A stretch of DNA of 64,000 bases from Atrina japonica (taxonomy: Eukaryota; Mollusca; Bivalvia; Pterioida; Pinnidae). The stretch covers positions 2,033,001 to 2,097,000 of the forward strand of contig BROG01000044.1 in NCBI GenBank assembly GCA_030159075.1. Direction: 5' to 3'. Shown here piece after piece: positions 1-64,000 of this stretch (positions are counted from its first letter, which is position 1; each line of letters begins with the position of its first letter). The position numbers and the translations under genes were made by a program. Under the pieces are notes generated by a model, which saw nothing but the letters and a program-made list of their open reading frames with translations, had not been told where the DNA came from and made no database searches.

Positions 1-100
1 GTGTAGTTCAGAAGATGGTATAGACCTTCCCATGAAACATCGATGGTATAGACCTTGCCCTTTAAATATTGATAATGTAGACTTTCCCCTGACCGTGATG
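1..100. repeat. Short tandem repeat at the window edge
   Basis: Three imperfect units around gatggtatagaccttccc, about 36 bp apart; it probably continues to the left of the window. Confidence -1.
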
Positions 101-617
101 TATAACACAAATACATCAGTCAAAACATTAAAAGTGTTAATATATAATGATCGCAAAGTTTTATATAAAAAGCAGGCTAAATAAAACGGAAAATCGTTTT
201 TAAATAAATTTGATAGTTTGATATACATTTCATCAACACATTGTTTTCTGGCTACATTAGTGTATCTACCTTTTTCGAAATTTATTTCATGTGCGGATAA
301 TCGGCACTTGGACAGTTTATATCTGAATGTATTTGGTAAAGGTGTTCCGAGATGAAATTGTATGAAAAATGTGTCAGGTAAGTGTCTATACAAGAAACAT
401 TTGGTGATTCTTCAAAATAATTTTATTTCTTGAATAAAATCATCAATTAGTTGTTTTTTAATTGATCTAAAACAATTAATTTCCAAGGCCAATACTAAAA
501 AAATATACATTGTTAAAACAACTTTCATGTGTATTAATGTTATCGTATAAAGATTCATAAACCGACTTTCAAATATAATTGTCAACTATTGGTAATTTAA
601 ACTAATATTTCAAAATG

Positions 618-775
<158 letters not shown>

Positions 776-1429
776 TGTTACAGGTTTGCAGCGTCTAACA
801 TTAATTTCGAGCCTTCAATAGATTCAGAACGTAAGACTCTTTACTTGCACTAAATCCCCGCACTTCATTTCCATAGTTTTAAACATTGGTGCCATACGTA
901 TCACTGACGTATCACAATTTCGTCTCCATATTGAATGCTAGATAATTGCAAAAATTCAAAGTTATGTACATATATTTCCAGAACCGAACGGCTAAGATAG
1001 TTTGAGTTCTAGTGAAATTTCCATTACATGACAGTTTCACTTATCTCGGTATTACACTATCAACGACTTCACCCTGTTTACCATTATAAAACTATATGAT
1101 GTTGCGATTGATTTCATCCCCGTTGTGAAACGTAATATTTCGGTTTTACCAACATGAATAGTAATATTCTATCACTGCTACAGGTATGCAGTGTCTAACA
1201 TTGATTTCAAGCCTACAATAAAATAGTATCATCAGCGTATTAAAGCCAAAAAAAAAAAAAAAAGAAATATAAAAAGTGCAAGTATTTCCAGCTTTTAAAG
1301 TAGATAGTCGGCATTCCAATAAAAACCAATTGTGCCCCTCTCCTGGCTGACATCTTTTTGTATTCGTATGTGAAGCGGAATTTATACAAACTCTGCTCTT
1401 TACAAGAAAGAAACAGTTAGCATCTCGAT

Positions 1430-1880
1430 TCAGTTTTACTTATAGGTATATCGACAACATCCTGTCTATAAATAATCCAAAACTTTCAGAATCACCTCTG
1501 CCAGAAATATCCTTTTGAGTGTGAGGTCAGTGAGACGACAGAGAGCAGCACATCTACTTCATACCCCCCTTTATGACAAACGTGGAGATTTAAATTTCAG
1601 TATCACGACCTTTCTTTCCTGTGTAATAATATCCCGTCTTCTCCAGTCTATGACGTTTTCATTTCACAACTCGTACGTTATGTCAGGACATTATTCTTTT
1701 AGAATTTTTTTTGAGAGCTAAACGACTCGCCAATAAACTATTCACACAAGGATACGTTACTGATCGCTTGAAATCATCATTAAGGAAATATTATGGTCAA
1801 TACGAGAATCTTGTGTTAAACAATATCAAGCCCCATCTTACAAATGTTAGATGGTATTCTGTAGCACGGCTACTATATAC
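1430..1880 (+). mobile_element. Old Penelope-like reverse transcriptase relic
   Basis: Translated pieces TYRYIDNILSINNPKLSE (near 1436) and KRLANKLFTQGYVTDRLKSS followed by LRKYYGQYENLV (near 1718-1815) match the YIDD region and C terminus of the same protein family. Stops and frameshifts lie between them. It is more diverged than the copies at 10.5 and 60 kb. Confidence -1.
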
Positions 1881-3340
1881 AGGGACTTCCTTTCGCTTAT
1901 CAGATCTGGCGCCGACTGACGACCTTTTACCGAGCTTGACTTTTTACATAAAAACTTGACCTATTTACCAAACTCGATATGTTTCCATGGAATATTTGCG
2001 ACAGGTGTAGCATGTTAGCAGAAGACACTGGCTCCTATCGGACACTTCCGTTCCTGTCTCGTTTGAGATTCTCAATTGTTTTTAGTGTTTAGATCGTATT
2101 ATGAATGTAATTAGTCGTATTCTAATGGACTTGGAGTTTTGAATATCCATTTGTACTTCTTCATTATACTGGCAACTATCAAACGCTTTCTGATACTCTA
2201 CAAAAACAACAATATATAGTTATTGTACAATAAACTTTTTCTTGTAATCCTATCTTATGCAAAAAAAAAAATTGCATCTACGGTGGTAAAACCATGTTTG
2301 AAACCAAACCTCAAATCAAATAAAACATTATATTTACATACCGACTGCAATTCCCTTCATTGCAAGTATATAGAGTGTAATGTTTCATATTCTGGTAAAG
2401 GAAGTCACGTGCCCTGAGTATTAAGCACTTTACTTTTCAGCGTACGAATACATGAACGAATCAATAAAGAATAGAATATCACATGTTTATTTCTTATATA
2501 TTTAATCTTAAAAGCCATACATAAGGCCTATCACAAAACAAATAAAAACCACAGAAAGAAATCGGAAACACGAGACTACATCTGTAGCACATTGTACAGC
2601 CTACAGGCCCATATCGCGATATATCTAGGTCATGTTATGACCAGAACCACAGACCACCGTCTGGCTTCACAGTTACAACAGAAAAAAGAAAGTAAGGCTT
2701 AGTGAAATTTTGTCAAGCATCTCTTGATAAACAAGTCGATTTGTTTGCCTTCAATGAATATTCATATAAGAAACAATTCGTCACCCGCATCGTTTGAAAT
2801 TATGTCGTGTGAAATGGGCTTACTTATGTAGGTTACGTACCAATCAGTCATCGTGGTTCCCAGCTGCTTGGTAAAAATGTCAAATAAAATGGCTTCTTTC
2901 AGTTGCCATAAATTAATATTAGCTGACTCACTTCTTGTTAGTCACACTAAATCTTTCTATAGCATATCCCATTTATAATATCAGAATTCAAACGCATATT
3001 CGTTGTAAATACATTATTCAGCATACTCATGGGCGCAGCCATTTGCAATTTCAATTCTCTTCTAACACATTTAACCTTCCGGTTACCAAGCAGACAAATA
3101 TTCTAAAATAACTAAAAACAATCTGACACTTATTCAAAATTTTCCATATCAATATTTTCTTTCAAAATGATATAAAAAGAAGAAATAAACCTTAATTCCA
3201 TTTAGTTTTCCGGACAGAAAAGGGGAACTACTTCTCATGTCAAAACAGCTGTTGAGCTATACGTCATACGTAAACACCCCCCGCAAATTCAGTATACCGG
3301 AATGAATTTTCACTGAAAAACGGTAATATATATAAATATA

Positions 3341-3508
3341 AGGATTGTTTTTCATTTTTTTTGACTTCATTCGAATATAATGGCAATGCATTATGGAAAA
3401 AAAATCAATGTGCAGCACTTCTGCACAGGAATTTTTTTCCAAAATGCATTGCCATTATATTCGAATGAAGTCAAAAAAAAAAAAAAAAAAAAATGAAAAA
3501 CAATCCTT
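3341..3508. repeat. 168 bp near-perfect palindrome
   Basis: Arms of about 65-75 bp (aggattgtttttcatttttt ... and its complement ending aaaacaatcctt) meet at a loop that is itself a small inverted repeat (gtgcag cactt ctgcac). The right arm has a longer A run. Confidence -1.
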
Positions 3509-4049
3509 AAATGATTTTCAGACCAGTTCAAAAGTTTAATATTCAAAATAAAAAGAATGAAGTGAAAGGTTTTGGAAAGCAACTGACAAGTGTAATGCCT
3601 CTGTAATTATTTGAGTCATTCTATTTACCAATTTTATGGATGGAAATAATTATTTCCCTAGACCATGCATCAGAAGAAATTTATAATCAAAAACATGATT
3701 AAAAATTTTACACAACAAAAGTACAGATATGTCTTTAATCTTCTTTAAAATTGTACGTATAATAACCTTCCAATGTATCTACACTCTGTTATGCAGTAAG
3801 AAAAATATTGTACTTAAAATAGGTGAGACACAAAGGCTGGAACTGGACTTGAGGAGTAAATCATAATCATACATGTACATATGTAGATATCTTAATTCAA
3901 CTGTAATCCAAACGTTTCAACTGTAAGGAAGTCAAGAATACTATACGTTCCACAAACACGGACCTGTGAAAAATGGCTATAACGGCCGTCCATGGAGAAA
4001 TGGAGGAATACGCATCATAGACAACAGTAGACTTGCGAATATATATAGC

Positions 4050-4061
4050 TGTGTGTGTGTG

Positions 4062-4094
<33 letters not shown>

Positions 4095-4103
4095 ATGTGT
4101 GTT
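4050..4103. repeat. (GT)n microsatellite
   Basis: GT repeat with two interruptions. Confidence -1.
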
Positions 4104-4803
4104 TATATGTTCACTTCTGATCGATGACATCATCTTTAAAATACACAAAATCATACCACGTTCCATAACATGCTTTCAGAAGCATTGAATTTTTAAATTT
4201 CTTTGACCTAAAGAGTAAGTATATAACAATTCACTAGCACTCTTTATTTATTTGTTATGCTGACTGATTGGATAAACACAGAAAACGACGACGCATGGTG
4301 AAGAAAGGTAAAACTAAAATTATTTTACTTAATGGGTGGGCATACTGCAATTTTGAAATAAATATGTTATGTCGTTTACATATTTTAAAGCCAGCCTATT
4401 AGATAATGTATTCAAATATATATGTTTTAATGCATAGCTTGATACATGTAAGTAAATGTGCATACTTCGCAAATCGACACCAATGTTTAAAAATCCGTGG
4501 TAAATGTTAAATAATGTACTGTTGCTGATCTAAAGAGAATGAATATATCTTGATTACCACTTTTTGTGTTTGATTGTTGATCTCAATAAACACAACACTA
4601 AACGACTATGGTCTATCAATAACTTACCTTAGGTTAAGATATCTATAATACAAATGTTTCATACTTAACCATAATTGATAACACATTCATTAATTCATCA
4701 TGTCATAATAGGTAACATGTAATAGGAAATAGAATTGAAATAATAATGTCCCAACCCCCTAAAAAACAAAAACAACAACAACAAAAACAACATCCTATAG
4801 ATA

Positions 4804-4888
<85 letters not shown>

Positions 4889-4990
4889 TTAGCAATGTTA
4901 ATAATAAGATAACTACAATAGTGATAATGATAATAACAACAACAACAACAACAATAAAATAACAATAACAACAACAACAATGACAATAAC
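4804..4990. repeat. (AAT)n and (AAC)n microsatellite block
   Basis: AAT repeat to about 4888, then ATA/ACA-rich mixed triplets. Confidence -1.
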
Positions 4991-5290
4991 TAGAAGGTGC
5001 TATTGCGAGGAACAAGAGGAAAATATATAACTAAAAGATTCTTATAGAGGGCGTAGAAGTTGTCTTTTAAAAGACATGCGGTTTGATACTGGGTACTTAG
5101 ACGTCTGAGTCACTAGTACTTGTGTAAACGCAACAGAAGTAAGTAACAGTACCAGTGTATATAGGGAGATTCGATAGTATATAGGAAGTGTTTTGACAAG
5201 GTTGACCAGTGAGTTAGCTCGAATGTTTTGCGGAAAACACTTGATAGAGTGTATTGACAAATTGCAAAGGTATGGGCCATTACCAGTAGA

Positions 5291-5441
5291 TTTATGATTT
5301 GATTTGATTTGATTTTTTGTTTTACGCAATACTCAACAATCTTTCAGTCATATGATGGCCTCCAGATTTTATTGGTGGAGGAGAAACCCCGGTTACCCGG
5401 GTAAAGACCATCAAACTTCCGCAATACAACTGACAAACTTT
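5291..5441 (-). mobile_element. 5'-truncated copy of the second SINE family
   Basis: Matches the tail part of the SINE at 45140 but lacks the tRNA-like head. It is still bounded by a 13 bp duplication CATTACCAGTAGA (5278-5290 and 5442-5454), so it inserted already truncated, as in target-primed reverse transcription. Confidence -1.
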
Positions 5442-7054
5442 CATTACCAGTAGAAGATAATTGAAATGTTAGAACACGAATGATATGATAATATTCTACT
5501 ACAGTGAAATACAAAGGGGTGGACACTGCCATATGTGTACCAGAAGACAAAAACATCAAGAAGACTACAGAAGCAAAGCTTTACCATGAGTTAGCATTCA
5601 AAATTATGATAATCCATAAAACCTCGAAAGCGACAGTGATAAACAAAGTGATTAGCGCACACCGGATCATCTCAACGACACAGATACCTTATATATACAA
5701 GCTGATTTAAAGCAGCATTAGCTAAGTTAAGAATATTTTTTCGGAAAGTGTAATAATCATGAAACGATTGTATACCATAAAAAATCACCTGACAGTACGA
5801 TTTACTACCGTCGAAAACAGAGTGCAGATGCCAAAAAGTCATCAATATTTTTTGTGTTTACACGGAAACAGAAACAAGACATGGCCTCTGATTACTTTTC
5901 GATCATCTTAGCAGATGTGCACGAAATTTGCTGGATAAGTGAAGTTACAAGGAAAACTCGTACCAAGAAAAAGACCTAGACCGACCTTACCCAACAATCA
6001 ATAGAAGAATACCTTTGTACTACTATATTTTGATATCACGTGTTTAACACATTGACGTCATACCATTGGTGGCATTCCACGATAAAAATGTGCAGGATGT
6101 GTATGCAGCAGCTATATACAAATTAAATTGTCCTTGCATCATATTGAGCTATTTTATACTAAAGTAAGATTTCGCTGGGATTGTTCTATTTAAATTCTAA
6201 ATTTCTCAAAAGCTAAGATTGTCATTTTTTTTAAAAGAGTGGGTACTCTTGAAATACATTTAGGTTTATTATTTCGCCTTTTATGATACAACTATTTTCT
6301 TCCTCAAATATAAATTTATCATTTTATTCGAGCTTATCTGTCGAATTGATGAAGTCTTATGGACATAAACGGTCGTATTGAACATGTTTGTACGTTGCCT
6401 TTTTACTAAAACCATAACTTTGGTGCTACTAATAATACTTCAATTCAATGATACTTAAATATTGTGAATGAATATGTTTATATATAACTACTACATCGGT
6501 AATTTGTCCAAGAGTACTTCCTATGTACATTTGATAGACCTGGGAATATTTGGAACCGATGACTAATGACGTCATAGTAAGCACAGGACAAAACCCAGTC
6601 CGGCGGGAGACATTTTTAACATTGAAAACGCCCATCTCCATGAAATTTGTATTATGTAGAGGTTATTCAACAACTCCAGTAAGATATAAGACTTTTATTC
6701 AGCCAATGATTCAAAGTTTAAAATTTAAGTAAGGCATTCCTATTTTCAAAGTGAGCTGCAGTAGTGACTGCGACACCTCAGTCGTTATGAATATTGCCCA
6801 CAATACCATTTGTTTTTTTGGTCCATGCCCACTAATATTATTTATCATTTTAACATTCGTTATACTTTTAAACAAGCCAATATGTGCAAGTGTAATTAAT
6901 GAGAACTTTGTATCTTTATATAACGATGAATTGTCACTTAAAGAAAAAAATCACGCCTTACCCACCGCTAATGCTGCTTTAATCAGGCTTGTCATTGAAC
7001 GTATATTTATACGTATATACGCATGCCATCCCCGGAAAATCGTATTGTTGTTTG

Positions 7055-7169
<115 letters not shown>

Positions 7170-7858
7170 TCCAGATTGATTTATTCGGTTATATATGTAA
7201 AAACTGTGTATAATTCAGGAATTAAAATGTTAGTACCTATGTAAGTTCCAAATTCGACACTGTGGGATTGGCAATTAATCTACAACACCATGACACAGTC
7301 TTTATTTTCGTCAGCGTGCTATAAGTAGATAGTGAAAATTTTCTATCACCTACATAGAGTATTCATTTTTTAAAAATTTAAAATGGATTCTTAATCTAAC
7401 TGCAATACATGTATATTTGTTTGTTTATTACTTTTAATGATTTAACACATATAATGGGCAAAGTACAGAACAGAACTACAATTTGTCTATATAAATACAT
7501 TGCTAGAAATATCTAGAGCATGCAAACTAAAAATTGCTTACCGTCAATTTATTGATAAATATTTGCACATCTACGCCATAAAGAAGTCGAATTCACATTT
7601 AAAAACCAAAGCAACTTTTCAGTGTTGATTTAATTAATCTAAATCATACTTTGATCTAAATTTACCAGACACTTTTGAATGTAATTCAATCTTTAATTGA
7701 TTTGGAAATTAAAAGTTAAATTAAATAGAAAAACGACTTGATGTAAAGGGAATAAAAATCTGGATAATAGTTTTATTGATATTTTTTTTGTAATTTTAAT
7801 TCTCAACATTACATTTCTTATAAAGAGTAAATAGGCTACATAAAATTGTGGATCAATG

Positions 7859-7895
<37 letters not shown>

Positions 7896-8849
7896 GGGGA
7901 ACAGAGAGAGAAAAGAAAATTTATTGGTTCTTAAAAATTAACTAATTATACAAACCCTTTATTATTTTAATGTAGTTTTTGTAAATTGATTTTCTTGATG
8001 GTATATCTAGTGAATAATAATAACATATTCTGGTTAAAAATAAATTTATCAGAGAGTCGTTGTTCAGCTATAGGAAAACTAGGTTTATTGTGAAAGCATA
8101 GTGTTAATTGAGAAAATTAAATTTGATTTGTAAATTTGATATTGGAGTGCAATGACTACACCGATGTTATGAGTATGGAAAAACATTATCTCGTATATTG
8201 TTTATTAATACGCGACTCCTGTCTTTATGTAAAAAAGCACGTCGCCAATAAAACTCAATTTGCGGCATTATACTCACCGATATACGACCGCAAATATGAA
8301 ATCACAGCTGGTTAACCCCTAAATTACCCCATTTATTCAAACGGCAACAGTGAAGACGGTAAAATAACTCGAATGAGGGAAAACAAATGTTGAATGGGTG
8401 GCAAAACACATTTGAATATCACACTAGTTCAAGAAAAGAAAAATATCAATTTCATCATGATTGCACAAAGTTAAAAGTAACATTTAAAATACGTATGAAA
8501 TACCACATACTCATACAGGACATAAGACTAACTTTGTATAACAGTTTTGGGACAAGTTTTCTAGACCTACATTTTTAAGCGGATTGCTATTTATCAGAAA
8601 TTATAAATCCAAATAACTACATATCAAAGTATGAATTAAAATTTTTAATCTCGATGTTGAATTATTGTTGATATTATTCACATATATTTGCAAATCTATC
8701 TCCTCGTTGTTATATGCAGCGAACCTCCTATCGAAAATGTTATTTGACTTGTAAAACTCGTAAACACTTTATCTTACAGCAGTTGTGTTATGAATATGAC
8801 ACTTCTTAGCAGAATTGATCAGCTGACTAGTGGTTGTTTACAACCCAAT

Positions 8850-9005
8850 TTTCACTTACATTGAGATGTCACAGACTTTAGCATAAGTGCTACAAATTTT
8901 GGACTGACGCCAATACAGTGAGGGTTATCTTACGTGCCACGCCTTCCGCGATACGGGACCTCGGTTTTCAGTCTCATCCGAAAGACACGTGACTTTCACT
9001 TAGCG
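8850..9005 (-). mobile_element. Diverged SINE-related fragment
   Basis: Shares gggacctcggttttcagtct and catccgaaagacacgtgact with the SINE tails. Similar weak relatives lie at about 46425-46510 and 56950-57130. Confidence -1.
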
Positions 9006-9679
9006 ACCCATCGTAATTTATGCATATATGTTTGAACATATGTATTTTTTATATAAACGTTGGGCATTTATTCGGTTAGGCTACATGGTATTGGACTATA
9101 TTTTAACCGTAAATCCTAAATAGATTAATATCGACACTCGCAGTGTTCTGGTATTAAAGCACCGACTCACAAGATACATCCCTAGGTTAGACTCTAGGAA
9201 ATTGGTAATATCTGACACGATTAGAGAGGGAATAATTAATATTCCATCTCTCTAATGAAACATAAAAAACAAGGTCAAGTGTCAATACGGGTGTCCATAG
9301 TGCACGTCCATAAAACATGTCCAAATCTGTGTCACCTGATCAAGAGCTATTTTGTTTTCCATTAAGTGTCAGTTCTTGGAGGGAAGAAGTGCCGGTTCTT
9401 GAAGGGAAAGTAAAACGTGATAATATAAAAAACCTAATCAAGACCACCGAATATAATTGCTGGATCCTCGTGTAACTACTATTTATCAATACATATGTAT
9501 ATATGAGTGTTGTCAACGATTACTCGGTGAAATGAATACTCTCCGGAAGATCCTAATATCAAATACTGAAATGATAATTCTGTTACTCTGACAAAATTTT
9601 AAATCATTTAACTTAACCGGGCGATACGTATTTATATAACAATAAGTGTCTTGAAACAAAAGATGTTTATGGCACGCAA

Positions 9680-9729
<50 letters not shown>

Positions 9730-9779
9730 ATATATATCTCTAATAAAATTTAATGTACTCCAGAGGGAAGTATCAGTAT

Positions 9780-9914
9780 GCAAAATAACAGAAAAACACT
9801 CAAATTTCACAAATTTTCGGCCACTTGGCCTTTATCAAGTGAAAGACGTCTTTCACTTGATAAAGGCCAAGTGGCCAAATATTTGTGAAATTTGAGTGTT
9901 TTTCTGTTTTTTGT
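9780..9914. repeat. 135 bp palindrome, TA-flanked
   Basis: Arms of about 67 bp meet at gaaagac|gtctttc with no loop. Each arm carries cacttgataaaggccaagtg. TA microsatellites lie on both sides (9681-9725 and 9915-9930). Confidence -1.
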
Positions 9915-10025
9915 ATATATATATATATATAATTTCGTGCGAAATGTATGTCAACTTTTTCATTTTCCTGTAGCTTTCTATGTTAAATTAACTTTTTACC
10001 AATAGTTGTCATGAATTAATGGTTT

Positions 10026-10195
10026 CGCAAAAACCGAGGTCCCGTGTAACAGTAGATGTCGGCACGTTAAAGAACTCTCGCTGTTCAATGACCAATGGCC
10101 GTAAGTGCCGAACATATGCCAAAATTGGAAGCCCTTTACCCTATACGTCTCCATATGAGTGAAAGATTCCTGAATGGGAAGTTAAACAACAATAC
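10026..10195 (+). mobile_element. 5'-truncated SINE of the same family
   Basis: Carries the 3' two thirds of the SINE (aaaaccgaggtcccgtg to gttaaacaacaatac), without the tRNA-like head. Confidence -1.
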
Positions 10196-10544
10196 AAGAA
10201 AAACAATAATAATTAATAATTTCATCAATTGATGCGAAATGTCATATGTTTTGGTAATAAGTATTTTCACTTTCTTCCGGTTTCAGGTTAATCTTTCTTT
10301 GAAGCTTTATTTTTGAGAAGCAAAAGTTTGTTTTGCAATAAGTATTTAGTTGACTCCACTATGTAAGAACAAAGAAGGAAATGACGATTCAAAATTTGCT
10401 TGTAACTTATAAATATTTGCATTTTATACAAAAATAAATCGATTCATACCAAACCAATCTAGAAAGATAGTCCACAGACTTACACACAATTGTTGAAATG
10501 TTTACAAGATTTCGTTGAATATATGAACATATAAAAATCTCAGA

Positions 10545-11250
10545 TACCAAAGTATAAATCAATAGGATGTCCAGGACATAGATACAAATCCGGTAAAAAT
10601 GGACAAACACGGACCTCTGGAAACCAAGAGGTGGGATCAGGTGCCATGGAGGAGTAAGCATCCCCTGTCGACCGGTCACACCCGCCGTGAGTCCACAGTC
10701 AAGTCCAATGAAACACGTGAGGAGTGTATCCTCGTCACAATTGGTACAGACGTCTCAACAACCGCCAACGAAAAGGCAACTCAACATTTCACTTAGTGAA
10801 ACAGAGTAGTCGCAAACAAGACTACCATACCGACCATAAAATTTGCGGAACGTTGACATTAAACGCGGTTTTCGATATCCCTGTGTCAATAATTTGTCAG
10901 TGAGTAGTTTACCTCTGTATATGAAATCTTCATATGTTGTGCACGCCCTGGCATATCGGATCATTTGTGAAATATAAACTCCATATGCAGGTGAGTGAGG
11001 GATATTACTACTTAAATGTGGAAAATTTACGATGGGAAAGCCGAAAATCGTCGCGTTTATCGTATAGCTTGGTTGCTAATTTCCCGTCTGTGTTGATATT
11101 AAGTAAAATGTCTAAGTATGAAGCGTGTGTACTTGATTCTGTTGTATCTTTAATTTCTAGTTCGCTGGGATATATCGCATTGACATATGTATGAAAATTG
11201 TCATTATTAATTGACAAAACGTCGTCGATATATCTAAATGTCAAACTATT
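10545..11250 (-). mobile_element. 5'-truncated Penelope-like copy, reverse strand
   Basis: Matches the last ~700 bp of the element at 59854-62335 on the opposite strand. It starts inside the LTFRYIDDVLS motif, runs through the C terminus (stop near 10755) and covers the shared 3' tail. It has one extra T near 11043 that breaks the frame, and lacks the C-run break of the other copy. The truncated end lies only about 90 bp upstream of the signal-peptide exon of the giant chitinase. Confidence -1.
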
Positions 11251-11340
11251 TTTAAAAAAGTCGATTTTCGATTGATTGACCATCTTGTTCTATGAAACGT
11301 TTTTCTTGTTTGACATCATAATGTTTTTTAATTGTTTTAG

Positions 11341-11389
11341 ATGATGAAAAGATTGTTGTTGTGGTTAACAGTTGTAACAAATATTACAG
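11341..11389 (+). CDS. Exon 1: start codon and signal peptide
   Basis: Codes [16 protein letters not shown] and ends in phase 1 at a consensus donor (G|gtaag). A basic start followed by a Leu/Val/Trp-rich core is a typical signal peptide, so the protein should enter the secretory pathway. The ATG directly follows a T-rich stretch ending in ttttag, so this may be the start of the second exon of a transcript with an untranslated first exon. The second locus at 57828 starts in the same way, which supports the choice of start. The join to 11939 makes a GAT codon and keeps the frame. Confidence -1.
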
Positions 11390-14300
11390 GTAAGTCTTCA
11401 GATTTTATATTCTACAGATGAAAATCAGGTACAGATGTATCGATTATTTTATATCAGTGTCTATGTCCTACGCTCGTATGTATGACATTTACAAAGAATA
11501 ATGTGACAGTTTTCTATTAAGAGTTAACAAGAAATCAACGTAAATCGGTAAAATTAAAAAAAATATATATAGATATTCTGAAATATTAGCAAACATTTCG
11601 TAAATAATGGTATACCGTACTTGTTTGAAGTTGGTTACGCATGGAACCATTTGTATCTATAAAACACAATTTTTTTTCTCACTTCTTTTAGTTCTTGGAA
11701 GTGACTTGGAAATCACCTATTTACTTTGAAAGGGATTTTTATACCGATTTATGGTCTTTACAAATAACTTAATCCTTTAAAACAGACAAAGAAATAACAT
11801 GTCAAAAAGTGTCTTTAAGAAAATACATGCGGGACATGTATACTTTTGCTCATATAGCCTAGCTGCCTGGAGAATTAGAAATATATGGACTTCTAATTTA
11901 TTAAAATTACCATTTACGAATCTTACACATTTAAACAGATGGTCTGGAATACAAACGTGTATGTTACTTTACAAACTGGTCTCAGTATCGCACGGCACCG
12001 ATGACATTTGAAGCTGAAGATGTGGAACCATACATCTGTACGCATATCATGTACGCATTTGGAAAAGTTGCAGGAAACGGTATAGATGCATACGAATGGA
12101 ACGATCAAATCAGTGGAGGTATGTGGTATATTATTGCTTTTAGAACTAAAGCTACAGTGACAATGTCGATGGTAAAACTTTCGTTTAATGCAGTGAATAA
12201 TAAGAATACAATTAAGAATTTATTTTGATAATGTACATTATGCAAACTTACTCGGTAAAGGAATAACACAGTCAGGAATCATTTTAAAGACGAAAATTAT
12301 CATATCTACATAACTTTTGAAAACTTTATTGGTTCTTTATAGGACAATATGAACGAATTATGAACCTGAAAAATATAAATTCGGACCTGAGGGTTTCACT
12401 GGCTATTGGAGGATGGACGCACGGTACTGCCCCATTTGTGGCTTTGGTAGACGATCCAAATGACATAGACACGTTTGCTAATAATGCTGTGGCATATCTC
12501 CGTGCATATGGCTTCGACGGCTTAGACCTTGATTGGGAGTACCCAGGGAGTAATGGTAGCCCTACTGGTGACAAACAACGATTCACGCTCCTGGTGCAGG
12601 GTAAATATGAGTATGAGACTACAATTGTTTCCGAAAGAAAGTAGATTTAAATTTCACGTCGTACATGTCTCTTTAGGACAGATGTGTTGAATTTCAATAT
12701 ACTATATCAATGTATTTGCAGAAACTGAGGAGTGCATTCGATGCTGATACAACATCGACAGGGACGTTCTAGACTCTTGCTTACAGCTGCTGTTTCTGCA
12801 TCCAAGACGACCATCGATTCCGGATACGAAATCAGTCTAATTGCACAGTAAGAATTTTACATCTCGCTCATCAAGACCAAAAGCTTGAAAAAATTCCACT
12901 TAGTGTAAAACTGCCGAGAACGAGCACGTTTAACGCCTGTAAATAATATGTAATGAATTTTGATTTAAAACTGAAATCAGTGAAAAAAATATCAGCATTG
13001 TAAGTACAGTCATTTTCCTTGGTTAAGGACGTGAATGAATGAATGATGATCTTGATCCATGACTTTCCAGGTACCTGGACTTTATCAACCTAATGTCTTA
13101 TGATCTGCATGGATCTTGGGATGGCGTAACTGGACATCACAGTGCCTTGTACAGTCGCAGTGGGGAGACAGGTGGAGAGATCTGTATTTGAATCAGGTAA
13201 GGGCATATTCCCAAAATGAATGTAAATAACGTATATTGCAATGTCAATAGTGTTTATCACATGACGATAAATATTCATAGACCTTTGAAGCAAATCGAGT
13301 AGGAAACTTTCTGACCTTGACAATATATGTCATCTATTCTTCCAGGACTATGCTGTAAACTATTGGATAAACGCAGGTGCACCACCAGAGAAAAATCATT
13401 CTAGGTCTAGGACTGTATGGAAGATCGTTTACGCTGGCCAGCTCATTTGCTCACGGCCTGGGGAGCAACAACGAATGGTGCCGGAAATGCTGGAACATAT
13501 ACTGTTGAAGCTGGATTACTTGCGTATTATGAGGTAAGTTAATTGTTGGATTTCCTTCGATCATGCGCGGGTAGGTAGTAATGAATACTCATTGATCACA
13601 ATGTTGATATTTGCTGGTTTCTGTCAATCTGTTATCAATGTATAATGATAAGCTTTGGGAAATGAGGCTGTCAGTGAAGAACATTTCTCGACAATACGTT
13701 GTTTGTATTTCAGGTGTGTGATAAGATTAAAAATAATGGCTGGACGAGGGTATGGAATGACGAACATAAAGTTCCTTATGCCTATGGAGGTAATCAGTGG
13801 ATTGGCTACGACGACACGGAGAGTTTCACGGTGAAGGTCAGTTGAATACGAAAAAATTAATTTCACTTTTTCAGGGATATCTTTAATTTACTTGAAATAA
13901 ATCAGACTTAATTGGTTGTTCGATCAAAGGTGTCTGTGTTTCACTTTTGGAAAAGTATCTTAATGAAATGAGAAAGTTTCAAATTAGTATGAAAAATAAT
14001 GCTGCATTTATTTAACATTTTGCAGGCAAACTACATCAAATCCCAGGGGCTTGGCGGTGCAATGGTCTGGTCCATAGATCAGGACGACTTTGCCGGAACT
14101 TGTGGTGATGGCAATTTCCATTAATGACCGTTCTGAAAGATGCACTAAGTTCCACGAGTAGTTCAGTCTTCTTCCTCCACTCCTCTCAACACACAGCCCG
14201 TGTCTTCATCAGTGCCGCCAATGACAATTTCTCCTGTTACACCAGCTTCGGGCTACAAAACGCGTCTGTTATTTTACTAATTGGGCCACAGTATCGGACT

Positions 14301-17300
14301 GCACCAATGACATTTGTGGCAGAAAAATGTGGACCCTTTCTTGTGCACACACATCATGTATGCCTTTGGAAAAGTAGTAGGAAACGATATTGACGCATAC
14401 GAATGGAACGACAAAACCAGTGGTGGTATGTATGAACTGAAATAATTATTGTCAATGGTTTTCACTAGCCAGCTGTGCAATGCCCGACCATTTTCACATT
14501 AGACATATCTATCAGGTACGAGGATGGTATGCATTATAACGCAATTGTAAATATTTGTATTTCTTTATAGGACAATATGAACGAAATTATGAACCTGAAA
14601 AATGTAAATTCGGACCTGAGGGTTTCACTAGCTATTGGAGGATGGACGCACGGTACTGCCCCATTTGTGGCTTTGGTAGACGATCCAAATGACATAGACA
14701 CGTTTGCTAATAATGCTGTGGCATATCTCCGTGCATATGGCTTCGACGGCTTAGACCTTGATTGGGAGTACCCAGGGAGTAATGGTAGCCCTACTGGTGA
14801 CAAACAACGATTCACCGCTCCTGGTGCAGGTAAATATGAGTATGAGACTACAATTGTTCCGAAAGAAAGTAGATTTAAATTTCACGTCGTTCATGTCTCT
14901 TTAGGACAGATGTGTTGAATTTCAATATACTATATCAATGTGTATTTGCAGAAACTGAGGAGTGCATTCGATGCTGATACAACATCGACAGGACGTTCTA
15001 GACTCTTGCTTACAGCTGCTGTTTCTGCATCCAAGACGACCATCGATTCAGGATACGAAATCAGTCTAATTGCACAGTAAGAATTTTACATCTCGCTCAT
15101 CAAGACCAAAAGCTTGAACAAATTCCACTTAATGTAAAACTGCCGAGAACGAGCACGTTTAACGCCTGTAAATAATATGTAATGAATTTTGATTTAAAAC
15201 TGAAATCAGTGAAAAAAATATCAGCATTGTAAGTACAGTCATTTTCCTTGGTTAAGGACGTGAATGAATGAATGATGATCTTGATCCATGACTTTCAGGT
15301 ACCTGGACTTTATCAACCTAATGTCTTATGATCTGCATGGATCTTGGGATGGCGTAACTGGACATCACAGTGCCTTGTACAGTCGCAGTGGGGAGACAGG
15401 TGGAGATCTGTATTTGAATCAGGTAAGGGCATATTCCCAAAATGAATGTAAATAACGTATATTGCAATGTCAATAGTGTTTATCACATGACGATAAATAT
15501 TCATAGACCTTTGAAGCAAATCGAGTAGGAAACTTTCTGACCTTGACAATATATGTCATCTATTCTTCCAGGACTATGCTGTAAACTATTGGATAAACGC
15601 AGGTGCACCACCAGAGAAAAATCATTCTAGGTCTAGGACTGTATGGAAGATCGTTTACGCTGGCCAGCTCATTTGCTCACGGCCTGGGAGCAACAACGAA
15701 TGGTGCCGGAAATGCTGGAACATATACTGTTTGAAGCTGGATTACTTGCGTATTATGAGGTAAGTTAATTGTTGGATTTCCTTCGATCATGCGGTGAGTA
15801 ATGAATACTCATTGATCACAATGTTGATATTTGCTGGTTTCTGTCAATCTGTTATCAATGTATATGATAAGCTTTGGAAATGAGGCTGTCAGTGAAGAAC
15901 ATTTCTCGACAATACGTTGTTTGTATTTCAGGTGTGTGACAAGATTAAAAAATAATGGCTGGACGAGGGTATGGAATGACGAACATAAAGTTCCTTATGC
16001 CTATGGAGGTAATCAGTGGATTGGCTACGACGACACGGAGAGTTTTCACGGTGAAGGTCAGTTGAATACGAAAAAATTAATTTCACTTTTTCAGGGATAT
16101 CTTTAATTTACTTGAAATAAATCAGACTTAATTGGTTGTTCGATCAAAGGTGTCTCCTGTGTTTCACTTTTGGAAAAGTATCTTAATGAAATGAGAAAGT
16201 TTCAAATTAGTATGAAAAATAATGCTGCATTTATTAACATTTTGCAGGCAAACTACATCAAATCCAGGGGGCTTGGCGGTGCAATGGTCTGGTCCATAGA
16301 TCAGGACGACTTTGCCGGAACTTGTGGTGATGGCAATTTCCATTAATGACCGTTCTGAAAGATGCACTAAGTTCCACGAGTAGTCAGTCTTCTTCCTCCA
16401 CTCCTCTCAACACACAGCCGTGTCTTCATCAGTGCCGCCAATGACAATTTCTCCTGTTACACCAGCTTCGGGCTACAAACGCGTCTGTTATTTTACTAAT
16501 TGGGCACAGTATCGGACTGCACCCAATGACATTTGTGGCAGAAAATGTGGACCCTTTCTTGTGCACACACATCATGTATGCCTTTGGAAAAGTAGTAGGA
16601 AACGATATTGACGCATACGAATGGAACGACAAAACCAGTGGTGGTATGTATGAACTGAAATAATTATTGTCAATGGTTTTCACTAGCCAGCTGTGCAATG
16701 CCCGACCATTTTTCACATTAGACATATCTATCAGGTACGAGGATGGTATGCATTTAACGCAATTGTAAATATTTGTATTTCTTTATAGGACAATATGAAC
16801 GAATTATGAACCTGAAAAATGTAAATTCGGACCTGAGGGTTTCACTAGCTATTGGAGGATGGACGCACGGTACTGCCCCATTTGTGGCTTTGGTAGACGA
16901 TCCAAATGACATAGACACGTTTGCTAATAATGCTGTGGCATATCTCCGTGCATATGGCTTCGACGGCTTAGACCTTGATTGGGAGTACCCAGGGAGTAAT
17001 GGTAGCCCTACTGGTGACAAACAACGATTCACGCTCCTGGTGCAGGTAAATATGAGTATGAGACTACAATTGTTCCGAAAGAAAGTAGATTTAAATTTCA
17101 CGTCGTTCATGTCTCTTTAGGACAGATGTGTTGAATTTCAATATACTATATCAATGTATTTGCAGAAACTGAGGAGTGCATTCGATGCTGATACAACATC
17201 GACAGGACGTTCTAGACTCTTGCTTACAGCTGCTGTTTCTGCATCCAAGACGACCATCGATTCAGGATACGAAATCAGTCTAATTGCACAGTAAGAATTT

Positions 17301-20300
17301 TACATCTCGCTCATCAAGACCAAAAGCTTGAAAAAAAAAATTCCACTTAATGTAAAACTGCCGAGAACGAGCACGTTTAACGCCTGTAAATAATATGTAA
17401 TGAATTTTGATTTTTTAAAACTGAAATCAGTGAAAAAAATATCAGCATTGTAAGTACAGTCATTTTCCTTGGTTAAGGACGTGAATGAATGAATGATGAT
17501 CTTGATCCATGACTTTCCAGGTACCTGGACTTTTATCAACCTAATGTCTTATGATCTGCATGGATCTTGGGATGGCGTAACTGGACATCACAGTGCCTTG
17601 TACAGTCGCAGTGGGGGAGACAGGTGGAGATCTGTATTTGAATCAGGTAAGGGCATATTCCCAAAATGAATGTAAATAACGTATATTGCAATGTCAATAG
17701 TGTTTATCACATGACGATAAATATTCATAGACCTTTGAAGCAAATCGAGTAGGAAACTTTCTGACCTTGACAATATATGTCATCTATTCTTCCAGGGACT
17801 ATGCTGTAAACTATTGGATAAACGCAGGTGCACCACCAGAGAAAATCATTCTAGGTCTAGGACTGTATGGAAGATCGTTTACGCTGGCCAGCTCATTTGC
17901 TCACGGCCTGGGAGCAACAACGAATGGTGCCGGAAATGCTGGAACATATACTGTTGAAGCTGGATTACTTGCGTATTATGAGGTAAGTTAATTGTTGGAT
18001 TTCCTTCGATCATGCGGTAGTAATGAATACTCATTGATCACAATGTTGATATTTGCTGGTTTCTGTCAATCTGTTATCAATGTATATGATAAGCTTTGGA
18101 AATGAGGCTGTCAGTGAAGAACATTTCTCGACAATACGTTGTTTGTATTTCAGGTGTGTGACAAGATTAAAAATAATGGCTGGACGAGGGTATGGAATGA
18201 CGAACATAAAGTTCCTTATGCCTATGGAGGTAATCAGTGGATTGGCTACGACGACACGGAGAGTTTCACGGTGAAGGTCAGTTGAATACGAAAAAATTAA
18301 TTTCATTTGTTCAGGGAGATCTTTAATTTACTTGAAATAAATGAGACTTAATTGGTTGTTCGATCAAAGGTGTCTGTGTTTCACTTTTGGAAAAGTATCT
18401 TAATGAAATGAGAAAGTTTCAAATTAGTATGAAAAAAATAATGCTGCATTTATTAACATTTTGCAGGCAAACTACATCAAATCCCAGGGGCTTTGGCGGT
18501 GCAATGGTCTGGTCCATAGATCAGGACGACTTTGCCGGAACTTGTGGTGATGGCAATTTCCCATTAATGACCGTTCTGAAAGATGCACTAAGTTCCACGA
18601 GTAGTCAGTCTTCTTCCTCCAGTCCTCTCAACACACAGCCCGTGTCTTCATCAGTGCCGCCAATGACAATTTCTCCTGTTACACCAGCTTCGGGCTACAA
18701 ACGCGTCTGTTATTTTACTAATTGGGCACAGTATCGGACTGCACCAATGACATTTGGTGGCAGAAAATGTGGACCCTTTCTTGTGCACACACATCATGTA
18801 TGCCTTTGGAAAAGTAGTAGGAAACGATATTGACGCATACGAATGGAACGACAAAACCAGTGGTGGTATGTATGAACTGAAATAATTATTGTCAATGGTT
18901 TTCACTAGCCAGCTGTGCAATGCCCAACCATTTTCACATTAGACATATCTATCAGGTACGAGGATGGTATGCATTTAACGCAATTGTAAATATTTGTATT
19001 TCTTTATAGGACAATATGAACGAATTATGAACCTGAAAAATGTAAATTCGGACCTGAGGGTTTCACTAGCTATTGGAGGATGGACGCACGGTACTGCCCC
19101 ATTTGTGGCTTTGGTAGACGATCCAAATGACATAGACACGTTTGCTAATAATGCTGTGGCATATCTCCGTGCATATGGCTTCGACGGCTTAGACCTTGAT
19201 TGGGAGTACCCAGGGAGTAATGGTAGCCCTCCTGGTGACAAACAACGATTCACGCTCCTGGTGCAGGTAAATATGAGTATGAGACTACAATTGTTCCGAA
19301 AGAAAGTAGATTTAAAATTTCACGTCGTTCATGTCTCTTTAGGACAGATGTGTTGAATTTCAATATACTATATCAATGTATTTGCAGAAACTGAGGAGTG
19401 CATTCGATGCTGATACAACATCGACAGGACGTTCTAGACTCTTGCTTACAGCTGCTGTTTCTGCATCCAAGACGACCATCGATTCCGGATACGAAATCAG
19501 TCTAATTGCACAGTAAGAATTTTACATCTCGCTCATCAAGACCAAAAGCTTGAAAAAATTCCACTTAGTGTAAAACTGCCGAGAACGAGCACGTTTAACG
19601 CCTGTAAATAATATGTAATGGATTTTGATTTAAAACTAAAATCAGTGAAAAAAATATCAGCATTGTAAGTACAGTCATTTTCCTTGGTTAAGGACGTGAA
19701 TGAATGAATGATGATCTTGATCCATGACTTTCCAGGTACCTGGACTTTATCAACCTAATGTCTTATGATCTGCATGGATCTTGGGATGGCGTAACTGGAC
19801 ATCACAGTGCCTTGTACAGTCGCAGTGGGGAGACAGGTGGAGATCTGTATTTGAATCAGGTAAGGGCATATTCCCAAAATGAATGTAAATAAATAACGTA
19901 TATTGCAATGTCAATAGTGTTTATCACATGACGATAAATATTCATAGACCTTTGAAGCAAATCGAGTAGGAAACTTTCTGACCTTGACAATATATGTCAT
20001 CTATTCTTCCAGGACTATACTGTAAACTATTGGATAAACGCAGGTGTCACCACCAGAGAAAATCATTCTAGGTCTAGGACTGTATGGAAGATCGTTTACG
20101 CTGGCCAGCTCATTTGCTCACGGCCTGGGAGCAACAACGAATGGTGCCGGAAATGCTGGAACATATACTGTTGAAGCTGGATTACTTGCGTATTATGAGG
20201 TAAGTTAATTGTTGGATTTCCTTCGATCATGCGGTAGTAATGAATACTCATTGATCACAATGTTGATATTTGCTGGTTTCTGTCAATCTGTTATCAATGT

Positions 20301-23300
20301 ATATGATAAGCTTTGGAAATGAGGCTGTCAGTGAAGAACATTTCTCGACAATACGTTGTTTGTATTTCAGGTGTGTGACAAGATTAAAAATAATGGCTGG
20401 ACGAGGGTATGGAATGACGAACATAAAGTTCCTTATGCCTATGGAGGTAATCAGTGGATTGGCTACGACGACACGGAGAGTTTCACGGTGAAGGTCAGTT
20501 GAATACGAAAAAATTAATTTCATTTGTTCAGGGAGATCTTTAATTTACTTGAAATAAATGAGACTTAATTGGTTGTTCGATCAAAGGTGTCTGTGTTTCA
20601 CTTTTGGAAAAGTATCTTAATGAAATGAGAAAGTTTCAAATTAGTATGAAAAATAATGCTGCATTTATTAACATTTTGCAGGCAAACTACATCAAATCCC
20701 AGGGGCTTGGCGGTGCAATGGTCTGGTCCATAGATCAGGACGACTTTGCCGGAACTTGTGGTGATGGCAATTTCCCATTAATGACCGTTCTGAAAGATGC
20801 ACTAAGTTCCACGAGTAGTCAGTCTTCTTCCTCCAGTCCTCTCAACACACAGCCCGTGTCTTCATCAGTGCCGCCAATGACAATTTCTCCTGTTACACCA
20901 GCTTCGGGCTACAAACGCGTCTGTTATTTTACTAATTGGGCACAGTATCGGACTGCACCAATGACATTTGTGGCAGAAAATGTGGACCCTTTCTTGTGCA
21001 CACACATCATGTATGCCTTTGGAAAAGTAGTAGGAAACGATATTGACGCATACGAATGGAACGACACAAACAGTGGTGGTATGTATTAACTGAAATAATT
21101 ATTGTCAATGGTTTTCACTAGCCAGCTGTGCAATGCCCAACCATTTTCACATTAGACATATCTATCAGGAACGAGGATGGTATGCATTTAACGCAATTGT
21201 AAATATTTGTATTTCTTTATAGGACAATATGAACGAATTATGAACCTGAAAAATGTAAATTCGGACCTGAGGGTTTCACTAGCTATTGGAGGATGGACGC
21301 ACGGTACTGCCCCATTTGTGGCTTTGGTAGACGATCCAAATGACATAGACACGTTTGCTAATAATGCTGTGGCATATCTCCGTGCATATGGCTTCGACGG
21401 CTTAGACCTTGATTGGGAGTACCCAGGGAGTAATGGTAGCCCTCCTGGTGACAAACAACGATTCACGCTCCTGGTGCAGGTAAATATGAGTATGAGACTA
21501 CAATTGTTCCGAAAGAAAGTAGATTTAAATTTCACGTCGTTCATGTCTCTTTAGGACAGATGTGTTGAATTTCAATATATACTATATCAATGTATTTGCA
21601 GAAACTGAGGAGTGCATTCGATGCTGATACAACATCGACAGGACGTTCTAGACTCTTGCTTACAGCTGCTGTTTCTGCATCCAAGACGACCATCGATTCC
21701 GGATACGAAATCAGTCTAATTGCACAGTAAGAATTTTACATCTCGCTCATCAAGACCAAAAGCTTGAAAAAATTCCACTTAGTGTAAAACTGCCGAGAAC
21801 GAGCACGTTTAACGCCTGTAAATAATATGTAATGGATTTTGATTTAAAACTAAAATCAGTGAAAAAAATATCAGCATTGTAAGTACAGTCATTTTCCTTG
21901 GTTAAGGACGTGAATGAATGAATGATGATCTTGATCCATGACTTTCCAGGTACCTGGACTTTATCAACCTAATGTCTTATGATCTGCATGGATCTTGGGA
22001 TGGCGTAACTGGACATCACAGTGCCTTGTACAGTCGCAGTGGGGAGACAGGTGGAGATCTGTATTTGAATCAGGTAAGGGCATATTCCCAAAATGAATGT
22101 AAATAACGTATATTGCAATGTCAATAGTGTTTATCACATGACGATAAATATTCATAGACCTTTGAAGCAAATCGAGTAGGAAACTTTCTGACCTTGACAA
22201 TATATGTCATCTATTCTTCCAGGACTATGCTGTAAACTATTGGATAAACGCAGGGTGCACCACCAGAGAAAATCATTTCTAGGTCTAGGACTGTATGGAA
22301 GATCGTTTACGCTGGCCAGCTCATTTGCTCACGGCCTGGGAGCAACAACGAATGGTGCCGGAAAAATGCTGGAACATATACTGTTGAAGCTGGATTACTT
22401 GCGTATTATGAGGTAAGTTAATTGTTGGATTTCCTTCGATCATGCGGTAGTAATGAATACTCATTGATCACAATGTTGATATTTGCTGGTTTCTGTCAAT
22501 CTGTTATCAATGTATATGAATAAGCTTTGGAAATGAGGCTGTCAGTGAAGAACATTTCTCGACAATACGTTGTTTGTATTTCAGGTGTGTGACAAGATTA
22601 AAAATAATGGCTGGACGAGGGTATGGAATGACGAACATAAAGTTCCTTATGCCTATGGAGGTAATCAGTGGATTGGCTACGACGACACGGAGAGTTTCAC
22701 GGTGAAGGTCAGTTGAATACGAAAAAAATTAATTTCACTTTTTCAGGGATATCTTTAATTTACTTGAAATAAATCAGACTTAATTGGTTGTTCGATCAAA
22801 GGTGTCTGTGTTTCACTTTTGGAAAAGTATCTTAATGAAATGAGAAAGTTTCAAATTAGTATGAAAAATAATGCTGCATTTATTAACATTTTGCAGGCAA
22901 ACTACATCAAATCCCAGGGGCTTGGCGGTGCAATGGTCTGGTCCATAGATCAGGACGACTTTGCCGGAACTTGTGGTGATGGCAATTTCCCATTAATGAC
23001 CGTTCTGAAAGATGCACTAAGTTCCACGAGTAGTCAGTCTTCTTCCTCCACTCCCTCTCAACACACAGCCCGTGTCTTCATCAGTGCCGCCAATGACAAT
23101 TTCTCCTGTTACACCAGCTTCGGGCTACAAACGCGTCTCTGTTATTTTACTAATTGGGCACAGTATCGGACTGCACCAATGACATTTGTGGCAGAAAATG
23201 TGGACCCTTTCTTGTGCACACACATCATGTATGCCTTTGGAAAAGTAGTAGGAAACGATATTGACGCATACGAATGGAACGACAAAACCAGTGGTGGTTA

Positions 23301-26300
23301 TGTATGAACTGAAATAATTATTGTCAATGGTTTTCACTAGCCAGCTGTGCAATGCCCGACCATATTTCACATTAGACATATCTATCAGGTACGAGGATGG
23401 TATGCATTTAACGCAATTGTAAATATTTGTATTTCTTTATAGGACAATATGAACGAATTATGAACCTGAAAAATGTAAATTCGGACCTGAGGGTTTCACT
23501 AGCTATTGGAGGATGGACGCACGGTACTGCCCCATTTGTGGCTTTGGTAGACGATCCAAATGACATAGACACGTTTGCTAATAATGCTTGTGGCATATCT
23601 CCGTGCATATGGCTTCGACGGCTTAGACCTTGATTGGGATGTACCCAGGGAGTAATGGTAGCCCTACTGGTGACAAACAACGATTCACGCTCCTGGTGCA
23701 GGTAAATATGAGTATGAGACTACAATTGTTCCGAAAGAAAGTAGATTTAAATTTCACGTCGTTCATGTCTCTTTAGGACAGATGTGTTGAATTTCAATAT
23801 ACTATATCAATGTATTTGCAGAAACTGAGGAGTGCATTTCGATGCTGATACAACATCGACAGGACGTTCTAGACTCTTGCTTACAGCTGCTGTTTCTGCA
23901 TCCAAGACGACCATCGATTCGGATACGAAATCAGTCTAATTGCACAGTAAGAATTTTTTACATCTCGCTCATCAAGACCAAAAAGCTTGAAAAAAATTCC
24001 ACTTAGTGTAAAACTGCCGAGAACGAGCACGTTTAACGCCTGTAAATAATATGTAATGAATTTTGATTTAAAACTGAAACCAGTGAAAAAAATATCAGCA
24101 TTGTAAGTACAGTCATTTTCCTTGGTTAAGGACGTGAATGAATGAATGATGATCTTGATCCATGACTTTCCAGGTACCTGGACTTTATCAACCTAATGTC
24201 TTATGATCTGCATGGATCTTGGGATGGCGTAACTGGACATCACAGTGCCTTGTACAGTCGCAGTGGGGAGACAGGTGGAGATCTGTATTTGAATCAGGGT
24301 AAGGGCATATTCCCAAAATGAATGTAAATAACGTATATTGCAATGTCAATAGTGTTTATCACATGACGATAAATATTCATAGACCTTTGAAGCAAATCGA
24401 GTAGGAAACTTTCTGACCTTGACAATATATGTCATCTATTCTTCCAGGACTATGCTGTAAACTATTGGATAAACGCAGGTGCACCACCAGAGAAAATCAT
24501 TCTAGGTCTAGGACTGTATGGAAGATCGTTTACGCTGGCCAGCTCATTTGCTCACGGCCTGGGAGCAACAACGAATGGTGCCGGAAATGCTGGAACATAT
24601 ACTGTTGAAGCTGGATTACTTGCGTATTATGAGGTAAGTTAATTGTTGGATTTTCCTTCGATCATGCGGTAGTAATGAATACTCATTGATCACAATGTTG
24701 ATATTTGCTGGTTTCTGTCAATCTGTTATCAATGTATATGATAAGCTTTGGAAATGGAGGCTGTCAGTGAAGAACATTTCTCGACAATACGTTGTTTGTA
24801 TTTCAGGTGTGTGACAAGATTAAAAATAATGGCTGGACGAGGGTATGGAATGACGAACATAAAAGTTCCTTATGCCTATGGAGGTAATCAGTGGATTTGG
24901 CTACGACGACACGGAGAGTTTCACGGTGAAGGTCAGTTGAATACGAAAAAATTAATTTCACTTTTTCAGGGATATCTTTAATTTACTTGAAATAAATCAG
25001 ACTTAATTGGTTGTTCGATCAAAAGGTGTCTGTGTTTCACTTTTGGGAAAAGTATCTTAATGAAATGAGAAAGTTTCAAATTAGTATGAAAAATAATGCT
25101 GCATTTATTAACATTTTGCAGGCAAACTACATCAAATCCCAGGGGCTTGGCGGTGCAATGGTCTGGTCCATAGATCAGGACGACTTTGCCGGAACTTGTG
25201 GTGATGGCAATTTCCCATTAATGACCGTTCTGAAAGATGCACTAAGTTCCACGAGTAGTCAGTCTTCTTCCTCCACTCCTCTCAACACACAGCCCGTGTG
25301 TCTTCATCAGTGCCGCCAATGACAATTTCTCCTGTTACACCAGCTTCGGGCTACAAACGCGTCTGTTATTTTACTAATTGGGCACAGTATCGGACTGCAC
25401 CAATGACATTTGTGGCAGAAAATGTGGACCCTTTCTTGTGCACACACATCATGTATGCCTTTGGAAAAAGTAGTAGGAAACGATATTGACGCATACGAAT
25501 GGAACGACAAAACCAGTGGTGGTATGTATGAACTGAAATAATTATTGTCAATGGTTTTCACTAGCCAGCTGTGTGCAATGCCCGACCATTTTCACATTAG
25601 ACATATCTATCAGGTACGAGGATGGTATGCATTTAACGCAATTGTAAATATTTGTATTTCTTTATAGGACAATATGAACGAATTATGAACCTGAAAAATG
25701 TAAATTCGGACCTGAGGGTTTCACTAGCTATATTGGAGGATGGACGCACGGTACTGCCCCATTTGTGGCTTTGGTAGACGATCCAAATGACATAGACACG
25801 TTTGCTAATAATGCTGTGGCATATCTCCGTGCATATGGCTTCGACGGCTTAGACCTTGATTGGGAGTACCCAGGGAGTAATGGTAGCCCTACTGGTGACA
25901 AACAACGATTCACGCTCCTGGTGCAGGTAAATATGAGTATGAGACTACAATTGTTCCGAAAGAAAGTAGATTTAAATTTCACGTCGTTCATGTCTCTTTA
26001 GGACAGATGTGTTGAATTTCAATATACTATATCAATGTATTTGCAGAAACTGAGGAGTGCATTCGATGCTGATACAACATCGACAGGACGTTCTAGACTC
26101 TTGCTTACAGCTGCTGTTTCTGCATCCAAGACGACCATCGATTCCGGATACGAAATCAGTCTAATTGCACAGTAAGAATTTTACATCTCGCTCATCAAGA
26201 CCAAAAGCTTGAAAAAATTCCACTTAGTGTAAAACTGCCGAGAACGAGCACGTTTAACGCCTGTAAATAATATGTAATGAATTTTGATTTAAAACTGAAA

Positions 26301-29300
26301 CCAGTGTGAAAAAAATATCAGCATTGTAAAGTACAGTCATTTTCCTTGGTTAAGGACGTGAATGAATGAATGATGATCTTGATCCATGACTTTCCAGGTA
26401 CCTGGACTTTATCAACCTAATGTCTTATGATCTGCATGGATCTTGGGATGGCGTAACTGGACATCACAGTGCCTTGTACAGTCGCAGTGGGGAGACAGGT
26501 GGAGATCTGTATTTGAATCAGGTAAGGGCATATTCCCAAATGAATGTAAATAACGTATATTGCAATGTCAATAGTGTTTATCACATGACGATAAATATTC
26601 ATAGACCTTTGAAGCAAATCGAGTAGGAAACTTTCTGACCTTGACAATATATGTCATCTATTCTTCCAGGACTATGCTGTAAACTATTGGATAAACGCAG
26701 GTGCACCACCAGAGAAAATCATTCTAGGTCTAGGACTGTATGGAAGATCGTTTACGCTGGCCAGCTCATTTGCTCACGGCCTGGGAGCAACAACGAATGG
26801 TGCCGGAAATGCTGGAACATATACTGTTGAAGCTGGATTACTTGCGTATTATGAGGTAAGGTTAATTGTTGGATTTCCTTCGATCATGCGGTAGTAATGA
26901 ATACTCATTGATCACAATGTTGATATTTGCTTGGTTTCTGTCAATCTGTTATCAATGTATATGATAAGCTTTGGAAATGAGGCTGTCAGTGAAGAACATT
27001 TCTCGACATTACGTTGTTTGTATTTCAGGTGTGTGACAAGATTAAAAATAATGGCTGGACGAGGGTATGGAATGACGAACATAAAGTTCCTTATGCCTAT
27101 GGAGGTAATCAGTGGATTGGCTACGACGACACGGAGAGTTTCACGGTGAAGGTCAGTTGAATACGAAAAAATTAATTTCACTTTTTCAGGGATATCTTTA
27201 ATTTACTTGAAATAAATCAGACTTAATTGGTTGTTCGATCAAAGGTGTCTGTGTTTCACTTTTGGAAAAGTATCTTAATGAAATGAGAAAGTTTCAAATT
27301 AGTATGAAAAATAATGCTGCATTTATTAACATTTTGCAGGCAAACTACATCAAATCCCAGGGGCTTGGCGGTGCAATGGTCTGGTCCATAGATCAGGACG
27401 ACTTTGCCGGAACTTGTGGTGATGGCAATTCCCATTAATGACCGTTCTGAAAGATGCACTAAGTTCCACGAGTAGTCAGTCTTCTTCCTCCACTCCTCTC
27501 AACACACAGCCCGTGTCTTCATCAGTGCCGCCAATGACAAATTCTCCTGTTACACCAGCTTCGGGCTACAAACGCGTCTGTTATTTTACTAATTGGGCAC
27601 AGTATCGGACTGCACCAATGACATTTGTGGCAGAAAATGTGGACCCTTTCTTGTGCACACACATCATGTATGCCTTTGGAAAAGTAGTAGGAAACGATAT
27701 TGACGCATACGAATGGAACGACAAAACCAGTGGTGGTATGTATGAACTGAAATAATTATTGTCAATGGTTTTCACTAGCCAGCTGTGCAATGCCCGACCA
27801 TTTTTCACATTAGACATATCTATCAGGTACGAGGATGGTATGCATTTTAACGCAATTGTAAATATTTGTATTTCTTTATAGGACAATATGAACGAATTAT
27901 GAACCTGAAAAAATGTAAATTCGGACCTGAGGGTTTCACTAGCTATTGGAGGATGGACGCACGGTACTGCCCCCCATTTGTGGCTTTGGTAGACGATCCA
28001 AATGACATAGACACGTTTGCTAATAATGCTGTGGCATATCTCCGTGCATATGGCTTCGACGGCTTAGACCTTGATTGGGAGTACCCAGGGAGTAATGGTA
28101 GCCCTCCTGGTGACAAACAAACGATTCACGCTCTGGTGCAGGTAAATATGAGTATGAGACTACAATTGTTCCGAAAGAAAGTAGATTTAAATTTCACGTC
28201 GTTCATGTCTCTTTAGGACAGATGTGTTGAATTTCAATATACTATATCAATGTATTTGCAGAAACTGAGGAGTGCATTCGATGCTGATACAACATCGACA
28301 GGACGTTTCTAGACTCTTGCTTACAGCTGCTGTTTCTGCATCCAAGACGACCATCGATTCCGGATACGAAATCAGTCTAATTGAACAGTAAGAATTTTAC
28401 ATCTCGCTCATCAAGACCAAAAGCTTGAAAAAATTCCACTTAATGTAAAACTGCCGAGAATGAGCACGTTTAACGCCTGTAAATAATATGTAATGAATTT
28501 TGATTTAAAACTGAAACCAGTGAAAAAAATATCAGCATTGTAAGTACAGTCATTTTCCTTGGTTAAGGACGTGAATGAATGAATGATGATCTTGATCCAT
28601 GACTTTCCAGGTACCTGGACTTTATCAACCTAATGTCTTATGATCTGCATGGATCTTGGGATGGCGTAACTGGACATCACAGTGCCTTGTACAGTCGCAG
28701 TGGGGAGACAGGTGGAGATCTGTATTTGAATCAGGTAAGGGCATATTCCCAAAATGAATGTAAATAACGTATATTGCAATGTCAATAGTGTTTATCACAT
28801 GACGATAAATATTCATAGACCTTTGAAGCAAATCGAGTAGGAAACTTTCTGACCTTGACAATATATGTCATCTATTCTTCCAGGACTATGCTGTAAACTA
28901 TTGGATAAACGCAGGTGCACCACCAGAGAAAATCATTCTAGGTCTAGGACTGTATGGAAGATCGTTTACGCTGGCCAGCTCATTTGCTCACGGCCTGGGA
29001 GCAACAACGAATGGTGCCAGGAAATGCTGGAACATATACTGTTGAAGCTGGATTACTTGCGTATTATGAGGTAAGTTTAATTGTTGGATTTCCTTCGATC
29101 ATGCGGTAGTAATGAATACTCATTGATCACAATGTTGATATTTGCTGGTTTTTGTCAATCTGTTATCAATGTATATGATAAGCTTTGGAAATGAGGCTGT
29201 CAGTGAAGAACATTTCTCGCGACAATACGTTGTTTGTATTTCAGGTGTGTGACAAGATTAAAAATAATGGCTGGACGAGGGTATGGAATGACGAACATAA

Positions 29301-32300
29301 AGTTCCTTATGCCTATGGAGGTAATCAGTGGATTGGCTACGACGACACGGAGAGTTTTCACGGTGAAGGTCAGTTGAATACGAAAAATTAATTTCACTTT
29401 TTCAGGGAGATCTTTAATTTACTTGAAATAAATGAGACTTAATTGGTTGTTCGATCAAAGGTGTCTGTGTTTCACTTTTGGAAAAGTATCTTAATGAAAT
29501 GAGAAAGTTTCAAATTAGTATGAAAAATAATGCTGCATTTATTAACATTTTGCAGGCAAACTACATCAAATCCCAGGGGCTCTTGGCGGTGCAATGGTCT
29601 GGTCCATAGATCAGGACGACTTTGCCGGAACTTGTGGTGATGGCAATTTCCCATTAATGACCGTTCTGAAAGATGCACTAAGTTCCACGAGTAGTCAGTC
29701 TTCTTCCTCCACTCCTCTCAACACACAGCCCGTGTCTTCATCAGTGCCGCCAATGACAATTTCTCCTGTTACACCAGCTTCGGGCTACAAACGCGTCTGT
29801 TATTTTACTAATTGGGCACAGTATCGGACTGCACCAATGACATTTGTGGCAGAAAATGTGGACCCTTTCTTGTGCACACACATCATGTATGCCTTTGGAA
29901 AAGTAGTAGGAAACGATATTGACGCATACGAATGGAACGACAAAACCAGTGGTGGTATGTATGAACTGAAATAATTATTGTCAATGGTTTTCACTAGCCA
30001 GCTGTGCAATGCCCGACCATTTTCACATTAGACATATCTATCAGGTACGAGGATGGTATGCATTTAACGCAATTGTAAATATTTGTATTTCTTTATAGGA
30101 CAATATGAACGAATTATGAACCTGAAAAATGTAAATTCGGACCCTGAGGGTTTCACTAGCTATTGGAGGATGGACGCACGGTACTGCCCATTTGTGGCTT
30201 TGGTAGACGATCCAAATGACATAGACACGTTTGCTAATAATGCTGTGGCATATCTCCGTGCATATGGCTTCGACGGCTTAGACCTTGATTGGGAGTACCC
30301 AGGGAGTAATGGTAGCCCTCATGGTGACAAACAACGATTCACGCTCCTGGTGCAGGTAAATATGAGTATGAGACTACAATTGTTCTGAAAGAAAGTAGAT
30401 TTAAATTTCACGTCGTTCATGTCTCTTTAGGACAGATGTGTTGAATTTCAATATACTATATCAATGTATTTGCAGAAACTGAGGAGTGCATTCGATGCTG
30501 ATACAACATCGACAGGACGTTCTAGACTCTTGCTTACAGCTGCTGTTTCTGCATCCAAGACGACCATCGATTCCGGATACGAAATCAGTCTAATTGAACA
30601 GTAAGAATTTTACATCTCGCTCATCAAGACCAAAAGCTTGAAAAAATTCCACTTAATGTAAAACTGCCGAGAACGAGCACGTTTAACTCCTGTAAATAAT
30701 ATGTAATGAATTTTGATTTAAAACTGAAACCAGTGAAAAAATATCAGCATTGTAAGTACAGTCATTTTCCTTGGTTAAGGACGTGAATGAATGAATGATG
30801 ATCTTGATCCATGACTTTCCAGGTACCTGGACTTTATCAACCTAATGTCTTATGATCTGCATGGATCTTGGGATGGCGTAACTGGACATCACAGTGCCTT
30901 GTACAGTCGCAGTGGGGAGACAGGTGGAGATCTGTATTTTGAATCAGGTAAGGGCATATTCCCAAAATGAATGTAAATAACGTATATTGCAATGTCAATA
31001 GTGTTTATCACATGACGATAAATATTCATAGACCTTTGAAGCAAATCGAGTAGGAAACTTTCTGACCTTGACAATATATGTCATCTATTCTTCCAGGACT
31101 ATGCTGTAAACTATTGGATAAACGCAGGTGCACCACCAGAGAAAATCATTCTAGGTCTAGGACTGTATGGAAGATCGTTTACGCTGGCCAGCTCATTTGT
31201 TCACGGCCTGGGAGCAACAACGAATGGTGCCGGAAATGCTGGAACATATACTGTTGAAGCTGGATTACTTGCGTATTATGAGGTAAGTTAATTGTTGGAT
31301 TTCCTTCGATCATGCGGTAGTATTGAATAATCGTTGATCACAATGTTGATATTTGCTGGTTTTTGTCAATCTGTTATCAATGTATATGATAAGCTTTGGA
31401 AATGAGGCTGTCAGTGAAGAACATTTCTTGACAATACGTTGTTTGTATTTCAGGTGTGTGACAAGATTAAAAATAATGGCTGGACGAGGGTATGGAATGA
31501 CGAACATAAAGTTCCTTATGCCTATGGAGGTAATCAGTGGATTGGCTACGACGACATGGAGAGTTTCACGGTGAAGGTCAGTTGAATATGAAGAAATTAT
31601 GCAGCGATATTAATCATTGAAATTAGGTAGAACCATAAGTATTTGTTAACATTTTTTGGCGAGTATTCACCACTATTAATATTTATTTACTAACTGAGTT
31701 CACCTCTCTCTGATTCTATCCAGTGAGGGTGGACGTTTTACTCTGTTGCACAATCTGCATGGTATGATATTTAAGTGAGCAATATTCATTTTGTGCATTT
31801 TTATTCTAAATGTACTTGTTTCTGACGAACCATGCTGAATGAAGTTTTGATCATTGCAATTTGATTTTCGTGTGTTTATTAACCTTGTTGTAGTGGTAGC
31901 AAGTACAACAATTGATTGATTGCAATATATAATGCGTAGTATTTGTGTTATTTTGTGATGATTTTTCCGACTGAGTGAAAACATTCATAAATGAAACTGG
32001 CTAAACGCGAACAGGCACATGCTAACCACAACTGATAAACCCAAATCATAGATTATCTTCCGAACTGAACATTGTTTCTGGAAATGTTTCTGAAAATTTT
32101 AAGGTTTGTAAATCACAAATAGAGGTACAATTGCTTGTCAGTGGACCGTTAAGTCTATCAGGAAATGTGCATATATAGTAAACTTTGGTCATCACACCCT
32201 TCTTAATATCTATGGCCAGTTCATTTTGGAGAAAAGGTCAGGATATGGATGATAATATACCTAATAAGATAAAAGCTTACTGTGATCCACGTGAAAACGG

Positions 32301-35300
32301 TTACAAAATTTTTTATCTACAACAATTTTGAACCTTTTGATAGCTGTCTGTCTGAGCTTCGTAGAAATTAGTAGAAAAATATGAGAATAAGCTAAGAAGT
32401 GATATTCCTCCGAAAACAGGTGAGAAGTCTTCTGTTAGATCTCAACAACGTGGCAAGCACATTCGTGACAAGCACACTCGTGTCAAGTACATTCGTGACA
32501 AGCACATTCGCGAGAAGCGACATTATAATGAAAAAAGCATGATACAGTCTACGAAATCGGGTAAATACTGTGGATGCAAACATAATTATGATGCCAAATG
32601 AAGTATGTCCTACTTATGGCAAAACATTCAATGCGTGTTAAAGTAATAACTATTTTAAGATAATGTGTAAAAAGGTTAACAAGGTCAATATTTCTCGTCC
32701 CTGATAATGATTAACTTCAGCCCCATAAAGCTGTCATTTCAACTTTTAAACCAATTTATAATAAAATTTATGATATAAAACTGAAATTGAAAGCATAATT
32801 GAAATGTTGATTTCTATTTGGATTGTGGGACAAAAATAAAAAAATATGTGAATGTAATGTCAGAAAGCAACAAGTCCGCAGCGGCTTCTGCTGTATTACG
32901 CATGTATGACAACAATAAACTTGATCCGTTGGGGGAGACAACTCTAACTGTGATTAATCCAAAAAATGGTCATACTTACCCTCTCAAATTTATCGCCGTG
33001 AGCAACTACAATGGTTACTTGGCGTAGAGGCTATCCGGACAGTTTTATAGCTAACGTTACCTCCATCGATACCAATATTGGATGACCTTAGGGAAGCATC
33101 CAGGACAGATGATCCTGTTGTAAAACCAAAAGTTTCCCCATGTAGATAACTATCCGCTGCTCTCAAAGACTGCGTCAAATCTGAAATTGACATTCGCTTT
33201 GAGCGTGGCAGTTTTGGGGCACGCAGTCCAGGAATGGTCCGCGCAGTCAAATATGTCATTTAGAATCGATTCCAGAGGTGCATCAGTAGGATATGCCTGT
33301 TGACGTGCCGTCAAGCGTGGACGACCTGCACGTGTTCGGTCTCTGACATTACCAAATTGTTGAAATGTTCTCATGAATAGTGTTTATGTGGACATCGAAT
33401 TGCATAGCAATAGCGCGATTCAGTATACCAGCTTAGATCAGATCATTCCAACTGCGCGAAGGTGCTCATTTTCATTCAGCTTAGGTATCTGCTCTACGGT
33501 CAGTTTCATCAGAAAACAACTGTTTTTCTGCTCTCAAAGGTCAGTGTAACACTTACCAATTCAAAAATCCAAAACATTTTGGAATTTTAGATACTTGAAA
33601 TTTTAACTAAAAATCTAAAATATTAAATCAAATATCTAAAACCGTATTGATATTTTTAGATTTTTTACCAAAATCTAAAATATAAAATATCCAATTGGTT
33701 TTGGGTTTTGATATTTTGGATTTTTAGAATTTTAGGATTTCGACGTTTCAAAGTTCCAGAAACGTTTTTGATCAAAAACCTAAGTATCGAATATCCAAAA
33801 TGGTTTGGAATTTTTGAGATTTCGGATCCCAACCAAATTATAATGGCAAAACTGATTCACTGTAAAATTGATGAAACATTTACTGATAAAGTTTAATCGC
33901 GGAGGAACCGATCAATATGATCACAAATGAAACAGCTCCTCGTAGTATATTAGCAAAAGTCTACGCAACAAGCCGAAACCAATTAAAAAGCGTATAAATG
34001 GACAACTTACGTTGAAGCTTTATTATGATAAGTCAGAGCAAGGTCATCCAGAATTTAATCAAGACATATACTTTGAGCGCAAAAGTGATTCTGGATTCCC
34101 AGAAGAGTAGTTGAACGAATTGCGAAACACACATCGTGCAATCTCATGATGGCGCAAAATATCGGCGTTAACGGATTCATATTCGTCAGACTAAAACAGT
34201 GACAATATGCGAATCATCTCTGACAGGTTTAGAGGAATGCAAAATCGAACACATATCACCTCCACAAATGAAGCAAAATGTGTTGAATTGGAAACCCAAG
34301 TTCTAAAGTAAATATTATAAACATAATACCAAAGTTATAATGCTCAAGACGATATCGTTTCTGTCAATTAGACTTCATCAGTTGAGCTCCAATTTGAAAA
34401 GTATGTGTATTTTCTAAAGATAAAGTGGTATCATACAAGGCCAAAATAATATCTCTAAAAGTATAGCCGAAATCCGTCTAAGAGTAACCACTGTAAAAAA
34501 ATGACTATCTTAGCTTTAGACAATTTTCGAATTTAAATAGTGTTAACAGTGCCAAATATTACTTTAGTATAAGATGAACAGCTGGTACCGAAATACCAGG
34601 TACTAGGTTTATGTATACCCTCGGGAACTCAAACGGTCCACCAGCAGTGGCAACGACCTAGTGGTTATAAATATTATAAACATAATACCAAAGTTATAAT
34701 GCTCAAGACGATATCGTTTCTGTCAATTAGACTTCATCAGTTGAGCTCCAATTTGAAAAGTATGTGTATTTTCTAAAGATAAAGTGGTATCATACAAGGC
34801 CAAATGATATCTCTAAAAGTATAGCCGAAATCCGTCTAAGAGTAACCACTGTAAAAAAATAACTATCTTAACTTTAGACAATTTTCGAATTTAAATAGTG
34901 TTAACAGTGCCAAATATTACTTTAGTATAAGATGAACAGCTGGTACCGAAATACCAAGTACTAGGTTTATGTATACCCTCGGGGACTCAAACGGTCCACC
35001 AGCAGTGGCAACGACCTAGTGGTTATAAATATTATAAACATAATACCAAATGTAACAATTGTTCCGCAAGAAAGTGAAAAATCAAATGTGAATCCTCAAT
35101 GTGCAAAACCAAATGTGAATCCCATCCCAGATATAACAACTGACTCAAATGAAAACGTACAATTACGAAAATCAACGCGTATTTGTAAACAACAAACAAA
35201 CTGTAATACTTCATTTGTTTTTGACTAATGGATTAAGTAATTTGTTTTATTTGTAGCACAGATAGTGTACAAATTCAATTTTTAAACTCATCAACTCCTG

Positions 35301-36534
35301 AAAAACAATGGACCCTTCTGTTAATCAATGACTTAGACCAATCCAAATGTATCTTTAGGGTGAATAAGTTACCAAATGTTATACATGTTTTATTGGATGC
35401 ATTTCAAAATTTCCTGAAATTCACTTTAATTTGACATTTCAGTTCTCAACAGACATTTGATTTCAGCGTGACACTTCATGTTTGTTTATTGTTGTTTAAC
35501 GTCCCACTCAAGAATATTTCACTTATATGGAGACGTCACCATATGCCGGTGAAGGGCTTCAAATTTTGGCCTATGCTCGGCACTTACGGCCATTGAGCAG
35601 TGAGGGTTCTTTAACGTGCCGACACTTACTGTGACACGGGACCTCCAGTTTTAACTGTCTCATCCGAAAGACAGGAAACCAACCTGTCGGCAGCGGGACT
35701 CGAACTCACGACCTCACGATCCAGAGTCGAGCGCGCTACCGACTGAGCCAGGCCGGCTCTGACACTTCATGAAACATATCTATATGAACAGTAATTGTAA
35801 ATTTATATAATGATAAAGATAAAGTGAGAGGAGTGGAACAACTGCAATCCGTAACCAGATCAATACACTGAATGTTTAGAACCTTTACCTGACAGGTTGT
35901 GTGCAATTCTGTTTTGGGTTGTTTGTTTGTTTATTGTTGTTTAACGCCCCACTCAAGATATTTCACTCATATGGAGACGTCACCAAATGCCGGTAAAGGG
36001 CTTCGAATTTTGGCCTATGCTCGGCACTTACGGCCATTGAGCAGTGAGGGTGTTTTAACGTGCCGACACCTACTGTGACACGAGACCTCGGTTTTTACTG
36101 TCTCATCCGAAGGACAGGAAACAAACCTACCGCCGGCTGGACTCGAACTCACGACCTTACGATCAATAGTCGAGCGCGCTAGCAACTGAGCCAGGCCGGC
36201 TCCAATTCTGTTTTGGGAGAAATACATGTAACCATATTTAAACTGTGCATACGATAACAAAATATCGAGGACCATCAGCAAAATGGTTGCTTTGTAAGAT
36301 CAAAGGGCCGATAATTACATAAACTAAGTTACCAATTAATATGTACATGTAAGATGAATACATATTGTTTGCGGTAATACCCAATGACAAAAATCTCAAA
36401 TACAAAGTATTATATGGGAGATCATGAAGTTCATTTCGGGAAATCTCTCACTTTTATTTAACTGCAAAGACAAAAAATAGTCTTTAAATTGATTAAATGG
36501 GGATATGAACCATGGATCCAGTATTTCCTTAAAT

Positions 36535-36604
<70 letters not shown>

Positions 36605-39600
36605 TCAACTACTACAGAATGAAAAATGTTTTGAGGTTAAACTATTCGACTTAGCACTTGAGGTACAGCTTTACTACAAAGATATTTCAATTCCCCGTGA
36701 CCACACTTATATATTCTTATTCTTATATCAGATATGAAACCAGACTATCGGTTGCAGTTGTTGGGTCGGTATACCTATATTGTTTAACTGTAGGCTGAAT
36801 ACATCAAAACACGGGGTCTAGGTGGTGCAATGGTTTGGTCTATAGATCAGGATGACTTTACCGGAAGTTGTGGAGACGGCGTGTTTCCTTTATTGACTAT
36901 ACTGAAGAACTCACTGGACAGCAATGGATCTTCCAGTTTTCAACCTACCCAGACAACATCATATTCCCCAATAACCTCGAACTCTGCATCATCGACGTTG
37001 ATAAGCTCACAGTGTGGTCGTAAGTTTGGATTTTATTTGTACAATGACATGAGAATACTACGTTAACTTGTTGCTTGTTTTGTCTACATCTAAATAATAT
37101 TGGATTCGTTTGACTCTTCCCACTTAATTATGCATGTTTACTTTGAAATAGAATTAATGGTAGTTTTCCTTTCATGCCTCAGTTTTGGTTAACACCACAG
37201 AATCTCGTAATCTGTAATCGTATGGTGTATTAAACATGGTATTTTCAACGTTGCATTTTGAGGTCAAGTCTTGAAGTATTTAATATTGATGGTTAAAAAT
37301 GCAATTCCGTCTAAAGTCGATAGTTCTTATATAATTTTTAGCTAATTCCGTTTTCTTATTTGTACATTTTAGCAGTATGATAAGCTAGAATATAATGATT
37401 ACATATGTATAGTATGCAGTATATATAAATTCGTTTTCCCCGCAGCACCTGCGATCTGCGAGGAAGGAAAATTGTATGGTGACAACTGTGACATGGCAAT
37501 ATATTATCAGTGCCACTCTGGGGTATCTCATCAATACGCATGCGCAACAGGAACAGTATGGGATGTGCGAATAAACAGTTGTAACTGGGATTATCTTGTA
37601 CTGACATCCTCCTCCTTATGTGATTGTGGTCGTAAGTTTTAGCAAGAATGTGAAACATAACGTACAGAAACACTGCTACAAATTGTGTTGATGATGATGA
37701 TGGTGATAATGATAATGATTATTACTATTATTATAGCTGATAGTGTGACATTATGTAAGATTTATGTTAAGTAAACGATTTTAAAAGGTAATGTTTGTTT
37801 TCTTGATGAAAAAAGCATATTGAAATATGAACCATCACTTATATTACTTATAAGTATTCAATTTCCGTAAAATATATTTATCAGATTTTACACGTTTTTA
37901 CAGCGCCCTCTACATGTACCGATGGAACATTTTATGCTGATAACTGTGATATGAAACTTTATTACCAATGTGCACATGGGATACCGTACCCATACGAGTG
38001 TCACACGGGAACATTGTGGGATGTAACTATTAACATTTGTAACTGGGAGTCGGTGGTGCCACCACGAACGAACACGCAAAGCGGATGTATTTTGCAGTCA
38101 ACAACATCAATATCACACACCACATCAAACGTTACAAATCCAACGACGACAACACAGACGACGTCTCATAGAACAACACAGACTACTGGTTCTGGTTCAA
38201 GCTGTGGTCGTAAGCATTATTTATAAAATAAAGTCTATGAATTAGCTTGAAATTTCTGTTCAGAAAAAAAATATTTTGAAGTGGAATTAGTGTAAATTGT
38301 CTTTAATGTTTTATACAAATATACAGGAATTTATCTAATTATCAATATAAGCTGAAATATTCATTTACCCTCTTTAACCTTAGATATGTTATTGAAGAGA
38401 ATTAGATAAAACTTTATTTCTGTTCTTTCCACCATAAAACTACGTTTTCTCTACAGTATTATATAACGTTGCATTATTTCGAAAACTGCATCCTTAATCC
38501 ATGTTGTTACGCTCAAATCACCATTCATTTACAAAACAACCTAAACCTTGAAGAAAAATATATTTTAAACAGACATGACAATATGGGAGAAAACACTTTT
38601 CATATCTAAACGCATCATTGAATCATAGTAGTATTTCATTTTTGTCGAAAATACGTAAATATACCATCATTACATTCAGTTTTACACTCTTTCAATTTTA
38701 AATTCAGTATTGATACAGTAGTAAATAAAAAAAATGAATAGAAAATCAAAGAATATATAAAGTTGGTTTAACTCGGCAATTGTATCATTAGAAATAACAA
38801 TATATATACACTACTTGTTTGTATACATAACTTGCACATTTCTAGTCCACTTGTTTGTGTATCTCTTGTCTTATTAGATTTTCATTTTGTTTTCGTCAAT
38901 TAACTATATTTATACATCTCTATTCGCATTACACTATCATTTATTTTAGTCTATTAACTATATTTTATACATCTCTAGTCGTATTACATTATCATTTATT
39001 TTAATCAATAAACTATATTTTGTACATCTCTGATCGTATCGCTTTATACATTTATTGCCCTGGACCCAGATGCACAACAGGTCGTTAAATTTAACGTGAA
39101 GTTAACCAATGTTAAACCAATGGGCTAACTGTACGTTAAATTTAATGATGCGTTGTGCAACCGGGTCCTGGTTGTAGGGAGACATGAGGATTTGTTTACC
39201 CAAGGCAAGTCATATTTCCCGAGGACAAAGCCCGAGGGGAATATGAATTGCCAAGAATTAACAAATACTCATGCATCCCTACAACCAGGGCAATAAATTG
39301 TTTATTAAAGCGAAATACAGAATCAATGAAGAATGTCAAATAAGCTGCAAAAGTTTTCGCACGAGTGAGACATGACGGACGCGAGGAGAATATGACGCAC
39401 GCGAGGGAGATATGATGCATGCGAGGCAGACATGGAGTGAAGTTTCCCCTGACACGTGACGGCTCTCAACCAATCCATGACTGAGTTTTTTTAAGAGGCG
39501 TAAAAATACCAAGTCTATTCCAAGAAAATACAGATGTTAGCAAGAATTCACATTATTTTTGCCAAATAACTATTTACATTATCATTTAGTTTACCCAATT

Positions 39601-41306
39601 AACTATAATTTATGTATCTGTAGTCGCATTACATTGTCATTCATTTTAGTCAATTAACTATACTTTATACATCTGTAATCGTATTACATTATCATTTATT
39701 TTAATCAATTAACTATATTTTGTTACTTCTTTATTTCGGTCCAGTAATTTTTGTGTTCTGGTGACCTGTAGTCACTGTAAATCTTTTCACTGTTGTTTCG
39801 GTCTTTTTATACATTTATTTCTCGATTCGATAATACTTCTAGTTTTCTTTCATTGAAATAGACTGTAGCAAATTCCACAAACATATAAACTTACAAACTG
39901 GACAAAATCAGTGTATTGTAATTATAGCAACATTTAATAAACATTTATTTTATAGCGCCTGCGGTGTGTGAAGATGGGAAACTATATGGTGACAATTGTG
40001 ATATGTCTATCTATTATCAGTGTAGTTCTGGGATTTTTTACCAGTACGCATGTGCAGCCGGAACTGTATGGGATGTGAGAATAAATAACTGTAATTGGGA
40101 TTATCTTGTTTTGACATCAGCATCTCCATGTGGATGTGGTCGTAAGTATAGAGAGTAAACTTCATATCAATTAATGACTTAAAAATAAATATAATAAATA
40201 AATCTGACTGATATCAGTTTAACTTACTCGATTGTTTCTATACGTTTCGTATTACAGTCCAGTGTTTAAATTACCTCTGTGGTCGAGTGGTTCGAGCATA
40301 ACGCTTTGAAGCTAACTCGAATAATTTCAGCGCCATCTATCCACCTATCTATCCATCTATCTAGGGCTTGAAGGCAACATGTTCACCGGACTCGTCAGTT
40401 CTGAACATATTGTACAGACCAATCAGAGACGATTATCAAGTTGAGGATACTTACTGGAAAGAACCACAATTTTAAAAAGAACGTTTCTTAATGCTTTCTG
40501 CTTTTAGAAGATAAATATGACTTTAAAATTCAAATAGAAACATGATTTTTTGTTCCAGGGCACATGTTTACAAACAATATATAACTCCTCTGCTTACTTT
40601 TCATGTTAAGATAAACTAATCCCATGATGCTCTAGTATTAGTAATTTCCGGCTGACACACTGTCACAGTAAATGCATTCTGGCCTTAATGGAGCAATCAG
40701 AGATCGGCGGAATATAACGACTGATATTATTTGGGTTACTTTGAACCATGAAGTATCTCACCTGTTGTTAGTGCAGGTTCAAGATCCGCTAATTTTGTGA
40801 GAATATTTAGCAGCTTACTTGCAGAAGGCCGGTGTTCTTTTCCCGGGTACCTTGTCAATGGGATCACATCTTCGTCACGAGAAACTGGTCGCCAACATAT
40901 AGGTGTGGCTTCTTTCGGGTGAGACAAAACTGTGATCCCATGTCACAGCATGAATCGAACGTAAAGAACGTAAAAAGAACTTCACTGCATTGCACAAATC
41001 TACATTTGTGGTGTTCACCTTATGCTGGAAACATCTCCACATAAGTGAAAACAATCTTGGCGGTATGTAAAACAACAATGAAATATGATATAAATGATAT
41101 GAATGATTATGATATAAAAATAGTGCAATTTTACACAAAACATAAACTTGTGATAAAATCGTTTTAAAACAGAATATAGACATTCTGTAAATACATTCCT
41201 ATGTTTAGCGATCTCTTGGGGTGATAATCTGCTATTTATATAAAACGATAAAAATAGTTTTGCATTAATAATCAATGTTGAGACTCATTTTGTTACTCTC
41301 TCTCTA

Positions 41307-41366
<60 letters not shown>

Positions 41367-43367
41367 ACTTGTAGTTTTATTTACAATTTAGTTATCTATT
41401 ACAGCGCCATCTACATGTACCGATGGAACATTTTATGCTGACAACTGTGATATGAAACTTTATTACCAATGTGCACATGGGATACCCTATCCATACGAGT
41501 GTCACACGGGAACATTATGGGATGTATCTATTAATAGTTGTAACTGGGAGTCAGTGGTGCCACCACGAACGAACACCCAAAGTGGATGTGGTTCAAATGC
41601 TCAGCTAAGTATATCCACCCAGACTACGACGAATACAGTTACACAACAGTCAACATCCTCTACTAGAACGATTACCGTTGAAGAATCTTCTACACCGACA
41701 CAAAGTATTACTTTTTCAGGTACATCTACTCTAATTGGTGTACTTACAACTTCAAATCACAAGCCAGTGACAGACACAATGTTGCCTATGACACACTCAA
41801 CAGCAAATATAGCAGATAATTCCACATCCTCGTCATTACTAATTACAACAGTTGATGCATCAAATACACCACCCTCTACAACAGGTGTATCGAGTAACGG
41901 TGCTTCAGTAACATTGTACCCTACAACAGGTGTATCGAGTAACGGTGCTTCCATGACATCGCACCCTACAACAGGTGTATCGAGTAGCAGTGCTTCAGTA
42001 ACATCGTACCCTACAACAGGTGTATCGAGTAACGGTGCTTCCATGACATCGCACCCTACAACAGGTGTATCGAGTAACAGTGCTTCAGTAACATCGTACC
42101 CTACAACAGGTGTATCGAGTAACGGTGCTTCAGTAACATCGTACCCTACAACAGGTGTATCGAGTAACGGTGCTTCAGTAACATCGTACCCTACAACAGG
42201 TATATCGAGTAACAGTGCTTCAGTAACATCGTACCCTACAACAGGTGTATCGAGTAACAGTGCTTCCATGACATCGCACCCTACAACAGGTGTATCGAGT
42301 AACAGTGCTTCAGTAACATTGTACCCTACAACAGGTGTATCGAATAACGGTGCTTCCATGACATCGCACCCTACAACAGGTGTATCAAATAACGGTGCTT
42401 CAGTAGCATCTTACCCTACAACAGGTGTATCAAATAACGGTGCTTCCGTGACATCGTACCCTACAACAGGTGTATCGAATAACGGTGCTTCCGTGACATC
42501 GTACCCTACAACAGGTATATCAAATAACGGTGCTTCAGCAACATCGTACCCTACAACAGGTGTATCGAATGACGGTGCTTCAGTGACATCGTACCCCACT
42601 ACAGGTGTTTCAAACGATGGTACTTCCATGACTCCAGCCTCCCCGGGCACAACGCTTAATCAGGTTACTACAGTAATATCGCCAGGTTTACATGGTTCTT
42701 CAACAGAGAGACACAATACTGCACAAACATCCACCAGCAATGTCATGACATCATCTCTTACGATGACCACAACAACAGATAATGGACACACAACTTCTCT
42801 GCCAACCATGTCTTCTAGTTCATCTGTACTAAGTAGTACAACATCGACAGGACATATAGCTAAGACCACAGCAACCTCTACAACCTCCTCACCAACAACA
42901 AGTGCTTGTGGACGTAAGTAAAGATAATATTTCAATTATGACGTAGGTATGATCGAGACAGCATCTAGTCACACACACACGCATGCATGCTTGCTACAGC
43001 CACATATATTTTATTTGATGTTCTGCAAATTCATTAAATATAGTTCATATATGTTTATAATGATTTGAATATAATTATAAATGAGAACATGTATATTACT
43101 TGGTACATTTGAGCCTGTTCAACGCATGATCTTTGATATAAAAAACCAACCTACTCAGAGATAAAGTCAACAATAGGTATAGCCATGTTTATATGTATCC
43201 TTGGCCTATATACGTATTTGAATAAAAGGAAATTTCTCTTTTTTGCAGCACCAGACACATGTCATTTTCCGGCTTGGGACTCTGGAAGTGAAACTATAAT
43301 ATCGGTATCAATTATAGGACAATTGGTCTTAAGCACCGTGGTATCAATTATTACAAGGTTTGGTTAA
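11341..43367 (+). CDS. Giant nine-domain GH18 chitinase with CBM14 modules, mucin tract and C-terminal membrane anchor (spliced)
   Basis: Spliced gene predicted to hydrolyse beta-1,4 bonds of chitin outside the cell. Order: signal-peptide exon (11341-11389), first GH18 exon (11939-12118), eight repeats of an exon set coding 404 codons, a ninth domain (30099-31576 plus 36794-37019), CBM14 exons at 37446-37631, 37904-38209, 39956-40141 and 41405-42913 (the last with a mucin tract), and a terminal exon 43249-43367 ending in TAA. All introns are GT-AG and the phases agree from start to stop. Summed consensus exon lengths give 4,424 codons including stop. Each GH18 domain has [26 protein letters not shown] and [12 protein letters not shown], the expected family motifs. 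Architecture resembles arthropod multi-GH18 chitinases (CHT10 type) but with nearly identical domains. Many array copies carry 1-2 nt indels; the single-copy exons carry none. Any 5' untranslated exon is unseen. I am confident of the family; exact copy number and transcript integrity are less certain. Confidence -1.
11939..12118 (+). CDS. Exon 2: N-terminal part of GH18 domain 1
   Basis: Phase 1 to phase 1 exon of 180 nt with no frame break. It codes the first beta strand ([14 protein letters not shown]) and the strand ending [11 protein letters not shown]. It is clearly diverged from the matching part of the internal copies: SQYR for [13 protein letters not shown] for [14 protein letters not shown] for VVGND. 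The intron after it (224 bp) is longer than and different from the 145 bp intron at this place in the other units. The exon therefore lies just outside the homogenised array and marks its left edge. Confidence -1.
12343..14425 (+). CDS. GH18 array unit 1 (exons E2-E6 and fused E7/E1)
   Basis: Exons: E2 12343-12599 (LAIGGWTHG and catalytic [10 protein letters not shown]), E3 12722-12847, E4 13071-13196 ([10 protein letters not shown]), E5 13346-13533 (GLGLYGRSF), E6 13714-13836 (QWIGYDD), fused E7/E1 14026-14425. The last exon finishes domain 1 ([18 protein letters not shown]), runs through a Ser/Thr linker and starts domain 2 ([10 protein letters not shown]). Differences from the consensus: an extra G at the E2 donor, +1 in E3, +2 in E4, +2 in E5, and several 1-nt changes in the fused exon (net +3). 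As written the reading frame is broken; motif content is intact. Confidence -1.
14571..16643 (+). CDS. GH18 array unit 2
   Basis: Exons: E2 14571-14829 (two 1-nt insertions), E3 14952-15076 (intact), E4 15299-15422 (intact), E5 15572-15759 (+2), E6 15932-16056 (+2), fused E7/E1 16248-16643 (net -1). The catalytic DGLDLDWEY is present in E2. The E3 exon has a synonymous TCA serine codon shared with unit 3, where the others have TCC. The extra bases fall in runs of A, T or C, as expected for consensus errors in an unpolished repeat. The unit begins 2,228 bp after unit 1. Confidence -1.
16789..18865 (+). CDS. GH18 array unit 3
   Basis: Exons: E2 16789-17045 (intact, 257 nt), E3 17166-17290 (intact), E4 17521-17646 (+2, in T and G runs), E5 17796-17982 (+1 at its first base), E6 18154-18276 (intact), fused E7/E1 18467-18865 (+2). 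All GH18 motifs are present. The linker carries Ser-Pro (agtcct) where most units have Thr-Pro (actcct), shared only with unit 4. The intron after E6 has the variant tttgttcagggagat, also found in unit 4. These shared variants suggest units 3-4 were copied as a block. Confidence -1.
19010..21078 (+). CDS. GH18 array unit 4 (near-intact reference unit)
   Basis: Exons: E2 19010-19266, E3 19388-19512, E4 19736-19859, E5 20013-20199 (+1), E6 20371-20493, fused E7/E1 20682-21078. All but E5 have the exact consensus length (257, 125, 124, 186, 123, 397 nt), so this is the best unit for reading the structure. The six exons sum to 1,212 nt, exactly 404 codons, phase 1 in and phase 1 out. Variants: Pro-Pro in place of Pro-Thr after the catalytic motif (shared with units 5 and 8), DYTV for DYAV in E5, and DTNSGG for DKTSGG at the exon end. 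Confidence -1.
21223..23296 (+). CDS. GH18 array unit 5
   Basis: Exons: E2 21223-21479, E3 21602-21726, E4 21950-22073 (all intact), E5 22223-22412 (+4, from G, T and A insertions), E6 22585-22707 (intact), fused E7/E1 22897-23296 (+3: one C, a CT, and one T at the donor, making it gttatg). It shares with unit 4 the Pro-Pro codon pair and an intron variant (actaaaatcag) seen nowhere else, so the two are sister copies. The catalytic motif is intact. Confidence -1.
23443..25521 (+). CDS. GH18 array unit 6
   Basis: Exons: E2 23443-23701 (+2; the second inserted T falls inside the catalytic motif, so the literal reading gives DWDV instead of DWEY), E3 23822-23946 (one insertion and one deletion), E4 24174-24297 (intact, with an extra G before the donor), E5 24448-24633 (intact), E6 24807-24931 (+2), fused E7/E1 25122-25521 (+3). 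If the single T is a consensus error the catalytic Glu is present as in every other copy. This is the place where checking raw reads matters most. Confidence -1.
25668..27735 (+). CDS. GH18 array unit 7
   Basis: Exons: E2 25668-25926 (+2, a TA insertion before IGGW), E3 26047-26171, E4 26398-26521, E5 26670-26855 and E6 27029-27151 (all intact), fused E7/E1 27340-27735 (one T missing in a T run before the linker; also ACAATTTC reads ACAAATTC, Ile to Asn). The intron after E5 has an extra G next to the donor. The catalytic motif and the MSYD and WSIDQDD motifs are intact. Introns carry the ctgaaaccag variant shared by units 6-9. Confidence -1.
27882..29954 (+). CDS. GH18 array unit 8
   Basis: Exons: E2 27882-28141 (net +3 from A-run, C-run and other 1-2 nt changes), E3 28262-28387 (+1), E4 28611-28734 (intact), E5 28884-29070 (+1), E6 29245-29368 (+1), fused E7/E1 29556-29954 (+2). 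At the end of E3 the codon GCA is GAA, giving SLIEQ for SLIAQ, a change shared only with unit 9. It carries Pro-Pro after the catalytic motif like units 4 and 5. Catalytic [10 protein letters not shown] is present. Confidence -1.
30099..31576 (+). CDS. GH18 array unit 9 (exons E2-E6 of the last domain)
   Basis: Exons: E2 30099-30355 (one insertion and one deletion, so normal length), E3 30476-30600 (intact), E4 30823-30947 (+1), E5 31097-31282 and E6 31454-31576 (intact). Coding variants: Pro-His after the catalytic motif, SLIEQ (shared with unit 8), an Ala-to-Val change in E5 (HGLG preceded by FV) and Thr-to-Met in E6 (DDMESF). Identity to the array ends about 20 bp into the next intron. The domain is finished 5.2 kb downstream by the diverged exon at 36794. 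Confidence -1.
33030..33490 (-). mobile_element. Tc1/mariner transposase relic nested in the Gypsy relic
   Basis: On the reverse strand the translation gives [14 protein letters not shown] and then [20 protein letters not shown], the helix-turn-helix region of Tc1-type transposases. A weaker continuation follows ([19 protein letters not shown]). Frames are broken. No terminal inverted repeats were recognised. Confidence -1.
33560..33840. repeat. AT-rich degenerate short repeat
   Basis: Many imperfect copies of aaaatctaaaatat and its complement, with no coding sense. Probably a simple-sequence derived block. Confidence -1.
34310..35050. repeat. ~358 bp tandem duplication in the Gypsy relic
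   Basis: Two almost identical copies begin at 34310 and 34669, and a third partial start (aaatattataaacataatac) lies at 35027. The copies differ by a few bases. They interrupt the pol C-terminal coding remnant, which resumes after the third start. Confidence -1.
35481..35759 (-). mobile_element. tRNA-derived SINE, copy 1
   Basis: Read in reverse it starts gagccggcctggctcagtcg (A box) and has a B box (gagttcgagtcc), then a long tail ending ttaaacaacaataaacaaa. It is flanked by a 12 bp target-site duplication TGACACTTCATG (35469-35480 and 35760-35771), which fixes the ends. Confidence -1.
35919..36202 (-). mobile_element. tRNA-derived SINE, copy 2
   Basis: Same family and orientation as the copy 440 bp upstream. 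A 15 bp target-site duplication CAATTCTGTTTTGGG (35904-35918 and 36203-36217) flanks it, so the two are independent insertions. Confidence -1.
36537..36602. repeat. (CT)n microsatellite before the last GH18 exon
   Basis: 66 bp of CT in the intron, 190 bp upstream of the acceptor at 36793. Confidence -1.
36794..37019 (+). CDS. E7 exon closing GH18 domain 9, with Ser/Thr linker
   Basis: Codes [19 protein letters not shown] followed by [15 protein letters not shown], the C-terminal GH18 strand with the conserved Trp, then a Ser/Thr/Pro-rich linker ending in Cys-Gly. Phase 0 in, phase 1 out, 226 nt, no frame break. It is diverged from the internal E7 copies ([17 protein letters not shown] against [17 protein letters not shown]). 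Like the first GH18 exon it therefore lies outside the homogenised array. It is preceded by a 5.2 kb intron filled with transposon debris. Confidence -1.
37446..37631 (+). CDS. CBM14 (peritrophin-A) chitin-binding exon A
   Basis: One 186 nt phase 1-1 exon coding a complete chitin-binding module with the six-cysteine pattern: ICEEG, GDNCD, YYQC, YACATG, SCNW and a final CDCG. The aromatic YYQC and the WDVRINSC block are typical of the family. It should hold the enzyme on chitin fibres. The exon ends TGTGGTC|gtaag, the same Cys-Gly junction as its neighbours, so modules can be added without a frame change. It is almost the same as the exon at 39956. Confidence -1.
37904..38209 (+). CDS. CBM14 exon B with short Thr-rich tail
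   Basis: A 306 nt phase 1-1 exon. It codes a six-cysteine CBM14 module (STCTDG, ADNCD, YYQCAHG, YECHTG, NICNW, SGC) followed by about 35 residues rich in Thr and Ser, a likely O-glycosylated spacer, ending CG at the donor. The CBM part is nearly identical to that of the exon at 41405, which carries a far longer mucin tract. No frame break is seen. Confidence -1.
38210..39041. other. Intron sequence between CBM14 exons B and A', left part
   Basis: AT-rich, with loosely repeated lines such as tcgtattacattatcattta that recur at 39560-39720. No coding signal seen. Confidence -1.
39042..39310. repeat. Larger palindrome that contains the foldback element
   Basis: Left arm sequence tttattgccctgg ... 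ttgtagggagacatgag and right arm catgcatccctacaaccagg with gcaataaa are inverted copies centred near 39230. The small foldback element splits the left arm. Both lie in the intron between CBM14 exons B and A'. Confidence -1.
39058..39170. mobile_element. Small foldback element (MITE-like)
   Basis: Arms cctggacccagatgcacaac and gttgtgcaaccgggtcctgg are inverted copies, extended by ttaaatttaacgt / acgttaaattta. The spacer is about 35 bp. Confidence -1.
39956..40141 (+). CDS. CBM14 chitin-binding exon A' (duplicate of exon A)
   Basis: A 186 nt phase 1-1 exon with the same length, cysteine spacing and end as the exon at 37446 (VCEDG, GDNCD, YYQCSSG, YACAAG, NNCNW, CGCG). Differences are mainly substitutions (for example SGIFYQYAC against SGVSHQYAC). 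It reads open with clean acceptor (tatag) and donor (gtaag). Together with the next exon it is the second half of an A-B-A'-B' duplication. Confidence -1.
40270..40320 (+). mobile_element. SINE head fragment
   Basis: Sequence ctctgtggtcgagtggttcg and what follows resembles the head of the SINE at 45140, without a tail. It lies in the intron between CBM14 exons A' and B'. Confidence -1.
41297..41363. repeat. (CT)n microsatellite just before the mucin exon
   Basis: CT repeat ending 41 bp upstream of the exon at 41405; it may extend the pyrimidine-rich tract before the acceptor. Confidence -1.
41405..42913 (+). CDS. CBM14 exon B' with long mucin-like Ser/Thr repeat tract
   Basis: A 1,509 nt phase 1-1 exon, open throughout. 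The first 60 or so residues are a CBM14 module (STCTDG, ADNCD, YYQCAHG, YECHTG, NSCNW, SGCG). About 100 Ser/Thr-rich residues follow, then 17 repeats of 15 residues of the type [15 protein letters not shown], then a further 90 Ser/Thr-rich residues ending in ACG. Such tracts are usually densely O-glycosylated and act as stiff extended stalks. Here the tract would hold the catalytic and binding modules away from the C-terminal membrane anchor. Confidence -1.
41878..42642 (+). repeat. Coding 45 bp minisatellite, 17 units
   Basis: Seventeen 45 bp units in perfect register, with no indels, code the 15-residue mucin repeat. Early units read VSSNG, later ones VSNNG and the last VSNDG, so there is a gradient along the tract. 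Units ending MTSHP alternate with units ending VTSYP at the left end. The last unit is degenerate (MTPAS). Confidence -1.
43249..43367 (+). CDS. Terminal exon: C-terminal hydrophobic anchor and stop codon
   Basis: Codes 39 residues starting with [14 protein letters not shown] and continuing into a hydrophobic run, [19 protein letters not shown], then TRFG and TAA (43365-43367). A small-residue stretch (DSGS) followed by about 20 hydrophobic residues at the extreme C terminus is the pattern of a GPI-attachment signal. A single membrane span with a 3-4 residue tail is the alternative. Either way the enzyme would be tethered to the cell surface, facing outwards. The acceptor (ttttgcag) and phase match the preceding exon. 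Confidence -1.
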
Positions 43368-43796
43368 CACAATGTCGATGTCGTGATATGCGGTCATCGT
43401 AAATCACATTCGAATTTTCGAATCTTATCTACAAAGTGTAACAAAATGAACAATTTTGTATATAGATATATCCTTTTCTATGATTCATCTTTTTAGATTG
43501 ATGTTGGTTGCGATTACAATACCATGAACAAATGAGTACAATGTATATATGTAAACATATGTGACACAGCCTTTTACTTATCATGGTAAATATTACAAGA
43601 TGATGATCGATGATGAAAAAGATATATCTTTAACCTCCAATAATTTTGAAAATTGTGATAAAAACATTCAAGAACGTTTTTGGCAACTGTTGACAGACTT
43701 GTAAGTGTAAATATAGTTCTATATTTAAGATAAATATTGCATATGTTATTCCCATATGTCACAAAAAATTATATAGAACATATCTTTTCTTTTTTG

Positions 43797-43802
43797 AATA
43801 AA
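43797..43802 (+). promoter_or_regulatory. Candidate polyadenylation signal for the giant chitinase
   Basis: First AATAAA after the stop codon that I noticed, about 430 bp downstream. It is plausible but unproved; AT-rich sequence makes chance hits common. Confidence -1.
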
Positions 43803-44059
43803 AAACAGAGACGGCCCCCATTCTCTCCTTAATCCTCCTGCACTTCTCTGTATTGTACAGCTATTATAACATTTTCTTTTATTGTCCAAAGTACTTTAAG
43901 TTAATTGATAATAGAAAAAATTCATTTGTTCAAAGTATTAATAAGTATAAAGACTGTTTTGTAGAAATGTTTATGAGTTTATGTACATGTACATATGCAT
44001 AAGCTTGTAGAATTATTCTGTGAAGATCATGTTCTCAATTTCATGTGATGATTTATATA

Positions 44060-44216
44060 GATATGTAATATATATTTGAACCATGTTTGTCATATATAGT
44101 TTTTATAACAAAATTTTGTTGGGATGAGTCTGACCCCAAGGCCCCAACCTTGGCAGATTCGGATACCAATATGCATGGGCAATAAGATATTTATAAAAAA
44201 AAAAAAAAAAAAAAAA
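44060..44216 (+). mobile_element. Possible retroposed 3' end with poly(A) tract
   Basis: A unique-looking stretch ends in a run of about 23 A (44195-44216), directly before the MITE. It looks like the tail of a retroposon, but no coding part or target duplication was found. Confidence -1.
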
Positions 44217-44224
44217 TGTAGGTA

Positions 44225-44401
44225 CAGTGGAACCTTGCAATTAAAACACCTAACTGACTGACTCAAAGTGGTCTGATATATGAGGTGGTCTTTTAAGTGA
44301 GGTTGTGTACTTATTGAATATTTATAAAGAGGCCGAAAACATGTTGTCTGTACTGTGAGGTGGTCTCCTAAGTCAGGTGGTCTTTAGACAAGGTTCCACT
44401 G
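44225..44401. mobile_element. Mariner-type MITE
   Basis: A 177 bp element with 13 bp terminal inverted repeats CAGTGGAACCTTG / CAAGGTTCCACTG and flanking TA dinucleotides. It has no coding capacity. Confidence -1.
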
Positions 44402-45139
44402 TATATCCACTTGGGATTGATACTGACGTATTTCTGATGAACGTGGTATATCAAATGATTATCTTTTTGTTAAATACGAGACTGATATCTATCGTTAAAA
44501 CATGGGATGTTTGGTTTTCGTGTTTTATTTCAACATTAAAAGACAAACACCATGTTAAACGACTCATTATAACAGACCAAGTTGTCTAGTTTACTTTCAG
44601 TTTTGTCAGAATACTTTACATTCAGATCACGTGACTTCAATTAAAAGTCCAGCAAGGTCAATTCTGATTATGTTATATTTACATTGAGGACATTCAGCGA
44701 TATCTTGTTTCAGTTCATCAGCGAGAAATCATGTTTAGATAAATGTTCTCTCTTGTAAATATGGAAAATGTCATCACTTTTCTGTGGGCTTTTTTCGAAT
44801 CTGGCACCTATAATATTCATATTCCTGGTCATATATTCGATAGAAGCTTAACCGGAATATAGTAATGCTCTATTTTCTATAAAACTACATACTGTACTGA
44901 CGAACCGTCACGTGACGTAATAACTCGAAAATGGTCTGTTGTACGGTATAATAATGAAATATCGGGATTATTGCGAGAAAATGTATCTTAAAAATCAAAC
45001 TACCCTTATTCTGTAGTCGGTACAACATAACTATCCATCCATTCAGAAAAATACATTGCCTCAAAGATAAAACTGCACAGAAAAGTATTTCCTGAAATGA
45101 ACCACAGACTTTCCACAGGTAAAATGGCAAACTTTTGAA

Positions 45140-45382
45140 TTTGATTTGATTTGATTTTTTGTTTTACGCCATACTCAACAATCTTTCAGTCATATGATGG
45201 CGTCCAGTTTTTATTGGTGGAGGAGAAACCCCGGTTACCCGGGTAAAGACCACCGACCTTCCGCAAGAAAACTGGCAAACTTTCCCACTTAATTCGAAAT
45301 GACCCTAGCGGGATTTGAACCAGAGGTGAGAGGCCTTGTGATTTAAAGCGCAATGCTCTAACCACTCGGCCACGGAGACCCC
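45140..45382 (-). mobile_element. Second tRNA-derived SINE family, full copy
   Basis: Reverse reading begins ggggtctccgtggccgagtg with B box ggttcaaatcc and ends in (ttgat)n-like sequence. The 14 bp duplication GGCAAACTTTTGAA (45126-45139 and 45383-45396) defines it. The head resembles a Ser/Leu-type tRNA. Confidence -1.
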
Positions 45383-45579
45383 GGCAAACTTTTGAAAGAA
45401 AAGCTACATTCCAGCAGACCCGAACACCCCGATGATCAGAGGCAAATAAATGTGCATTACTCTGTTAACTTATATATACCGTTTAACGTTCCACAAAGGG
45501 CCTTATTGTATAATATCTATGGCATACTAATTCAAATTAATATGTTAAACCTAGTTTTCACAGTTAAACTTGGTTAATT

Positions 45580-46080
45580 TAGCTTAGTTCGGGAAAAACT
45601 AGGTTTATCTTGTTAAAAAACTATTTAATTTTATTAATGTGATTTGGTCGTAGCAATTTGAATTCACTAGAGAGAAAAACGGTTTAAATGCACCAGCGTT
45701 CCCCAGTTAAACCCGTTTTTCGTCAATGCGGAATAATGAGTAAACAAGGTTTAACTTGAGAAAAAATCAGGTTTACCTAATATGGCACGTCAATCACATT
45801 CTTTGGTTAAAGCTATTTTTTCTCCATATAAACTTTTTTTAGTTTCTAACCTAGTTTTTCTCCAGTTAATGCGAGTTTGAAGAAAAACTGTTAACTCATT
45901 AATGTGATTCTGGCGTAGCAGTTTGAATTTACTGAAAGAAATCCTAGTCTAACTGAGAAAATTTAGGTTTAACTGCACTAAAATCACATTAATACTCATT
46001 TACGTATTATATTTTATTAAAAGTTAAATCATGTGTTGCCAATTGACAAAACTTGGGCTTTACTGAGAAACACTACGCTG
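45580..46080. repeat. Degenerate repeats of aaactaggtttaactg type in both orientations
   Basis: Many imperfect direct and inverted copies around gagaaaaactaggttta and ttaatgtgatt. Related sequence is at 53950-54130. It looks like an eroded foldback element. Confidence -1.
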
Positions 46081-46614
46081 AAATCATTTATGTGGTTTGG
46101 CATGCCATAGATACAGGTCTGTAGAAATACAATGTAAAAAATACCATTGTGGGTGTGCCTTAGACAGTCCATTTAATGTTTCATTTAAAAACGTCTATCT
46201 ATTTTATGAGAGTTCAAACCACATTATACAATACTTCTAAAGAACTAAAAGCATATTCATTTACACTTGAATAAGAGATGTAAAAATAATAACTATATTA
46301 ATATTCTTGATTGCGACATCACCTGTTAATCGTTTTTAAAAGATGTTTTTGTTTGTTTTACTACTGTATTAAATTTTTCACTTAAAAAGAACAAAATAAG
46401 ATTTAAGTCAAATGCCACAAAGTTTGACCTGTGTTATAGACAGACGCCACCTGTTGTCACATAGGATCTCAGTTTTAAGTATCATCCGAAAGCTCGTGAC
46501 TTTCACTTTGCGTGCTGAGCGCTTGTCATGCCAATTGTCACTACCATGACTCTGTAAATGAATTGAACCCGGGACTTTAAAATTTAAACTATATCTATTT
46601 CATAACGATTGACA

Positions 46615-46796
46615 AACAAGTTCTGTCAACTTGTAGCATATATTGGTGTGCGGAGGTCCTTGCTGTGGAATGAAACCGGAGTAACCGGAGAAAATCCACG
46701 TGTCCAACTTTGCGACCACCATACCATCTCACATACTCCCCTGTCAATTCCTGTTGGTGGTTAGAGAATGCTCTAACCACTGCGCTACCAGGACAA
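46615..46796 (-). mobile_element. Probable SINE with tRNA-like head
   Basis: Reverse reading begins cctggtagcgcagtggttag, an A-box-like head, and contains ttttctccggttactccggt. No clear B box or target duplication was found. Confidence -1.
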
Positions 46797-46835
46797 ACTT
46801 GGAGTTTTGAAAGCAGAATTGAAAAAGTGAATAAA

Positions 46836-46837
<2 letters not shown>

Positions 46838-46909
<72 letters not shown>
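46838..46909. repeat. (GA)n microsatellite
   Basis: 72 bp of GA. Confidence -1.
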
Positions 46910-46912
<3 letters not shown>

Positions 46913-47778
46913 TATAATTTTTTATATAAAAAACCAGTTGATTGTATTTGATTGATAACTAAATGGTTCAATTGATTCCGCCACACACTGTTATGAGACA
47001 GATGTAGTGATAAAAAGTTGAATATAGGTTCAGTATATATGAAAATATAACATACTGAAATAAGGTCATTTGGTAAATATATCGTTGCTGCTTGGTACCT
47101 GGGTTTAGAATTATATAATCTTTGAATAAAAGACACATAACATGCATAATACTGTTATTAAAATATTCACCTTCATGCACTTGCGCGTGTCATATGCATA
47201 TGAACAGTTAATATTGACAACAATTTGTATTCAATATCAAATTCGACATTTCGTGATTTTTGTTTAAGACCTTCTTTGATAGGAAAATGAAAAATGGTAC
47301 GTTTGAAATAAACTCCCGATTAGGACCTTAATATACTTTTTTCCAATCACCTTTGTTTAAAAAAATTGACACAGTGTATATAAAACTGCATGATTTGTGT
47401 TTCAACTTTTGCAAGCTTTGAAACGAATGAGTTGAAGGAAAACAGAGGTAGTGAGAGATCGGAAATATTTTATAGATTTGTGTTTGGTGTCAATATTTGA
47501 TACTTGTTAAAGTTACAATCATTTTCATTCCTTTAATCATTTGTATGGAATGAAACATTACATAAAAGACTTACATTAGATTCTACAAGTGTTTCAATTT
47601 CCTTGTATGTTTTTTGTGACAATAAAATAATTTGTATCAAGATCTGAAGTACTGAGAAATACGCCATTCGGTATTGAAAAGGTAAGTAATTTATTTAGTT
47701 ACATTTTATTCTCAATAAATTGAAAAGCTCACTATGTACTGAATTTCCAATGATCGCAAAGTGTCTTCAGTAAAAAAT

Positions 47779-47782
<4 letters not shown>

Positions 47783-47846
<64 letters not shown>
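47783..47846. repeat. (CT)n microsatellite
   Basis: 64 bp of CT with one interruption, followed by TA-rich sequence. Confidence -1.
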
Positions 47847-48299
47847 GTGTGATATATATATATATATAAATTATATTATAATATTATTATATATTATATA
47901 TACAAAACCGGGCTTATTGACAAATTTTGACTTTTTTATTTTGGTGATATGAATAAAGATGTGGATAATAAGACTATATGTATGAAGTTTTACAGCTGTG
48001 CGACTTCTACTTTTTTAGTTATAGGCATTTTAATATGCAGTACATAAAGTCGTTCTTCAAAAATTTATTAACGACGCCAACATTATCTTGACGTCATATA
48101 CATAGTAAACTTTCCAAAGCACGCAAAGTTACCTCTTTATTCTATTTTTATGTTGACAAAATAGAAAAAACAACAATAACGGGTAACTATTATTTATATC
48201 TTTGTTGAATTAATCTGTAAAGATAAGAAAGGTTCCAAATCAATATACAATGTTTTTCTTAAAAATCTTGAATTTAAAGTGAAAGTCAAAATAAAACGG

Positions 48300-48562
48300 C
48301 AGAACTTATTGAATTTAGATAATAATTTTGATTGGAAAGGAATATATACCAATGTTTTTTATAAATACAAAAGACACTAAACTGATTTGGTTTCAATACA
48401 GACTCATGCATAATATTTAAGATACCAATAAATTTCTACACAAAGTTAGCATAAAAATGATCCTAAATGCTGCTTTTGTAATATTGAAATAAAAACTATA
48501 AAACATATATATTATGAATGTCATTGTGTAAAAAAAACTATGGAACGACATAAAAGACTGGT

Positions 48563-48608
<46 letters not shown>

Positions 48609-48780
48609 TAATGAATATTTCGCTTTCCAGCTAATAGATATATTATTTCTAAAAACTGGTTTTAAGTATAAGACATTCAACACCTGTATAATATTGATTA
48701 AAATTAGATCTACACGAAAAGATTTTTTAAAAGGTGTTGGATTTTGAAAAAATAAAATCTTAATTAAAATCATACAATGA
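48300..48780 (+). mobile_element. LINE relic, C-terminal part of ORF2
   Basis: Translation in two frames gives LIWFQYRLMHNI, TNKFLHKVSI and then NDPKCCFCNIEIKTIKHIYY with ECHCVKK. This is the C-x2-C ... H ... C zinc-binding C terminus of L1/Tx1-type LINEs. Stops and an inserted AAT repeat (48564-48604) break it. Confidence -1.
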
Positions 48781-50288
48781 AATTGAAAAATATATGTATA
48801 AAGTAAGAGGGGAAATGGAAATATCTAATAGGAGGTGGCCTATATTGGAAACTGTATTTTCTTAACTCCATGATATTGCAGTTATGAGTACTCTGCAAAA
48901 AAGCATCTGTAAAATGGTGCTTCCATCATCCATTGTAATTAGTGATACTTCTGTTATTACTATTATTGATGTCTATATAGCTATAACTATATATTTCAAT
49001 ATACATAATTATAACTAAATGAATAATGTCAAAGTTGATTTCTTCATAAATGGCTGAGCCACAAAATAACTGCATGTATATTTTCAACACAGTACAATGC
49101 AGAAAATTCCTTGTTTGTATGTTCATTATAACTATAAATAAATCTGAATTTGAGTTTTATCACTGACAAAAATAAATAAATAAATACGAAGACTATTTCG
49201 AATACGACGTTTGGTACCATTACATTGTATATGAATTCGGACACGTTGAATCCTGATAAGCGGGTTTATCGTATGAACGTACTGATAAAAACAGATAGTA
49301 TTACTGTATACGTTCAGTAGTCATATCACCAGTATGTCAAATATCCTATTTAGTAGATGTTTCGAACTACAGTCCTTTCACACACAGTACATTGATTTTC
49401 TCTTTCTCGGCTCCATCCTGTCCAGTTGACGCGATTATCAGATAATTTAATTGCTTGGTACGGCGCTCTTATGGTGACATACGATACAGCACTTTTTTCT
49501 AAATTATGCGCACATATATGCGTATATTGTGCGCACATTTTAAGAAAGATTATATTATGCACATAGTTTAGTTATATTGCGCACACAGTTTATTTATATT
49601 GAGCCCACATAGTAAATGGAAAGTTGAGCACTCAAAATGACTAAACTGCATCCACAACATGTTGAAACCTAATCAGTACGCTTTAAACTCTATGCAAAAT
49701 ATAGTTAAACTGTAAATTTTGCACACAATAAAAGTAAATTGTGCGAACGACATAATAATTGCTCAATTGTGCACACATTATATCTAAACTGTACGTACAA
49801 TTTAGTAAAAAATACTATATCGTATGAAAACCATAGCAGTTCCGTACTTGGGTTCATAGTCGATACGGAAGTCACATACAAGTACATGTATTTGAATTTT
49901 ACGTAGTGTTAAAAATACAGTGGTTTTGAGATGCAGTGGGTATATTTGCAGGCGTCCGACCAAAATGTTCGGAATACAAACATTCCAAATCCTGCAAAAC
50001 AAATGTAAACCATATTAATAATTGACATATTTTCAATTTGACAATTTGATATTAAAGTTGAATTGTGTTTTAAATGTGAATTCTATTAAAAATTAGAACA
50101 TGAGTTGACAAACTCTAAAATAATTATCCTTTATTTAAGGGCGTTATTTATAGCATATTTTGATATACAAATTTCCACCCGAATTATCAAACGTTATGGA
50201 TAAATACTTTAAAGTGCTTAATAAAAATATCTTATTAAATCATTTGCAATACACAGTTCAGAAAACATTATCTTAAAAAAACAAAAAG

Positions 50289-50372
50289 CGTCACCGCCCG
50301 GATTCGAACCATAAATACATATCGACGGACAATTAACTATAGCCAGCGCCTTATCCGATTGAGTTATTACAT
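50289..50372 (-). mobile_element. tRNA-like sequence (SINE head or tRNA pseudogene)
   Basis: Reverse reading has a good B box (ggttcgaatccgggcgg) and a weak A box (taactcaatcggataaggc). The ends do not pair as an acceptor stem, so a working tRNA gene is unlikely. Confidence -1.
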
Positions 50373-51454
50373 AACACACTGAAATTCGGTCAAAAACATT
50401 GTACAGATACATAAGTCTATATCTAGATCCTGAAATATGTCAATGATATAGTATCAGTGGATACGAAATTCAATTTCCATTTGCATTTGATAGATGTTAT
50501 CTTATGTAAAATTAGCACACTCCTGTTTGTGTAAACAGTGTTTGCTTGTTTACGCAATGTGATTATTGGCGATGGACCGGCAAGGTAATAATGCATGATC
50601 AGCGGTCGTAGTTCAGACTTTGATCAGGAACCCTAATCCTAACCCTGTTTTTCTTTTTTACATTTGATAGATCTGCCGTCATGTTTTAGGCCATGTGTCA
50701 ATATCTTGTAATATTTTAACACAGATATAGATATAGAGTCTACTTTTGATATGCATTTCAATCCAAGCGAGATTAGATACAGAGACTAAACTACACATAT
50801 GTTTCTATCCGTATCATCAGATTGCACGAGATCGTTGTAGAGTGAGGATTCAACGAGAGCGTAGCAGTCTTGTTTTTATTACATGTCCCTTATTTATCTA
50901 TATGTATACACAAATTTAAAATTTATTCCTCTTTTAACGACACCATCAAATATTTTGGATTACATGAATGCCATTTAGAAAAGTAGCTCCGGCGAAGTTT
51001 TCGTATCCAACTATGTGCAATACGACAGTAAAATTAGAATTGATGACTAATGTATCGCCGGCACAGGTGTTCGTAGTACTGGATGCAATCTAATAGTAAC
51101 AAAAGATCCAGATCTAAATGAAATCGATTTAATCGTTCTATAACATTTTGATTATTCTTCAACTTACATGTGGCTTAACAACACAGATCACCGACTTTGA
51201 GCATTTTTTTGTGATATTCGTCCGAGTTTTCATTTACATGAAGATTTATAGATCTATTGGTTTTAATTAAATATTAGCCGACATCACCCAATGCTACGAG
51301 CGCCCGTGATCGCCGGGTTAATCTATTGGATTGGTCACTTATAAATAACCATTTCCTGTTATGATTGAAACACCAGATTGAGAAGTTTTTATCCTCATTT
51401 AACAAACTGTACACATCACTACATGTGTACACACTCCGCATGTCTTTAAACTTT

Positions 51455-51752
51455 AAAGTTGGCTTTTCCAACTTTTTTCTTGGAGTTTCTAACTTTCCTC
51501 TTGGAATTTCCAACTTATAAGTATAATTTTCCAACTTTGTTCTTGGAATTTCCAACTTTTTTCCTCGTTTTGCCAACATTAAAGTTGGCTTTTCCAACTT
51601 TTGTTTTGGAATTTCCAACTTTTTTCTTGGCTTTTCCAACTTTTTTGCCTGGGATTTCCAACTTTAAAATTGCCTTTTCCAACTCTTTTCTTGGATTTTC
51701 CAACTTTTTTCTTGTCTTTTCCAACTTTATTCTTAGCTTTTCCAACTTTGTT
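51455..51752. repeat. 21 bp minisatellite
   Basis: About 14 units of the type ttccaacttttttcttggaa. Because the period is a multiple of three and lacks stops, several frames stay open on both strands. No gene is called. Confidence -1.
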
Positions 51753-54700
51753 GCAGTTAAATCTTAGGCATTCCTATCAAAAAAATATATATCTGTATGC
51801 ATTACATAGAAAAACAATGGAGCATTCAGCTTATGTCTGCTGAATTTATCTTTGTTTTCAGAGTTATTTAGTTTGACAATGGAATATATTTTTTATGCCT
51901 TGTAAAATCATGATAAAAAGATTCCGGGGGAGAATGTCCCTAACATTTATTTCATATGCATTATATTAGCCGAGATAATCTTCTTTTGAGATGTATAATT
52001 AATGTGACATATTAGCAATTGGAGGCTTAGTTTCATTTCTGGATGCTGATAAAACCATTGAAAGATACGTGTTAATTAATCTAATGCGCAGTAACAAAGT
52101 TTTGAATTAGTATGAATTTATGTTAATCCTTTGAACATATGTAGGTCTGCCACTACGTTATACTACAATCTTGACCGTAAAGGCAAAGAAACTTAAAAAA
52201 AGTTGTCCCTTAAAAAGATTAAAAATAAATATTCTATCTTGTGACGTATTGACTTAACAAGATTTGCAATGCTGTCCCGAAAAAGTTGTTCCCTGAAGTT
52301 ATACAAGGCTTTTAGCAATATAAAACTCAAGAACCATATAAGGCGATCGGCCATAGTAGCTATTCGGGGTCAATATTATACGTAGAAAATGTCAAATATC
52401 TTGAAAATTATTGAATTATCTACGTTGAAGCAACTTGTTTTCTTGTTCCTTGTTCCGAGACAACGTACATATTCCTGATGGCATACTCGACCCAAACATT
52501 CCTTGGGACATTTCGGCCCAAACATTTCTTAAGGGCCAAGCGTTATGAGATCCTATTCCCAACCATGTTTTATTGTTATGTTGTCACCTGAGCTAAGACT
52601 CAACTGATCCGAAGATTGTCCTGTGTTTTCAGTCTTGCTTAGGTGAGCATTTAAGCACATGGCCACATTATTAATATGAAGGCAACTTTACCAAGCATCA
52701 AAATAGTTTGTGAATCAATGACGAGAATGTAATATTAAATACTTTACCACGATTAGCATCAATTAGAAAAATACCTTTTCACGAGGAAAATCAATAATAA
52801 TTTTTAAATAATTAGATTATTTCCGTTTAGAGAAACTATTAACCGGTATTAATTGATAAACATAAAAAATTTAAGTTATAAAGTTATATTTTTAATTCAT
52901 ATAAGGGTTTTGGGAATAAATTTTTCTCTGTGAGCATATGTGTACCTATCCCCCCCCCCTCTCTCTCTCACTGTTTTCACTTTAGTATAAAATTTCGACA
53001 AATATATACGATAAAATGTTTTGAATCAACAAGGGAAACAAAAATATCCCAAACCAATTTTGGTGACAAAATATGAATCAATATTCTGTTTCTTATATAA
53101 ACTGAATTCAATCATTTTACAATACTTGCAGTTTATATGCTTTTTATGCACAGTTACATAAACAAACCGATTTTCTAAAATTTGCGTTCGTATTCGAATT
53201 GAAATTTGAGTTGAAAACATTATGTTAGTCTAATTTGTTTTTTCCAACAGTTTGTACTTCAAATATGTGAAAAGTAATCAACAAAAATTGACAAAATGTA
53301 TGTGTTAATTTTAGAATAAAATGTATATGGTACGTTTAAATAATGGAATGATCTTGAAATTTTAGATAGACGAACAAGTACCCAAGTAATTAAATAAGAT
53401 TGACAATGGTAAAAAGAAAACAGTTGAAATATAGATCCTGATTGTTTTATATCTCTTCGTACTTGTCAGAGCAATAAATCAATGTATTATGTTACTCAAG
53501 ATCACATACTAGAGGACATACAGTTGTGTTCCATAAGAATATTAAGCATCTGTGTAAGGTTACTTTTGTTTTTATGTTATTAATACATTGTAAATCGTGC
53601 TAAAGTAGTGACATACATGTGTGAGTGTTTATTTTAAAATTGATAAAGATAGATTTAAGGAATTAATTACTTTGATTGTTCATACAGTCTACCAACGGAG
53701 TGCAAAAAAGTTACATGTATTGGAATTATCTAATCACCGGGGCGTCTCCACTGGACTGATATAGATAACTATTGTTTGCTTAACAGTAGAACTGATATTA
53801 CATTCCATCTTCCTCCTTGACTTTTGTCGTGTTTCTTACACTAGTTCCATTATTTTGACCTTGGGACATACGAGCGGGAAAATATAGATCTTTGAAGTAG
53901 TCTGCTTACATAACATATAATTCATATTAATTCTATAATAGGTAGTTTCAGAAATCAACGTTTAACTGCGCCAAAATCCAGTTGATGTTAAAAAACACAA
54001 ATATGAAAAACCAAAACCTCATTAATGAATTCAATCAGTTAAACATATTTATCCAATAAATGCAAGTTTCGAGACAAACAAATTTTAACTGGAAAAGAGA
54101 GCTTAAGTCATCAATGTGATTTGGAGTGCCATATTTCTTCTTTAGCTTCCAAAGAACTGACTATCATTGTCATCTATCACAGGGATATTTTGTACTCCCA
54201 AAGATCCTGGAATTGATTGTTCTACCTGCTCAGGTGATGTCATATTTGGTTTACAAAGCGTCTTAAGTTTCTTTGTTTTGGATGGATTTGGGTTTTGATT
54301 TTTTTCGACAGTAGTTTTAACTCCCCAAAATATTTTAACTACTTGTACTCTGATTTCTGTAATACCAGGAGTTCCTGTGACAATTTTGTGTATAGACTTC
54401 TCTGTGTTTTGAAAGGAAGGATAAATACGAATTTTAATTTCTTGGAATCTTCTACCATATCGTGTTGTTCATTTGGTACTACATTAATTAAAGGTTCTTA
54501 GGCTCTTGACTGACATAGTTTCGGACAGTAGTAATAATAGCTCATTCTTCTCTCTATGCTTCTCTGAGAACTGTTTAGCTTCATTAGACTACATATGAGT
54601 GAAAGATTCTTGAATGGGACGTAAAACAATAACAATAACAAGCTTGACTAGAGATGAATAACGGATAATTATCAATACTGTAGTATCCCAGCTTACCGGA

Positions 54701-55314
54701 ATGCATGGGTATAAAGAGCAGATGTGTGAGCTTTGCACTGTAAAAATCAAACAGAAATAACAGGATTTTCATTAGACTGTTCAATGGAAATTCTGTTATT
54801 TCTTTGGAGAAAGGCCCAGAGCAACCAATATCCGGCGACTACAGGATGTGGCTGGTGTGGGGACGCGGAACACAGATAAATTTAGAGAAATGTGAGATAT
54901 TGCCCAACATACAATAAAAGAAGATGTTTTTCTGTTTAAATGTTCTCTCAAATATTTGTTAAATATTCCTGAATTTGACTGAGTTACAGATACATGTACA
55001 TCTGTGCCTTTGCTGTTTCTATTCCAAGAGCTCTCGTCTCATTCACAATCTAGGCAATACAAGATACGTTAGGGCATTCCGATATTCTATAACAGTCTTG
55101 ATCAACGAGGTTTCTGATATGTTACAATGGATGGAATACAATCATCATCTTAAATATAACTGTATCCTCCTCTCATCAACATCAATCGTGTACTTGTCGT
55201 TCTTGTCAGGTATGTTTCAATTCATCGAAACAGTTATTTTTTCAACAGTATGCGATAAGAGATCTTTAAAAAGGTCTTACACAACCAATTTTTCATTGTT
55301 TTATTGACCTAGGT

Positions 55315-55960
55315 ACAGATGGATGTAGATCGTCTAGCTAAACATTTGAATTTTTCATTATTTTAAACTTGCTATATAGTCCTTACATCGAGTGTAGAAG
55401 GAGCCGGCATGGCTCAGTCTGTAGGGCCTCGTCTCTTGATCGTAAGGTAGTGAGTTCGAATCCAGCCGGCGACAGGTCCCTGTCCTTCGGTTGAGACAGT
55501 AAAAACCGAGGTCCCGTGCCACAGAGGTGTCGGCACGTTAAAGAAACCTCACTGCCGAGCATAGGCCAAAATTTAAAGCCCCTCAACGGCATTTGGTGAC
55601 GTCTCCATATGAGTGAAAGATTCTTGAGTGGGACGTTAAACAACAACAAACAAAACAAACATCGAATATAGAGATGAAAGTTGATTGTCTAGCTAAAAAT
55701 TTGAATTTTTCATTATTATGCTTGCCATATAGTCCTTACATCGAATGTCGGAATGAATGTTGATTGTCTAGCTAGACATTTGAATTTTTCATTATTATGT
55801 TTTCCATATAGTCCTTACATCGAATGTAGAGATGGATGTTGAATGTCAAGCTAGACATTGGCAATTTCCATTATTTTGTTGACCAGAAGGTCCTATAATC
55901 GAATGTAGAGATTAATGTTTATTGTCTAGCTAGACACTGAATGTCGATTGTCGATTGATG
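55315..55960. repeat. ~85 bp tandem repeat, about five units, split by a SINE
   Basis: Units carry tgattgtctagctagacatt and catatagtccttacatcgaa. The first unit is left of the SINE at 55401, the rest to the right. Later units are more diverged. Confidence -1.
55401..55658 (+). mobile_element. tRNA-derived SINE, copy 3
   Basis: Starts gagccggcatggctcagtct, with B box gagttcgaatcc, and ends in caacaacaaacaaaac. It has landed inside a tandem repeat of about 85 bp; the flanks acatcgagtgtaga and acatcgaatataga may be its target duplication or two repeat units. Confidence -1.
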
Positions 55961-57234
55961 ATGGCTTTGCCAACTGTCTTCGGCGCAAATATTTTTATGT
56001 TTTATCCAATACTGATAATAATGATAATGATAGTAGTGATGATGACGACGACGACGACGACGATGATGATAATAACGATGAGTTCATATAACTTCCGGTA
56101 TATAAGGAAATAATTTTTATAAAATTGTTTGAGTTAGTATATTAACAATTAATCGTATATTCGAAATTGCAGCAGTTTACATTAATTAATGCTGCATGTG
56201 CTTGTCAGAAATAAGTAATATTCTGCATGTCAAATTGTAAGACAGTCGCGACATACATATTCAGAAAAGTTCATTGATACAATAGGAACAAGCTAATGTC
56301 CAAATTAAAGGGACATTCTTTACACGTTTTAATCATTATGACTGTGTGTAGATATGAGTGTCATGCAATTTGATATTCAAAAGCCAAGTAAATGACACGA
56401 TTTCAAACTATTTTATCGTTGGTAATTTTAACTCTGTTAGTGCTGTGACAAGATAGGTATCGAACCCTGAACATAAATCTATCGATATATTTTACAATCA
56501 CAATACATTTATTTAACCTGAGCTGTTTCACTTTTGTGTCTTCGAAATAACATGTACTTACGCAATATGTATACAGTTACACGATAACGACAAATTTAAG
56601 TTAATTTTAAAATGTGGCAAAAACAATAACACGAATTATTTTGAATGATAACTACAATGTTAAACAGATAACGTTAGAATTAAGGTCAAGTACAAGAACT
56701 ACCAATTAGAATTCTGATATTATTCAACATAAATTACATGCATTCATATCTTTTGGATGTTCTTAGTACAATATTCCTTATCATGTATAAACTTTACACA
56801 GCCATGAAATTCTTATGTGCTTCAAAATTAGTTAAAACCGATAATAAAAAAAAGTCTGCAAACAATTAATCTGAACGAAAATTTGTTTATCGAACCTTGG
56901 CATACGGCACCACAGACGTTAAATTGACAGCTTAACTTTTGTTAGTTTTGTTTGATTGTTGGTTTACATTTTAACCAATAATCTTTCACTTTTATGGAGA
57001 TATCACCAACTTTAAGTGAAGTGTCACGAATTGTGACCTGTGCTATGAACTGAAGCCAATGCAGTGAGGATTCTTTTTTACGTTTTTTTGTATCAATATT
57101 CTTTTGACATCTGCTTATCCGAAACCGTTCAAACCGTAAACATCATTTCATATACAGGGACGCGCCACTTAGTTATGCGTTTTTGCTAAAAGCATCTGGT
57201 GATTCTCGTTTGAAGTCAACACATTGCTGGACTG

Positions 57235-57492
57235 TAGACTGGTAGACTGTATAGAGTGATCACTTACAACTGGGTAGACTTATTGAATGGTCAGTTACAA
57301 CAGGGTAGACTGATAGAATGGTCACTTACAACATGAAGGACTGTATAGAATGGTCAGTTACAAGAAGATAGCTTATAGAACGGTCACTTACAACAGGGTA
57401 GATTGTATAGAATGGTCACTTACAACAGAGTAGATTGTATAGAATGGTCACTTTCAACAGGGTAGACTGTATAGAATGGTCACTTACAACTC
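57235..57492. repeat. ~36 bp tandem repeat upstream of the second chitinase locus
   Basis: About seven imperfect units of gtagactgtatagaatggtc followed by acttacaacag. The block ends about 335 bp before the ATG at 57828. Confidence -1.
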
Positions 57493-59393
57493 TTTATCCC
57501 GATTGGACGAATTTTTGACAAATCTGATTGTTTATGCTAATAAACGAAAGTGACCAACTATGCCAGTTAAACATTTTGGAATGTTGTTTTTGTTGTCAAG
57601 CGCGATCATAGTAATGACACAACATTGTCGTGTTCCCAGGAAAATCAGAAATGCAAGTTATGACACTTTGAGAAGTACTAGTAAGTGATTTTACTCGTAT
57701 TCAGTTTACCACCACAAATTCAATCAAGCAGACTAATACCATATATTGTATCATCTCCATTAGCTAAACATTTGTATGCGCATTTTTGGTAATATTTACA
57801 ATGCATTTCTCTATCGGTTATTTTTAGATGATGTGGATACCACTGGTCCTGTTATTAGTTCTTTGCCGTGACGGTAAGTTTGGTATTGGTGGATTAAACA
57901 CGAGTACAAGGAGCAAATTGTTCAGAATCTTACGTATTTTATGAAAACAATATTGCCTTTGACCAACGGAAGGTTGATACAGCATTTTTTGCAGGAGTGA
58001 TACGCCTATTTAATTGAACAAAATTGAATGTGACTTACCATGGTGCATAATCGCAATCATTTATCCAGAAATGAAAAAAACAAATATATTCGGGTTTTGG
58101 AATACAACAGATAATGTTATAAACGAAAGAAAATACAAACAAATTAATATATCGATTTGAATGTTTTGAATGTTTCTACACGGCGAAAAGTTTTTGTGTT
58201 TATGCATTTCTTTTTTCTTTAAAATCCAATTCACAACTTATTTGACTAATCAAGTGATTCAATATTTCAACAGTGAGTATGGCGTACAGACGTGTCTGTT
58301 ACTATGACAACCAATTGCAGCCTTCATACATATCTGGACAAACGCAATATGTAGCACAAAACATGGAACCGTTTCTATGTACGAATATTATGTTCAAGCA
58401 AGGAAAGGTAACCGTGAACGATATGCAAATGGACTTACAGAACAAGGCATTACCTAGAGGTATACTTGATAATTTCGTAAAATATAACTTAATCTGTGTT
58501 GTTAATATCTCAGTCAGCTACATTAGCGGAGGAAAGTGTATACAGTAAATTCCATATAGCCTGGTGGGTTGAAGTCTGGTAAAGCCTTCCTTGACCTGGA
58601 TGAGTTTAAACTTTAGTTAATGATAAGAATTTTTACTGGTAAGGGTAGTTGTTCCTAATTGCCATAATACGTACAAAAAGTGCAGCCTTTCCCGTGAAGC
58701 CTGCCATAATCGAAAGTGAATAGATTCATCTGTATGATAATCAAAAGGTTACTCCGCCCTGCTATCTTATGAGAACAGGACAATACCACCAGACGAATAT
58801 GTTATATATACTGGTGGAAACAGAATTAAAATATTTTGACTTCTTCTTATCTTCTGCAATATGTTTGTACTACAGGTCACTATGCCAGGATTATGAAGCT
58901 AAAAACGGTTAATCCAAACTTAAAGGTATCTTTCGTGATTGAAGGATGGACTACCGACTCTGTTTCGTCTGAGGTTAAAGGCACAGCTAATATAACGAAA
59001 TTGGCAAGACATTCGCAATTATGGTTTTGATGGTCTAGATCTTGTATGGGAATATACGAAATCTACGCCTAATTAAAATTATCCCGAATAAAATATATAA
59101 TATATATATTGAATAGACACATCGTATTTTAGATATGAAACTTGATCAAAACTGGAGGTTGGTCGAGAGAATGGAGTGAAGAACACAAAGCCCCTTATGC
59201 TCACAGTAGTAATCAGTGGGTAGGGTATGACGATTTAGAGAGCTTCCAGATAAAGGTGAGTCCATAAAATATCATATTGGACTTTTAACTGCATTTCAAT
59301 TCCTTCGTTTTTATCAGAGTTTATATTTTCAATGCCATAAGTTACATTAAATTTTGATGAATGAAATCTAAATTTTTGAATTTTGTTTCTCAG

Positions 59394-59577
59394 GGAAATT
59401 ACATAAAGTCTATGGGTCTAGGCGGTGCATTGGTGTGGTCAATATTTCACGACGATATTACCGGTGGTTGTGGTAATGGTGTGTTTCCATTACTAGCATC
59501 GTTAAAGCAAACTCTAGACTCTAAATCACAAAGACATAGAAGAAAACGTAGTACATGTAACACTGCTTCTTGTAGCC
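59394..59577 (+). CDS. E7-like exon of the second locus with a basic RRKR site
   Basis: Open 184 nt exon, phase 0 to 1, coding GNYIKSMGLGGALVWSIFHD and then DITGGCGNGVFPLL, the end of a GH18 domain. The WSIDQDD of the giant gene is WSIFHDD here. The linker contains HRRKRS, a match to the furin consensus, absent from the other linkers. It ends TGTAGCC|gtaag, like the Cys-Gly exon ends of the giant gene but with Ser for Gly. Confidence -1.
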
Positions 59578-59853
59578 GTAAGTGATACGTACAATTTTAT
59601 AACTACTGTCATATCCACGATGATTATCAGTTGAGGTCTGATATTATTTATATCAGATGAATTATATGAAGATTAACGCACAATAGTAGAGATCCTAAAA
59701 ATACCAATAGATTCATTTAAAGGTGTTTGCGGATCGCGATATACATACATATTTTGGATTAAACAGCTTGGCACTGCATATCCCTATGGATGTAACGATA
59801 ATATCCAAAGTGTAGGCAATCTATCAAGCCCACTGTGTAATGGTGTTAATGTG

Positions 59854-62116
59854 ATGGAACTTTTTAATTCTAACGTAAGACGTAAACGAAGTCACAGACA
59901 TCGTTCGTACAACCGACCCTACATACATGATGTCACTTTTTCATCTCTTTTACCTTACGTTAACAAAAAATTGGGTCTTCATCACATTCGCAGCAAACTT
60001 TATTCTGTTCCTTTTACAAATCTCAATAAACTTTTTCAAGAAGCAAGAATGAATCCCTACACGGATTCTTCAACCCCAGAATACATACTGAACTCCATTA
60101 TAATGGACATCGCTTATCACAAACTGTTTAAGCCTGCACGCGTTACATACGATGACTGTTCTGAACAGAAACGTCTTTTCTTTAAACTTAAATTCACAAA
60201 TAAAGGCATAGACGCTTTAAACATTGGCAATGTTCTAAATCACAAAAAAGTTCAGTCCTGTATTCCACCATATTTTAAACTGAAGACCACGCCTTGCATT
60301 TCATATAGCTATACACCTAGCATCGCATCCCAGTTATTCAATTACAAACAGGTTTTGCAGTGCCTAGACATCAACCATCTTCTACACAACACTGTCACAT
60401 GTTCATGTGCTTCATCTCCTTTCAAATACAATACTATCGGGCATGTCATTACGGTGACGTTTCTATTGTTGAAAATGAAAGCCTCAAAAATCTTATTTTA
60501 AGGGGCCATAAATACCGGGAAGCCCGTTCCTTTAATTGGCGTCAGAATTTCAGTTTAGTTATGGATTCTGTCGAAGATTATGCCAGACGATGGGCCAAAC
60601 ATGAAGACGTAAAACCAGACACTTTGTCTGAATGGCTGAAAGCCATACGATGGTTGATAAAATCTCGTATTCGAAAACTGAAAGGGACTATGAAAACACG
60701 TTATCCCTCTGTATTTAATGATCCAGAAGTAGTAACTGAACTGGATAGGTTACATGACCAATATGTACTGGTACCAGCAGACAAAGCCTCAAATAATATA
60801 GTTTTTATTTGTAAGGCACATTACTATAATTGTTTATTAGAATAACTTGGGTTTAATACGAATTCTGGAAATCCTACATACACATGTAGCTCACTTTCAA
60901 AGGACGAGATCCTTCAAAATCACGTGTCCGTATTACGCTCATTTGATATACCTACAACGGATACCGATTTCGAGCTACCACATTTATACTGGATACCTAA
61001 ACTTCATAAAACCCCATATAAACAAAGATACATAGCAGGATCCAGCAAATGTTCTACCAAACCTTTATCTTTACTCCTTACCAAGATATTGACAGCCATT
61101 AAGGAGAAACTTCAACAATACTGTACAGTTGCTTATTCAAGAAGCGGTGTAAATCAGATGTGGATACTTAAAAATTCTAAACAGCTTTTAGAAAATTTGA
61201 AGACACAAAATTTTTCTCGAATTCACAGTATCAAAACTTATGACTTCTCTACTCTTTACACTACTATTCCACATAAAAAATTAGAAGAAAAACTTTTCAG
61301 CATCATAGACAACTGCTTTTTCACTAAAGGTGGTACCCGAAAATTTAAATATCTAGTGATTGGCTATCAGGATACTTATTTCGTCAAACACCACTCTGAT
61401 TCTACACATAAATATACTGAAGTTGATATAAAAAACATGCTGGAATTTCTAATAGACAATATATTTGTAATGTTCGGAGACGTGGTCTTTCAACAAACTA
61501 TCGGCATTCCTATGGGAACCAATTGTGCTCCTTTATTGGCCGACCTGTTCCTTTATTCATACGAAGCAGACTTCATTCAGAAACTGCTGACTCAAAAGAA
61601 GAAAAAGTTAGCGGTGTCCTTTAATTTGACATTTAGATATATCGACGACGTTTTGTCAATTAATAATGACAATTTTCATACATATGTCAATGCGATATAT
61701 CCCAGCGAACTAGAAATTAAAGATACAACAGAATCAAGCACACACGCTTCATACTTAGACATTTTACTTAAAATAAACACAGACAGGAAATTAGCAACTA
61801 AGCTATACGATAAACGCGACGATTTCGGCTTTCCCATCGTAAATTTTCCACATTTAAGTAGTAATATCCCTCAGTCACCCCCGCATATGGAGTTTATATT
61901 TCACAAATGATCCGATATGCCAGGGCGTGCACAACATATGAAGATTTCATATACAGAGGTAAACTACTCACTGACAAATTATTGACACAGGGATATCGAA
62001 AACCGCGTTTAATATCAACGTTCCGCAAATTTTACGGTCGGTATAATAGTCTTGTTTGCGAGTACTCTGTTTCACTAAGTGAAATGTTGAGTTGCCTTTT
62101 CGTTGGCGGTTGTTGA
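59854..62116 (+). mobile_element. Penelope-like retroelement, near-complete reverse transcriptase with frame breaks
   Basis: Open reading pieces join into a reverse transcriptase of the Penelope-like type. N-terminal part 59854-60445; middle 60445-61877 with VLVPADKASNNIV, IPKLHK, YDFSTLYTTIP, GIPMGTNCAPLLAD and the catalytic FRYIDDVLSINN; C-terminal part to 62116 with MIRYARACTTYEDF. Breaks: a 1-nt loss near 60445, an in-frame TAA at 60843-60845 and a 1-nt gain in a C run near 61877. No GIY-YIG endonuclease domain is visible on either side. The element lies in the sense direction in the last intron of the second chitinase locus. Confidence -1.
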
Positions 62117-62334
62117 GACGTCTGTACCATATGTGACGAGGATACACTCCTCACTTGTTTCGTTGGACTTGACTGTGGACTCACGGCGGGTGTGACCGGT
62201 CGACAGGGGATGCTTACTCCTCCATGGCACCTGATCCCACCTCTTGGTTTCCAGAGGTCCGTGTTTGTCCATTTTTACCGGATTTGTATCTGTGTCCTGG
62301 ACATTCTATTGATTTATACTTTGGTATCTGAAAT

Positions 62335-62335
<1 letters not shown>
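62117..62335 (+). mobile_element. 3' non-coding tail of the Penelope-like element
   Basis: About 220 bp shared almost base for base, in reverse, with 10545-10754. It includes the motif gtgtgaccggtcgacagggg. Identity between the copies ends at about 62333, just before a short TA repeat, which marks the element's 3' end. Confidence -1.
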
Positions 62336-62365
<30 letters not shown>

Positions 62366-63031
62366 ACCAAGCAACTTCCAACACGTAGATTGGTTTAGAA
62401 TATTTTAATCATACATATAAAGCAGTGACATAATATGCTCTGAAATAAAATAAAAATATATGTAAATACAAATATTATAATTTATGATCATGATAAATAA
62501 TAATTTCACACTTTAATATATCTCAAAAAGATATGTTGACATTATCAAAATTTACAATATATAGTTGATGACAATTAAACCATCAATATTATAGAATAAT
62601 TAAAGTGGGTATTTATAATTACTTGATTGAAATACAAAATACTAACTTTATGTTTTTCAAGATAAAAAGTAAAATAAAAAATTCAAAGTTACAATTATCA
62701 AAAATAGTAATCAAAATAATAATTACCTTCAGTGTTCAGCGATGGAGTTTCGAGAATGATAAATTTCATACTGATACAATTTAGATAGAAATCTGAATTT
62801 ATAGAATAAGATTCGGTTAGAACTGGCTAAGCCTGGACAGATCTACCCTAAATTTCAATAGATTTCCAAATAAGGAATAGTGAGTTGAATCTGAACACCC
62901 AATGACAGCAAAAACCAAAAAGGCATAAAGTAAAACATAAATTAACATAAACTAAGCATAAGGTGACAACAGGCTTAATATAAAATCTGGAATAACGGTA
63001 ACTGTTTTATGGACTAAAATAATGTTCACTT

Positions 63032-63159
<128 letters not shown>

Positions 63160-63299
63160 CATGTTATCGTATACACAATGAATATGACTAATATGTAATA
63201 GTTGCAGTTGAGAAAGACAACTTAGAGATTGTAGTGATACTTAAAACGTAAGAGAAACATTATTTACATTATCTTACATGACTCAATTTTTATTTGTAG

Positions 63300-63467
63300 C
63301 TTCCACTCCATGCGCCAGTTGGAATTTTTATGCTGATAACTGCGTGAATACTAAATATTACTTTTGTGTCCTTGGATCGCTATTACCTAGTACTTGTGCG
63401 AATGGTAAAATCTGGAATGCAGATAGTGTGGTATGTGAGCTACCGACTCCACCGTGTAACTGTGGTC
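63300..63467 (+). CDS. CBM14 chitin-binding exon of the second locus
   Basis: A 168 nt phase 1-1 exon with a clean acceptor (tttgtag) and donor (TGTGGTC|gtaag). The six-cysteine module reads TPCASW, ADNCV, YFCVLG, STCANG, VVCEL and CNCG. It is a single CBM14 module more diverged than the four in the giant gene. The intact frame and splice sites suggest this part is still under constraint. The following exon would lie outside the window or in the last 500 bp, where I see none. Confidence -1.
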
Positions 63468-63825
63468 GTAAGTTTCACAACTTTACACAAAACGTATCTA
63501 TAGCTTTTGAAATGTATTTTAGGTCTACCAAAGTCAATTGGCACATGATTACAAACACGTTGGGCATCAGCTTTTTTTTTTCTTTTTTCCCCAATTTTTG
63601 TTTCCCTTTCAACTGCTTAGATATAAATAAAATGAAAGTGATATACACAGATATCAAACTTCTTAAATTCCTATATATTTTGTGAAAGTTGCTTGAGAAA
63701 CCCAGGTTAGGCACTTTTTCATTTGCAATTTGATTAACTCAACCTTACTATTGGTATATGAATACCACACTAAACCTGACCTTATTTTCATAAACTATAT
63801 AGGAATAAAAGTGTTCCTCTTTTTT

Positions 63826-64000
63826 AGCTCACCTAAGGTGAGCTTTTGTCCGTCGTCTGTCCGTCTAGGTGTCCGTCCGTCCGTCTGTCTGTAAACTTTT
63901 CACATTTTCGACTTCTCCTCCAAAACTGCTGAAGGAATTTTGATGAAATTTTATAGGAAGCAAGTACTCAAGGTCCTCTACTTAGTTTGTTCATTTCGTC
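63826..64000. repeat. Interspersed repeat running off the right edge
   Basis: Begins tagctcacctaaggtgagct, followed by a gtccgtccgtc run and then cacattttcgacttctcctc. I recognise this pattern as a very abundant repeat in bivalve genomes, from memory only. Confidence -1.

Follow-up and report, generated by a model that had tools for sequence, protein, structure and literature searches.

The question raised by this locus is whether a single gene of Atrina japonica encodes a chitinase with nine fused catalytic domains, as a first-pass annotation had proposed, or whether separate genes, a decaying array or an assembly error account for what is seen. We addressed it in a stretch of 64,000 nucleotides (the window, C44:2033001-2097000), drawn from an assembly of 832 Mb in 2,347 contigs.

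Gene model and domain organization

A tandem array on the plus strand (12333-31599) contains about 8.7 units of ~2.2 kb, which are 97.9-98.7% identical to unit 4. The consensus unit carries six exons of 257, 125, 124, 186, 123 and 397 nt, which add up to 1,212 nt (404 codons); it closes in frame, so that the gain or loss of a unit leaves the reading frame intact. Together with the unique exons at either side, the consensus exons gave an uninterrupted frame that spans 61 exons and 13,272 nt, encodes 4,423 amino acids and has a single terminal stop. The first-pass annotation had arrived at exactly this number of residues, and its statement that the exon phases close from signal peptide to stop is true on the consensus exons; closure is a property of these only, the raw assembled frame being broken. 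As mapped, 59 of 60 introns have GT..AG borders; the exception, between exons D3 and E3, reads GT..GG owing to an extra G inserted at the acceptor, and splice sites are retained at all 53 array exons. The features of the model are as follows.

11341-11389 (+), exon S: start codon and probable signal peptide (judged by eye), with a phase 1 GT donor, in frame with exon A
11939-12118 (+), exon A: opens GH18 domain 1 and is unique; over 176 columns its DNA is 81% identical to the latter half of exon G
12333-14561 (+), array unit 1 (exons B1-G1)
14562-16778 (+), array unit 2
16779-18999 (+), array unit 3
19000-21212 (+), array unit 4; B4, C4, D4, F4 and G4 have the consensus length and E4 has one extra base
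20682-21078 (+), exon G4: joins the end of GH18 domain 4 to the start of domain 5 through a 33-residue linker, with the frame open before any correction
21213-23432 (+), array unit 5
23433-25659 (+), array unit 6
25660-27874 (+), array unit 7
27875-30088 (+), array unit 8
30089-31599 (+), array unit 9, partial (exons B9-F9); the array similarity stops 23 bp past F9
31577-36793 (+), 5.2-kb intron that harbors a 358-bp tandem repeat and two SINE-like elements and precedes the last GH18 exon
36794-37019 (+), exon H: completes GH18 domain 9, adds a Ser/Thr linker and is unique; over 81 bp its DNA is 84% identical to the first part of exon G
37446-37631 (+), exon I: CBM14 module 1 (Pfam)
37904-38209 (+), exon J: CBM14 module 2 (Pfam) and Thr-rich linker
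39956-40141 (+), exon K: CBM14 module 3 (Pfam)
41405-42913 (+), exon L: CBM14 module 4 (Pfam) and Ser/Thr-rich stalk with a 45-bp tandem repeat of ~16 copies (repeat finding)
43249-43367 (+), exon M: hydrophobic tail (hydropathy), either a GPI signal or a C-terminal transmembrane segment

The encoded order is thus nine GH18 domains, four CBM14 modules, a Ser/Thr-rich stalk and a hydrophobic C-terminal tail, and all the parts named in the earlier description are present in the model. The GH18 match in Pfam (PF00704) covered profile positions 2-317 of 317, and CBM14 was matched four times. In the consensus-corrected model the catalytic DxxDxDxE motif occurred nine times, once per domain, in agreement with the proposed nine catalytic domains, and a second stretch, of 18 residues, was also found nine times, at a spacing of 404 amino acids. 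The conserved GH18 motifs have been described as FDGXDLDWEYP, where the Glu is the proton donor, MXYDXXG, GXXXWXXDXDD and KXXXXXGGW (PMC5827449); the counterpart of the last one in the array domain reads RVSLAIGGW, with Arg replacing Lys. We presume from these motifs that the nine domains are active.

The stalk comprises 441 amino acids, 47% of which are Ser or Thr (23% Thr and 24% Ser). When the whole model was scanned with 19-residue Kyte-Doolittle segments, a mean above 1.4 was reached only in the last 26 residues, encoded by exon M; this hydrophobic stretch stops three residues short of the stop codon, and a GPI signal and a transmembrane segment are equally possible. The putative signal peptide has a short hydrophobic core, its best hydropathy being 0.89 in the 19-residue scan, where it was not flagged, and 2.03 in an 11-residue scan. 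Exon M begins with PPDTC, and the CBM14 exons begin with PPAIC, PPSTC or PPAVC.

Several other observations concern the 3' part of the gene. At their CBM14 starts (37898-38088 and 41399-41589), exons J and L are 94% identical, and exons I and K are alike in protein, which suggests that a pair of CBM14 exons was probably duplicated. The 45-bp coding minisatellite of the stalk exon (41876-42608) keeps its frame and is possibly a second length-variable element of the gene. DUF4796_C gave a weak Pfam match within the stalk (41392-42918; 23.5 bits, under the cut-off of 28), which probably reflects low complexity.

Nature of the frameshifts in the array

As assembled, 22 of the 53 array exons carry a net frameshift and 27 have the consensus length; all nine units contain at least one frame-shifting exon, leaving none frame-clean. 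Taken at face value, this would be the picture of a decaying pseudogene, or of a partly dead gene, whose frameshifts are genuine mutations. We distinguished between decay and sequencing error by the kind and distribution of the changes, which were counted in pairwise alignments in preference to a MAFFT alternative (80 insertions, 11 deletions and 67 substitutions) where some bases of unit 6 were misaligned. Indels outnumber substitutions (102 events versus 52 in 19.2 kb), 86 of them are insertions (16 deletions), and 63 of these insertions repeat the adjacent base, all of which argues against decay. Exons hold 57 of the 102 indels, where 54.8% would be expected (p=0.84), and the exonic proportion was ~56% under both alignments. 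Furthermore, indel sites are seldom common to two units (6/96), whereas 12 of the 33 substitution sites are common to at least two (p=8e-5). Four of the six shared indel sites do join neighbouring units, as inherited changes would, and some of them may be real; two of the six (units 3 and 4, consensus positions 1517 and 1521) adjoin a cluster of substitutions and may be alignment artefacts.

The remainder of the window points in the same direction against decay. The unique exons of the gene (2,761 nt) were free of indels against an expected 14.9, although these exons were picked as open; and three other repeat pairs of the window with at least 94% identity together showed 40 mismatches and 3 gap openings (72 and 7 when two more pairs at 91-93% were added, the less similar pairs being gappier). 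The intact splice sites, with a single acceptor bearing an inserted G, also speak against a dead gene. On the other side, the substitutions gave no sign of constraint, with 3 synonymous and 8 nonsynonymous sites against a neutral expectation of 23% synonymous, and we do not invoke purifying selection. Likewise, the depletion of substitution sites in exons (11/33, p=0.014) was set aside as evidence, as it vanishes without the sites private to unit 9 (9/23, p=0.15). Considering the excess of insertions among the indels, and the even distribution of the indels between exons and introns, their limited sharing between units and their absence from the unique exons, we take the array to be real and its indels to be long-read errors that were left uncorrected, and regard a pseudogene as improbable. 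Polishing presumably failed because short reads could not be placed in the repeat.

Evidence for one fused gene

Within exon G, the end of one domain is followed by a linker of 33 residues rich in Ser, Thr and Pro and then by the start of the next domain. The uncorrected sequence of unit 4 reads through this exon without interruption, in an ORF (20562-21086) that includes two GH18 stretches recognized by Pfam; that an exon spans the domain junction and is open without correction strongly indicates fusion. The two ends of exon G have diverged counterparts in the unique exons A and H, the pattern that a multi-domain gene requires. There are no stops between domains in the consensus model, and by inspection we saw one exon for a signal (11341) and one for a tail (43249). 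Judged on the sequence, a single gene encoding nine fused GH18 domains is therefore strongly indicated, and the proposal of a single fused gene gains backing from the exon G junction, the lack of interdomain stops and the closed consensus frame.

The locus might instead consist of separate chitinase genes in tandem, or be expressed mainly as short isoforms, with transcripts that begin or finish inside the units. The consensus unit carries AATAAA in the intron between exons F and G and ATTAAA in exon F, which makes shorter transcripts possible, and its coding length, a multiple of three, means that the frame would be preserved whichever F exon is spliced to whichever G exon. However, the junction open in exon G, the domains uninterrupted by stops and the array introns of merely 120-230 bp make this explanation doubtful, and we give it little weight. 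Far less credible still is an artefact in which the assembler looped the single true copy of a one-domain gene, one of the outcomes that the first-pass annotation had named as refuting its proposal. The very high identity of the units, a sequence rich in errors and a 798-bp piece of the unit that is absent elsewhere in the assembly are what such a loop would leave; but a single-domain gene (S-A-B-C-D-E-F-H) would lack exon G altogether, the units carry distinct shared substitutions, and most errors differ from unit to unit.

Copy number and origin of the array

The single fused gene being the preferred reading, the number of its units has to be considered separately, since nine is the count in the assembly. 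Units 1-8 differ on average by 8.1 substitutions per 2.2 kb (0.37%). The shared substitutions define eight haplotypes in the nine units, units 6 and 7 being identical at the shared sites. At all 12 shared sites, one or more pairs of adjacent units carry the same variant, and at four of the sites the sharing extends to distant units; unit 8 has three sites in common with unit 3 and three with unit 4. In addition, a series of variants straddling the junction of units 3 and 4 reappears across the junction of units 4 and 5, as would be expected if unequal exchange had duplicated one unit. Based on these patterns, the array was apparently made by unequal exchange inside the gene, and the number of units is expected to differ between individuals.

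A genuine multi-GH18 gene with a wrongly assembled copy number, the array being longer than most reads and for that reason mis-sized, overlaps with this explanation and differs from it in the count alone; we consider its chances only slightly short of even. The array looks uncorrected, units 6 and 7 have one shared-site haplotype, and the one-unit stretch duplicated across units 3, 4 and 5 could be a biological or an assembly step. Against a wrong count stand the eight distinct haplotypes and the 90 of 96 indel sites confined to one unit, which imply that the units were not copied from one consensus; an assembly error of about one unit is nevertheless conceivable. A search of the 832-Mb assembly with the 798-bp piece (G4 to B5) yielded 10 matches, every one at this locus, and no haplotig copy with a different unit number was seen in it.

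If the unit number does vary, the frame-preserving unit would be an intragenic coding megasatellite, resized and homogenised by unequal exchange, and the number of active sites a fast-evolving trait in which individuals differ; to this extension we assign an even chance of being right.

Related genes and repeats around the locus

The upstream neighbour (C44:2002116-2021848) encodes two GH18 domains and has three CBM14 exons. Its exon breaks correspond in position to those of the array gene, gaps of ~0.3-2.4 kb separate its exon matches, and it has no array; like the array gene, it has a Ser/Thr-rich stretch ahead of the CBM14 modules. A FastTree phylogeny was built from 12 rows, of which three came from the array gene, one was human and eight were stitched together from tblastn pieces. 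In it the array unit was sister to the second GH18 domain of this neighbour with a support of 0.91; the stitched rows derive from five of six fetched regions and cover 267-374 of the 374 columns. Elsewhere in the genome, GH18 exon matches indicated up to three domains per locus, which is a lower bound. This maximum belongs to C967:6267-43646 (minus strand), where CBM14 modules are interspersed with the three GH18 domains, possibly the Cht10-like gene of this genome.

Downstream of the array gene, Pfam recognized a CBM14 exon (63245-63682), and an ORF at 58258-58545 resembles, by eye, a diverged first GH18 exon; the latter had no Pfam match at E<=1 and none in the genome search. The two pieces are possibly parts of another chitinase-like gene with a retroelement between them. 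Taken with the two-GH18 gene, they make a cluster of chitinase genes likely on the upstream side and possible on the downstream side.

The window also harbors mobile elements. An ORF at 60846-61907 matches reverse transcriptase (RVT_1, under its cut-off), and its GIPMGTNCAPLLA stretch is presumably that of a Penelope-like element. The end of this ORF is overlapped by one copy (61622-62352) of an inverted 732-bp repeat, 96% identical, whose other copy (10519-11248) lies directly before the start exon of the chitinase. A dispersed repeat has three copies (35479-35759, 35924-36202 and 55400-55661), the first of which includes a tRNA-Gln-like stretch (35685-35757, minus strand; ARAGORN and Rfam), and is probably a tRNA-derived SINE.

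Proposed function and significance

We hold it probable, with some reserve, that the gene encodes a single secreted chain of nine GH18 domains joined by 33-residue linkers, followed by four CBM14 modules, a mucin-like stalk and a C-terminal anchor, that it arose from a two-GH18 gene by unequal exchange, and that it acts at an epithelial surface by raising local hydrolysis. The ancestor would have resembled the upstream neighbour, and unequal exchange between equivalent exons would have amplified the six-exon unit of 404 codons that keeps the phase. Once secreted, the chain would be retained at the cell surface by its C-terminal tail; the stalk would raise it off the membrane, the CBM14 modules would hold chitin and the nine equivalent sites would increase local hydrolysis. 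The sequence itself shows the domains and motifs, the frame on consensus exons, the junction exons, the haplotypes of the units and the neighbouring gene; the single transcript, the anchoring, the site of action and the dosage effect are what we infer.

The epithelial location is suggested by analogy with Ca-Chit, a chitinase of the oyster Crassostrea angulata. As its expression is reported to peak in the visceral mass and to be regulated by feeding (PMC4457423), a role in the gut is the best analogy, and the mantle or the gill would be further candidate sites. The main functional rival is chitin remodelling. It is suggested by OfChtIII, the best insect structure match, which has two GH18 domains described as inactive on insoluble chitin and a role tied to chitin synthesis (PMC5786006).

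The earlier suggestion that many fused sites form a processive surface finds no support in the sequence and was dropped. Processivity is set by the cleft of each domain, not by the number of domains.

If this interpretation is correct, the gene would come close to doubling the largest number of GH18 domains, five, that we found reported for a single chitinase; all nine of its domains look active, and ChtII is presumed to have two active domains out of five. It would also offer a natural test of fused identical glycosidase domains placed before chitin-binding modules versus separate enzymes, and a case in which unequal exchange internal to a gene alters the enzyme dosage per molecule. Given the apparent frameshifts across the locus, automatic annotation would probably miss or fragment the gene, and genes of this kind may be under-reported in invertebrate genomes assembled from long reads.

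Comparison with known chitinases

Among the best 60 of 114 PDB matches, the array GH18 domain scored highest against human AMCase (434.5 bits) and chitotriosidase. The match to AMCase covered residues 2-372 of 374 (E 3e-129), with 52% identity over 367 aligned residues. The matched chains of these human enzymes have one GH18 match each and nothing resembling an array.

In the insect group II chitinases (ChtII/Cht10), GH18 and CBM14 modules alternate along the chain. The array gene is like ChtII in that a single secreted chain holds numerous GH18 and CBM14 modules, and unlike it in that all nine GH18 domains retain the catalytic Glu and the CBM14 modules stand solely after the array. OfChtII, for instance, is described with five GH18 domains, three of them presumed inactive, and seven CBM14 modules (PMC5827449). 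We considered membership of this group and rejected it, as no CBM14 lies between the nine GH18 domains and, among the best 60 of 114 matches, the group II structure 5y29 scored lower (328.6 bits) than group III (371.5) and AMCase.

The group III score is that of OfChtIII (5wup), the best-scoring insect structure among these 60. This protein (ChtIII/Cht7) is described as two active GH18 domains followed by one CBM14, with an anchor predicted near the N terminus at residues 7-29 (PMC5786006). The order of GH18 before CBM14 and the predicted membrane anchor are common to both, as far as that description goes, but nine GH18 domains, four CBM14 modules and a C-terminal hydrophobic tail place the array gene outside group III.

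The closest known plan is that of Ca-Chit (chitinase 3), whose ORF of 3,288 nt is reported to encode two N-terminal tandem GH18 domains, a Thr-rich region (37% Thr, predicted to be O-glycosylated) and a predicted C-terminal membrane anchor of 23 amino acids (PMC4457423). The array gene has the same sequence of tandem GH18 domains, Ser/Thr-rich region and C-terminal hydrophobic segment, the last recognized here by hydropathy only. Compared by description, the two differ in the number of GH18 domains (nine versus two) and in the composition of the stalk, with less Thr and 24% Ser in the array gene; the published description, in the part that we consulted, makes no mention of CBM14, of which the array gene has four. 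Hence, of the plan first judged unusual, the combination of GH18, a Thr-rich region and a C-terminal anchor was already known from Ca-Chit (PMC4457423), and it is the nine copies that are new. Arthropod chitinases have been described with one to five GH18 domains (PMC2685406), and phrase searches for six to ten GH18 domains in open-licence PMC texts found no such protein, the sole match to "nine GH18 domains" being, in the matched passage, a total over seven genes together. On the basis of its sequence, what sets this gene apart within a known body plan would be its nine presumably active GH18 copies, apparently generated by unequal exchange.
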